DNA from: Amphibalanus amphitrite
Lineage: Eukaryota > Arthropoda > Thecostraca > Balanomorpha > Balanidae
Assembly: GCF_019059575.1 (NCBI RefSeq)
Contig: NW_024881619.1
Coordinates: 186,001 to 250,000 of the forward strand
Direction of reading: 5' to 3'
DNA length: 64,000 bases
Shown: positions 1 through 64,000 of the stretch, in pieces
Position numbering within the stretch: the stretch's first letter is position 1
Layout: every line of letters begins with the position of its first letter
Translations under genes and position numbers: made by a program
Notes under the pieces: generated by a model
Databases searched by the model: none
The model's input: only the letters and a program-made list of their open reading frames with translations
What the model was told of the DNA's origin: nothing

Positions 1-1
1 G

Positions 2-118
2 CAGCTGCTCGGTCGCGTCACCCTACCGGGTGTCTCCGGACCCTGCGTGCCTCTGGACGTGACTCCCCAGGACGTGGAGAAGATCCACCACCAGCTCGTC
101 TCCCTTATCGCCGTCTGA
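2..118 (+). CDS. C-terminal exon of an unrecognised protein (5' part outside window)
   Basis: Frame 2 is open from the first base to a TGA at 116-118 and encodes 38 residues ending VEKIHHQLVSLIAV. The composition is protein-like: an LPGVSGPCVPLDVT stretch, then an amphipathic helix-like tail, with strong G/C preference at third codon positions. The frame has no start in the window, so this is the last exon or the end of one. A 3' UTR-like region with a polyadenylation signal follows. I do not recognise the family. The splice acceptor, if any, lies upstream of the window. Confidence 0.6.
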   Translation, partial: QLLGRVTLPGVSGPCVPLDVTPQDVEKIHHQLVSLIAV

Positions 119-842
119 GCGGAGCCGCTTCGAATGGCCCGGAGGTGATGAACTGACGCACTGTGCACCGCGAATTCGTTGTAAGAGCAAGAAACCCACT
201 GTGCATCGATGACTGGTGTAGGATATTTATTCGTCCCACTGTGCGTCGCTTATCCGCCGTAAGAAAAGGAAGACCGCTGCGTCAATAGGCTATTTTGGGG
301 TATCTATTGACCCAATGTGCGCTGGCCGCTCTACTAGAACGATTCTTCCACCGTGCGCCCGCACGGCGTGATGTAGTCGCTCTGTCCTGTCTCTCACAGA
401 CTTCTATGGCGCTAAGTGATAACTGGGATGGATAGGAACTTCTTCCAGACGGTGTGTGGCATTGGAGAGTGGGAACTGATCCTTCGCGGCTCGTGCCTTC
501 CAGGCTGATGGTCTTGTTTAGTGTTGGAAAACGGGAGTCTGTGTGCGCTCCGTGCTTGGAGTGTTTCCTCTGATCATTGTGTCTGTGATGTGTGCCGGGC
601 GGACAGATTCTCTGCATTGAGAGCAGCTTTAGTTGAATCCACACCTCTATGTTAGTCACTAATGTGGTCCCTGCACAGTCGGCGCGTCCCGTGGTGGGCG
701 AATGAGCACTGCAGGTTCGATATTGGAGGGTGCACGCTTCCCGAGGCGTTGGACGCTGAGGGGCACGTTCGCTTGCTAATAAATATTTATTTACTGGAGC
801 TGACTGTGTGTGCGAACGATATGGGCCTGGTGTGAGAGCGCG
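119..842 (+). other. Likely 3' UTR and downstream flank of the first gene
   Basis: This stretch follows the stop codon directly and has no convincing reading frame. It contains three copies of CACTGTGC (within 158-166, 195-204 and 235-244) and a related CCCAATGTGC at 311-320. Two of the copies are followed about 14 bases later by GTAAGA. A canonical AATAAA lies at 778-783, just before the TTAA of the first mobile element. UTR status is inferred from position. Confidence 0.45.
778..783 (+). promoter_or_regulatory. Candidate polyadenylation signal AATAAA
   Basis: AATAAA on the plus strand, inside the AT-rich TAATAAATATTTATTTA stretch, about 660 bases after the stop codon of the terminal exon. 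No competing AATAAA was seen between the stop and this site. The site also borders the mobile element that starts at 847. Confidence 0.4.
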
Positions 843-846
843 TTAA

Positions 847-1764
847 CCCGCGAGTTGCTGGGGGGGGCGTTAAACGCCCCCACTTTTTTCGCCGGGCCAT
901 AGCATAAAAACGGCGCGCCGCAGGCGCGCCAAATTTTGGGTACCTGTAGGGAATTGATTGAAGTTTATTGTGACGAAGTTTCAAAAAAATCGGTCGGAAA
1001 ATTTTTGAGATATCGAGGTTTTAGTGACGTCATGATTTCTGAGTTTTCGACCAAAAACGGCATATGTTCAAAAAATCATATAAAATCACAGAATAGACAT
1101 ATAGACATGCCGTAAACGCCATTAGACTGCCAATACCATGGAAAATCAAATGGCTATCTTCGATTATTGATTATCGTTCCGCATTTTCCAAAATCTTGAA
1201 CTGAATCTTGGCAATTTCTCGTGACTACTTCACGACCATGATACATGAATTTCTTAAATTGAACTTTTTTAGCCAAACACGTACACATATGATAAAATGA
1301 ATGTCACCATCGTGTTCTACGCCCCAAATTACCCATAAAACATGTGTCACAGGCTGCGAATATCAGTTTTTATTTTCGGGGATATGTGCCTGCCCGGTTG
1401 ACCTGACCTTGACCCTGACCTATGCTTGACTGACCCCTGCATGGAGCTGACACTCTTGTAGGCCTTATATGATGGATTGTGCACCGTTTTGACAGAGTTT
1501 ATGACGAGAGGCGCCCATTGCGAAGTCCTGAAGTCCATGCTACTGAAAGCCCGATTTCAGGTGTTTGACCTGACCTTGACCTGACCTGTGACCTCAAAAT
1601 TCAACTTTAAAGTACTCATCTGAAGCGTCTCGTCGCGTTCTTTCGTTTGCCGCCTCGTGCGTTTCGCTGCGCCTATTGGTTCTCGAGTTATCGGCTGGGG
1701 GCGTTTAACGCCCCCCCCCCCCCCAGCAAACGGTGGGTGGCGAAATACCCCAGCAGCTGCCGGG
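847..1764. mobile_element. TTAA-flanked piggyBac-like non-autonomous element, copy 1
   Basis: TTAA at 843-846 and 1765-1768 flank a 918-bp unit that starts CCCGCGAG and ends CGGG. Subterminal hairpins lie at 860-881 (8 G, CGTTAAACG, C-run) and 1697-1724 (5 G, CGTTTAACG, 14 C). A GGCGCGC/GCGCGCC block at 911-937 recurs in copies 4 and 6. ACCCATAAAACATGTGTC at 1331-1348 recurs in copies 2, 4 and 12. TGACCT clusters lie at 1398-1421 and 1566-1592. There is no coding capacity, so a non-autonomous element is inferred. Confidence 0.75.
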
Positions 1765-1768
1765 TTAA

Positions 1769-2630
1769 GAGTTTGGACAGCGTACTACTCTAGCTGTGGT
1801 TCGAAGTTGAGGCAGACATATTTTACTTACTTGGTTTTGTCTGGATAATGAGCGCCCATAATAGGTTAAAACACATCTGCTTTACCTCAAAGCAGAGTTT
1901 TACTAGGAATAACAGTCACCCCCACCAGACATTCTGAACCACGGACAGCTTTGCTCTCTTGGCGTCAGTATATCCGATTCTACTGATTATTATGCCGGTA
2001 CGGTCTAAATTATGTATTAACCCTGACTCCGCTCACCGAAGCTACAGATTCCTTCGGCACGCACTCACGCAGATATCTGAGCGCGTGGCTCGCTGAGTAT
2101 CCGGGATGTATTATTCAGTAGGTCACGGCTCACGGATGTCCCTAGTGGGGTAAGTGCTCAGCTAAGTGGTGGCGTGTCGTCTGTCCGGTCTCCGTAAGTG
2201 ATCACCCGCTAGGTGTCCGATATCACTAATTCGTGATACGTCCCGGCTAAGAAGAGAATATGGACCGGACACCGTAGTAAAGAAAGTGTGGACAAATGGA
2301 TGGACAAAGCACCTTGAAAAGTCGTGCTGTAGTGAATCCGTGTTCAATGGTAGTTTTAGCGCTCGTCCCGTCTATTATCTGAATAGTAATGTAATCCGTA
2401 TAATTATGTAACGTGGAGTCGTCTCTTCATCCCTACCAAGCTGCCGGTGCCACGCTCTAATGTTACCCGTGATTGCTCCGAATGAATTAGAAATAAATAG
2501 CTGTGAATTTACCGGTCAAACCATAGATTCAAGCCGGATCTTTAAGCACGTCAATGCAAATGGCATTATACGGGGGTCTTTACACGGCCCAGAATCAGAT
2601 ATTTCGCGAGTGCAACGCACTCAGTGCCAG
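1769..2630. other. Unassigned intergenic or intronic DNA
   Basis: No coding region, RNA gene or paired inverted repeat was recognised. A TTAACCCTG at about 2017 resembles a TTAA-element start but has no G-run and no matching right end. Confidence 0.4.
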
Positions 2631-2634
2631 TTAA

Positions 2635-3807
2635 CCCGCGCGGGGCTGGGGTCTCCAGCCGAACGCGCGGGGCTGGGGGGGGGGGGTAAATTTTACCCCC
2701 CTGTTATCTCCCGAACTAATGGTCCGATTTGGAAAATTCAAACGCCAGTCGAAAGCTCTCATCACGAACAACTAAAAACATGTACTTAATTTAAAGTTTG
2801 AGGTCAAGGTCAAGGTCAGGTCAAGGGTACAAATTGCAAGTTTCTACAGTATCGGCCTTGCACCGTATGTAGTTGCCGAAGAATGGAGTCATAGACTGAG
2901 ACTGATTGCCCAAAACGTGTTCTTTGGCTACCAAGACAATATTCCTTGCATATGTTACCCATTTCATTAACATTCAGAGGTCAAGGTCAAGGTCAGGTCA
3001 GGTCAGGTCACCAAAAACAAAATATAGAAAAGGGCATGTGCGACACATGTTTTATGGGTCATTTTATTCATAGAATTCAATAGGCACACTCAATAGGTGA
3101 TATGGACCACATCTGGATGAATTTCAGGTCGAGGTCAGGTCAAGGTCAGGTCAAGTGAGGTCAAATCTTGAAGTTGGTTGTTAAGGCCTAAAAAGGTGTC
3201 TATGTGATGCAGTTTTTCACGGCGAATCGAATGGTGCTATTTTTCTTTCCGTACGAGGTCTAGAACTTCCAAAAAAAAACTCATTAAAAAAATTGTTTGT
3301 CGTGACGTGATAAAATTTTGAATAACTTCCACATTTTTGAACCGATTCTTCTAAAAATTGGTATGTAGGTGCACATGGACCACTTCTCTGACACATATCC
3401 CGATTTTTTCGATACACCCAAAATTTTGGATTTTATAATTATCTTCCCAAAAAGTCAGTTTCTTGAAAATAATTGGGCCAAAATCAATAATTTTCAAAAA
3501 ACCGAGATAGCCATTTGATAGACAAAGTAGAATCACGTATAACCTTTTTTGTTACGTCTTGATTCCCTTAAAAATGAAGATGTTAGCGGCGTTTGAAATT
3601 TTGCCTTTTTTGAGGCGAAAATGGCGAGCATGACGTCACTAAAACGTCATTTTCTCAACAAATTTCCGAAGGATTTCGCTCAAATTCTCAGGGAACGTGT
3701 CAAATTGATGTAAGAAAAGGTACTGAAAGTTGCGCCGCCGTTTTTCAGATATTGCAAAAATTCGCGAGGGGGGGTAAACTTTACCCCCGCCCCCAGCCCC
3801 GCGCGGG
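2635..3807 (+). mobile_element. TTAA-flanked piggyBac-like non-autonomous element, copy 2
   Basis: TTAA at 2631-2634 and 3808-3811 bound 1173 bp. The left end has a direct repeat of CGCGCGGGGCTGGGG (2637-2651 and 2664-2678). Next comes a hairpin of 12 G, TAAATTTTA and C-run at 2675-2701. The right end carries 7 G, TAAACTTTA and 5 C at 3768-3788, followed by a second C-run. AGGTCA arrays lie at 2801-2824, 2978-3010 and 3126-3163, mostly AGGTCA or AGGTCAA in direct repeat. It is closely related to copy 12 at 60466-61561, which lies in the opposite orientation. No transposase is encoded. Confidence 0.8.
2801..3163 (+). repeat. Three AGGTCA direct-repeat clusters inside copy 2
   Basis: The hexamer AGGTCA occurs 3-6 times per cluster at 2801-2824, 2978-3010 and 3126-3163. 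Many copies are preceded by TCA, giving TCAAGGTCA. AGGTCA is the consensus nuclear-receptor half-site, and TCAAGGTCA is the extended monomer site of FTZ-F1/ERR-type receptors. Binding here is inference only; the repeat itself is plain in the sequence. Confidence 0.7.
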
Positions 3808-4027
3808 TTAATCCTTTGCAGGAAATTAGCTTTCAGAAATAAAGGAGATATATGATTAGCAGAGAACAGCGATGTATTCATAGCATATATGTAGGTACAG
3901 CAGCTGTAGACTTTGGTATCCTATTTCAATATACCCTGGTGGTATCATCATTGGTATCATTACGAGCGAGCGAGCGCAGCGAGCGAAGTGAGTCTTTTCA
4001 ATATAACGGAAAAATCTCAGTATGAGC

Positions 4028-4051
4028 GGCCCGGCCCGGCCCGGCCCGGCC
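4028..4051. repeat. GGCCC pentamer tandem
   Basis: Four full GGCCC units followed by GGCC. The inverted copy of this element has GGCCGGCCGGCC at the equivalent place (63063-63074), so the run varies between copies. Confidence 0.8.
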
Positions 4052-4509
4052 TGTAACGCTTTTGAGAGGCTTATATCTCAGCAACCGCTGGACCGATTGG
4101 CCTGCGGTCTTTTTTTGCTGGGTAGCCCATCCCTTCTACCCCGTAATTGACTACTTTTGATACATCTCAGTGACCGTCGTCGCACGTGCCACGTGAAAAG
4201 TCAAGGGTGTTCACTGTTCAAGCTGTTTTGCAAAAGTAGTGATTTTGAGAGGCTCATATCTCAGCAGCCGCTTGGGCGATTGTCTTGCAGTAATTTTTGT
4301 AGGGTAGCTGCATCCCTTCTACCAAAGGTCGGATACTCTTGATCTATGTGAGTGACCCCCAGTGCACGTGCAAAATACAACAATAAGAGGTGCCAAATTT
4401 GTTCCCATTTCAATAACTCGGTAATTACTGGGGCGATTTCGCTGACACTTGGCATACAGGTAGGCACCTACCAGGCAATGCATTCCCATGTGTTGCGGTT
4501 AGGGTGCTA

Positions 4510-4655
4510 CTGCACGTGCGCACGTGCAGGGGGCGCTCCCAGATCTCGAGAATGGCTGGGCCGATTGCGCTCAAATTTGGTACACGGTTGGGGACCAGTT
4601 AGTAGTGTGCCGTGCAAAAGTCAGTTTGGACCCCGTTTGCACGTGCGCACGTGCA
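4510..4655. repeat. Two CACGTG-rich palindromes in tandem units
   Basis: A perfect 20-base palindrome (CTGCACGTGC and its complement) lies at 4510-4529, and an 18-base version at 4638-4655. Each contains two CACGTG E-box cores. The palindromes sit between repeat units of the GAGCGAGCG element. Confidence 0.75.
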
Positions 4656-4836
4656 GAATGCCGCTTCCAGATCTCAGGAACGGCTGGGCCGATTGCGTTC
4701 AAATTTGGCACACCGCTAGCGACCGGTTAGAAGGGTGCTTTGCACAAGCCCGTTGAAAGTACCCTCTCGCCTTTCCGCACGTGCAGGGCTCACTATCTCG
4801 CTCGCTCGTTCTTCGCCCAAAAGGCGTTTTACTGGT

Positions 4837-6674
4837 ATTAGGTATGTCTCGTACCTCGAATCGTGAACTAATACCCGTATTACTTCCGTTGTCGGATTCG
4901 TTTCATTTTGTACCTACCTAGATAGTTAGTGCCATGGAAGGTTTTCGTCAACATTTGCCGATGATGTTGAACTAATACGAGTAGAATAGGGCACCAATGA
5001 ATTCGGAATAAGATGGCGAATCGACTGATATGCAGCAAGATCTACTTGGAAGCCAACGAAAACAGAACACGCTGTCGACCAGCACTCCGGGCAGAGGCAG
5101 AGGTACCAGAATCTATTGCGACATCTATACTATGTCTAGGCCTGAAGTACCTCGTAGTGTTCATCCGCCACGATGGATTTATTTTTGTCAATCGGTTTGG
5201 TCCTTCTGGCCGGATAGGTCGTCAGAATTATCTGAAGGTGCCTGAAATGTCTCGTTAGTGGAAAAAATGTCTCGGTATCGGAATTCCACTATCTGGCAAC
5301 TAGCCCTATGTAAACGCGGCTTATGATTGATGGCGGTCACGACTGTGACGGCCCGGGTTCCGCAATCCTGTGTTGTTCGTGCGGCACTGAAGCGGCACCG
5401 ATCGAGTTCCGTATTGAAAACATGAACGGAAAACGTCCGCTTCGTCTTGTAGCCGCTCGAATAAATACATTATAGTGATCTGGCAGCGTGCCGTGCATGC
5501 CTGATTGCCGGGTTCGTTACATTATGAGTGACTGGTCACTTAATGTCACGTTTTGCCGGCCTCTGCCTCGCCAGCTGACAAGCGAGCGGATGTTCGATTG
5601 ATGATACGAGCACTCCTTTGCCACTGCAACTTAATACGGACGCAATGAATCGTATTAATATTCTGCACTTATTCAACATGGAATCTCCTCCTCAACGGGA
5701 GCACGAGTCCGGGACGACGGTCGCCCGTGCACACGGAAGCTGGCATCACGGCGCGGCTGTCACCAGTGCCTGTCGGACACCATCTGAGCGCCCCTCGGCA
5801 CCAGCTGATGACGCCAAACAGGTGCCGCCGCAGAGACCGTGCTCAGATGCCATCGAGTCATATCCGCATTGAACAGATGGAACTTCCGAGCTTATGCAAC
5901 CGGCGCCGTGCACGCGGCGATACCGGGCACTGTGAGCAGTTTACAGGGTAACACGGCCGCTGTCGTCGGAACACCAGCTCGGCTCGGGTGACACGCTGCC
6001 GTGCTGACCGCAGGGGATGAGGAAGAACGGTCAGATGGTGATGAAAGACGGTGAGCTGGGGAACGGGCGGATCGGGTCCGTGTGGTGTCGAGTCGATACG
6101 ATGATGGTGTCGACAATTGAAAAGGATTGCGGGAGAACGATTTTGAAGACTCGATGCCCCGCTGGCGGTGTTGTTATGGCTTGCTTTCTGATAGCACCGT
6201 TTCTACCCCTAATTGTTTTCAACTTTAACGATTTTTTTAGAAATCAGCCATTGAACTCAAAATCAATTAAAAGCATTACTTAGCATTTTCATCAACACGT
6301 TTTGCCATATAGCGATACCAGAGACGGAATGCATACTTTACTGTTAAAATCACCGATCGTGTTGTGCTTTGACATATGACTTGCTTAACTCGGTCAAGCA
6401 CGACTCAGTTAACCGTTTTGTCATGTAATGCCTCGCAATTTTTTGCATGAAAAATGTTTCGGTAAATCGGGGCAACTGAGTTCAGTGACCCAGTCAGGAC
6501 ACGTGGCCTCATCTGCACAAAAAAAGGAGCGGGTTCGAGAGGGGTCAACGATATCAAAGAGGCCGACTTCACGGTTATCTGCAACTGTACTGCTGATCGA
6601 TAAGAAAGACAACAATCGAGCTAGGAAATAAGACGATTGAGGTCGTGTCAGGCTCGCAATATCCTCATTGCTCT
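4837..6674. other. Unassigned DNA, moderately GC-rich around 5340-6120
   Basis: Frames here are short and overlap on both strands. None has recognisable motifs. No paired inverted repeat was found. Small exons cannot be excluded in the GC-richer 5340-6120 part. Confidence 0.35.
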
Positions 6675-6676
6675 TA

Positions 6677-7831
6677 CAGGGTGGGGCAGCATAATCGGGA
6701 ATAAATATCAAACGGGATTATTTGGTCATGAATCTAAAAATATAGCTCCAAGCACTATTTTAGCAACATCCTATCAATCGGTCACCTTTTACCTATCCCT
6801 CATCCTATTTGACCGCCCTCGGCGTCGATGACCTTCTCAAGGCGGGTCCAAAAGCACGCGCATGCACGTGCAACCTCCTGCTTGTCCATGATCGCCCATC
6901 AGCTTCGTACCTTGCACTGAAGACTGTTTTTACTAATGATAAGTTGTTCATTAAACTTCTACCAAAAAACGCTCCATGTAAAGAATTTGGTCGGATTTAA
7001 ATCGGCGGAGTTGAAGGACCAGAAGTTTTTGGTTCATCTCAGGTGGAGGTGCCCTACACAATAACATGTCGTCCTCACTGCAGTACCAGCACGGACAGAG
7101 TCCTCGTAAGACGTGATTTGGACCGTCAGTGATCCTCTCTTCCGACGGCTCCACGTGAGTCTGCCAGAGTGCGGTTGTATTTACCAGAGGTGCTCATTTT
7201 ATCCGGGCTCGATGAAGTAGGGTGCACCACGTGCACCTCCCTTGAAGACCACCCATAGGTCCATCACCCCAACAGGATGTATTGTTTACTTTGCATGACC
7301 GCTGGAATATTCTCGATACAATCCCCTATATGGCATGCCATTCTTTTTTATCGTATTCCAGTCGGTGATAAGATTTTTTGTCGCTGAAGTTTTGAACATT
7401 GTTTCTTTTTAATATGCTCCAGTGCTTCTTCCTTATATTCAAGTGAGTCATCTTGTATGTCCTCTGCTAAGAGTTATTTTACGACGATTACGTTAACCTG
7501 TTGTCCTAAGTATCCCCACACAATCCTTATCGTCCGTGATAACACGTTGACCTGCCCAGCAACCTTTACGTGGAATTGCAGGGTTTTAAACAAAATGTTC
7601 TTGTTTTACTTGTTTAACATTAGTGTCTATGGGCGCGCGCAAAGCACTTGGAGCACCGTCGAACTATTTTGCTGCTCTTTTCCAGGAAGTTGCATGCTCA
7701 TGGATGTAGTCATGTCAGATGATGCACAACTTTTGGGCGTTTCATTGCCATAATATAATTTATAAAAATAATGCCATGCCTACTCATGATCAGAGCCCAA
7801 AAAGCATTCCCGATTATGCTGCCCCACCCTG
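6677..7831 (-). mobile_element. mariner-type DNA transposon, decayed
   Basis: Near-perfect inverted ends of about 26 bases start CAGGGTGGGGCAGCATAATC. They lie at 6677 (plus) and end at 7831 (reversed), and each is flanked by TA (6675-6676 and 7832-7833). TA duplication and a CAGGG-type end are typical of Tc1/mariner elements. The 1155-bp body holds a broken transposase on the minus strand. Length and ends suggest a full-size but dead copy. Confidence 0.8.
6800..7480 (-). pseudogene. Degenerate mariner-family transposase
   Basis: On the minus strand, fragments in different frames match the mariner plan in order. They are a charged, decayed N-terminal part near 7380-7450; VFKGG...GAPYFIEPG (end at 7203-7219), matching the G-...-P-F-PG strand; a remnant of the QDGAPPH motif at about 7042-7061 with the aspartate codon lost; FWSFNSADLNP (6989-7012), matching the PDLNP motif; and the C-terminal RLEKVIDAEGG (6813-6844), with stop at 6800-6802. 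Several frameshifts and stops separate them. The distance between the second and third catalytic motifs is about half the usual length, so an internal deletion is likely. The exact subfamily cannot be fixed by eye. Confidence 0.7.
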
Positions 7832-7833
7832 TA

Positions 7834-8126
7834 TACAAACTTCAGCGATCCTTTTTGACATTGTTTAATCCAGATTTGACCACTGACGAATTTCTGACAA
7901 ACTGCATATGCATTTGACAAATTCGCACGTTTAGGTGCGAGCGTATTGCAGGTTCGATAGCGAAAATGTTCGCTTTTTGCTCGTCACAAGCGACTTTTTA
8001 AAAGAAATGGTAGGTAAAATAAAAATGGAACATAGATAAATTCATATGGGCGTTATGGACACACAATATGTTTAACCGATAGGCCCATCCGACTAAAGTG
8101 ACTTTTCAAAATGGTTTCTCGCTCAT
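7834..8126. other. Short unassigned spacer
   Basis: Nothing recognised between the mariner copy and the hAT-like element. Confidence 0.4.
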
Positions 8127-8440
8127 TTAGCCTGGGCCGCGGAGTAGGAGTTGGAGTTGAGTCGAACGGAGTCGACAGTTCCACCCGGAGTTGAGGTCGG
8201 AGTTTGAGTCGCCAAAATATTGCGGACTCCGATTCCAGAGTCGGGGTTAACACTGCGTGGCCCAAATTCATGCCCTACACTTGTTTGCTTGACAAGTGAC
8301 AACATTACGCTCCTTGACCTTTCAAAATCATATTTTGTCGAAGCTAAGGCCAGTTAAGGCCAGTTGCAGTCGGAGTCGGAGTCCGTTGAGTCGGAGTCGC
8401 AGGAAGTGATCAAAAATCTATCGTCTCCGCAGCCCAGCCT
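8127..8440. mobile_element. hAT-like MITE with degenerate GGAGTC hexamers
   Basis: The ends are inverted: CTGGGCCGCGGAG at 8132-8144 and CTCCGCAGCCCAG at 8425-8437. Inside are runs of GGAGT/GGAGTC/TCGGAG at 8141-8205, 8222-8236 (reversed) and 8366-8403. GGGCTGCGGAGTCGGAG-type ends with TCGGAG filler are a familiar pattern of hAT-derived MITEs; this is from memory of the family. I could not see a clean 8-bp target duplication. Confidence 0.5.
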
Positions 8441-9090
8441 AACCGTGCCTAATTATTATTTCTATGCTGTATGCACCACACCGGTCACCAGCATAGCTAT
8501 GTTATAGGTCACCGCACTTTAATGCCACGCACTTCCCGGCTAAATGGCACTTCACGAACCTCCGTCTTATCACGCTGCTCCCACTCACGACTGCATGGGC
8601 TCGTGACGGCTCACCACGTGGGATAACAGTCCGTGAGTTCAGCCGAATTTCGGCGCTGTCCCCCTCCCCCCTTCCCCTCCTCGCCGACCGAGTCAGGATG
8701 TGACCCGCGACCCCGATATGTGTCTGGATTGTTCCTCTGCTGGGGTCATCACAGCGGGCCGATCGGCGCCTGACACAGATCACGGACCGCCGATCGGAGA
8801 GATGTTTCAGGCCACGGCTGTTTTTGTTGACTGACCAGTGATGATGCAGTAAAGGTGGCCTCGTTTAAGATGTGATGCATGTTCTGGCCCGGTGTGGGTT
8901 CTTGGTGGCCAAAGAGGTTATCGCAGGTGATCATTGTAGGGTGACACAAGAAAAAATATTGCTTGTTGAGCTCCGGAGAAGCGTAAATTCACGGAACTGA
9001 TCAGATTTCGATGCGTAGTAAATGAACAACGCTTTTTCGGGTCAGCTTTTGTAAAAATAATCTTATCATAACAGGAAACCATGCATAAAA
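8441..9090. other. Unassigned DNA with a GC-richer core (8500-8780)
   Basis: Both strands have short overlapping frames near 8500-8780 with no recognisable protein. No repeat partner found. Confidence 0.35.
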
Positions 9091-9153
9091 CAATCGTTTA
9101 GAGTAATTCTTTTCAATCGTTTAGAGTAATTCTTTTCAATCGTTTAGAGTAAA
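9091..9153. repeat. 23-bp tandem repeat, 2.7 copies
   Basis: The unit starts CAATCGTTTAGAGTAATTCT and repeats at 9091, 9114 and 9137 without visible mismatch. The third copy stops after GAGTAA. Perfect identity suggests a recent expansion. Confidence 0.9.
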
Positions 9154-9253
9154 AGGGTCAGCGAAACTGGCCTACATGAGGCATAACTGTCCTACTTCAA
9201 AATGTAATGATAAGTTGTGCTAATGTCATGTTCCTTCATAGGTAAATAGGTTA

Positions 9254-9317
9254 TAAGCACGGTGCTTACCACACCTAATTAGATTAGGTAGGTAACCATC
9301 ATTACAAATGATGGTTA
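9254..9317. repeat. Three consecutive short palindromes
   Basis: TAAGCACGGTGCTTA (9254-9268), ACCTAATTAGATTAGGT (9274-9290, imperfect) and TAACCATCATT-ACA-AATGATGGTTA (9293-9317) follow each other within 64 bases. Function unknown. Confidence 0.6.
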
Positions 9318-9984
9318 AATTCAGTAGAAAAATGCATAATAACTTTACAGCGATAGGTATACAACATACCAAAGCAGAGTTCCTAAGCTAAAATAGATCC
9401 ATTTTTATTTTTTACCCCTCATCGAAAACCTACGCAGGTATTTTAAGGGTTTGGATGCATAAGACACACAAATGAGGAATAAAACATGGCGTAGCAATTA
9501 ATCGAAACCTTTTAGATCCATCACTTGGGGCTTTTACGAATCTCACTTACTCTTTTGGGCATTGTAAATTGGTATCCTTTTGCAACAATTTTCAACACGT
9601 TTCATAAATTGACTCGGCTACACGTCACCGTTGCATAACCATCGTGAAACATGCTGGCACACCACCCCCGCACCGCACGCTCCTGATTCTAACGGCATGC
9701 GCCGCATAGCTCGCGATTCCAGCACGCTCACTGCCTACCGCAAAAGCCGCAAGGACTCCAAAGGTAAAAACGTCACCAGCCATGGAAAACCAACGGTACT
9801 GGGACGTTTCCGTTTGACCGGGGGTTTAGCCAAGGTAAGACGTCCTATTGGAAATACCGATGACAAATATCACGACGGATAGGCACTCCCGATCGTTGTA
9901 ACACGAACGATTACGGGCAGTTTTTTACTGGTTCGGTCACCGCGTGGTGCCGGTGTAGGCCCGCACGCGCGGCCGCGCCGGCGA
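9318..9984. other. Unassigned DNA
   Basis: AT-rich to about 9600, then more balanced. No gene, paired repeat or motif cluster recognised. Confidence 0.35.
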
Positions 9985-10340
9985 TTGTCTCCGCTCAGTC
10001 AGACCCAGAGGGAGGGCGGTGACGTCACGATGGCCCCGATGACGTCAGAATGGGGCCTTTTTGTCTTCTCACCGGCCGTTACACATTCCGGCGATGGGGG
10101 GAGCGCGGAAAGGGGAGAGAGTGCAGCGGAAATTCCGGGCCGGCGCGTCGGGTGCCGACAATCCCAGGGGGAGGGACACCGCGTCCCTCCCGGGGCGGGG
10201 GAGGGTCGCGCAGACAGTCTGCATAGCTGAGATGAACATCTTTGACCGCACGGCCGCTTCCCATCGCTGGGAGACACAGAGCTCCGTGGCGGCACCCAAT
10301 CGGAAATAGTCCGGCAGACGGCGCTGCAATGTTTCAAACT
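9985..10340. promoter_or_regulatory. GC/CpG-rich island with two CRE sites, possible promoter
   Basis: A GC-rich stretch preceded by a NotI-type GCGGCCGC. It contains two perfect TGACGTCA elements at 10020-10027 and 10040-10047, which is the CREB/ATF consensus. Five frames are open over about 80-110 codons, as expected from GC-rich sequence. The resulting proteins are not recognisable, so coding status is unsupported. Promoter status is an inference. Confidence 0.3.
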
Positions 10341-13300
10341 CTGAGTGCAACTCAGCTGTCAGCACGCTGTGCAAACTCAGTGCAAGACCAGCAGTGTGTC
10401 AGGTCATAGCCATTCCATCCCATTCATTCCGATCAGTCGGTATGTTTGTCTGCGGTTGAATTTCCGGAATGTTAGGAGGGATTGTGGTAAATTTGGTTAA
10501 GTGAGCAGTGAATACCTACATTACCAAGCTGATCTATTAATTCGTATTCGTAGTAATTTCGGCTTTTCATTTGTTGAATTGTGGTTTTAACAAAGATGCA
10601 AGCACGATTTGTTCTTTTTGGCAGTAACATTTTAACGCTTTATTTGTCTCGTAAAGCATGTTTCATGCTATTTATTAACAACAAATGTTCCAACAAATCA
10701 TTTGTTACAGGCACAGCTTTCTATGAAACGTTTAACTTGAAACTCTTCCACACCGTCCTATTTATCTCCGGCGGACAGCGTCGGTCGCCGCCGCTGCTGT
10801 CAAAGGAATCCAGTGCAGCGTCACAATAGGCCACCTGGCAGATATTGGGCCGAAACAATCGTGCTGTCTGTTAATGTTGACACTCTCTTCAGACACGAGT
10901 AATTTCATGAGCTCGTGATCGGCTTATTAAATTCTAGCACATACTACAAGGGTTGTATGAATAATTAACGATAAGTCACAGCGATTGACACCACAACGAA
11001 GTCAAAGTTTGCGGCATGTGCACACACTTCGGCCACGAATTGACTTTGATTTTAATAAGTTGAAGCACGATGGTTGAATTTCATAAATTAGACATTAGTT
11101 GAGGTATGTTTTAGTGCTCACGCTCCTCCGGTTATCGGTGCAATGGTGCCGGTCGCGGTATGGGACCCGCAGGTGGGTAGAATTTGAGCACCGTTTCACC
11201 GGAAACTGATCGCAGGCACGCCGACCGAACTAATTAATTCAGTATGTCACCTGTGTTGGCAGCTCTGGGCAATGAATGATCGAGTAGCATCTTTTGATAT
11301 CATTTACAGTTGATTCTAATTTCTTATCAACATAACTTGGAACATCTATTTTTATTGATCATTTCAAACAGATTTAGGTAGTCATTTTATTAGAATCCTA
11401 GAGAAGAATGCCGTTTCTGTCAGCTCGCTAGGGAAAAAATAATAAAAAGCTAATTAGTAACAGTGATTTCATCTTTTAAAACAATGGTCCGTCTTATCTA
11501 TCGGTTTTCCTGCACTGGAACGTCCCAAAAGATCACTTTCACCTCAAATCCTCCCTGACCAACGACAACTCCTACGCATTTGCGCATACAAAGCCAGCCG
11601 CGACCGCACGTTCCGGGTCGAATCTAAAGCCGTCCTTGTCTGCAGAGAGGTGCGTCATGTCCCAGTTGTGCAGTCCACCACACAATTATCCCGCCGTCCG
11701 GAATCGCTCCGTCTCGGATCAGATCTCCTGTGCAGAGGCGGGGGCAATTAGCGGCTGGACGTCGCTCCGCCGACGCGGCCGGCCGGCCGGCGCGAACGGC
11801 TAATGAATGAGGCCTGTCGAGTGCCTGCCGGTGGCTGTTTTCGGCTCGGCGTCATCGGATACCCGTCATCGGAGCCGTCGGTCGTCAGCAGGCCGCGACA
11901 GTGGGGGCGAGTCCCGCCACGCGAGATGAGACAGCGGACAACGAGCTCAGACATGAATAGCCGCAGAAATATCAGCACAGACGTTTGTTGGAAACGTAAT
12001 GTTGCATATTGCTGATTACATAACTTAAGCAACTGGCAAAGGAGTTATAGAAAACAATCAGTTAGTCATTTTTTTATAAATTTAGTCCGAACCTTTTGAA
12101 TGGAGGATTCACATTTCACGAGGACAGAACCCCCTCCCCCCCCCCACCTAAGCAGAGTTTGCTGTGTTGGCCCTGCCCTCCACCTTCCGATCGTGCCATT
12201 CCTCTGTCTATGGCAGAATTTACTTTTTAGAGTCCAGAGTTAAACGTGCGCACATCGCCGCGTGTGTATGCTCATTGCTTATCGCTTATTTTCTTGCTCG
12301 TTAGAACGCAAATAGATGATGCTGCACATTATCGGCATAGGCACACTACGCATACACCTTTCCAAAGAAACATACTCGATCTATATGATAGCAATGCAAA
12401 CACTCCATGTCGGCTACCCGGTGGGAACGGGGTGCCCGGAGAATTTCCCGGGGCGCGTAGATCCGGTCCTGGCCAGGTGTTTGTCGGGAACGCCCCTCAC
12501 GAGACGACTTAACGTCCAACTGCATTACCGCTGACAATAGCCCGGCGTGCGACCATGCCTTCAGCATGCTCACATGATTAAGCATCACACTCAGACTGCT
12601 GATTGGATTTAAAACGGTCCCATCTGTCTGCTAAGTCATCAGAGCGCTAAGTGGGCCACGCAGATTACATTTGTGCTGGCGGGGACATGAGCCGAACATG
12701 ACAATGTTACATATAGGCAATGGGTTAACATGATTAACGAGACAAACGTGAATAATACTGATAAATAATGTGGTCTCTTCATGTGTGATTTAACGTGGAG
12801 TTACCGCGATTTAAGCATTCCATTTAAATTCCATGAAAATCCAAGCGAGCCTTTTCGCATTATTATGACATAACGTTTGCTAATGCTATGAGAAAATCCG
12901 GCCAAGGAGCACTAGCTTAACCCTTTCGGGAAGTCTGTATCCACTTTGCCACTGTGTGGACGGCTTCTGTTTGTGGGATATCAAAAGAGCCGCCTGATCC
13001 TCATCTCTATTCGCCCTTCTTTGCGCGCTGCTACCCATTGTAATAGCCCCGATGTTAGCAAAGTTCCGGAATCACCTCGTCCTACTGTGTGCACTTTTTT
13101 CTGATTTTCACCAATAAGATTTCTGGGCAGATCCGTGATCTCTGCACGTTTGATGGGTATGGCTGGTATATCCCGGTTCCGCACTGTGAGCTGATTATTT
13201 AGCCGAGCCGCCAGCTGCGAAGTGAAAATGTGGGCGTTGGTGTCACGCCGCATTACGTCAGCAAAACAAAAAACCATGAATATTCACCGAATTTTGGTAT

Positions 13301-14889
13301 CAGACATTCCGATCAATCCAGAGTTCTGCTCACTAGTCACTATCATCAGCCGCTAAACAATCCGGATGAGTTGCAGGCCTCTGTTATTAAGGAACATCTC
13401 ATTTTATTGTACCTAACTATAAGCTCATTTCATCACTAAAATCGCTCTTAGCGCAAGCATCCTTTCGATGAACAAAATCGGAAATGCGTACGTGTTTTTA
13501 TCAGAATGGTTGCCAGGCAGGATTTGACCTGTATTTCATTGAATATGCTATTGTTTGCGCCTCGGTCGGTAAAAGCTCAATAAAAATTGAGGTCTGTTGT
13601 ACGACATTTAGCGCATGTTTGGAAAGTACGTACCATTAACTGTCGGCCACAAGGATAGTCGGTGAACCATCTTTTCTGCCGAAATCAGTGTTTACAATGT
13701 TCAAGTCGTAAATACGTGCAAAGTAATTTGTCCAACATCGGCATGGGTAGCATGAGTTGATATTGGTCCCATTCATTCATTGAGGTCAGTCACTTTTCCT
13801 TACAATTTGTGTGTAGGTATAGTAGTCAAATGCATAATATTACAGGATATTATGCACAAACACAGCTAAAGTGCAATATAAACGATGAAGATCCGGCCCA
13901 TGACTACTCAAAAACGTACCACCAGACGTCTTAACAAGCATTTCCTGATTGCTTTGCTGAAAAGCATAGGAGTTTCCATCGGAAAGCATCACCAGGATCT
14001 GAGTCGCAGTGGATCCTTCTCAAGCCACCCCTCTCGATGCCTCCCTCCTTCCGTTTCCGCTATTTACGAAAATGATATCTAGAACTTGAAAGTGCATTTT
14101 TGTGCATTGGCTTTCTGGGTATCTTACCAGAAACTATCGGTTTCCTTTGTTGCCGTCTCAAATAATATTCCGCTTGATGTTTTTGATGATTTGCTTTTTT
14201 TTAATTCATCCTTATTTCGAATCGTAATGAAACTCTGGCATAGCATTTGTAAATGAACTCATAACAACAGAGTCATAATGAAGCTAAATGTGTTAACGAG
14301 GACAATTAGAACATAACTTAATGCTTCCAAGATGAACGAAAAGAGGTGAAAGTTTCAGTACGGCTTCACACGCTACCGGATCCTGTCATCTATTGGTTGG
14401 TTGCGTCAGTTGGGACAAACCGGAGGAGCGTCCCACACTCACCTCGATCACTAGATGATGACGCAGCGGGAGCGACGTCACTTGGCCGATGAATACTCCT
14501 ATAGATCTGAGTGACGTCAGATGTGACCTGCTCAGGTAGTAGTTCGTTCACAGTTCACAGGTGAACCAGCGCAGGCGGAACGGGCGCGTTAGACGTCCAT
14601 CTAGGTACTGCTGTAATGTTTTGATGGCAAAGAAATTCACACGATTTCGTAATGCAGAAATGATCAACTCACGCACCTCATGAGTTGACGGACTCACGAT
14701 GACAAACCTTTCATTATAATCAATGGATGTGGTATACATCGCAGCCTGATGAGATTGGTGCAAGAATATTTCATCGCGAAATCTTGAACAGCGTCATAAA
14801 TTGTCCAACACCCTCCCTTACACTAACGAGCACAACTGTTCATATGCATGTCTGGCATGCGTATAAGCAAGCCACAGGTGCTGAAGTGA
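10341..14889. other. Long unassigned region, mostly AT-rich
   Basis: No credible coding region, RNA gene or paired transposon ends were found. A GC-rich patch at about 11580-11950 contains GGCCGGCCGGCCGG (about 11778-11791) and a minus-strand frame at 11748-12032 with no family resemblance. The minus-strand frame 12981-13277 (98 codons) is mildly protein-like but unrecognised. C-runs occur near 12130. A TTAACCCTTTCGGG at about 12917 has no right-end partner. A TGACGTCA lies at about 14512. Confidence 0.35.
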
Positions 14890-14891
14890 TA

Positions 14892-15782
14892 GGGGAAGTT
14901 GGGGCAATGCCGGAGTTGGGGCAAAGCCGAAATTCGAGATATTTCTAAAACCGTACGACATGGATGCCACGTCTCAGTGATGCTCTGAAGCTTAAGTGAC
15001 TACAATTATCGCATGTTTGTTACGAGTCGTCATTTGGAATACTTCGGCTGTGAGGGCGCCAAAAGCGTTTTCAAGGTACGTTTCCCTTGTATATATGCGC
15101 CTTTGAAGCTGCATTTCTTACTCATTATGCTACCGTTTGTCTGGCCAATTCGGTCAAGTAATCTTCAGCATGTCTTTGCATAAGTGTGCTGCCTATTTGA
15201 AATTTATACAGCACGTTTAAAAGTTATGGGCCTGCAAATGAAAGTATGGCTGGCTGGGGTGATGCCGAAAACGTGCAATTACGCACGTTAAAGCACGCTA
15301 CGTGGACTTTACTGCTGTAGAATAGCAGCGCGTATTTTTAGTCAAACAAATTACACTTTCAGCCGGCACAACGGCCTGTTACCTATAAGGAATGATTTAC
15401 CTGGCATTTTCTTATTATATCACACAATTATAACTTCCAGTGTGCACCAAGCGTCCTCAAGCTCTTAAAACGCGTGTCAGCTTTGATGAATTTTGGATAA
15501 AGTTTGAGATAAATTGGCAAAACATCAATGTCGGCATTCCTCGTAAATCATTTATCCCATTTTCGGCTTTCCCCGCAGTCCGGGGCAACGCCGAAAAAGT
15601 CAGTTCTTTGATATTTTTAGTTTTTGCGCTTAACGGTATGCGAATTCACCAAATGCGCCTGGTATGTTTGAAAGACAAAAGACTGGCCTCTCGAATGACG
15701 CCAACAAGAATAGCTTATGTTGTCTACCTTGCGTGCTACGGGCGTCAGAAAAAAAAGTATTCGGCGTTCCCCCAACTTCCCC
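14892..15782. mobile_element. TA-flanked GGGGA-ended MITE, copy M1
   Basis: TA at 14890-14891 and 15783-15784 flanks an 891-bp unit. Its inverted ends are GGGGAAGTTGGGGCAATGCC and GGCGTTCCCCCAACTTCCCC. The end core GGGGCAA-GCCGAAA recurs inside at 15256-15272 and 15582-15598 (direct) and 15561-15576 (reversed). No transposase is encoded. TA duplication suggests Tc1/mariner mobilisation. Confidence 0.7.
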
Positions 15783-15784
15783 TA

Positions 15785-16559
15785 ATGCAACTATATAATA
15801 AAAAAGCCTTATCAACTAAGATTGAACTATTTTTTTGCCATTTATGAAACCAAGTGCTAATGAAGCTTGGAATTCACACAGTCACCACCTATAGAAAAAT
15901 TCAAATTTAGCGGCGACAGAGTTGCGTCAATGTGGCCCAGTGCCAGCGTCTTGCATCAGTGACTTTAATATGCGCTAAGTGTGCACTTGCAAATGAACAT
16001 GTCGCTGACGGGTGTGCTGGATCGTGTCAACACCGTGTCATGAATTACCGGTCAATGTAATCTGACGCTAACTATATCCAGGATGCTGAAATACCAGTAG
16101 GCACTTATTCATGTCACTTCGCATAATTCAACGAGCAGCGCCTAGTGTGCTGGATTTTTATGTGCTGTGTTATGACGGCGGCTTCCAATGGCTTTATCAT
16201 TTTTAGCTTTTTACCTTAGGACATGATGATGAACACATACAATGCTGATACCGATAATACTCTACTGACCGACAATGCGATAGCCAAAATACGCCATTTC
16301 ATCTCGTCTTTTCATAAAAAAATCACGATATCAATGTTTATATGACCAATGCATTTCATATATATATTATGAAATGCATTGCATATTAGCCGATTCATTA
16401 TATATGTATTATGCTGGTGTCTAAGAAATTAACTCCAATTGCAATATATGCTAAACGTTTATATGCACGCACGCAATAGATGTCTGCCCTCCGGTCATGG
16501 TTCGATAAATTTGCATCCACTTTCTGTATCTTGACCCACAAATGTGAGGAAATAATTGC
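15785..16559. other. Unassigned AT-rich DNA
   Basis: No gene recognised. It holds a strong palindrome at 16347-16381. Confidence 0.4.
16347..16381. repeat. Perfect 14-bp-arm palindrome
   Basis: CAATGCATTTCATA and its exact complement TATGAAATGCATTG flank a 7-base TATATAT loop. It could extrude as a cruciform. No matching element borders were seen. Confidence 0.8.
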
Positions 16560-16563
16560 TTAA

Positions 16564-17460
16564 CCCTCGCCCGCACATGGGGGGGGGGGGTTGCCACCCC
16601 CCCAGGTAGTCTTTCTGCTCTGCACTCAACATTTTTAGAGCTAGAAGGCTGATTTTTCGTATAGCTGCTCCTCTATCCTTTCTTGATGTCCACTGAAAAT
16701 TTCAAGTTTCTGTGGTTTTTGGTTTCGGAGATATGACCTTGTTTTTCAGGTCATGTCATGACCCAAATGGCCAATTTTCAACATCTTGCGTTGGCTATGG
16801 GCCTTGTGAGCTTCTGACGCCTTGATTTCGGCTTTTTTTGCCAGTCTTACCTCCCATCTATCATGGAACATGTTGTTCAACGATGTACAGATGTCAAGGT
16901 CAAGGTCAAGGTCAACCTAGGTCATCTAAGATAATTGCGTTTTAGGCAAGCGGAATTTACTTTTTGTGAATTTTTTTTGACTGCATTTTTGGTAAAAGCT
17001 TCTCAGATCATGATTTCATGTAATATGGACACATAAACAATCGGTGCACACATCAGTATACACACAGACACACACAGACATACAAACACATATAATTGAC
17101 CTTGACCTAACTTGACCTGAAATGACCTCAGCAGCAAAAACCTGGTCGGGTAGTGTGACAAAGAGGTTCTAGCTGGCTTGGCACCAGAAAACGGCATCGT
17201 CATCGGTATATGATAAGCAGCGCACTTGATATCCAGCGGTGACCCAAAACAGCAACATTTTTTAGTTTGACCTTACCTGGAAGGTCAATGACTGACCTGA
17301 GAAGGTAAAACTGGGTATCATTGGATTCGTCTCTTCCCAAAGAATCTTTCTGGTCTTTACCGCTAAGCTCTATCTCCAACAGGAACGAAATGGCGCGGGG
17401 GGGGTGGCAACCACCCCCATGTGCGTTCTAGGATGGGAAAATGGCATGTGCGGGCGAGGG
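16564..17460. mobile_element. TTAA-flanked piggyBac-like non-autonomous element, copy 3
   Basis: TTAA at 16560-16563 and 17461-17464 bounds 897 bp, starting CCCTCGCCCGCACATG and ending CATGTGCG...GGGCGAGGG. End hairpins: 12 G, TTGCCA, 7 C at 16579-16603, and 8 G, TGGCAACCA, C-run at 17397-17417. AGGTCA/TGACCT clusters lie near 16736-16764, 16895-16922, 17097-17130 and 17270-17302. No coding capacity. Confidence 0.8.
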
Positions 17461-17464
17461 TTAA

Positions 17465-18360
17465 AGTTAAAAATATGCTACCCGGAGAAGCCAGCATTAC
17501 ATGGCAAGATTTAGATTGTACACTTTCCCAATTGAGTCGTGAGTAAGTCATAACACGTAACCATGGTGTATAAGTTGTGGGTGTGGCGATGTCATATGGA
17601 CTGATGATCACAAACCGGTCATCGCGTTGGCCGTTAGGTTTCAAATAAAGTGCTCTGATGCAACCTCGACATGATTCAGTTATCAGGTTTAACCACCTAC
17701 ATTCATGCGTAACCAGTGAAAAGCCCCTCAGCACTTACCTTTTTGGAGTAAAAGTTTTCATTGCATGATAATGCCGCTTGAAAAGGATAGAATAAAGTGG
17801 ATTGGAATTGGATATTTCACAAAAATACGCATGAGCAAAGTTGTCCTGTGTCCAAGAGTGAGCGCTGATCTGCTCTTAAATTTAAAAAAGTAAATGTTCA
17901 CCTTACTTCACTTTGGTAAACTTCTCAATGGTGCGGAAAGGTTTTATTTGCATTCATAATGGGATTGACCTATAACCTAAAGTAAATCTAAAATCTTAAA
18001 TCTTAAATCTTAAATCTTAAAGTAAATCTTAAGTAACCTAAAACCTAAAGTAAAATGACCTAAAGTAAATCATATTTGAAATATGTAGTCCAGAACTCAG
18101 TTTCATCTACAAATTCTAGTCCGCTGATATTCGTGCAATGGACGGAAAATGATTATAACTTAACACAGATGGTAAAGAAACTGGAAGACAATACCATAAT
18201 ACCCATTTGTTTCATACAGATTTGGAAGGTATAGCTGAAACCTGCTGAGGCTTCTTTCGGTCTTCATGCCATGTGCAGTTCATTTCATCAGTGATCAGGC
18301 TATTGCCAGTCATTCACCCCGTTGAGACCTGCCTTTTCAGAGCAATCCGTATTATTCGAC
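17465..18360. other. Unassigned AT-rich DNA with heptamer tandem
   Basis: No gene recognised. TCTTAAA heptamers repeat at 17992-18021, followed by degenerate AAGTAAATCTTAAG/ACCTAAAGTAAA copies to about 18065. Confidence 0.4.
17992..18021. repeat. ATCTTAA heptamer tandem
   Basis: Four consecutive copies of ATCTTAA, then degenerate CTTAAG/CCTAAAGTAAA units. Simple tandem repeat. Confidence 0.8.
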
Positions 18361-19530
18361 TTGTTCTTATTTGGACTTCCGTCCCCGGGATGTAATGTCG
18401 TTTCGCGGGCGACACACCCGGGCCTGCAGTAATAAAACAGCGCTCAGCACTTTGTCAGAACATTTATGGCCGCTCCAGACGATAACCGACGAGCGGGTAC
18501 ACCCCCGAGCACCGACACACTATGGGTGACATCATCCGAGCGGCATCTGCGCCCCCGAAACTGGCTGTGTGTGCGCAGCGGCTGACACCGTTCACCGATA
18601 TGGATTACCCGGCTCCACCCAGCGCGCTGCAATGTCCAGCTACAAGGTCTTTAGTCTGTCTGCAAACACCCGTCTGGCGGCCTAGGTGAGGATATCGCCG
18701 TCCCATCGGTGACCTAATGGGAAATACTCGGCACGCACACTCGCCCGGCCGGCCTTCCGTCGTCCCACGCACGCGGAGGCCGCGCTGGCGTCCAACAGCG
18801 ACCCTGCCGCAAAGGAAAAGACCAGTAGTCGGTAGCGGTGACCAAATTCCGGAAAACCTCACGACTTATAGTGGTCGGTAAGAGGACCCAGGTGAGGTCG
18901 TCCTCCAATCACACCTTGTATGGAGTCTCACTGAGTTCCACCGGCCAGCGGTCACGGTGAACGGGGCGGAGGCGGGGCGAATGTTGCTCGCCAGTGACAC
19001 GGCTGTGACACCTTGTACGGCGCCGGCGGGCCAGTAGAGATGTGTAGCTGTCGCTGTGTGCCGTCCCGCCCTCCGGCTGAGTCAGCGTCAGCCGGTGCGT
19101 CGGTCCGTCGAGCGCCTCTCTGCGGCTGTCGCGGGGACCCGGCGCACCCCCGCGCTGTCTGTCACCTGTGGACGCCACGGAGCCGGTCCGGCGGGCAGTT
19201 TGGGGCCGGGGAGTGGCGGCGGACCTCGTGCCGCCCGTCTCGCGCCACTTGTCGGCCCGTCTCGGTGCCAGCTGGGTGCAGCCGCCGACATTGGATGACG
19301 GACTGTCATCCTCTGGCCACGAGCGATGATGCGGGTTGCCGTTGACAGCTCAGTGTCGGGCGCGGGCTCAGTGGGGACAGGGAGATCGGCCGGGCCGCGC
19401 CCCTCTCAGAGTAGAGAGCCAGATCGTGACGGGCGGGGCACGGCTGATGGAGGGCTGGGCCATCGGACTGACAGCCGTGGGAGCGGCGCACTCGACTGCA
19501 AGTGATGGATACAGCCAGAAGTGAGACATC
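18361..19530. other. GC/CpG-rich island
   Basis: Strongly GC- and CpG-rich compared with its flanks, with overlapping open frames on both strands (for example plus 19013-19345 and minus 18909-19178). None gives a recognisable protein, and several frames are open at once over the same bases, so none can be preferred. It could be a promoter, an exon-containing island or another GC-rich repeat. Confidence 0.3.
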
Positions 19531-21538
19531 CCGCAAACATGCTTAAATCTCGTAAATTATGGAAAGCACTTGTTTACTCCTGCTTAACTATACCTACCTC
19601 TTGCATTGCACTTTATGACCTTTAGCAACTCATTATATAATTTATCATTGCAAGATCGAAGAGATGCTAGAGCACAAGGAAACGCAATGGTTAGCAGTAT
19701 GAGTTGACCAGTGATTACTCAATCAGAAAACAACATTTCCGTGTATTGCTAGGCGGTAAATGATATAAACTGAATAAGATATGAATCTGGCAGAGGTATA
19801 GTGTGACCAACTCATGAACTTCCGTCATTTTATTATCTTATATGCACAACACCGGAAGGTGTGCCACGACTCGGTGTATATTTACATGTACATCATAACG
19901 GCTGAGACATAAACAATCAGCCAGCTCACTCGGACAGCATCGGTCCACCGTTCTTTATCCGGGAAATGAGCCAACAGGACGGCTTTCGACTGTTTCCTGT
20001 TGCCGGGAAATTAGCGATACATCCGTTCCCACCAATGCTTGGAAAAGTGTGTTTTTGTGACACCGAATATATGGAATGAGCCACCAAAAACGGTCACAAT
20101 TACAGTCAAGTATCAACGTTGTGCTGGTGTCAAGGCAAGAGAAGGGGCTGACCGACTGTTTTTCTATCGAGGGCGGTAATCTACACAATTTATATGTCAT
20201 TTTCATTATTTTCATTGCGTACTCAATTGGTCAATGGTCTCTCGAGGTTAACATCCTCTCAACAGTATGTATGTATATATACTTGTGCATGATTTTGATT
20301 AACGATTTCTAATGGTTTCAACCAGTTTTGATGATTTGTTGCCTTGTAGTTAAATCTTACGTATCAAAGATATCCAGCCAGGCTTAGTTCGCTTTTGTAA
20401 GCTAATGCATTCTTCGTGTTCAACGTTTTGGGCTAGCTGGCAGTAGATAACAAACAAAGTCGCTTTTATGGCATCTCTCCAAACGCATAAAATGACATCA
20501 AATCTCGTATTTCATCTTGTTTGTTTATTGTATGAACATAGCTAAGCTGTAATAACAATCATGTGTCATGCACTTGCACTTGCCTAAATCAAGATACGAT
20601 GCAAAACTGCAGTTGCTATTCCTCGCGAAAGCCAACGAAGCGATAGTTTTTACAAGGCAGATAACACTGACAGCTGTCCACACCCAGACCATGACCCAAC
20701 AAAACGAAGATATTATCTCTCGGGCACAGCAGACTCTTGATCCTTGTTACAGCATCCCATAGAGGCTTGGTGCCGGCATCGCTTTGGTACACTCTGACGT
20801 AACGTAACATCCGGTGTTACAAGACGAAACGGCGTGTGTTTTCCGGTGCGCTGGCGGTGGCATTATTTCTCCGATTCTCCGAATGGGCGTTTTGAGTCCA
20901 TCGTGATCGCAGGTATTGGCCACGCGGAATTCAGTGATGCGATTATGGCATACCTTGCTGAATGCAGAAGGCCTTAGCGCCGTGAACAGGTGTTTGATCC
21001 ACCCAAGACGGTGTTCACTGATCAGTGTTTGGAGTTGAACTTTTGTGAAAGTGTCTCGGAAGCGTGTCTTTGATTCACGATCTGTAGAGGGATGCAGACA
21101 CGATTGGTGTGTGAACATAGCAATTTGAAGCGGATTAATGCGTCCCACTTACACGTACCTAAACATCAACATCGCTGCACAGAGCGATAACATAATTGTC
21201 CTTCGTAAATGCAATGAGAATGAAAACCGCCTGCTGGCCAAACCGCACATTTTCAGCTGTTGTTTGATTTGGTTGTAGGAAACCTCTTCTTTCTAAATAT
21301 AGGTGCTATAACAGTTAAGGAAAATGAGCCGAGAAGAAAGTAAGCCATAGACGGTAAAGCGGGAACTCCAGGCAGAAAAGAGGACAAAGTAATAACGAAA
21401 CAAAAAGCAATTGTGAAACAAACACCAGAAGTTTTCACCTTATCGCCATGACATATAGCTATTTTATGAACTAATTGGAAGATAAATCCGTTAGATTAAA
21501 AATGAAAGAGTAAATAAAGGGGAAAATGTATCATCGTC
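19531..21538. other. Unassigned DNA
   Basis: AT-rich with no paired transposon ends. A minus-strand frame at 20747-21148 (133 codons, start at 21148) is the longest. It is moderately protein-like (it contains SEHRLGWIKHLFTALRP) but matches no family I know, so it is not called as a gene. Confidence 0.35.
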
Positions 21539-21542
21539 TTAA

Positions 21543-22748
21543 CCCGCGCCCTGATAGGGGGGGCATTTTGGCCCCACTGTGGTTTTTCTTAAATAGCGAG
21601 AAAACAGCGGCGCGCAGCGCCGCCAAATTTTGTGTACCTTACCGGGCATCAATTTGACACCTTCACACAAAATTTCAAGTCACAGGTCACCTTAGGTCAG
21701 GAGTTATTGAGGTCAAACTGAGGTCATGTTCAAGTAAAAATGAGCAAAAAACATAACATCTTGAAACGCTCACCAATTCTACAGTTAACAAGCAATTTTA
21801 AAGTTCTTTATGTGGTTGTGTAGAGAAAAAACGGCGCTACAAAACTGGCATCTCGGATTTTCCAAATTTTGGAATTTTGACCCCCAAAAATCAAAAAATT
21901 GATTTTTTTAGAAAAACTAAAAAAATCATTTTTTTTCTCGAATTTCGAAAAAAACAGAATATATGTGATAGTCCCTGCTCTTCGATATACTTACCAAATT
22001 TGAGATCGATACCTCTTTTTTTGGCCAAGTTATAGCGAAAAAACTGTTAAAAATTGATGACGTCAAATTTTTTAACTCAATTTTTAGCAATTCTAGACGT
22101 CGTAGCGCTAAACAGAGACCACCATTGAACTCCCCGTGACGAGCTGCATCGAATCAATACCCATTTTATGCAAAATATCAACTTTGAAATTTGACTTAAT
22201 TTGACCTGACCTTGACCTGACCTTGACCTGACCTTGACCTGACCTTGACCTGACCTTGACCTGACCTTGACCAAAACGTGACCTAAGCTGGCCCTAAAGT
22301 CTGCCTGACCCACATAATCGCACTTGTCATGTAAAATGGACCATAAAACATGTATCACACGACACTTTCATATTGTGACCCCCCCCCCCCCCAGTGACCT
22401 GACCACTGTGACCTGACCTGGTATCAGTGACCTCAAATAGCAAAATATGTGTTTGAAGAACTTTTCCCCATCGATGATTTTCAATGAAATGCATTTTACT
22501 CGATTTTACAACGCATTTCTTGAAATGCCTGTAAACGGTGAAAATTCGACCTTTGACCTGACCTGTGACGTCATCGGTTTGACCGAGGTCAATGAAATTG
22601 GGTCACAAGGTAGTTCCTCGTTGGGACTATCCAACGCCGTTAACCGCTTGTCGCTATGTTGCGTGGTTCTCGAGATCTTAGGGGGGGGCCAAAATGCCCC
22701 CCCCCCCCATCAGACTGCGTTGCTCGGCAGACCCCATCAGGGCGCGGG
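21543..22748. mobile_element. TTAA-flanked piggyBac-like non-autonomous element, copy 4
   Basis: TTAA at 21539-21542 and 22749-22752 bounds 1206 bp. The left end is CCCGCGCCCTGATAGG and the right end is CCTGATGGGGTCTGCC after reversal, then GGGCGCGGG. Hairpins: 7 G, CATTTTGG, CCCC at 21557-21575, and 8 G, CCAAAATG, 12 C at 22681-22708. The GGCGCGC block lies at 21607-21631 and the ACATGT block at 22339-22356. A TGACCTGACCT tandem lies at 22203-22270. No coding capacity. Confidence 0.8.
22203..22270. repeat. 11-bp GACCTGACCTT tandem, about six copies
   Basis: GACCTGACCTT repeats head to tail, which is AGGTCAAGGTC on the minus strand. It is the most regular AGGTCA array in the window and lies inside TTAA element copy 4. 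The unit packs half-sites at alternating 0- and 1-base spacing. Confidence 0.9.
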
Positions 22749-22752
22749 TTAA

Positions 22753-24198
<1,446 letters not shown>

Positions 24199-24230
24199 AG
24201 AGGGAGAAGGAGAGGGAGGGAGAGAGAGAG

Positions 24231-25947
24231 CATATGGTAATAAAGCCGTTAGTTCATTTTCCTTCATTTTATCAGCCTCTGATCGGTAGCACGTTGGTCG
24301 CGAGTGGGCTGTGCCGCCGGGCGCCGGCGCATTGCGGTACAGTCTACCCAGCAGGTGCGAGTTCCGAGAATTCCCTGCGCCGTTGGCAGGCGGAGACGAC
24401 AGCCCTCAGCGCAGGTAAGCTCGGCGGTATACAGCGGCACAGCCTACCCAGGCAGAGGCTGGCCAGTGCAGTGGTCGACAGACCGACTGACCTCGCGAAA
24501 TTACACAGAGCGAATTTTGCCAGTTTAGGAGTTCGCGAAACAAAAATGCAACGGATTTGCAAGGCTGGCGTCACCAAGCATAACAGCAAATTTGCAAAAG
24601 TAGGTCTAAGAAGCATGTCATGTTATTGGACATTTGCCAATAATTTAGTACATAAAGCTAAATGGGAAGTAGATCATGGCCTTATGCATGTTGTCCCTGA
24701 TCGCTAGTAAATCCTGCTCGCCGCCATTCAAGGGCATCATTTTGGTTTCGAACGTCATGACCACGCTTACTGCGATATGCATAACAAGGCATAACGGTTT
24801 AAATTTTATCCTTCATGTATTCTCGAGTATCTGATGTAATTACGGCGTCTCACCAGCGCAGTGGCAGCATCCGATAACCCCTCAAGCCAGCGACCAGGGA
24901 CACTGCGGTTCTTCCCCACTTCCACTCCTGAAAATATTCCACTTACCAACTGGATGTCAGCATTTCTCTCAGCAATCTGGTGTGAAAAGAATGCAAAAGA
25001 TATTCCGTAAGTCACTTAAGTGGGCTCTTTTTCCAGCACCTCTAGCGATAGCGCCTTCTTCATGGCCTCTGAAAATAAAAAGGTGAGACCATATCGGCGT
25101 CTTTGTTGCCAGAGGGTCTTCTCGTGACGATGCTTTAAAACGGCACCGGTGCAGAGTGCAGCTATGATGACGGCGGAGCATCGCTTATGCCAGATTGGTC
25201 GACCTTCTGCGAGACGCACTCTGTTGCTTCCATTGGCAAGTGGTAATTGAAAGCACATCTAATTAGAAATCTAGAGGGAACCGTCAGCTAGGCCATCGCT
25301 GCGACAATCTTACCCCAAAAGTGCTACAGAAAGATGGTTTCTGTGATAAATTTGATGCGTGAAGGGAACTGGGATGAGGTAAAAGTTACCCAATCCGATG
25401 ATTTGGTATAGCTAGGACTGAATAGCTACAACAGTTATACTCATGCCTACGAGTTATGCTCGTGCACTTCTGCATTCCGTCTATTAGGATTTTGGGACAC
25501 CTGCGCCGGTGTCTCTTATTTTGAATACAGAGCCACGACCCACGTGGAGCCATAACGTTCAGACATTTCCGCGTGGCAACAGGCGCCGTTTGACCTTGAG
25601 CATGTCAGGTAACCGGGCGGAACATTGCCGGATCGACCGATCGCGTCGGAAGGCATCTGTCAACGCGGACCATTTGAGAGGGCAGGGCGCATTCTAGTTT
25701 GATCAAGCCGGCGCCAAGTCAGTGAAACGACACAAATTGGTCTGTTCTTAGCAGAGAAGCTGACGATTTTTATTCAACTAGATTCTAGAATAACCCATTT
25801 GTAGTTTCTGCGTTTATTGTGCAGCTGGTTTTTATTGCTGTGACAAGTCCAAGCAAATAATCAAATATCAATATTGGTTTTTGAAAATACTTTTCCGATT
25901 ATCGTCAACGTATGCCATGAAATACTAGAATTGAAATCACCACATGG
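24231..25947. other. Unassigned DNA
   Basis: A plus-strand frame at 24234-24707 begins in the purine tract and contains CAGGTAAGC (about 24413-24421), which resembles a splice donor. No family is recognisable, and three frames are open over the same bases. Minus frames at 24969-25258 are equally unconvincing. Confidence 0.3.
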
Positions 25948-25949
25948 TG

Positions 25950-27607
25950 CACTGTAAACCAAATCTACAAGTTGGCTCCTTGTTACAAGTTTGGTTCCAA
26001 TTCGCATAGGCGTCACCTTGTCGATTCACCAACCCCAGGCTTGTTGGCCAACAAACTAACAGTTTGTCTACAAGTTTGGTTCCAATTCGCATAGGCGTCA
26101 CCTTGTCGATACCTTGTCAATTCACCAACCCCAGGCTTGTTGGCCAACAAACTAACAGTTTGTCTACAAGTTTGGTTCCAATTCGCTATAGGCGTCACCT
26201 TGTTGAGTACTAGTCTGGGCCTTGTGGACCTACCAACTTCTGGATAGGCATATTCGTTTCCTTGTCGGTTCACCAACCCCTGGTTTGTTGATGAACTAGC
26301 CTTTGACTGGGCATTGCTAGCTTACAAATTGTCAACAAGTAAGTGTACTAACGCTCTGTTCGAACTTGTCAACAATCGCTTTGTTTGCGTTGATAACCTT
26401 AAGAACTTACGATTCGCGTTCGTTTTCAATTGCCACGATACTGATTCAGGAAATATTTTCTATACGGACAGGTTATTTTTTGGCTGGAAGTGGTGCACAA
26501 AACCATGACTGGCATCAGTTATTGCTCAAAGGCTTGCAGTGCTGACAAGAAACTGATGGGTTATATAATCAATGAATGCATACACCACATCCATTCGGAA
26601 GTTTCTGGAATCATTAGTATTTATTACGGTCACGTAATTAATACTATTGACTGGAGACAATTCCGAGTGCATATTTTCGAATGGATGTGGTAAATGCATG
26701 AGGTAGGTATACCCAGTAGGTATACCTATCGTGCACCGTCAGCATATAAGTCTTTGAAGCAAGAACTGCTGCGTATGTGGAAGAACATGGTTTTGTGCAC
26801 CGCATCAAGCCAAAAGTATAACATGCCCGTATGACGAATATTTCCTGAACATTGATCATAACAATCATGACAGTTGCACCATCACGCAGATAATTCGAAT
26901 AAATCATGATCGCCAACCAGATTAGCTTTTACAGCCCATATATGTCCATCAGTTAAGTTAAAAATACAAAGAGTTGAATTAAAGGCAAATAAATGTATTT
27001 ATATATAAAAAAACACCGACCGCAAAACACCTGCTCACATGTGCATGCACAGGTCTGGCCCACTTACATTGCGCGCGCAGGGGAAGGGAGGCGTCTCGAA
27101 CGCGGGTATAGGCACGATTAGTGCGTCCCGCAGGCCAGATGGGGCCTCACTCACAGCACGAACACCACAGTTCACAGATTTCACTTTTTACTGCACAAAT
27201 GCTGGAACAGCCCTCGTCGCTGCTCCAGGCTGCACGGCGGCCGCGCGACAACTGCTGGTTCGAAACCCCGCTAACGGCGGGCGGCGACCGCTGATTGGTC
27301 CGCCAAGTCTGACGTCATAGGCGCATCTGACCATGTGTATGCTGACCAGCTGACCAGTACAAGTTAGGCGCCGGTTAGATAACCATGCGGCAACAAGTTT
27401 CCAAAACTGGTTAAGAAACAAACGTTGAAACAAATGTAGAGTTGGTCTGGATACTGAGAAGTTGGTGTGCATAGTAACTATTGACTCGTAGTTGTCACCT
27501 GACAAGCAATGCACCAGACAACGGCTTGTTTAAAAAGTATCAGTTGGTAAACATACCAAAAGATGATTGGTTATATTACACAAGACTTGTCAATTTGGTT
27601 TACAGTG
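25950..27607. mobile_element. CACTG-ended DNA element C1
   Basis: The ends are CACTGTAAACCAAAT at 25950 and ATTTGGTTTACAGTG ending at 27607, a perfect inverted pair of 15 bases. TG at 25948-25949 is the left target copy. The right TG is at 29223-29224, displaced by element C2, which abuts the end. The body holds an 85-96-bp tandem near the left end. CACTG ends resemble CACTA/EnSpm-like elements, but the 2-bp duplication makes the class uncertain. No transposase was found. Confidence 0.65.
25985..26212. repeat. Subterminal tandem repeat, units of 85 and 96 bp
   Basis: ACAAGTTTGGTTCCAATTCG starts units at 25985, 26070 and 26166. The second unit has an extra CGATACCTTGT segment and the third is partial. 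Degenerate pieces continue to about 26290. The repeat lies just inside the left end of element C1. Confidence 0.85.
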
Positions 27608-27974
27608 CACTGTAAAAAAAATTCACTAGCTAATTTTGAAATTAGGCATTTTTTACGAGTGCCTTCCTTGCACCTCGTTACAACATATATGGACATTAGT
27701 AGTCAGAGCCATGCACGTTAACAATGCCCTTTGTGGAACAAATGCCTACGAGCGAGAGCATGTTCAGGAACCTAATTTTGCGCAATGTTAATGAACTACG
27801 CACAGCCTCACAGTGTTACCCGCCGTTGGCTTGTTCTCGGCCAGTTTTTGGCGTGTCCCTCAATTAGGTCATTTTGCTATTAGCTCAGCTGACGAGGCCC
27901 CGGCTGGCACCTACTAAACGGATAACCTTGCGTGCAATCCCGCTTGTTGTCACGAACGCCTGCAACTGGTAAAC

Positions 27975-28172
27975 GTGCTGGTAAGCTTGCGTGGTAAGCG
28001 GCTTCGGATGGCTATGAGGATGTGCCTCATAGCTATCCTCGTCGCATGTTACAACCTAGGAGTCTGTGGCTGCTTTCAGAAGGAGTCCCCCCCCCCGCAT
28101 CCGGGAGCCGGCGTCCATTTTGTGTTGCGTCGCCATTACTGTGTGTGTCTGCCCAACTGCTCTTTGGCTTGA
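27975..28172 (+). CDS. Small open frame with hydrophobic N-terminus inside element C2
   Basis: 65 codons. After a basic start (MLVSLRGKRLRMAMR) comes a hydrophobic stretch, CLIAILVACYNLGVCG, that could act as a signal peptide or membrane segment, then a proline-rich and cysteine-containing tail. The reversed copy C3 has an equivalent 66-codon frame with one extra residue. Both frames cross a 10-C run intact. The two copies are so similar overall that this is weak evidence for coding. No homologue is known to me. Confidence 0.15.
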   Translation: MLVSLRGKRLRMAMRMCLIAILVACYNLGVCGCFQKESPPPHPGAGVHFVLRRHYCVCLPNCSLA

Positions 28173-28614
28173 TTGAAGGTAAGGCATCTTGTATCATTTG
28201 CTGTGTGCTCAACAAAAAGGTTGTCCATTTGTAAACAGAAGTTATTATGTTGTTGAGCTTCTTAGAAGATGTATAGTATCGCATAATGTTGTCCGTCGTT
28301 GGCAGAAGTGCGCCGGTATCGTCTATCCAAGTCAGAATAGCTATATGTTTGGGACTTACGCTAGCTTGTGGCAGGAATATATCACTTTATTCAACTTTAA
28401 TTTAATCATTTTCCAGATTGGTATGCCTTATGATAATAATAATGTTAATATTGTTTTTTTCACCCATTACAGACTTCTCTGGTAAAGAATGGGGCCATGT
28501 ACATATGCCCTGGCCTACCTTCACCCCGCGACTGCCGCCGGTGCAGAGCTAATGAAAAATCACAAATGTTTGATGGTGGTTATTTAAGAAACCTGATTGC
28601 AAATTATTCAGTTA

Positions 28615-28615
28615 G

Positions 28616-28677
<62 letters not shown>
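28615..28677. repeat. (GTT)n microsatellite, about 21 units
   Basis: Uninterrupted GTT repeats inside C2. The C3 copy has an interrupted CAA run at about 29892-29957. Confidence 0.95.
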
Positions 28678-28810
28678 ATTGTTAAAGTTATAGTTATTGC
28701 CCTGGCGTTGTTATTGTTCTCGTTCTCGTTCTCGTGCCCGAATAAATGTGCTGCAGCGCTACTCAGTCTGTTTACTTGCGGGTGGCGGTCGAGAGTCGGG
28801 GGCACTGGTT

Positions 28811-28852
28811 GACGGAATTCCGTCGATGGAATTCCGTCGACGGAATTCCGTC
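28811..28852. repeat. Three tandem 14-bp palindromes
   Basis: GACGGAATTCCGTC, GATGGAATTCCGTC and GACGGAATTCCGTC follow directly on each other; the first and third are perfect palindromes. Element C3 has only two units at 29727-29754, so the number changes between copies. Confidence 0.9.
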
Positions 28853-28870
28853 GACCCAGTGCCGACCCCG

Positions 28871-28914
28871 AAGGCCAGTAGTGGTACTAGTTCACTAGTG
28901 CCACTACTGGCCTT
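28871..28914. repeat. 20-bp-arm inverted repeat
   Basis: AAGGCCAGTAGTGGTACTAG pairs with CTAGTGCCACTACTGGCCTT with one mismatch and a 4-base loop. A further CTAGTACCACTACTAGCCTT follows at about 28918-28937, so the unit is also repeated directly. Confidence 0.85.
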
Positions 28915-29222
28915 GAGCTAGTACCACTACTAGCCTTGGGGGCTAGTACAATTACTGGGTATGGATTAGTAGGCAGTGGCTAGTTACCTTACCAGGCAGG
29001 GGCTATTATGACACCTAGTAGACGCACTACCCACGCTATTTACGTGCGTGTTGTCAAACTAGGTGGAGCACGGTGGTCGTATGCATACGAGGCACAGCCT
29101 TGTCGAACAAGCTTGTTACTCGGCAACTAGCCTAAAATTAGCCAAATTTACACGCTCCTGCAATGTTATTTTTGCGCTGAGAATTCCTCTACGAGGGGCT
29201 TGTAAGTTTTTTTTACAGTGTG

Positions 29223-29347
29223 TGTGTCAAAAGTGGAAATAGCCGGTGCGCCGTCTGGCAACCCGGCAGCCCGCCGTCATAGGGAAATTCATGCTTTTTG
29301 TCGCTTTTTCGCTCCTTATGAGTCACTTGATCTAATTAGAGCTTAAC
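29223..29347. other. Spacer between inverted elements C2 and C3
   Basis: 125 bases of non-element DNA, the original flank of C1. TGTGTCAAAAGTGGAAATAG here (from about 29224) recurs reversed at about 31755-31778, so the flank itself belongs to a dispersed repeat. Confidence 0.6.
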
Positions 29348-29349
29348 TA

Positions 29350-29902
29350 CACTGTAAAAAAAAAACTTACAAGCCCCTCGTAGAGGAATTCTCAGCGCAA
29401 AAATAACATTGCAGGAGCGTGTAAATTTGGCTAATTTTAGGCTAGTTGCCGAGTAACAAGCTTGTTCGACAAGGCTGTGCCTCGTATGCATACGACCACC
29501 GTGCTCCACCTAGTTTGACAACACGCACGTAAATAGCGTGGGTAGTGCGTCTACTAGGTGTCAACTCATAATAGCCCCTGCCTGATAAGGTAACTAGCCA
29601 CTGCCTACTAATCCATACCCAGTAATTGTACTAGCCCCCAAGGCTAGTAGTGGTACTAGCTCAAGGCCAGTAGTGGCACTAGTTAACTAGTACCACTACT
29701 GGCCTTCGGGGTCGGGGGCACTGGTCGACGGAATTCCGTCGACGGAATTCCGTCAACCCAGTGCCCCCGACTCTCGACCGCCACCCGCAAGTAAACAGAC
29801 TGAGTAGCGCTGCAGCACATTTATTCGGGCACGAGAACGAGAACGAGAACAATAACAACGCCAGGACAATAATTATAACTTTAACAGCAGCAGCAACAAC
29901 AA

Positions 29903-29945
<43 letters not shown>

Positions 29946-30964
29946 AACAACAACAACTAACTGAATAATTTGCAATCAGGTTTCTTAAATAACCACAATC
30001 AAACATTTGTGATTTTTCATTAGCTCTGCACCGGCGGCAGTCGCGGGGTGAAGGTAGGCCAGGACATATGTACATGGCCCCATTCTTTACCAGAGAAGTC
30101 TGTAATGGGTGAAAAAACAATATTAGCATTATTATTATCATAAGGCATACCAATCTGGAAAATGATTAAATTATAGTTGAATAAAGTGATATATTCCTGC
30201 CACAAGCTAGCGTAAGTCCCAAACATATAGCTATTCTGACTTGGATAGACGATACCGGCGCACTTCTGCCAACGACGGGCATGGCATTATGCGATACTAT
30301 ACATCTTCTAAGAAGCTCAACAACATAATAACTTTTGTTTACAAATGGACAACCTTTTTGTTGAACACAGCAAATGATACAAGATGCCTCACCTTCAATC
30401 AAGCCAAAGAGCAGTTGGGCAGACACACACAGTAATGGCGACGCATGAACACAAAATGGACGCCGGCTCCCGGATGCGGGGGGGGGGACTCCTTCTGAAA
30501 GCAGCCACAGACTCCTAGGTTGTAACATGCGACGAGGATAGCTATGAGGCACATCCTCATAGCCATCCGAAGCCGCTTACCACGCAAGCTTACCAGCACA
30601 TTTACCAGCTGCAGGCGTTCGTGACAACAAGCGGGGTTGCACGCAAGGTTATCCGTTTAGTAGGTGCCAGCCGGGGCCTCGTCAGCTGAGCTAATAGCAA
30701 AATGACCTAATTGAGGGACACGCCAAAAACTGGCCGAGAACAAACCAACGGCGGGTAATACTGTGAGGCTGTGCGTAGTTCATTAACATTGCGCAAAATT
30801 AGGTTCCTGAACATGTTCTCGCTCGTAGGCATTTGTTCCACAAAGGGCATTGTTAACGTGCATGGCTCTGACTACTAATGTCCATATATGTTGTAACGAG
30901 GTGCAAGGGAGGCACTCGTAAAAAATGCCTAATTTCAAAATTATATGAATTTTTTTTTACAGTG
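29350..30964 (-). mobile_element. CACTG-ended DNA element C3, inverted copy of C2
   Basis: It starts CACTGTAAAAAAAAAACTTA and ends TTTTTTTTTACAGTG. TA at 29348-29349 and 30965-30966 is the 2-bp target duplication. The 1615-bp body is the reverse complement of C2 with small differences: two instead of three GACGGAATTCCGTC units, a different CAA/GTT tract and a 3-base indel. Different target bases (TG and TA) show two separate insertions rather than one inverted duplication. Confidence 0.75.
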
Positions 30965-30966
30965 TA

Positions 30967-32299
30967 GGAACGAAGCGGGTCACTTGGACGTATTCGGGAG
31001 CCGAATACGGTGTTTTGGAGCCAATACCTGGGAAACCCTACCCGCCCAATGCGAGTTTTTAAGAGTCTGCATGCCCAAATTAACGTTGAGCGCGGCCGTT
31101 TTCGGTCGGTTTTCCGCGACCTTGTGGCGAAATCGCCTTTATATTTATTCAACCAGGGTGGGCTATTCGCTTAACTAGGAATGAGGCGTTGAAGAGAATT
31201 CTTCAAGGAATAGAGCTGTGCAAAAATATTTTTTTTGTATTGTTAAAACTGTATCCGCCCTCGAACGATAAATATTGTTGACCCATCAGAATCACATCCC
31301 CTTGAATGCGTTTGGACTTGGCTGGATCTAATATTAGCGAGTATCTGCTAATGCAGTTTCTTGAATTACACAGTACGCACACAAGCATGCATGCTTCCTG
31401 CCCTTGGTTATTCCTCACTTGAATGAAAATTTTGCTAAAATAACTATTCCAAGCAGTTAACAGGTTTTAGTGCAGTGCCAAGTCGGAACCGTTCAGCGCC
31501 GCCAGGCTCCCATGGCGCGCCTGGGCGGCGCGTAACGGCCGCCGCCGGCCGCCGCGCCGCCGCGCCGCTCTGGCAGGGTGTTTGACTTCATATCTCTGTT
31601 GCTAGAAAAGTTGTGGACCGATTTGCTTGATTCTTGCATGAAAAGATCCGCCATTCAATTCTTAGCAGATAACGAAAATTTGACGTCAATTGCACGATCC
31701 GCTGCCCATATTGTGATACTGCCATCTATTGACAAGGCTGGCGAACTAAAGCCGGGCGGCTATTTCCACTTTTGACACACCATGAATTGTTTTTGTCAAG
31801 ACATCATCAAAATGGTTACTGAAATGCCATTAGTACAGTGTTCTTCATTGCATGGACAAAAATGAGACGAGCTTTCCAAAAACCTCGCATAGCATCTTTA
31901 TGTGCTATAGGTTTTCGGCAATATCTCAAATATGTATATTGCCTCTTATATCAAATGTGCATATTGTCTTCTGTTACTACTAGTATATAGTATATACTAG
32001 TATATAGCAACGTTTATTGAGAATACTGTATAGACACTTGCAAAGAAAAAGTTAATATGCTTATGAGGGGTGCAAAGCAAGCATTCAATGACTGTTGTTT
32101 TTGCCGGCATTTGAATTCATGAGAATTTGTCTGCTTATCTGCTTGTTACCAATTGTGTAGACGGATTTAGACACAGGCATGTAGTTCATGAAAATACATC
32201 ACACCCATTTAACGGAATATTTTGGTATAGGGTGCGACTTTCAGTCACATTCTCAATGTTGGACGTCACTTGGTGTTGATGACGTCATTAGATAGTTTA
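30967..32299. other. Unassigned DNA with a short GC-only patch
   Basis: No gene recognised. A CpG-only patch rich in GCCGCC lies at 31496-31568 and includes a GGCGCGCC-type palindrome. The reversed C1-flank sequence lies at about 31755-31778. A palindromic TATATAGTATATACTAG run lies at about 31978-32007. Confidence 0.35.
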
Positions 32300-33060
32300 T
32301 CGGTAGCACGCCCGGCCGCAACACAATCTGTCGTCCATGTCATCGGAACACTGCCTTCACGACCCACCAAATGCTTCTCGGAACATCCGCACCGACAGAG
32401 CAACTGGTTCACGGCGCCGTGGCTGTAGATTAGAACGGCCCTGTCCCAGCGGTCCGAACCGTGTGAGAGGTGGGGCCCGTGCTGGTCGTCCTGAAGTCCA
32501 TCGAGTTGGAATCGACCACGTGGGACGGCATTGGACCTCTAATTAGGTCAAGCTAACTGAGGAGGACGACCCATGGATAAAGTTTGGACTTTAGCCTTCT
32601 TGTTCTTTCTGACGAGTCTGTCTTAAGGAAAAGGAGACTTAAAAACCCCTCTTACCTAAGTGTCGACCGTATGGGGCCGGCACAGAACTTGGGAGCCTTG
32701 ATCTTTGTGGAGGCTACCATTCCCCTGACCGAGTCAGCCATTCGGGACAGAATCCCTCTCGGGTCGAGCTGACCACGCCGACCATCAGATGACGGTCGGT
32801 GGACACCGGCGGATGACGTGACGGCGCTACTGTGACACGATGACGGTGACGTCGCCACAGAATGCCGCCCGATAAACGTCGTGTCCGGCGTCATCTACAC
32901 AGCGGCGTGTCGTCATATCAGGGAGCCGGGGACGGAGGAAGGGGACCGGTGCCGCGCGAGACGAGACGACGAGTCGCCAGGGACCAAACAGAGCGGCTTG
33001 TGTCGGTCCCTCGGGTGATGTGGAAAGGAGTTGTCACACTCGACCCCCAATCATGATTGT
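32300..33060. other. GC/CpG-rich island
   Basis: GC-rich with CpG throughout and a TGACGTCA just upstream at about 32279-32286. Overlapping frames occur on both strands (plus 32337-32546 and 32862-33056, minus 32652-32894). None is recognisable. Confidence 0.3.
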
Positions 33061-34177
33061 GGTTGTCTGTCCTCAGTGCTATGACTCATAGCATGCATGT
33101 AAACATGAGCTATACATGTACCGATATACGGCAAGACTACCGTGACGTTTACGCTCAAGAGGTGTTTGAATGCGGCTGACAGTGATGTGCAGCCGGAATA
33201 TAAAATGCATTAAACGGGACGTGATCGCTGTTGTGTGATGCTAAACTATACGAGTATATGCTATGACGCATGTGGGTGCATACCACAATAAATGTGTTCC
33301 AGGGAACTATTAAGCCTGCCTTTAGCAGAGTCTAACCTTCAACCGCCGCACATTTGACCCCAAGTGTCCTCAGATATACTCGGTAAAGTCAACTCATGGT
33401 CACTGCTCACTGCTCAGTGCTCAGGCTACTGTCCATTAGGTAACTAAATACTCGTCCATCCACTTAAGATAATATTTATATAAAGACGGTTTTAGACTTA
33501 CCTGCCGACTTTAACATATGTAAATACCACAAAGCTCAGAGTGGTATGCAACTATTACATACAATTTTTCAGTTTCAACCGGGTATGTGTAATGTGCATG
33601 CATGCACTGCACAGTGCACAGTGTGCAGGCTTAGGGCTATGTGACCAAAATGAGAGCCGATATTTACGTCTGCACATTTATACAAAATGGCAGGTAGCGA
33701 CCTAGTGGCCCGAGTGTTGAATAGCAAATCGGCTCATACTCAGTTCGCCGAACTCAAATGGTCATGAGAACGGCGCTGACGCTCGAGATCATGGGATCTT
33801 TGGTGGATCTACCGTTAATGTCATCCAAACGCGAGGAAAGGATGAACTGATGTGCTGCCGTGGAAGTAAATAAATTGTCACAGCTCACAGCTTTGAAGCA
33901 GCCGATAACGGGGGAGCCGTTTGTTCCCTAGAAGAATAAGTTATTTCATGCCTTTTGTGATGTGATAAATGTATGAGTTTTTGTCATGTTGATGTTAGGA
34001 TCAATGTCAAGTCATTTCAGTTGCAATACCTTGATAACTTACAGTTATAACACAGCTGCCATCACAGCTCGCTGGTGATATATGTAGTTCAGGACTCATG
34101 TTCACACACAGACTGCTGGATGCTTCAAACAAATTTTGAAGTAAATGATCGAATGATCGAATGAACGGCGAGTTCTT
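33061..34177. other. Unassigned DNA
   Basis: Nothing recognised. It contains dense ATGCATGCA/GTGCAC short inverted motifs near 33595-33630. Confidence 0.35.
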
Positions 34178-34471
34178 ATGCAAATAAACGTTACTTTAAG
34201 GGTGCAAATAAACGGGATCAACTCCGTTCGTCCCGACAACCAAGGGCGCAATTGGCTGGAGACCATAGCGGGGCGTGAGCTAATTGTTTGCAAGGACGAA
34301 CACGTGTGTGACTTTCGAGGCGAAATCTTGTGCTCAGGGCTGAAATATGTGGGTCGCGCTTCTAACAAGGCTGTCGTCAAGTACATCTTTTCGCACAAAA
34401 CACGACTCCAAGCGTGTGAGAAGATGTGGAGCAGACCTACACAGCACGATGAGCCCGACAGCCTTGTTTAG
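34178..34471 (+). CDS. Unrecognised 97-codon open frame, possible exon or gene fragment
   Basis: The frame from ATG at 34178 to TAG at 34469-34471 reads protein-like, with a balanced composition, several charged and aromatic residues and four cysteines (for example GRNWLETIAGRELIVCKDE). An in-frame stop lies shortly upstream at about 34154, so the start or an acceptor lies between. A 99-codon minus-strand frame overlaps it, which weakens the case. I know no family that matches. It could be a short gene, an exon or a decayed transposon fragment. Confidence 0.2.
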   Translation: MQINVTLRVQINGINSVRPDNQGRNWLETIAGRELIVCKDEHVCDFRGEILCSGLKYVGRASNKAVVKYIFSHKTRLQACEKMWSRPTQHDEPDSLV

Positions 34472-35059
34472 ATAGCTGTCCTCCTATGATAAGGCGCTGC
34501 AGTAGACAGTTCTGGTGCAGTTCTAATGCCATGCTTCATATCTCTTTCACACAAAAAGATGATCAAGAATGTTGAAAGATGTTTTAAAACATGAAAAATT
34601 ATAAGACTTCTGTCTTATGCTGTCACCTTTCTTTTTTACAATAGTTGTCTTGTTAGAGTTAACTTATTATGGGCTTTTTTGGCTCGATACCGTACCTAAA
34701 CAAAATATTGGTGCAACTTTGTCCAGCGACGTCTCTTTGAAATCTACATGCTTGATATGTATGTAAAACAGCTATCGCAAAGTTTTAATTTTACGCCGTC
34801 GTCTACTTCTTGCACCCCGATACAGCAGCACAATGTCTAAACGAACGAGCTAGATGATGCTGGTGCATATACATTTTATGCTAGCCTAACTGATAACAAG
34901 TACATGATGGTAAGGACAAAACGGTGAAGCAATGCGCAGTGAAATGCGTTTAAAGTCTATTCTTCTTATGATTTGCAATTTCTTCATAAACTCGCACTTT
35001 CTCTAGTTCAGTACACCTACCAAGAAAACAGCTCCGCAAGAGCAAAGCACCGTTTACCT
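34472..35059. other. Unassigned AT-rich DNA
   Basis: Nothing recognised before the next TTAA element. Confidence 0.4.
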
Positions 35060-35063
35060 TTAA

Positions 35064-35936
35064 CCCTATTAGTGGCAGGCTCCTGGCTACCCCCTATTAG
35101 TGGCAGGGGGGGGGGGCTGTTTACGACCCCCCCTTGATATCTCGAGATCTAACGGGTCGATTTTCAAAATTCAAACGGCATTCGATTTCGCTCAACGTGA
35201 TCTACATTTCTAAAAAATAAAAATTAAAAAAGTCAATAGGGGGGTTGAGGGGGGTAAAAACGGGCAAATTGCAGAAACATTTTAGACTGTTTATCACGGC
35301 CAGGTTTCTGAACCAATCTTAACGCAACTTTTGCCGATCGATAGAGAATGAACCAGGAATTCACATGGATCCTAAAAATATGCATTTTCAAAAATCATAG
35401 GCGGATACAGATCATTGAGATTGGGGGTACACAAAAAATATAGTAAATAAGGTTTTTGTTGGTACTGTTTCTAAAAAGGGTGGTAATGGTCTTGTTATGT
35501 TACAATTTTCTTATGAGAGAACGACTACAATTGTATTGGTCATGCATAGGCGGTGTCAGGGCACCTATGTTGGGAGGTAAAACATAACCCCCCTTTTTGG
35601 ACGCCTGGATCCGCCTATTATAGCAAAAACGTGTCAAAAGAGGATGTACAATAACTTTGTATATGTTATCACATGATACCTTTCATTCACTGTTCGGAAA
35701 ACTGGTGCAGCATCGTGATCTTCGCCCAAATGACTCGCTTCACGAATAGGACCCCCAATTCCCAGTGCTCTGGAGCCGCCCCTGGTAAAGTTATGAACTT
35801 GAAATTTTCAGGGAATGTGCCCAATTTAGTTTTAGGAAAAGTCAGAAAATTTCAGCATCGTAGCTTCAGCGGTTTCGGAGATATTCCCGAAAAACCTGAG
35901 GGGTGGATAAAAACAACCCCCCTGCCACTAATAGGG
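35064..35936. mobile_element. TTAA-flanked element, copy 5, without AGGTCA arrays
   Basis: TTAA at 35060-35063 and 35937-35940 bounds 873 bp with ends CCCTATTAGTGGCAGG and CCTGCCACTAATAGGG. CTATTAGTGGCAGG is repeated at the left end, and the second copy runs into a hairpin of 11 G, CTGTTTACGA and 7 C at 35106-35133. The right end has only GGGG and 6 C. No AGGTCA cluster was seen, unlike most of the family. The block after the left hairpin (ATCTCGAGATCTAACGGGTC) resembles copies 2 and 9. Confidence 0.75.
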
Positions 35937-35940
35937 TTAA

Positions 35941-36413
35941 GACTTTCTTTTCGCTGCTTTATTGGATAAAGCCTTCCGGCACGGCAGTGACAACAATAAT
36001 GCGGGCAAACATCAAACAGCCGTCTTATATGGCACACCTGACGAGAGGATCGTCGCTGGCGCGCCGCCGGCCACGGGCTCTGTGCACTGATCCGCACATT
36101 CCGGCGATGGCTATCACAGCCATGTTCACGGCACACAGGGAGTGAACTAGCCCCTCAGTGCGGCGCGGGCCAACGCCGACCGGAAGCGGTCCTCTATTTG
36201 GAGCCGTCAGAGGGCAAAATTATTCAGACGGACAGTGAATTCAGTCTCGCGGCATGCGTTACGTATTCATGAAAACCATGGCGCGTGCAGGTTGAAGTGT
36301 TTTGAAAAACGAGTGCCTATCTGTTGCTGCGTTTAGTATAAATTACTGACACCTGCCAATCATCGTCGCCTCTTCCGGATTTGATAATTTATGAAAAACT
36401 GTTATCCGACACA
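35941..36413. other. Unassigned DNA, GC-rich at 36030-36200
   Basis: No gene recognised; a short GC-rich patch with overlapping frames. Confidence 0.35.
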
Positions 36414-36417
36414 TTAA

Positions 36418-38378
36418 CCCTCGCCCTGGCAGGGCATTTTTCATAACACGGCCTGGCAGGGGGGGGGGTCGATGCGACCCCCCCTCGCGATTGGCTCCTA
36501 TGGCACCTAGAAACACCAAATTTGGTAGGTAGGTGGGCCCCCTGGAGTTCTCGCCCCTGTGCAAATTTGGTTGCTCTAGGTCAATATTTAGGGGGGTTTT
36601 GGGGGGTATAAATGTAAAAATTTCGCTAAAAACAGGTCAAAAGTGTTTTGCTTATAACTTTTGATCTAATTAAGATAGAGCAAAACGAAAAGCACCAGTG
36701 AACTCAGCACGTCAAGGCGCGTCGAATGATATAGGGGAGACCCGGGAGGTATGGGCCGGTTTTGTGAAAAGGCAATTTTCTTCCAGTGGGCAGTGGCTAG
36801 ACCCGTTTTTTCACTCTGTGCACGTGAAATTGCCTTTCGCCTGCAAAGTGTGCCTGATATTAGGCATCTGGGATCAACTATTTTGTCTCGAGATAACTTT
36901 CAATAAATCATGTGCTTTTTCGATCCATCAAAATACACCGGGAGGTATGGGCCATGGCCCGGGAGGTATGGACCGGTGCCATGTTTTATATTCTTTTCTC
37001 GACAATGAGAACAATACTCGTAGCTGGTATCTACCTTGATCTCTCTTAGAGCCCAGGAACCGCATAAGCGGCCAACAGCTTACTTCATGGAGGTCACTTT
37101 GGGCACATATGTATTTTGGTAAACTCAATCATGCACCATGAAATAAAATGAGTAATATTTTTCTGTTCGAATGAAATTTGAAGTTAAATTTTCAACCATA
37201 CGCGACAAAAATAAAACTTATTGAAGATGGCACTCAATGAAAGCATCTTTTTATTGATTTAGGATCAACGGGGCTGGGTGGCCCGAACCTCCCGGTTAGG
37301 ACGCCAGAATTTGCGTAGCATCTCAGCTCATAATCTTGCAAGAAAGCTTCAAATTGTCCATCCAGTCTTGATTTGCATGCTTTAAACTTTATGTTAGCAT
37401 TGGTCTGACATCATAAAACGAGCCTGGTTCAAATTTATCACGAATTATCTGTATGTAGAGTATTTTACTCGAAGAGGGCAAAAACGCTTTATCACCGCTT
37501 ATTGCCAAAGAAGATTGAGGAAGAATGTGAAAATCACATGGGTTGTATAACGGAATGGCTGCTACCAGTTTACACGGTCAAACGTGTAAAAATACGCAAC
37601 ACTTCTTCAAAACTGCGATGGCCCATACCTCCAGGGGGCCCATACCTCCCGGGTCTCCCCTACTTTTTAGCTTGCTTAAGTGTACTTAAAGTTTTTCTTA
37701 AATTTTAAGCAAACTTAAATTAATAAATTAAGTTCAGGTTAACCAAATTGCATCATATCGCATATCATTCGATTCGGCTGATCACCAGGAACACAATGAT
37801 ACCATTTTTTAAGCTCTAGCGTCATTATGTGCCAAGTTATTGGCAAAAACGTCATTTGATCTCAGTTGACCTCATTTGACCTGACCCATGGATAAGTACA
37901 CCAAACAAAGAAGCACCAAGTGACCTGCTGTTAAGTACCGTGGTTTCAAAGCAGAAAAGTGATAGAACGAAGCGGATATCTCCAGTATTTTCCGAATTTA
38001 GCATTTTCCCATAGGCTTAACATTACGACGTAGTAACCTCTAACTGACCTCAGGTCAGTTACCTCAAAAAAGCCGGACTATATGTTATGCAACTCGGTGA
38101 ACTTAGCACATCCTGAAAGTTTGAAGGAAATCAGTCGAAAACTGTGAGCTGGACTGGTGCAAAAAGAAAATTGAAATTTGACCGTGACCTTGTACCGGTT
38201 TTTCTGACCTGGCGACCTGACCTAAGGTCACCCGGACCTGAAATTTTCAGGTCATATGTAAAATGGTTGCCCCATAGGCTGTGCCAAATTTGGTGGCGCT
38301 GCGCGCCGCCATTTTTACGCTATCTTCGAAAAACCGTAGGGGGGGTTGCATTGACCCCCCCCCCTGCCAGGGCGAGGG
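36418..38378. mobile_element. TTAA-flanked element, copy 6, interrupted by a nested MITE
   Basis: TTAA at 36414-36417 and 38379-38382 bounds 1961 bp with ends CCCTCGCCCTGGCAGG and CCTGCCAGGGCGAGGG. Hairpins: 10 G, TCGATGCGA, 7 C at 36459-36484, and 7 G, TTGCATTGA, 10 C at 38339-38364. Without the nested M2 element (36734-37660 plus one TA), the host is about 1032 bp. A TCGAATGA box lies at 36722-36729, GCATATCATTCGATTCGGC at 37760-37778, and GCGCGCC near 38300. TGACCT clusters lie at 37865-37890, 38045-38072 and 38181-38232. Confidence 0.8.
36734..37660. mobile_element. TA-flanked GGGGA-ended MITE, copy M2, nested in copy 6
   Basis: TA at 36732-36733 and 37661-37662 flanks 927 bp. The ends are GGGGAGACCCGGGAGGTATG and its reverse. 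The core CCGGGAGGTATGG recurs inside at 36939-36955 and 36958-36974 (direct), with a reversed variant at 37280-37295, and is doubled at the right end. Removing it restores GAATGATATACTTTTT, identical to the matching site in copy 10 (about 54221-54237), so the insertion and its TA duplication are directly demonstrated. Confidence 0.85.
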
Positions 38379-38382
38379 TTAA

Positions 38383-39364
38383 CCCAGTGGTGGGAAGTGT
38401 TTTTCTGTTTGTGAAGACAGCCGATAAAGACGTGCAAAGACAATTATAGGTAATAGGTACAAGATAAAGCGAGAACGCTGATTTGTAGGAGCAAGGATCA
38501 TTCAAAAGACAAATCATCAAATTCTGGTGTCAACGTTATGGCCCTACGTGTAAGAAGAGCTTGTGGCATCATATTGGCATCACGGACGTCGGAACTGCAT
38601 CAGGTAAGGCTTCACAATCCCATGGGTGCAGGTGCTACATGCATATCTTAGTTGTTGTCTGAGCTGGCACTTTCTCTTAAAAAAGTAAACAGCATCTGAT
38701 TCTTAAGCCGGCATGAAGACCACCCCTGTGCAGTGCGTCGTCTGATTTGCTCCACCGGAACTAACGTTTCTAATCTACATCATTTCATGTGCCTCCCGGA
38801 GATAGCTTTATAAACTTACATATAAAATATTCGGCTTCTGGGCATTATTGCAGGTAATTTAGACCACCAACGTGAAAACACCCGTGCTCTCACACAAATA
38901 AATGCCTAATTTCGCAAGCTTACCCACACCGCAGATGCAGTGCATTTTATAACGCCAACAAACACGCAAACATCAGTCTTGAAAAAAAAACTTAGGGCAA
39001 TCAAGGGACCTAAGACTGCCCTTCTCCAGCTGTTCTAGTTGAGACCTCGACCAGTATATCGTGATCGTGTAATATTGGGCTTGATATCCGCTCATTACAA
39101 TCTGTTTCCCACGGCCAGCGTTATTGAACTAATGACGTCATGACCAGCATTGCTGGACTAATGACGTCATTCAGAGGTCTGCCACGCCCTGCGCAGACTA
39201 GAAGGGAGGCAGAGATTTACGAGTATAGAATGGCATTGTAAATCCGGCGGTGAATGTTGGTGAGGGAGATAATATGTGATAGACTTCCACAGAGTAAATA
39301 ATGGCTCCTTGTGACCCAGCAAAGAATTTTTGGTGACATCAAATTTTTATCCCAATGAAAAACA
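38383..39364. other. Unassigned DNA with a repeated CRE block
   Basis: ACTAATGACGTCAT occurs twice, giving TGACGTCA at 39133-39140 and 39162-39169, just upstream of the minisatellite. Nothing else recognised. Confidence 0.4.
39133..39169. promoter_or_regulatory. Pair of TGACGTCA sites 29 bases apart
   Basis: Two perfect CREB/ATF palindromes, each within ACTAATGACGTCAT, so the block looks duplicated. No start site or gene could be attached to them. Confidence 0.3.
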
Positions 39365-39650
39365 CCGGCCAACATCAGCCGTACCAACATCAGCTGACAC
39401 CAATACAGCCTGACAGCATCAGCAAGCACACCACCAGCCGATACCGATACGAATGCAATGTGACACCAACACAACTTGACACCAATGTCAGCTGACACCA
39501 ATACCAGCTTACGCCAATACCAACACCAACACCAGTCAACACCAAAATCCGCCGACTGTACCACCTGACACCAATACTCGGCGCAGACACTGATACCAGC
39601 CCACGCCAATACCAACTGACACCAATACAGGCTGACACCAATAGCCAGAC
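39365..39650. repeat. Degenerate ACACCAATACCAGCTG minisatellite
   Basis: Variants of TGACACCAATACCAGC (about 16-18 bases) repeat with substitutions and gaps for about 285 bases. On the minus strand they read as GVSWYWCQL-like peptide repeats in more than one frame, which explains the long minus frames at 39217-39742 without a gene. Confidence 0.8.
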
Positions 39651-41130
39651 AGCGGCGCGCCGCGTGGTGTCTCAGTCGCGCCACAGCCATCACCGTGTCG
39701 CCGGAAGCGTGAGCAGTTGTCGGCGACCACCGGGACGGTCACAGCGCTCCCCCGGGCTCAGAGGCAGCCTTTGTAGACACCGCTGTTCGTGCAGCGCGGC
39801 GATTGCGGCGCACCAGCGCGCCAAATCTAGGTGCGGCTGTAACGCGCGCTGTAACGACGGCAGACCGCTCAGAGTCGGTTGAGCTACTGACGGTGGGTTC
39901 GATTTGGAGACCGATTGGAGAGGGTGGCTGGCGGACTTGTCATTAGACGGGTGGTTAGCGGTAATTAGTGGAGAGAGGAGTAGCCGCAGACAGAAGGGAG
40001 GGCTAGAAACTGGGGTGGTTTCAGATCGGTGAACACCCTGGGTGGTCGCCTTGTTGAGCTGTTTGCAACCGTAGCAGGTGGCCATGACATCCGCCATCTT
40101 GCAGTCATGACAGCTCGCCATCGCTGACAGGCGGGCGAACAACGCGAAATGACAGCAGAAGTGACATAGATCTGCGCTCGTCGCATACGCTCAACGACAT
40201 CCCACTCAGAGATTTCACAAGCACGGGCGGGCTGGCGGAAGCGAGTGGGCTTGGGCGAGTCTATTTCGGAGACGTTATTAGCCCTGGAATGCAGCGACGG
40301 AAGCCGGAGCCGCTCCAGACAGCCCTGCTGCACCAATGACGACTGTCGTTCGCGGAATACATTCTGAATTAATGGGGCTGCGGTTCCCGCTGCTGGCTGC
40401 TCGGTTCGGGCGGCTAGACGACGGCGTATGTGTCTTACTAATGTGATATCACCTGCATTGATTTAGAGACAATACATTACGCTATATTCGGTAGCGCTAC
40501 TGCGACAGTTATTGGCATCACATTTCCTTTATCTTTCAAGCCACGAGGGGGTTCAAAGCAAATTTGACGATGCGAATTATGGTGCTCAAAATCTTAACAC
40601 GAATATTGATGTGACGATAGTCACACTCCTAAAACCAATGTTTTGTGTAATTTCTCTTTGTCTTTTACGCTCCCAGCTTAACATTATTTTTGTTCACAGA
40701 TAGCTTAAACATTTGATAAATGGTACTCGTCGACGACGTTACTAAATCGTCACAACGTGCCAACTATTACGTCAACAGCCATTTCCTCTCTTTCTGGGAA
40801 GATGGCTCGGCCCCGGCGCGCTCCAGAGTCTGCTCGTGCCGCGCTAATCATTTAGTGGCATCTTCTCATACGCTGTCTCCGCACCCGTCCGACAGTGCTC
40901 CGAAATCGAAAAAGGACATCACGCACGGCCGTCCGCGACCTCAAACATCAAAGGACGGCCCTCTATGTATCTCGGTCAAATCTGCCGGTGCGGCGGCGCC
41001 GGCGGCCGGCGGACCTCTGCGCTGACACGCCGATACCCAGCCACCGGTCACGAGCGGCCAGAAATGCCGAGAAAGGAGAGAGAACGGGAGGGAGAGAGGC
41101 GCCATGTGATGTAACACAAAGGGGGGGGGG
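39651..41130. other. GC/CpG-rich region in two blocks
   Basis: GC-rich blocks at about 39651-40430 and 40780-41110 are separated by an AT-rich gap. The longest frame is minus 39690-40142 (150 codons; it contains MASCHDCKMADVMATCYGCK) but overlaps other open frames and is not recognisable. A run of 10 G lies at about 41120-41129. Promoter or exon content is possible but not shown. Confidence 0.3.
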
Positions 41131-41442
41131 CAGAGGCACCCGAAATTATCACAGCCATCCGCCCTTGCAAGGTACGACACGAAAAAATTGGCACCTTTGC
41201 ATTGTTTCGTCTGTTGAGAGGCAGAGAGATGATAAGTTTGACGTCATTCAAGTCAGCTGAATAGTGAATAGCTGCCAGCTTGCCATCTTGGCTGAATGAA
41301 CTATAAGAAAAGCTGGCATATCTAATCCAGATTGCTATACTTAAATGTGTCTACATGCGTTGGGACTTAAAAGGCATTAGCGACATAATTTGTTTATCTG
41401 CATATCATGAAACCTTTCTGCCGTATCTTGCCATGGCTCAAA
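41131..41442. other. Unassigned spacer
   Basis: Nothing recognised. Confidence 0.4.
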
Positions 41443-41444
41443 TA

Positions 41445-42368
41445 GGGGAAGGTGGGATAAGACGGCCCAGCGGGGCAAGACGGACCACCAGCCCTCCCGG
41501 CTGAACCGCTGCTGGTATCTACTGCTTTATGCACTCACTATGTTTGTTTTCCTTCGTAACAATGGCCACCTTGAGCTCATGCTGCTAGGGTGCATAGCTT
41601 TTGAGTTATTGAGAAAAATGTTGTTTTTCGTCAAACCGATCTTATATAAGAGGTCTACGGGTGATTCAATTACGGCGCCTTTCTTGCATGATTAGTTTCT
41701 ATTTTGCACTTAACTGTGAAGAACAAAGTTATAAACTTAGTTATAGTCACACTTTAGGAAAGGCAAGGTTTTGCAATGTTGGGCTATTTGACATATACGT
41801 CATGATAATGACAGAATTTAGATTTGGGGCAAGACGGACCACTGTGGTCCATTGTACCCTGCATATGGAAAGTTCTTTTCCAAAACATTAACACAAGTTT
41901 AAGTAAGCTAATTTTTCAGGAAGGAGTCTTTGTTGCATGTGAGCCATGCATGCAAGTGCTCAGTTAGCATGCATTCATGCCAAACGACAATCAACACACA
42001 TGTTCCCAGCTTTTAGCTGCACTTCCATCACACATGAGTAAAGAATAAAGGCTCATTTTGTTATTTTACCATTCTGGTTACTTTTTCTTACAAGAGTATA
42101 GAGCAGAAGTGTAACACACATGAACGGATAGCAGGCACTGCTGGGTGGTCCGTCTTACCCCACGTTTTTTCTTGTCTGAGTTTTTGACATGTCCCTCTTT
42201 AAGAGCATCCACCACCTAGATGTCTTTAATTTGAAATTTAGTCTTTACACATATCAACAGAGGAAGGATTGAGCATTCCGAAGACTATAAATAATATGAA
42301 TTACGAAAGCAGTGTAGCAAGATATGCGGCCTCAAACCTTAGCTGGTCCGTCTTACCCCACCTTCCCC
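41445..42368. mobile_element. TA-flanked GGGGA-ended MITE, copy M3
   Basis: TA at 41443-41444 and 42369-42370 flanks 924 bp with ends GGGGAAGGTGGGATAAGACG and its reverse. The core GGGGCAAGACGGACCA is repeated directly near the left end and at 41826-41842. A reversed GGTCCGTCTTACCCCAC lies at 42145-42161 and again at the right end. The layout is the same as M1 and M2 with a different core word. No coding capacity. Confidence 0.75.
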
Positions 42369-42370
42369 TA

Positions 42371-43655
42371 TCATATGATAAATTCGATATAGGTAGGTAC
42401 ACCGAAAAAAATCGACATGTCAAGCCTTGATCGCAAGAGCACAAGGAGGTCAAGTTTTGGATAGAGGCAGAAACATGAAGTAGTTTAGTTTTCAAAGAAA
42501 AAAATTGGCTGTTATTAAAAAAAGTTTATTTAAAAAAATAGAAACAGAAAAAAAGAAAAAGCTTAAAAAAGCTATATGAAACCATTACCTGGACAATGAA
42601 CACATGATATATGAATATTCCCTCAATCAGCAATTTTTTAGCATCAATTTGGTTAACGGAATATCTGATATAATATGCCCTCAGCGAACGATAAATTTGA
42701 GCGAGGATACGTGTCGTGCCGTTGGCATTTCGCTCACCAGTTAGAGTGAATCCGACAGACTGGAAGCTGAAGGGTGGGGTTTCGTGCAGCTTTGGGAATG
42801 TGAGATATCATCAGCGTTGTTCTAGCCTGCAGACTGCCATTCATTCAGGGCGCATGGCAACAGGGCTTTCCGTCGAATCCACTATGACAACCATTGATCG
42901 GCATTTTAAGCTCGGCTGAATATCGTAACAATGTGGCAATATCAGGAAATATCCACATTTGACGTAACAACAAAATCGGTTACGCGTAACAACACGAGAC
43001 TTGGCTACACGATGTTCACGCAAGACCTGTGTGCAACTCTACATTATTCCGAATTCAACCTATTATTCAGCTATTAGTTTGAATATAATAGGCATTGGAT
43101 GTTGTCATCCATTATTGTTTCTTTTATCCTAGGCTATTGAAATAATTAAAAAAAAAATCAAATAAATTCAGGTGCTTTTAGCCATGCCATTAGCCATGTG
43201 GCACTGCTATACTACGCTTATTGGAACTTAAATTCGTATTTATTATCGAAAACCTCGCTCAAGGCATGAGTGGAAAAATGTTTCTATTTTAACAAGCATT
43301 TATTCGCTTATGCGTTTCAGCACGCAGTCAGGATGCTTTCATCCGAAAAAAGGATGGGTATTGGGCCCTCAGTCATTTTGCTCTCCACTTGCATCATACC
43401 TACTGTTAGCTTTATTGTATGTCATAATCCAGATGAATCTCAACAAGATCAGTCTCATCCTGCTATCATCGTTTCCATGGCTTTCTTCGCCGACAAAGAG
43501 ACAAATAAGATTACTCGTGTTCCGTCGACTCTTACAACTACAATCTCAACAAAAACAACATATTAGTATCATCACAGCAGAGATGGAGTGACGCAACTGC
43601 GCGCCGTTCAAAAGGAGCGATTTGGAAGCTGGCTCTGACTTCTGAGTGAATGCAT
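42371..43655. other. Unassigned AT-rich DNA
   Basis: A-rich tracts at 42500-42590 and 43145-43160. Frames at 43270-43591 overlap in two registers and are not recognisable. Confidence 0.35.
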
Positions 43656-43659
43656 TTAA

Positions 43660-44755
43660 CCCGCGCCCCACTGGGGTCCTGGATTTCCACGCCCTGCTGG
43701 GGAGTGTTTGAACACCCCCGCTCTGAAAGAGCGTCAGAAAAAATGAAGAAATTACTCAAGTCACTTTTTTGGTCAGGTCAAAGGTCAAGTCACCAGAGGT
43801 CATTGAAGGCAAAAACTCGCCGATTTCCAGATCAAATTTCGACAGCTTTCAACAAATCGACGCACAGCTCGGAAACTAATAGAGCTATAGCGCCGCAGAA
43901 AGGCGCATTTGATAGCCCTATTAGCGCCCTTTCTGAGCAATTCTCTCATATTTGACTTCCGTCAACGGTTTTGCCTGCAGATGGCAAAAACTGTCAAAAT
44001 AGACTTTTTCGGAAACAGTTTTTGTGTAATAACGTTTGACTCAAACCTCGCACAAAGTTTCTTTTACCAGCATCGTATTTCTCTCGTCAAGACGCATCGA
44101 ATGAACTATCATTTGACCATTTTAAGTGGACCTTTCAGGTCCACTTAAAATGTGACCTCAGGTCAAAGTCATGACCTGACCGGTAAGGGTCACCTTGCAT
44201 ATCAGTTGATCTGTATGTTCGAGCCAAACACAACTAAGGTGCTTTCATTCCTCTAGCATGCCTCTATCAAAAGTAATTTGCGAGAAAAAAAAAACTGTCA
44301 GCTACCATTCGTGACCTGAGATGACCCCAGGGACATAAGAAGGGGTCACGGGTGCCATTTTCATGTTCAGTGTGTTAAAGTTACTTGTAATTCGGTGTTT
44401 GGGAGTGTTTATAATGTCTTCCGTCCAAAAGAGGCGCATTTCAAATTTTTCCAATTGACTTATAATGGAGAGGTCGCAAAATTGACCTAACCTTAGGTCA
44501 CCGATATAATTCCGAGATATACATCTCGCGCACATACTGTTGCTTTTATCAATCGCTGCGAGTTTCAAAGCGATCGGTCACTCGGTGTAGCTATGCTATG
44601 GCAGACATTGAAAGTTTTTTTATGTAGTGAGATCACTTGACGTGACCTGGCGACCTGACCTTAAGTGACCTGGGTCTGAAATTTTCACGTGCAAAAAAGA
44701 TGTATGATAAGGTGTACCAAAAACTGCGGCGCCTAATAATTTCAAAATTACTTAA
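43660..44755 (+). mobile_element. TTAA-flanked element, copy 7, right end eroded
   Basis: TTAA at 43656-43659, start CCCGCGCCCCACTGGGGTCC, then a weak hairpin GGGG-AGTGTTTGAACAC-CCCC at 43699-43719. It is homologous to copy 13 at 63476 in the same orientation. A TCGAATGA box at 44096-44103 is followed by a perfect hairpin at 44118-44152. TGACCT/AGGTCA clusters lie around 43771-43803, 44155-44182 and 44638-44672. The final part has a TGCGGCGCC-like remnant (about 44726-44734) but no GGGTTAA, so the right border is approximate. Confidence 0.65.
44118..44152. repeat. Perfect hairpin with 16-bp stem inside copy 7
   Basis: CATTTTAAGTGGACCT, loop TTC, AGGTCCACTTAAAATG. It lies just after the TCGAATGA box. 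Copies 8, 10, 11 and 13 have differently sequenced hairpins in the equivalent place. Confidence 0.9.
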
Positions 44756-45020
44756 TACCGAAAAAAATCGATCCTTTCAATGCTAGGCACCTGCCCAATG
44801 CGAAAAAAAAATTGTTGTCCGTACACAGAAATACTTCTGCAGCACTGTATTTGACTCACCTGTAGCGCTACTTCAAACAAAAATAATCTGTCCTTGAGAA
44901 TTAATACCAGCAGTTCAGCGGACCCCTGATAGATACCCTCGACTCACTGATGCAATCCCGGGTTCATACATCTCCCAAAAATGAGTCACACTTCCACCTT
45001 GCATTCAGCACGGCACAGGT
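44756..45020. other. Unassigned spacer
   Basis: Nothing recognised; part may be the eroded end of copy 7. Confidence 0.4.
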
Positions 45021-45520
45021 AGCGGACAGGAGCTCGCACCTGCCTCTCCGCTAGCCTGTTTTTGAACACGAACACTACCAACACCGCTGTCGAACCAGGT
45101 CACCGCTCTGATCCATGTGTCGTCAATCGGAGCCGCTTCCCTCTGAGGAGATTTGCCGGCGGAGATCTGACAGATCCGCCTGACCCGATAGGGCGGCGTA
45201 TCAATGGGTTCCGTTCCGGCCCTCGCCGAAGGTGCCGCGCGGTGTTGGGGTTCGTCGCTGGTGACACCGATGTCCTCCGATTCAGGTGGTGAGGAAGGTG
45301 TGGTGGCTGATGCCGAGTGTAAATCATCGGCCAGATCGCCGAATATAAATTATCCGGGGTGTGAATCACACGTGATTATTGCATAAGCTGCCGCTCGCGC
45401 CCCGCTGCCGCCGGTGGAGCGGTACGTCAGATGGCTTGACGCCGTCACATCATCGTCCGGTTATGGTGAGGGGCCAGCTGCTGCTACTGAACAGCTTCCG
45501 CTTCACTGACTGTGGGGATG
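45021..45520. other. GC/CpG-rich island
   Basis: GC-rich with three overlapping open frames (plus 45062-45292, plus 45204-45386, minus 45100-45369) and no recognisable protein. Confidence 0.3.
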
Positions 45521-47740
45521 ATAGTTGCATGCTTGGGTTAATGGGGAGACCATTTCTCGCCTTCCTTAATCAGTCAAAAAAGAACATCAGTTGTGCCATA
45601 ATTGATTTCCTTTTGGCTAATGTGGCAACACAGTCAATGTTAACGAGTTCTGGTGCTCTCATCTTGTATGTGTCTCTATGGATTCCTTTCAGTCACTGTA
45701 ACGCTACGTGAGGTTACACTCTCTATTAAAAGAAAAAGAATGATGCTATGTTTTATTGCTAAGGATTTCGTTGAGCTTAAGCATTACGTTTTAGTAACGC
45801 GAGTGTTTCAGTTATGCAGCCAAATGATGTAACTGTAACTGAAACTGAGCGGAGGTCACCTCTTACGGTTCACGTTGCAGTTATAATTCTGTGGTCTGCT
45901 TGGAGACAGCTCCCGATGAGGAAGTATTTGCCGGCGCTTAGGAAACATCCAGGCATTTCGAAAGATAAACCACAGTACCCACAAGATGACTGAGCACCAA
46001 GACTAACCCCGCAAAATGCGTCACAAGCTTCTTTACGGTTTATTTGTAAGTAAGCTACCACGAGGTCACATACTAGGTCGATTTAGCTGGCGTCGGTTCA
46101 ACTGTCCACAGGAGCTCTAACAAAAATTTCTGCTTTTAGACAAGACGCAAATCAAAATCTTTCTCAGAAACAGTGTCTAGGATATTCGCGAGTCATGCAG
46201 TTGTTCTAGATTTTACGGCTAAATGCCAAGTTATTGAGACATTCCATTCTATGTTTCTCCGTACCGTTTCGAAATACTTGAGACTGGTGAAGTCACTCTG
46301 ACTGCATTTTGCCTCATGCCGTGCAGATTCCACTCAACCTACCGGCATTTTTCTGTTTTACAAACAGAGGCGCCACTTCCGAAAATGTCTTACATTTTGT
46401 GGACGGGATTAGGGTAAAGCGGATAACTGGGGTGAAGTGACCTTTTCCCAACTGCATAGATGTAAAACCTGGCATTTATCAACAAACATTTCATTCACTG
46501 CAAAGAGCACGCATACGTCAAGCACGTGGCCAAAGCCTTTGGCCAATGGCCAATGGCCAACGCCTCTGCTTTGGCCATCGCCTTTGCCCGTATAGCTTCT
46601 GGACCCTTGCCCTATTTATGCTGTTCCTGTAGCATGAGTACACATTTTCTGTTATTTGCAAGCTGAAAGTTAAAATAGTTTGCCTTGAATATGTATGTAT
46701 GTCTACTTATTATTTAATCGATCAACGGGCAGCGTGACTCAGAAAAAAACGGCTCACTGGCATAACATAGCGAGCTAGAAATATTTGACTGCACGTCACC
46801 TGAATTATGTGACGGTTATAGGATAATTAGCCTATACGAGCTTCATTCTGTATTTTGTACTTGTACAGCCCACCGCTAAAGTAATGTGTGGTTTTACCAA
46901 TCTCAACAGATGGCTTTGACCGACGATTTTTGAATGCGGACTGATTGAAAAGAAGACGTCAATAGATAAAGTTGTAGCTGCAAGGGTGAAGATACATGTA
47001 AGCTACATTTAAAGTCTCGTTGCAGTCTGGCTAACCGTTCCTAGGCTTCAGAAGCAGATCATACCCATGACTGAAACCACACATTACTTCTGCTGTGAAC
47101 TGTACCTACCTTAAGCCTGTTAGCAATGCGTATGAAGCAAATGGTGATGTTTCTATGAATGTGCCAATTTTATCTACGATAACGATACGATCATCCCTTA
47201 GTTATCGGTCTCATGGAATTATATGTAAGGAACTTCAGCTGCAGAAAATAAACAGCTATCATGAAATGAGTCACAAACACTCCGCCAGAGTTCCCCCATA
47301 TATGAGTCCCGGTAACACTTGTCGCTCAATTGTAAATTGTAATTGCGTGTATGTGTTGCACCGCCCTTGTTGTGTTTTCATCTGAGCTCATTTGCATACC
47401 GTATGGTGATAGTCTTGTAGGATCACCCTGTTACGCCAATAAAGTCATCAACACCCCCGTGCAGGGGCTCGCCCCGTGCCGTAGTACCGAATGACTGACT
47501 GATAATGTTTTGGCACCATCCACAGACCACTTCAGCCATCTTTGTAGTTTTTTCCGCGCCTTCTTCTGAATCCGGCCACTTGCCGAGAAGAATTTGGTGA
47601 AATAATCTTACAGTGATTTGTTTTTCTTTCATTCCCATAAATGTTTGCATGGATATGTTTTATTTAATACACCTTCGTACCCAATTATTTTTGGCTATAT
47701 TTCAGGAGTATAAGGTCGTACATCTGCTGCGTCGTAGTGT
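45521..47740. other. Unassigned, mainly AT-rich DNA
   Basis: No gene or transposon ends recognised. TTGGCC/CCAATGGCCAA short tandem inverted motifs lie at about 46527-46580. Confidence 0.35.
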
Positions 47741-49300
47741 GTGTGCAATCGGTCGATGCTGTCAGTGTGCGTGCAACTGTTCGGTCTGCAGACCATGTGC
47801 ACCTGTTCAACTCGGTCTGAGAAGACTCCAGCTGGCCGGAGTCCAGTTAGCTGGATGTCACCATTGAATGGCAGCCCTCCGCTCCATATGTGTGCACCTG
47901 TTCGTTGGCCGGCATGTTCACCGGTTCGTCCAGCTGTTCCGCAGCTCTCGGTTGATGTCACCGTTGAGTGCGCAGCCCTCCGCGGCCCATGTCTGCCGTG
48001 TTTTATCCGGTGCGACACACCGCGGTGCACGACGTCCCTCTGCGGCCACCATTTCGGGCTGCGCTCGGTCGGTGTTATATTCAACACCTATCGCTGTTCG
48101 GTCGGCCTGTCACGGGTGTGGCGGTGGTGCTTATATGGTGCAGGAAGCAGGACAGCAAGTGGTACTACAACGTCGGGAACATGTCGGGTGATATCCCGGA
48201 CAGGGTATTCAGCAGTGACTTGTCGACTTGGTAATGAGAGGCGGTGTAATAAAGCGGGCATAGGGCAGATGAATTAGTACGCTATTGAAAGTGTATGTTG
48301 CCCCCAATCGGATCTCAGATGGCTTCCTCCAGACGAACTATCACAATGTAACCATCGCAGCGTTTCAAGCCCAAATACACAAAATAATTAATACACAAAC
48401 TATCACGCTATGTAGCCATGATATACCGTCTCATTCAGGCACAGCACAGCTTGCACCTATATCAGACATTAATCGCCTCCTCTTACCATATGTCTCACCG
48501 CTTCCCACACTTACCTCATCTCCTATTCATTGCCGCCGGCTGTCCGTCACTCCTTTCGACCGGCAGACCGAGTGGCGTCACGGCCTCACCCAGCCCCCTC
48601 CCTCACCCCGGGGTCACGTGGGCGGCAATCAATCTGGGTCTGCTCTGGCCGGCTGCACCCACCCCGCCTCCTCTCCTCTCTGCGTCCCCCGGGAGCTGTT
48701 GTCTGCGGCGGCGTGTCTTCTAAGAACGGGAGCGGCGGTCCCCAAGCGGTGCCGTCGGAGCCACCGGCGCGGCGGCTACATCAAGGGTGACCCGCCCTGC
48801 CCCGGTCACGGAGAGGGTGGGTGCGGGGGGGGGGTGGTGATCGGACCCCGGAGGCGGCGGTGCACCCACTTCCGGCAGGTGCGTGACCGAGTGACGACAG
48901 AGAGCAGAGGAGGGAGAGAGATGGGAGCGGGAGTGGCCCCGGACCCAGCCAGAAGCCCCGCTGCGGCAGCTGATTGAAATGAGCGTGAAAAACAGTGACT
49001 CAGTGCTGATATGGTGAACCTCAGCTGGCCGACCACCCGGCGCTAATAGGAATGATTATCACTCTAACCCGTGTGTTCGTATGAACGCCGAACAGTGGAA
49101 CGGTGACTGGCGGTGGATAGGCCGGCTGATCGATATTGGATTCGGCGCGCCCACGACGCCTATTCAGGAGCCGCCGATTTCATGTCGAGACCGTACCATT
49201 GCGGAGCGGAAGCCTGCATACAATCGGCGCCACCGCAGAACCGGTGCAGTGTTCGCTCCAATCCGAACCGTATGGTGAACTTCACATACTCTAGCGGAAA
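47741..49300. other. GC/CpG-rich island with the longest random frames
   Basis: Contains plus frames at 47741-48277 (178 codons) and 48285-48977 (230 codons). In both places two or three plus frames are open together. The second is dominated by P, R, G and S from GC-rich sequence, and neither resembles a family. A duplicated block of about 100 bp lies at 47797-47995. A first exon or promoter is possible but not shown. Confidence 0.3.
47797..47995. repeat. Degenerate tandem duplication of about 100 bp
   Basis: GTGCACCTGTTC (47797 and 47892), GATGTCACC-TTGA (47854 and 47954) and GCAGCCCTCCGC recur in the same order with a period of 95-100 bases. The middle parts are diverged. Confidence 0.6.
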
Positions 49301-50282
49301 TCGGTATGTTGAATAACAAAAGAGCACGCTGTGAAGGTTGCACGAAGCTGAGTTGGCATATTCTTGTTATGATCGATATGAAATACATGCTTACCTAGCT
49401 CACGGTACCGTTTCTAAAAAAAAGTCAGGACTCAGTCTTGCTGTGTAGCTCGTTTACTATTCAGTGTTCACAAAACTTCCACCCACTCATGCTCCTCTTC
49501 ACTAGATCACCGTTTCCTCTGCCAGCACCAAGTGATACAGCTGCCACTGTCACAGCTCCACACAGCAGTCACTGTCAGACCTTTTACTCCGGCCAATATA
49601 ACATACACATTACACAGTACACACACCATCAAACATGCGCAACAAACTCATTAATCACTCCTGCGCCTCAGCTCCCTGGCCCGGTTCTAGCAGCGCTTTT
49701 GACTAACGGAAGCCGTCGGAGCTAACAGGCCACCACCGGAAGTTAACAGGCTGTCTGCGTCTCATAAGCTGACTGCAGCATCGTCATATCATCACCACAT
49801 GACACCTAGTCTCTGCAAACGATGAAGAAAACTTCAACCTTCAAGTTCACTACATTACAAAGCGTAAGCAAGCAAGCACGGGACTCGTGTATTGGTAGTA
49901 TTGACAGCGCGGCTCACATCATTAACTATTGCATCATTGCATTTCGTCACTGTGTGTATGAACGATGAGGGCTTGGCAACAGTCAGGCTGTCACAGCTGA
50001 TGTCGTTTGAGTGGCATATAGTACGACACACGACCCGTGAGCTTACCAGACAGTTAACTGGGTATATTTATTTAGTAGGCCAGTGTGGATCAGTTAGAAG
50101 CCATGTGGAGCATCAGCTTGATTGATTGTTTGATTGCTGAGTGATTGAGTGATCGACTTTGATTGGAAGAGACCCACTTACTAAGTTCAGAAGTAGTAAC
50201 AACTGTTTCAGCATACGTTGTCATGCAACAGGATCGGAGAGACAGTGAGTGCGGATGCAGCGCTTTAGTGCAAATCAATTGA
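49301..50282. other. Unassigned DNA
   Basis: Nothing recognised. Confidence 0.35.
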
Positions 50283-50635
50283 ATAACCCTCGCCTGACCT
50301 ATTGAATTTCTACTTACGCCCTGCCCCCCCCCCCTCGCCGTTTTACCCCCAATTGAGATAGAGCCTCGCAGAAAACGGGCATTTGCGCCGTTACGAGAAG
50401 CAGCGACTGATTACCAAATTTAAGGTCAATCTTAAGGTTCAACCGGTGACCTCGGAGGTCAGGTCCAAGTGCTCCAAGATACGGGCTCAGCTATTGGTAA
50501 ATAACCTCGCCAAATATCGTTGGAGAGCCGCAACTTTGGCACCATCGTGTACTCCGCCCCGGCGCGACGAATGACATATTTTTTGCTAAAGTGAGGTCAT
50601 TTCAATGTGCTGACATCGGGTCAAGGTCATGTTGA

Positions 50636-50666
50636 AGTCTCTCAGGTCAAAAGGACCTGAGAGACT
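50636..50666. repeat. AGGTC-bearing hairpin inside copy 8
   Basis: AGTCTCTCAGGTC, loop AAAAG, GACCTGAGAGACT: a perfect 13-bp stem. Position matches the hairpins of copies 7, 10, 11 and 13. A second partial right arm follows at 50672-50682. Confidence 0.85.
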
Positions 50667-50862
50667 CAAAAGGACCTGAGGATGCTCGAAGGAGGTCATA
50701 TTGCATATCAATCGATTCGGCAGGTTTTGCCGAGTCTCTTGGTGGCCTTTTCTACTCGCTAGCTCAGTTTGATCGAGAATTATTGACGAAAAGCTCATAT
50801 GACCTTAGTAACGTCATAAATGACAACAAGCAGAGTCAACGATACAAAGTTGAAGCATTGTA

Positions 50863-51088
50863 CAGGTCTCGCGGGTTTTAGCGGTAGGTTTTGCACCTAG
50901 AAAATTTAGTGTACTTCAGGCTATATCTTCGTCGTCTTAAGCTTTTAAGTGTTGAAGATGCGATCGACTTGTTGGGTAACAAGCCGGCCATGATCGTGTA
51001 AAATGGCTCCATCGTAGATCGATTAGTTTCTGAGATATAACCGGAAATGTAAAAGTGCAAAACCTACCGCTTAATCTCGCGAGACCTG
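50863..51088. mobile_element. 226-bp TA-flanked MITE nested in copy 8
   Basis: TA at 50861-50862 and 51089-51090. The ends are CAGGTCTCGCGGGTTTTAGC and the reverse of CAGGTCTCGCGAGATTAAGC, continuing as GGTAGGTTTTGCAC. Alignment with copy 10 near 54472-54490 shows the uninterrupted sequence, supporting insertion with one TA duplicated. Tc1/mariner-type mobilisation is inferred from TA. Confidence 0.8.
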
Positions 51089-51588
51089 TACCTTCCTTGC
51101 AAAGTGTGCATGAAACCGCAATTCCATGTGACTGAGAGATAAGGTAGTTTAAGATCATTTCCGGCGCCAAAATAACATTTCCATATTTCCCCATTGACTG
51201 ACCTGATAGCTTCTATCTATCAGAGCAGTAGGTACGTGTCTGAGGTCACGTGACTGACCTGACCTGAGGTGACCCTTAGGAAAAATCAGAGATATACGAG
51301 TTGTGAGACCTCTAGAAGATATTAGGTTCCGTAAGTTTCATCTCCCTGTGAAAGCTTCTCTGGTGCTGAGGGCATTACGAAGTGGCGACATTTTAGGACC
51401 GTGCAGAGGTTCACTCATGACACCACAGGTCAGTCACCTGACCTGACCTGAAAATTTGGTTGGTGTCACGAGATTCGGCTCTAGTCGAAGGACATGTAGT
51501 TTTGTCAAATTTTAGCTCTCTATCACCAGAGTATTTTGAGTTATCGTGAAAAAACGCATGGGACCCCTCGCGCGCTGGCGAGGGTTAA

Positions 51589-53099
51589 AACGTGATTCAA
51601 ATTTATGGCATTATTATGGCAAAATTAATTTATGGCAAATTTATTGACTGATGACGGTGCAGAAAACGATGTCTGATCAATGGCCGAGTCCAGCCACCCA
51701 CTGCATGAACTTTTAATTGTGCTCCTGATAAATATGTCACGGATAATTAATTGCCATTCTTGTAACATTCAACTTTCGATATTCACTCTCTACATATTTC
51801 GAGGAAAAGTTCCTCCTATCATAAAACTGTTTGAGATAAAGAGTTCATCTTGCTCAGCACCGGAACACCTTATCAAATTTGTAAGCTGAATGGTCCGTTT
51901 TCATCTGTCAAATAAGGTTGCATTACAACTGTACCATGCTGTAATCGGCGTTGAACCGGTAAAAGGCCACGGCAGTGTACTGAATAAATGCAGATAAAAA
52001 GGACATTTAATTTTATCCGAGGAACAGCCTTATCTGCTTCTTTACTACCTCTTGGAAGCAGGTCTCTGATGATGGCATACCTACGATGAGATGTCAACCG
52101 CTACACGTCTGACGTCGAGACACTGCACGTTCATCTACATAATCCGGCACGGTGCAGACACTTGTAGTTATGAATGAAGTCGCTGTTATAAGATGAATGA
52201 ATGACGTGCGTCGCGCACGCCACGGGTCGGAGTATTTTTGTGATGTGGGTACAAGTATAATAGATTTCGGGTTTATATGCAGTCATCTCGCACGTATGTA
52301 CTGATGTAAGTGGTTTTCAGGCTATTTTATAAAAGGTATGTGTGTTGCAGTCATTGTACCATTTCAACGGGGTCTGAAATATTGAATGAAATGTTGAAAT
52401 ACCATTTCAACTGTTACATCATTTAAACAAATTCATATCGTGGATGTTTACGTCAGTAACGCCACAATTCGCCGCAGACGTGCTCATTCAGAACTGTTTT
52501 CACAGACCATTATCTCTCACGTCACGACAGTTCGTAGTTCGTACTTACAATGTGTTCCAGTAAGACGCAGCTGCCGCTAAAGTCACATCAGCTTTCTAGA
52601 TGCACCTCTCTCCTCTGATATTTCAGAAGTGTCCAGAATGCTGCTCTGGAAGTGCTCGATAAGACTCACGCGTGTGCACCGCCCTCCTGCCCATGGCGCC
52701 TCTGTGCCGCCGGACAGACTTATCCTGACATCGTCCCACTCCACGTCACGATGCCGTTTCCGATTAACCCGTGGCAACGCTGTGAATACGGAGCATTACG
52801 CGTGTTCTGTCGCGCCAGAAAAGCGATAGCCAGATGTCTGCGAAGCGTAATTCACTCCGGCATGTTGAACTTGTTCCGATCTTGTTTCGTCGTCAAGTGT
52901 GACAGTGTCTTTTACGTAAGGCACCTCACTGAAGTCGGTAAAATCTACAAGAGTGTTCAATGTTCATTCAGCAATTTTAGGAGTTTTGAAGAACGGAATC
53001 CTTGTGCCACTCAAGCTTCTATATCTTATCGAAATGGATATCAAATGATAACCATTTGCATTTTTGCTAACAGAAGCGTTCGCCAGTGTTGGCGGACCC
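51589..53099. other. Unassigned DNA
   Basis: No gene recognised. A plus frame at 52652-53233 (193 codons) runs on into the G-run of the next element, so it cannot be an intact gene. A second frame is open over its start. Confidence 0.35.
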
Positions 53100-53654
53100 A
53101 TACTCCCGTTACGCGTTGGGGGGGGGGGGGGTGCGTTTCGGCCCCCTCAGATCTCGAAAAATTACCGGTCGGTTTTAAAAATTCAAGCGGCGTTCGATTG
53201 TGCCATCAGGGCCAAGTGCCAAGTGCCTTGTGACCTTGTGACCAAGTGCCGTTGACCTAGGTGCAACCGATAACGCCACAGGTCAGGTCAAAGGTCGCAT
53301 TTTTCACCGATTACGGGCCTTCTAAGGAATGCGTAACGGATTTGTATAGTCCTGTTGATTTAACACCTTTTTAACTTATACATTTTTTTCTATTTCCAGA
53401 ACTGTAGGCGTGACGGCTCTTCCCGCAAAACTTTTTTTGGATCGAAGATGGCAGAACATGACGTCACTGACGCCGTTTGCGGCCAGCCTATCATAGGCTT
53501 TGGAAAAAAAATCGGTCACAAGGTATAAAATTGATGCTCGATGGGGTCCTGAAAGTTTCGTGGCGATTTCTGCTAGCTTTGGGAGATATCGACTGAAAAA
53601 TAAAGGTGGGGCGTTTGCCCCTCCCCCTCCCCCTCCTTCACAACGGGACGCGGG
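53100..53654. mobile_element. TTAA-type element, copy 9, left end lost
   Basis: The right end GGGACGCGGG is followed by TTAA at 53655-53658. On the left a run of 14 G (53118-53131), TGCGTTTCGG and CCCCC forms the usual hairpin, and the right has GGTGGGGCGTTTGCCCCTCC. No TTAACCC is visible on the left; the start is approximate. AGGTCA sites lie near 53281-53297. ATCTCGAAAAATTACCGGTC after the hairpin matches the block in copies 2 and 5. Confidence 0.6.
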
Positions 53655-53658
53655 TTAA

Positions 53659-53914
53659 AACAAATTAAACAAATAAGCTAAACAAAAAGCATAAACTTAA
53701 AATTTGTTTAATTTATTGATAAAGCATAAACCATTATCAAGATACTATATAATTTTACTGTTTCTCTTTTTAAGGGATAGCGTCTAACGGTTAAGATCCG
53801 TCGTAATAGCGCCCTAACCAAATTTGGCACAGACAGAAACAAAACAATCAAGACACCTGCTCTGTACCGGCTAGAAATATCCAGCAAATCTTATTAAAGC
53901 TGGCATAGGCATGT
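53659..53914. other. AT-rich spacer
   Basis: Nothing recognised between copies 9 and 10. Confidence 0.4.
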
Positions 53915-53918
53915 TTAA

Positions 53919-54954
53919 CCCTCGCCGGACCTATTGGTTTTCTACATACGCGCCGGCCGAGGGGGGGGGGGGGCGGGTACGACCCCCCCCTCGCCGTTTC
54001 GCCCCTGGTGGAGCTAGCGCGTCGCGGAAAAAAACGAGCGTGTGCGCCGTTACGAGACGCAGAGATTGGTACCCGATTTTAAGGTCCCAGGTCAACCGGT
54101 GACCTCTGAGGTCAGGTCAAGTGCCCCAAGGTACGGTTCAGTTTTTGGTGAATAACTTCGCAAAAAACGGTCGCAGAGCGCCGATTTTGGCAGCATCGTG
54201 TTCGTCTCGCTCAGGCGCGTCGAATGATATACTTTTTGTCCGGGTCAGGTGAACTTGGGGTGTTGACCTCAGGTCAAGGTCAGGTCAGCACCCCCAGGCC
54301 ACGAAGTTGGTCGAAAGAGGTCATGTCGCATATCATTCGGTTCGGCAGGTCTTCCTGAGTCCATTGGTGGCTTTCCCGACTCGCTAGCTCAATTTGACCA
54401 AGAGTTATTGATGAAAAACTAATATGACCTTGATGACGTCATAAATGACGTCACGCAAGGTCAACATTGTAAAAGTGACGCATCTAACCTTGCAAGGAGT
54501 GCATCAAATCACGATTCTGTGTGCTTGAGATAGTTGGAGATCGTTCCCGGCGCCAGAATAGCAATTTGAATTTTTCCCCATTGACTTATAATGGTGAGGT
54601 CACGAAAATGACCTGACCTCATATGACCTTTAGGAAAAATCCGAGATATACAAGTTGTGGGACTCATAATGGATACTAGATCCTGCAAGTTTCATTTCCC
54701 TGTGACATCTCCTCTGGCAGTGAGGGCGTTGCGAAGTTGCGACATCTGAAGACCGTGCAGAGGTTCACTTATGACGTCATAGGTCAGTGACCTGACCTGA
54801 CTTTAAAATGCGGTTGGTGTCAAAAGATGCGGCTTGGATCAAAGGTCAGGTATGCCAAGTTTCAGCTCTCTATCGCCAGCGTGTTCGGAGCTATCGCGAA
54901 AAAAACCCTATGGGGGGGCGGCACCCGCCCCCCCCCCCCCTCGGCCGGCGAGGG
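53919..54954 (+). mobile_element. TTAA-flanked element, copy 10
   Basis: TTAA at 53915-53918 and 54955-54958 bounds 1036 bp. Start CCCTCGCCGGACCTATTGG, end CGGCCGGCGAGGG. Hairpins: 13 G, CGGGTACGA, 8 C at 53961-53990, and 7 G, CGGCACCCG, 13 C at 54912-54940. The box GGCGCGTCGAATGATAT is at 54214-54230, an AGGTCA hairpin at 54257-54294, and GCATATCATTCGGTTCGGC at 54328-54346. AGGTCA/TGACCT occurs throughout. Nearly identical, reversed, to copy 11. Confidence 0.85.
54257..54294. repeat. AGGTCA hairpin inside copy 10
   Basis: GGGGTGTTGACCT pairs with AGGTCAGCACCCC (one T-G wobble) around a 12-base loop that itself contains AGGTCAAGGTC. Copy 11 has the matching stem at 56500-56537. Confidence 0.85.
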
Positions 54955-54958
54955 TTAA

Positions 54959-55839
54959 CCCGGTTGAGCAGGAATTTTCCTTTTGAACTGAGCTACAATG
55001 ATTGTGACTTATTTTAGAGGAGCACAGTTGATTCAGGGTACTCATACCGTGGCCAAAATCATCAGAGCGTATCTTGACCTCCAGACTCCTCTGAACGCGC
55101 ACCATTGCAAGGTGAACGGAGCTTCAGTATAATCAGCTATGGGCTGAGGCTGCCCAGGTGCAACAATGTCTACATATGTTGTATTTTCATGAGCTCAACT
55201 CCCTCATGCGTCATGACTTAGGGTGACGTATGCCCACAAACTCACGCAATGTGGGTAAATACCCAGCTCAGCCGGGCGTTGCCCAAGATTTAACTTCCTG
55301 GACTATACTGAAGGAAATTGGATGGGGTTAAGATTTTCTTTTTCGCCCCTAGCTCACTCAAGAAAGCGTAATACCAATTTCTTAGATTTTTCCAATCTAA
55401 AGGCAAGAAAGTCAAAAACTATCTTTAAAAAAATAGCCATCATTTCAGCGTGTCATAAGTAGGTAATTGCAAATGACGTACTAACTCATAACATGAACTT
55501 GAACATGACGAGCCATCAAGCTGATATTTTACTGTGTATCCAATTTGAATGCACATTGCACATCCCCCCTCCCTAAAAAGGGCAATATTTGGGATAATGA
55601 TGGCTTATAAACGTAATGCCAGGGTCCTGAATCATATATCAATGGTACCACCATGGGCACATTTTAAAAGATATACATGCGTATATACGCGTAGAAATAG
55701 CATGCTATTTCTATACCCATAGCTTGCCTAGCAGTGCTCATTACAAATAACCTTTGCTTGCCTCAGAAGAATACTTTCCAATTTCTCCTTTTTTGCAATT
55801 TGTGAAACCATGAAAGGTCATACACTTCATTTTCTTTGT
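54959..55839. other. Unassigned DNA between inverted copies 10 and 11
   Basis: No gene or repeat border recognised. Confidence 0.4.
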
Positions 55840-55843
55840 TTAA

Positions 55844-56876
55844 CCCTCGCCGGCCGAGGGGGGGGGGCGGGTGCCGCCCCCCCATAGGGTTTTTTCGCGA
55901 TAGCTCCGAACACGCTGGCGATAGAGAGCTGAAACTTGGCATACCTGACCTTTGATCCAAGCCGCATCTTTTGACACCAACCGCATTTTTGGGCCAGGTC
56001 AGGTCACTGACCTATGACGTCATAAGTGAACCTCTGCACGGTCTTCAGATGTCGCAACTTCGCAACGCCCTCACTGCCAGAGGAGATGTCACAGGGAAAT
56101 GAAACTTGCAGGATCTAGTATCCATTATGATTCCCACAACTTGTATATCTCGGATTTTTCCTAAAGGTCATATGAGGTCAGGTCATTTTCGTGACCTCAC
56201 CATTATAAGTCAATGGGGAAAAATTCAAACTGCTATTCTGGCGCCGGGAACGATCTCCAACTATCTCAAGCACACAGAATCGTGATTTTATGCACTCCTT
56301 GCAAGGTTAGATGCGTCACTTATGCAATGTTGACCTTGCGTGACGTCATTTATGACGTCATCAAGGTCATATTAGTTTTTCGTCAATAACTCTTGATCAA
56401 ATTGAGCAAGCGAGTCGAGAAAGCCACCAATGGACTCAGGAAGACCTGCCGAATCGAATGATATGCGACATGACCTCTTTCGACCAACTTCGTGACCTGG
56501 GGGTGCTGACCTGACCTTGACCTGAGGTCAACACCCCAATTTGACCTGACCCGGACAAAAAGTATATCATTCGACGCGCCTGAGCGAGGCGAACACGATG
56601 CTGCCAAAATCGCGGCTCTGCGGCCGTTTTTTTGCGAAGTTATTCACCAAAAACTGAGCCGTACCCTGGGGCACTTGACCTGACCTCAGAGGTCACCGGT
56701 TGACCTAGGACCTTAAAATCGGGTACCAATCGCTGCGTCTTGTAACGGCGCACACGCTCGTTTTTTCCGCGACGCGCTAGCTCCACCAGGGGCGAAACGG
56801 CGAGGGGGGGTCGTACCCGCCCCCCCCCCCCCCCTCGGCCGGCGCGTATGTAGAAAATCAATAGGTCCGGCGAGGG
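55844..56876 (-). mobile_element. TTAA-flanked element, copy 11, inverted twin of copy 10
   Basis: TTAA at 55840-55843 and 56877-56880 bounds 1033 bp. Hairpins: 10 G ... 7 C at 55858-55883, and 7 G, TCGTACCCG, 15 C at 56804-56834. Read on the minus strand, it follows copy 10 block by block with only scattered substitutions, including the box at 56563-56580, the AGGTCA hairpin at 56500-56537 and the GCATATCATTCGATTCGGC block at 56448-56466. The high similarity suggests a recent copy. Confidence 0.85.
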
Positions 56877-56880
56877 TTAA

Positions 56881-57029
56881 GCCTCATAAATTAAGGAGCT
56901 AAAACGGTCCAGGATCTCATTACTTTTTCAGTCATGCAACCGTAAAAAAATCATGAGGCGACTGCATCCAAAAACCATGTGCTAGTTGTCTTTATGAGCC
57001 AGCCTCTTTGAAAATGCATGGAGCACTGT
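56881..57029. other. Short unassigned spacer
   Basis: Nothing recognised. Confidence 0.4.
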
Positions 57030-57560
57030 TAATTAGCTGGTCCCGGAGCAGTGTCGCACCTCTCCCACCATTTCCGGCGGCCGCAGTTCGCCGCAGTTCG
57101 CCGCAGTTCGCCGCCCACGCCGGCACTCAGTGACACCTGAGCGGCCGCTGAGGCTGGTCACCATCGCCGGCAAGGCTTCGGCAATCTTAGCGCGGTAAGA
57201 CGATCGCAGCGCAGTCGGTGGCCACACCGGAATAGTGACGCACGGAGCCGACCACTCGCTAATGAGAAGGCATCGCGTTACCGAACAGAGGACCATCGCG
57301 GCCGCCACGCGCCCGCGCCCTGCCTCTCACAGAGAGCCGCCTACGGCCGCCCACGGTCCTACCACCCCCGCCCCCGCCCCCCCCCTCCCCCCCAGCGTCA
57401 GCTGATCTCAAACTCCGCCTGATCTCAACACAACGCAGAATCTGTTATCCTTTCACGACCGGTCCCGTCTGAGCCGACAGGTGGATTTAAATACGCTTGT
57501 CCGCGATGTTTGAGAGCGATCGCCCCGAATTACCCGTTAGACACGCAATAGTTCTGGATG
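57030..57560. other. GC/CpG-rich island with small tandem and C-rich run
   Basis: CCGCAGTTCG repeats three times at about 57073-57110, and CCCCGCCCCCGCCCCC-type sequence lies at about 57364-57394. The minus frame 57033-57308 (91 codons) is unrecognised. Possible promoter-like island. Confidence 0.3.
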
Positions 57561-58540
57561 AACGGACCGGGCCTTATCAGTAGGTACTGGGCAAGAAAAC
57601 GGTCGGCAGATGTTCTCGCTTTGTTCCCGAGTCTGCCAAAAGCATTGCAGATATGCTAGATATCAGGCATGATTAGAGCTTGCAGTTTTACTTTTATTTC
57701 AAAGGCCGCTATTTTTGCCCGTGAAGCCTCCAGTCATCATGGACGAGCTGGTTCTTTTCACGGAGAAGACGGCTACAAAGAGTCAATGAGAATGACCAAA
57801 GATGACTGTTGGTTATGACTGGAGCTGAAACTCTAAAAGGCGCAATTTAGTGTCATTAATAAGTACATATAACTGCTTAGCAAAACATGCATAGCTTCTC
57901 TTCTCACACCAGCTCATATTTTGCCCTGAAATGATAGCATTTCTTTGGATCTTTCCCATTTGGCCTACAGACATTCATCAATCCGCAAAGATAAAACAAC
58001 GCAGCGCGGCCAACTAGAGCAGTATTGAGCTAGAAGCCACCCATCCCAACGCCTGATCGCTACAATTGATCAAACGAGCTTATACGCAAGAAAATACGGC
58101 TGCATTTGCATTGAGCACTGCTGTAACAAATTCCAGTTCTAACAAATTACAGTAGCTCACTGGCGGGTCCAAAAGGGAGATCTTGGACGCTACGGGAGCA
58201 TACGCCAAAAAAGTGTCTCCAACTTCTAAAGACTCAACGGATTTCGGTCCCACACTTTAAAACAAACTTGTCCAAATAAAAGTGGTTAAGTGCTCGTTTT
58301 ATTGTCGAAAAAAACGCACATTTTCATCGATTTCGGGCGTTGTGGGGGGGGGGGGCATTTGCCCCAAATGCTCCCCCTGGAACCGCCAGTGCAGAATTTT
58401 CATGCGATCTTTTTTTAGATGAAGGAATTCATAAGTGCTCGCACTGTTTCTAGCGCCATTTAACTCTTCTTTCTATCTAGAAGCTAGAGAAGCTGTCTTA
58501 GAGCTAGTGCAAAAAAAAAAAACATTTAAAAGTCGAGCGT
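57561..58540. other. Unassigned DNA with an isolated G-run hairpin
   Basis: No gene recognised. At 58344-58374 a run of 12 G is followed by CATTTGCCCC and AAATGCTCCCCC, like a TTAA-element subterminal hairpin, but no TTAA ends are near. Confidence 0.4.
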
Positions 58541-59320
58541 AGAAGACCATGACCCCAGCGGCGCTCGGATTAAGTGAGCTGAGCGTGGGAACTCACAGTC
58601 CTGAAGGAGCCGCAGTCTGTTTCATTCCGGTTCTCGTTGCTCGCCCCTAACGGAATGACATGCGGTCGGCGTCGGCCGCCACAACTTCGCCAGATCGCAT
58701 TATTGGTCAGCGCAGTAATCACTGGGTGTACGCTCCGGTAACGGTCAGCTGCGGCTCTCCGCGCCGTCTGCCCATGTAACGCCGCCGAGCCGGTCCAGTT
58801 TGGACGGCCGTGTTAACGGCCCGGTGCCGGTTACCCCTAACGGCCCCCGCACTCCGCCCGGCGCGGCGCGCCGGCCGCGGCCCGGGGCCGGGGCCGGCTG
58901 GGTCACCCCTGCGGCGGCGGCGACTGGTCGGCCGGCCCCGGCCGCCGCTCACACCAATCGGCGGCGGCCGGCAGCGTGTCGGTCTCAGAGCGTGACAGTC
59001 ACGTCTGGAGGTCGGGGCGGCGCGCCGGCACCGGGTGCACGGGCCGCGGCGTCCACAGCCGCCCACTAATTAGACGCGCAGTAAAGTCGCAATGACGCTT
59101 GGACATGGTGGCGACGGCCAGGGCGACAGGTACCCGGTGACCCGACCGATGGGACCCGCACCCGGCCACCCAGACGGCCTGACCGAGGTCTGCTGACGTC
59201 AGCAGCGCTGGCCAGCCGTTGTCATGACAACCGAGTCGCCAGAATGGCCTCCAAGAGCTGCTGGAGACGCCCAGAGGGCTCGGCTTGCCTTGTGCGGCCT
59301 GCCAGAGAGAGAAATAAATG
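58541..59320. other. Very GC-rich island
   Basis: The most GC-rich part of the window (58840-58980 is mostly GGC/GCC words). Several frames on both strands are open together, with P/R/G/A-rich products and no recognisable family. An AATAAA lies at about 59313. A promoter or first-exon island is possible. Confidence 0.3.
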
Positions 59321-60254
59321 GGACTGTCGGTGGCATGCAGACTAAACATTTCGATTTTACTAGCATGTAATTGCTTGGTTTATTATGTTCTGAGAAAGGG
59401 TAAGTTTCTGTACCCAATTTTCAGAATAATGATATGTCACGCTCATTAACAACTAAATGGGCAGTTATATCCATAAACACCGACAAAGAAGACGGCATCT
59501 AGCGTCAAATGATGTGCAATGTGCATACAATTCATGAATGTAGCCGAATCGGTCCACCGCGCTGGTTTCTGTCCCCGATTCTGAGAACGGAATGTGTCAC
59601 TGCATGTCATCAGTTCCAGCGAATCGCCTACTTCCTAGTCCAGCCCAGGTGTTTGAAAGTTTTGAAACCGGTTCTCTTCCGCGTGCCAAACGCTCGCATG
59701 CATATATTTCTAAACGCCAAATGTAGCCAGCCAAACAGCGCCGGGGGAAATCATTGAGGAAAACCCGTAGAGCAATATACCTACTCCTTTTGAGTTACCT
59801 ACCGACAGTGGATTTTAGGGGAGAATTTCTATCGCTGAATTGGCTTATGCTGAGTGCTGTTTTCCGATTTATAAACTTTTAAGCAAAAAAAGCATGCAAT
59901 GGTAAATGCGTTCTCTATTCCTGCATGGTCAAAATTAGAATGTGAGAATCAGATAGCAGCGTCAGCGAATAGAGATAGAGTCCTTTACAGGTAAAGCACC
60001 CTGCATTGCATACTCATATTCGTATTTTGACTGATCAATGTCGGCCAAGTTCCAAATGAAAAAAACCGGCAAGCCAGGAAGGATTTTATATTATGAATAG
60101 CCAGAGGTCACAGGAACTCAACTGCTCCGTAACGAGCATAGACATAGGGACATAGACATAGACATAGACTCCCTGCATAGACATAGAGCTAGAGATCAGC
60201 TCCGAAGAGCTCAGCACATGGTAAGTAATGGCCCTAAGACGTACATACAGTCAC
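59321..60254. other. Unassigned DNA with ACATAG tandem
   Basis: ACATAG repeats imperfectly at about 60137-60187. Nothing else recognised. Confidence 0.4.
60137..60187. repeat. CATAGA hexamer tandem
   Basis: GACATAG/CATAGA units repeat imperfectly about seven times, interrupted by GGGACATAG and CTCCCTG. Confidence 0.8.
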
Positions 60255-60440
60255 TCTTGAAAGTACCGTGCATTGGTGCGCCGGATTCATCAAGCTCAAC
60301 CGAAGGAATGCTGCTAAAATTGAGATTCACCAAACTAATTGATCTGGGGGACTCAATTGGGATTCAGTTGGTTTTGGTGAATCTCAATTTTAGCAGCCTT
60401 CCTTCGGTTGGGCTTGCTCCGATGCGCGGTACTTTCAAGA
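60255..60440. repeat. 186-base long imperfect hairpin (foldback)
   Basis: TCTTGAAAGTACC at 60255 pairs with GGTACTTTCAAGA ending at 60440. CTGCTAAAATTGAGATTCAC pairs with GTGAATCTCAATTTTAGCAG around a short loop near 60340-60360. Long arms with few mismatches could be a foldback MITE or a small-RNA precursor. It lies 21 bases left of the TTAA of copy 12. No target duplication was clear. Confidence 0.75.
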
Positions 60441-60465
60441 GAGACCAAGATTTCACCAAGATTAA

Positions 60466-61561
60466 CCCGCGCGGGGCTGGGGGGGGGGGGTAAATTTTAC
60501 CCCCCCCCCCCCCGCGAATTTTGCAATATCTCAAAGCCGCCAAACTTTCAGTACCTTTTCTTACATCAATTTGACACGTTCCCTGAAAATTTGAGCGAAA
60601 TCCGTCGGAAATTTTTTGAGAAATTGACGTTTTAGTGACGTCATGTTCGCCATTTTCGCCTCAAAAACAGCAAAAGTCCAAACGCCGCTAACATCTTCAT
60701 TTTTAAAGGAATCAAGACGTAACAAAAAAGGACATACGTAATTCTACTTTGTCTATCAAATGGCTATCTCGGTTTTTTGAAAATTTTGGATTTTGGCCCA
60801 AATTAAAAAAACTGACTTTTTTAGGAAAATAGGTAGCTATAAAATCCAAAATTTTGAGTGTATCAAAAAAACCGGAATATATGTCAGAGAAGTGGTCTAT
60901 GTGTACCTACATACCAAGTTTTAGAAGAATCTGTTCAAAAATGTGGGAGTTATTCAAAATTGTATGACGTCACGACACACAAAATCTTGGAAAAATGACT
61001 TTTTTGGAAGTTCTAGACCTCGTACGGAAACCAACTTCAAAATTTGACCTCACTTGACCTGACCTTAACCTGACCTCGACCTGAAATTCATCCAAAGGTG
61101 GTCCATATCACTTATTGAGTGTGCCTATTGAATTCTATGAGTAAAATGACCCATAAAACATGTGTCGCACATGCCCTTTTCTATATTTTGTTTTTGGTGA
61201 CCTGACCTGACCTGACCTGACCTTGACCTTGACCTCTGAATGATATTGTATGCAACGAATATTGTCTTGGTAGCCTAAGAACACGTTTTGGGCGATCAGT
61301 CTCAGTCCATGACTCCATTCTTCGGCAACTACGGTGTAAGGCCGATACTGTAGGAACTTGCAATTTGTACCCTTGACCTGACCTTGACCTTGACCTCAAA
61401 CTTAAAATTAAGTACATGTTTTTAGTTGTTCGTGATGAGATCTTTCGATTGGCGTTTGAATTTTCCAAATCGGACCATTAGTTCGGGAGATAACAGGGGG
61501 GTAAAATTTACCCCCCCCCCCAGCCCCGCGCGTTCGGCTGGAGACCCCAGCCCCGCGCGGG
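60466..61561 (-). mobile_element. TTAA-flanked element, copy 12, inverted relative of copy 2
   Basis: TTAA at 60462-60465 and 61562-61565 bounds 1096 bp. Hairpins: 12 G, TAAATTTTA, 14 C at 60479-60513, and 6 G, TAAAATTTA, 11 C at 61496-61521. The right end has the doubled CCCCAGCCCCGCGCG seen in copy 2. TGACCT clusters lie at 61045-61083, 61198-61233 and 61373-61397. GACCCATAAAACATGTGTC is at 61148-61166. It matches copy 2 in reverse. Confidence 0.8.
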
Positions 61562-61565
61562 TTAA

Positions 61566-62455
61566 GCATGTGACTCACGATTGTATTTAGCCAAGACGTT
61601 TTATCAAGAGAAACCAAGTCTGAAGGCAGAAACCAATATATGTACAAAGTGCTATGTAAATACGCCTTTCCGAATCGAATTATACATGCATAAGGTGACT
61701 TTCTGTCCAAGCCTTTGAACCCACGAGACGCTTCAGACTAATGCTTTGATTTTGCTTTTGAATGTTTTATCATGTGTTTGAATGCTGGCTGAGAATATCA
61801 TTTGTTTTATATACCCCGTGCCATTTGCCAAATGTAACATAGATAGGTAACTATAAATAGGCAATAGTATAAAAATGAGATCTTGCCTTGATATGCTGTT
61901 CACCTAGCACTTGCTATATGTTGTATGTTGGAATAAAGTGATTAGATTACTGGTGCCGTTCGAAGCATACGTCAATGGAACGATGTGTTTGGTGTAAAAC
62001 AAGCAAAGAGTATTAAAGAAGTTATGGAATTTTAGTGTCTTCCAAAGTACCGAGAAGTAGCTAGTGCATAATGAATTAAATTAAGATATATAACTAGTCT
62101 ATGTTGCGGCTCTCAATTAGTAGATTTTTAACACTTCATTTCGAGTCGTGCCTGAAAGTACCACACTTCTTTAGTTCTTGCCTGGCGCAAACAATCTGTC
62201 CAAGAATGCAACTGCAAGAAAATGACGCGATGAAGCATTGGTTAACTGATTAAGAAAGAGATTGTGATGCTTCCTTACATGTGGTAGCGCAACAATAAGG
62301 GGAACTCCAACATGAGGGAAAATGACCAAGCACTTTCGTCGTCTAAAGTAGTTAAAAGTAAGCGTAAAATAAGCGTATTTTATTTTAGCCATATCATAGT
62401 CTCTGAGAACCCCGTAAAAACCCCTAAAGGATTCTTTGGATAAACAATGTATTTG
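61566..62455. other. Unassigned AT-rich DNA
   Basis: No gene recognised. The minus frame 62171-62554 runs into the next repeat and has no family resemblance. Confidence 0.4.
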
Positions 62456-63136
62456 ACCAGTATAGCGCCTTTTGGGGCGACTAACGGAGCGAGCGAGAGG
62501 GTGAGCCTTGCACGTGCGAAATTTCGAGGGGGTACCTCCAACTGACTTGTGCACGGCACCCTACTAACCGGTCTCTAGCGATGTGCCAAATTTGAGCACA
62601 ATCGGCCCAGCCGTTCTCGAGATCTGGAAGCGGCACCCTGCACGTGCGCACGTGCAGAATGGGTCCCAACTGACTTGTGCACGGCACCCTACTAACTGGT
62701 CCCTAACCGTGTACCAAATTTGAGCGCCATCGGTCCAGCCGTTCTCGAGATCTGGAAACGACCCCTGCACGTGCGCACGTGCAGCAGCACCCCAACTCTG
62801 GCACATGGATATGCAGTGCCTAGTGGGTGCCTACCTACATGCCAACTTTCAGCGCAATCGGCCAAGTAGTTACCGAGATATTGCAACAATTCCAAAACTG
62901 ACACCTCTTCGTTTTGCGCGTGGCACGTGCATAAGGGGTCACCCACATGCATCGGGAATAGTCCAATACTTGGTAGAAGGAATGAAGCTACCCTACAAAA
63001 ATTACCCCGTGTAAATCGGTCAAGTGGTTGCTGAGACATAAGCCTCGCAAAAGCGTCCGCACGGCCGGCCGGCCGCTCATACTCAGAAATTTCCGTTAAT
63101 CTAAGGAAAGACTACGCTCGCTTCGCTCGCTCCGTA
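62456..63136 (-). mobile_element. GAGCGAGCG-ended element with CACGTG palindromes, copy B
   Basis: Homologous to copy A (3960-4836) in reverse. The ends ACGGAGCGAGCGAG and CTCGCTTCGCTCGCTCCGT mark it. Palindromes CTGCACGTGCGCACGTGCAG lie at 62638-62657 and 62765-62784. The repeat word GCCGTTCTCGAGATCTGG occurs at about 62611-62628 and 62737-62754. GGCCGGCCGGCC lies at 63063-63074. Minus-strand frames here repeat a LENGWADCAQIW-like peptide, an artefact of the tandem units. Confidence 0.6.
62638..62784. repeat. Two perfect 20-base CACGTG palindromes, 127 bases apart
   Basis: CTGCACGTGCGCACGTGCAG at 62638-62657 and 62765-62784, identical to the one at 4510-4529 in copy A. Confidence 0.9.
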
Positions 63137-63471
63137 ATAACGTAATGGTTGAATGCAGAGTTCGTCGGGTACTTTTGATTGTATTTGCTTTCACAGCTAC
63201 CGCATTTGTTCAGTTTAGTAGTAGTATTAACATAAAGCATGAAACGATATCTGCGGTTCGGAAAAAACATGGTCTACACTTTTCTTCTGTGACACAAAAT
63301 TTAACTATGAACATAGTGCGACATATTTTCGCCAAGAAATCGTCTATAAACCTTGAATTTTTACCCTGGTAGCAAGTTGCGATCATTTTTGGCCTAATCA
63401 TGGCAATCACCTGTTGCTACGGATCATGTATCGACATTTAGCATATGAATAGTCCGTTTTGTGTAGTGATT
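63137..63471. other. Unassigned spacer
   Basis: A plus frame at 63145-63372 (75 codons) starts with a hydrophobic stretch but is opposed by a minus frame and not recognisable. Confidence 0.35.
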
Positions 63472-63475
63472 TTAA

Positions 63476-64000
63476 CCCGCGCCCGGCTGGGGGTCCTGGA
63501 TTTCCACGCCCTGCTGGGGGGGGGTGTTTGAACACCCCCCCTTGTAACTCGGCTCCTGGGCCACGTAGCGATACGCGGAAGGCGGCGTTCGAAAGAGCGT
63601 CAAAAATAATGACGAAATCACTTCGGTCAATTTTTGGTCAGGTCAAAGGTCAGGTCACCAGAGGTCATAGAAGGCAAAATTTCGCCGATTTCCAGGTCGA
63701 ATGTCGAAAATTTCCAAGAAGCCAACGCATAACTCGGGAACCAATAGAGCTACAGCGCCGCGGAAAAGCGCATTCGATAGCCCTATTAACGCCCTTTCTG
63801 AGTAATTCTCTCAGATTTGACCTAACGTCAACGGTTTTGCCTACAGGGGGCAAAAACTGCAAAAATAGCCGATTTTTTCGGAAACAGTTTTTCTGCAATA
63901 ACTTTTGACCCAAGCATTGTACGAGCTTACTTTTACCGGCATCGTGTTCCTCTCGTCAAGACGCATCGAATGAATTACAACTTGACCTTGAAAGGTCAAC
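63476..64000 (+). mobile_element. TTAA-flanked element, copy 13, cut by window end
   Basis: TTAA at 63472-63475, start CCCGCGCCCGGCTGGGGGTC. Hairpin of 9 G, TGTTTGAACA, 7 C at 63516-63541. Homologous to copy 7, better preserved at the left. AGGTCA sites lie at about 63638-63667. The box GACGCATCGAATGA at 63960-63973 is followed by the hairpin TTGACCTT-GA-AAGGTCAA at 63982-63999. The right end is outside. Confidence 0.75.

Follow-up and report, generated by a model that had tools for sequence, protein, structure and literature searches.

Elements in the window

The 64,000-nucleotide stretch of DNA analysed here (the window) holds nine complete elements that are flanked by TTAA and have both ends, together with degraded or cut copies. 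An earlier note on this DNA had counted at least 13 elements, a figure that stands only when the degraded and cut copies are included; the TTAA flanks and CCC...GGG ends which it described as common to the elements are borne out by the nine. Most ends start with CCC and some with CCT, the CC being part of the search pattern. Within the ends lies a palindrome made of a G-run, a centre and a C-run, and the distance in bp from TTAA to its start (the offset) is given below for the short (LE) and long (RE) end of each element.

843..1768, + strand: complete non-autonomous piggyBac-like element, short end (LE) left, offset 13, long end (RE) right, offset 40; centre CGTTAAACG
2631..3811, - strand: complete element with its long end on the left (40) and its short end on the right (13); centres TAAATTTTA / TAAAGTTTA
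16560..17464, + strand: complete element, short 15, long 42; centres TTGCCA (short end) and TGGTTGCCA (long end)
21539..22752, + strand: complete element, short 14, long 40; centre CATTTTGG; 24 AGGTCA sites
35060..35940, - strand: complete element, long 42, short 14; palindrome of the short end degraded; lacks AGGTCA sites and has GGGGGG doublets in their place
36414..38382, - strand: complete element of 1969 bp, long 41, short 14
43656..43719, - strand: long-type end whose runs are broken, GGGG AGTGTTTGAACA CCCCC; no mate found
53118..53146, no strand assigned: orphan palindrome G14..C5, without TTAA at the expected position
53915..54958, - strand: complete element, long 42, short 14; centres CGGGTACGA (RE) and CGGGTGCCG (LE)
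55840..56880, + strand: complete element, short 14, long 42; second copy of the 53915 family
60462..61565, + strand: complete element, short 13, long 40; second copy of the 2631 family
63472..64000, - strand: end of long type, offset 40, centre TGTTTGAACA; the window stops within this element

Aligned over 73 columns with the RE of the autonomous element described below, the RE of the element at 36414..38382 (36414-36484) shows 78% identity. Degraded tips are found at 53655 and 51585, and the orphan at 53118 is perhaps part of a degraded element extending to GGGTTAA at 53655. Scans of the window with Rfam (at gathering level) and for tRNAs gave no matches.

The first-pattern palindromes of the window make up 18 rows, of which 53118 and 53126 are one palindrome, and the reversed C..G kind does not occur there; a stricter form, with G and C runs of at least six, is found 13 times, whereas 30 Markov resamplings average 0.0. 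All 23 strict palindromes in the window and in a 100-kb sample, drawn without regard to palindromes or elements, have a TTAA at 12-15 or 37-43 bp, compared with 9.3% of random window positions. Across the whole 807-Mb genome G7N9C6 occurs 62,035 times on the + strand and the reversed pattern 499 times, overlapping starts being counted. The association of palindromes with TTAA ends also survived a genome-wide scan of one strand at short and intermediate spacings, which found 19,649 short ends (10-17 bp; control 2) and 559 with intermediate spacing (19-36 bp; control 22), reverse-strand counts being left unused because each C-run was counted several times. The genome contains about twenty thousand or more non-autonomous copies, with more than 20 end types.

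Two offsets and a 27-bp repeat

It is apparent that the spacing of the palindrome is two-valued. Each of 20 complete elements, all flanked by TTAA at both ends (TTAA being part of the search), has one short and one long end, with the palindrome starting 12-15 bp from TTAA at the former and 37-43 bp at the latter. These 20 are what is left of 24 rows after removal of C1173:496, which is the left end of another element and pairs 41/41, the duplicates C527 (= L119) and L052 (= L051), and L076, which is enlarged by a nested element and whose offsets of 40/13 would agree. Among 36 ends in the window and the 100-kb sample, 14 lie at 12-15, 21 at 37-43 and one at 27, with one of the offset-37 ends being a chance inner TTAACC at 22640. 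The range of 20-120 bases given in the earlier note was therefore wrong, and the fixed difference of about 27 bp between the two ends had been overlooked.

The same distance reappears within the long end, where the tip motif occurs again 27 bp deeper and the palindrome lies 27-28 bp deeper. In 21 deduplicated long ends (32 reduced by similarity, the chance end at 22640 being retained), the 7 nt immediately preceding the G-run agree at 72% with the sequence 27 bp upstream in the same end, as opposed to 34% when other elements are compared at a shift of 27 and 20-37% at every remaining shift between 8 and 33.

Autonomous copies and their transposase

The search for an autonomous copy with G-run ends, proposed in the earlier note, succeeded for one end type. 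The same 807-Mb genome has three copies (C527, C44, C1173) of about 3.97 kb, about 99% identical, that enclose a piggyBac transposase gene, with the LE (offset 14) 5' of the gene and the RE (offset 41) 3' of it; in Trichoplusia ni piggyBac the LE is likewise 5' and the RE 3' of the gene. This family has a single end type, with tips CTAGAACGCCTA / TCGCACGACCA, and the stretch L088:5346-7528 has both ends in common with C527 (396 and 303 bp; 97% and 95%) around a different middle. The protein of C527 (P0001, 646 aa) matches PF13843 at 2.2e-69 and the T. ni transposase 6X67 at 2e-78 over residues 89-638, cysteine-rich tail included, with the alignment running through the last CxxC and P0001 being about 15 residues longer in the cysteine-rich region, whereas against piggyBat (9C0F) the match is 3e-30 and stops before the cysteine-rich tail. 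Judged by sequence, P0001 appears to have a C-terminal cysteine-rich domain of the T. ni type, at residues ~585-646. Its aspartates that align with T. ni sit in TVDETLRAYRGR, TADRFYSSV and GGVDTVDQM, and are presumably the catalytic ones; by its sequence P0001 is a DDE_Tnp_1_7 transposase with three aspartates, encoded between G-run ends of this one type.

A wider reading covered 47 PF13843 stretches, comprising 30 loci that are the best PF13843 matches (116 scored among 232 candidates) and 17 3' flanks. G-run ends were found in two of the 47 (L097, L099), both of the autonomous family and both 3' flanks with a G-run right end, and none of the 47 tied a transposase to the CCCGCG or CCCGGC subfamilies. 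The 30 loci gave no autonomous partner, the TTAACC ends seen there being TTAACCCATTA[G/A]..., TTAACCCTTTACCGGGC, TTAACCCAGATCTGCCC or similar, without a G-run; a TTAACC end of the gene could not be discerned at four of them (L060, L068, L082, L084), nor a TTAACC-type end in 8 of the 17 flanks. Palindrome matches occur in nine of the 30 loci (L058, L065, L068, L070, L071, L074, L076, L077, L079), those at L070, L076, L077 and L079 belonging to neighbouring or enclosing short elements, as the palindrome in L105 belongs to a neighbour. Several intact piggyBacs of this genome without G-runs have tails that look, by eye, closer to the piggyBat type.

Insertion at TTAA is seen at one site, a paralogous empty site where L090 has a single TTAA in place of the element at L089:6508-7648, and the TTAA duplication assumed by the earlier note was not refuted by this check. 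Three findings support membership of the piggyBac superfamily: autonomous copies that have such ends, the matches to PF13843 and 6X67, and the TTAA empty site.

Comparison with known systems

The closest comparison is with T. ni piggyBac (LE35/RE63; PDB 6X67/6X68), which also has a TTAA target, a CCC tip, a palindromic internal repeat near both ends, a short and a long end, an RE tip motif repeated at 27 bp, and a transposase similar over nearly its full length, cysteine-rich domain included. According to the available text of PMC3078864 the T. ni motif lies at 6 in the LE and at 6 and 33 in the RE, hence the 27-bp repeat, and the palindromes start at 16 (LE) and 44 (RE), an asymmetry matched by the 12-15 and 37-43 bp here. 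The T. ni 19-bp palindrome is bound by the cysteine-rich domain of the transposase, as described in the accessible parts of PMC7351741 and PMC3078864. Insertion of 5 bp between the two tip motifs of the T. ni RE is reported to be impairing (PMC7351741). The T. ni half-sites are TGCGT/ACGCA, whereas those of the barnacle elements are G-runs plus a variable triplet, and the palindrome centres lie about 3.5-4 bp deeper (medians 28.5/56 against 24.5/52.5). The phasing of tip to palindrome is loose, because of these deeper centres and because G-run length varies among 99%-identical copies. The number of non-autonomous copies and of end types given above also sets the barnacle elements apart, as do the phased AGGTCA clusters inside them.

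The piggyBat of Myotis lucifugus (9C0F) shares the superfamily, TTAA and a tip motif followed by an imperfect palindrome, in its case bound by a dimer of the C-terminal domain; it differs in that motif and palindrome occur three times in 44-bp steps in the LE only, with the RE lacking such a palindrome, and in the different fold of its C-terminal domain (available text of PMC11707139 and PMC13405395). The CMITEs of the coral Acropora likewise derive from piggyBac, are short and carry TTAA, differ in their tips and share an unexplained feature, but are about 100 bp long with a conserved internal region, and the word "palindrome" is absent from the text available (PMC2872659). Titles and abstracts of open-licence PMC papers on poly-G or quadruplex piggyBac ends, or on palindromes of TTAA elements, describe no G-run palindromic ends. 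In public collections the short-end pattern matched viral contigs at 5 stretches and prokaryote contigs at 40, and the long pattern gave three viral matches; the five viral short-end matches were rejected as elements, since on reading they look like terminator hairpins.

What the palindrome probably is

The layout stays constant whilst the terminal sequences differ between subfamilies, as had been noted earlier, and the runs themselves are present, within a range of about 5-15 that is wider than the 7-14 first given. The centres are near-palindromic and differ among copies, with pairing mainly confined to the outer three pairs (from outermost inward 21/21, 19/21, 15/21 and 8/21 in hand-picked types). 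Taking all distinct 9-nt centres in hand, unpicked, 41 of 60 pairs covary across the dyad; for 21 hand-picked centres the figure is 64/90, against a shuffled-half null with a mean of 32.6 and a maximum of 52 (2000 shuffles), and this higher value favours clean palindromes because of the choice by eye. The hand-picked set consists of 23 end types drawn from about 100 rows, one clean form for each tip, and leaves out at least two shorter-centre types (CGAAACGG, GCAAAGG) and mutated variants. It is the triplet adjoining the run that covaries, and it differs by subfamily; in some subfamilies the RE centre is asymmetric (TTGTTACGA, CGGGTACGA).

The "hairpin" is best read as the piggyBac internal repeat, with poly-G half-sites and a subfamily-specific triplet covarying between the halves. 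The elements are very probably non-autonomous members of the piggyBac superfamily of T. ni type, the G-run palindrome being a putative dimer site for the cysteine-rich domain of the transposase. Of the functions proposed earlier (transposase recognition, strand opening, quadruplex formation, protection of ends) the evidence favours transposase recognition, because the T. ni internal repeat is matched in position, in left/right asymmetry, in the motif repeat at 27 bp and in dyad covariation; nothing in the analysis supported the other three.

Instead, the runs might work through a DNA structure that they form (cruciform, quadruplex or triplex), aiding strand opening or shielding the ends, which would suit such extreme runs (median 11 for the outer, 7 for the inner) and their nearly invariable G..C order. 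This is improbable, as a protein site already known agrees in position and LE/RE asymmetry, and in the motif repeat to the base pair, and a quadruplex needs neither a triplet that covaries across the dyad nor one that is subfamily-specific; most runs are also below the length at which one run alone folds into a quadruplex. Slightly more improbable still is a passive role of the G-runs, in which slippage would have lengthened homopolymers within an ordinary piggyBac palindrome and copying simply passed them on. Run length does differ among about 99%-identical copies and outer runs do exceed inner ones, but slippage accounts for variation in length and not for retention, and at least 23 end types that differ in their tips, the autonomous family included, keep runs on either side. 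Least probable is that only the CTAGAACG/TCGCACGACCA family is piggyBac and the CCCGCG and CCCGGC families, to which the 47 stretches tied no transposase, use another TTAA-targeting enzyme of Kolobok or Sola type (Kolobok and Sola3 being TTAA users), given that CCC tip, offset pair, 27-bp motif repeat and G-run palindrome are all common to them and the autonomous piggyBac family.

An end thus reads as CCC tip, subfamily motif and then the palindrome of G-run, centre of about 9 nt and C-run, which may hold a dimer of the C-terminal cysteine-rich domain like the T. ni 19-bp internal repeat, each half-site being a G-run plus the subfamily triplet. By analogy with the two-dimer models of piggyBac and piggyBat, the catalytic dimer would use the outer motif copy of the RE, leaving the inner copy to a second, non-catalytic dimer, and one LE and one RE would thereby pair productively. 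Relatives of this transposase may mobilise the other subfamilies. More speculatively, the succession of G-tract, centre and C-tract would suit a domain entering two major grooves and narrowing the minor groove between them (shape readout), for which the A/T content of the centres is weak support, at 58% only slightly rich and with CGGGTGCCG G/C-rich.

AGGTCA arrays

A second regularity lies further inside. In 18 of the 20 complete elements AGGTCA clusters lie 177-195 bp from the right end, at a spacing of about 170-185 bp. Mere tandem duplication as the source of this periodicity is partly true of the autonomous family (units of about 187 bp, 87% identical). When the 300 bp inside right ends of 11 tip types are compared, alignments at E <=0.01 are short (14-33 nt), barring the pairs CCCGGCAGCT/CCCGGCAGTT and CCCGCGCCCT/CCCGGCAGGC, and most, not all, of the short ones coincide with AGGTCA clusters. 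A tentative and rather doubtful extension is that the synapsis site is a code across the piggyBac radiation, in which a shape-read G-tract is joined to a three-base subfamily word under a 27-bp short/long rule comparable to the one of 12/23 in V(D)J recombination, and that a host AGGTCA-binding protein positions nucleosomes by way of the arrays, fixed some 180 bp inside the right end with about nucleosome spacing, and so keeps the ends open for the transposase.

Implications

The lopsided ends of piggyBac have been termed a puzzling arrangement (PMC7351741, in the text available). The barnacle elements offer natural evidence that spacing matters more than letters, since tip motif and palindrome vary among many end types in which the 27-bp geometry is retained. 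Beside their ends, the elements also have the phased AGGTCA arrays in common. The subfamily triplets are a ready set for studying how the specificity of the C-terminal domain changes, which would be useful to gene-delivery tools that need no cross-reaction.

Layout and spacing of the element ends

Nine complete TTAA-flanked elements of 0.9-2.0 kb each lie in the window (contig C122:186001-250000 of the 807-Mb genome), together with one element truncated by the window edge and degraded remains. The ends have a common layout of TTAA-CCC-tip motif, G run, centre of about 9 nt and C run, with a spacer and a second copy of the tip motif preceding the G run in the long end (RE) only and not in the short end (LE). 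The reversed order, C run before G run, gave 0 matches in a pattern search of the window, and on the + strand of the whole genome it is more than 100 times rarer than G..C (499 against 62,035, overlapping starts counted). One short and one long end were found in 20 of 20 complete elements, a set that leaves out four rows (C1173:496, C527, which is L119, L052, which is L051, and L076) and is not independent, comprising 11 tip types, two of them nearly alike.

The earlier note had described TTAA elements with G-run palindromes 20-120 bases inside each end; the elements and their palindromes are real, and the loose distance is replaced by two values. In a 164-kb sample, the window plus ten 10-kb stretches selected solely by contig position, the distance from TTAA to G run at 36 ends is 12-15 bp in 14, 27 bp in one and 37-43 bp in 21, the 37-bp ends including one that arises from a TTAACC occurring by chance in the interior at 22640. 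Every one of the 23 strict palindromes in this sample has a TTAA at such a distance, against 9% of random window positions. A scan of the + strand of the genome gave 19,649 matches to the short spacing (10-17) and 2 to its reversed control, from which strand symmetry would put the short ends on both strands at about 39,000. Intermediate spacing (19-36) gave 559 matches and its control 22, and many of the intermediates listed are short ends in which the run is interrupted or another TTAACC lies close by.

The long end contains a repeat, the 7 nt preceding the G run recurring 27 bp upstream in the same element with 72% identity (21 deduplicated long ends), compared with 34% at this shift against other elements and 20-37% for all remaining shifts between 8 and 33. 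Both copies of the motif therefore change together between subfamilies.

The centre of the palindrome

Mirrored pairs are complementary in 41 of 60 cases across all distinct 9-nt centres collected. In 21 centres, from 23 end types hand-picked by eye among the listed genome-wide short ends, complementary pairs number 21, 19, 15 and 8 of 21 going inward; the hand-picked centres total 64 of 90, whereas 2000 trials with halves exchanged between types gave 32.6 on average and never more than 52. The half-site is therefore the G run plus about three covarying bases, which is the pattern that a protein dimer would impose. Near-identical copies differ in G-run length, so either a range of lengths is tolerated or the run slips once the element has inserted.

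TACGA closes the RE centre at window positions 35060, 53915 and 56877 and in stretches L096 and L119. In 53915/55840 and C527, the two families in which LE and RE could both be read cleanly, the left half of the RE centre equals the LE centre, so the two palindromes differ in a regular way; 36414 departs from this pattern.

Insertion at TTAA and an autonomous family

A 1141-bp element (L089:6508-7648) is inserted in a repeat with a relative at L090:1828-1991. The relative continues across the insertion point with just one TTAA there, the alignment spanning 177 columns with 80% identity and small gaps. This paralogous empty site, the sole spanning match from a joined-flank search, agrees in one case with the TTAA insertion proposed in the earlier note.

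The same note's assignment to piggyBac was right, a matching transposase gene being found together with such ends. The genome has at least 116 scored matches to PF13843 (DDE_Tnp_1_7); of 47 stretches read, 2 have G-run ends and 12 show no end. These two and a third copy form one autonomous family (C44, C1173 and C527, the last at L119:215-4185), the copies being 3971-3977 bp long and lying in different surroundings, with about 99% identity among them. The LE reads TTAACCCTAGAACGCCTA-G-TTGTATCAA-C, slightly different in C1173, and the RE TCGCACGACCA...CGACCA-G-TTGTTACGA-C, at offsets of 14 and 41, with the short end 5' and the long end 3' of the gene. The C527 protein (P0001) matches the Pfam domain at 2.2e-69 and the T. 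ni piggyBac transposase at 2e-78, over nearly its full length and including the cysteine-rich tail.

A 2183-bp element, L088:5346-7528, shares both ends with C527 (396 bp at 97% and 303 bp at 95%), its middle of about 1.5 kb giving no alignment to C527, which makes it a non-autonomous relative and not a plain deletion. In the window the RE of element 36414-38382 is 78% identical to that of C527 over 73 columns. Elements also adjoin, with two head to head at L119:174-260 having one TTAA in common, and an autonomous copy near L114:3428 using its right TTAA jointly with another short element.

Other piggyBac families with TTAACCCATTAGTGCC ends (stretches L070-L080 and L085-L086) have open frames of 604 aa and 569 aa and many copies with equal or nearly equal scores, and look recently active; the cysteine tail differs where it was read (L074, L080, L085). 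L076:7-3825 is a short element of the CCATTTTGG family, apparently enlarged by a nested 2.68-kb piggyBac with transposase, at TTAA.

AGGTCA clusters and other repeats

AGGTCA is a half-site for many nuclear receptors. Its density is 12.5 per kb within ten elements of the window against 1.1 per kb outside. The AGGTCA/TGACCT cluster nearest the RE has its middle 177-195 bp from that end in 18 of 20 elements; the other two (35060 and L116, both of the TATTAGTGGCA family) lack the motif. Further clusters follow at about 170-185 bp, with 41 of 58 gaps at 140-200 bp, as in window elements 55840-56880 and 21539-22752 and in L119:215-4185, the autonomous element, where AGGTCA is partly within tandem units of about 187 bp in the 5' part. 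The clusters are common to families whose interiors are largely unalike, most pairs of tip types giving no extended alignment in the part compared. Of 70 clusters of at least three in the 164-kb sample, 35 are within complete elements. Among the rest, 16 have a palindrome no more than 500 bp away and 19 have none so near, some of the latter being in degraded elements such as 43656.

The window also carries a 3.3-kb inverted repeat (27631-30943), like a foldback element. Its arms, each about 1.6 kb, are for the most part complementary at 95-99% in pieces; CACTGTAAAAAAA occurs near each end, and the interior has tandem units of GACGGAATTCCGTC and of GTT/AAC. Another repeat has inverted copies at 4334-4807 and 62487-62960, in which direct units spaced by 128 bp contain ATCTCGAGAA; several G-run families have a phrase resembling this after their right-end palindrome. 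A GA dinucleotide tract of 232 bp lies at 23999-24230.

Comparison with known piggyBac ends and possible mechanism

In the T. ni end sequences given in PMC3078864 the motif is at 6 in the LE and at 6 and 33 in the RE, and the palindromes computed from them start at 16 and 44. The T. ni RE and the G-run elements are thus alike in repeating the motif at 27 bp, with the offsets of LE and RE in G-run elements differing by 27-28 bp as a rule. In the G-run elements the palindrome centres have median positions of 28.5 bp (23 ends) and 56 bp (31 ends), compared with 24.5 and 52.5 in T. ni. The best explanation of the G-run palindrome is a poly-G form of the internal repeat of piggyBac.

Chen et al. 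2020 (PMC7351741) describe the T. ni cysteine-rich domain dimer as binding bp 17-33, bending the DNA by about 40 degrees and narrowing the minor groove near bp 25. By analogy, a dimer of the cysteine-rich domain would bind the palindrome here and DNA shape may be used in recognition. A second dimer would sit on the RE, an arrangement with a precedent in the piggyBat transpososome preprint (PMC13405395), where the outer dimer is catalytic and the inner one is not. The transposase gene of the autonomous family matches one end type, and the other subfamilies may be mobilised by relatives of P0001.
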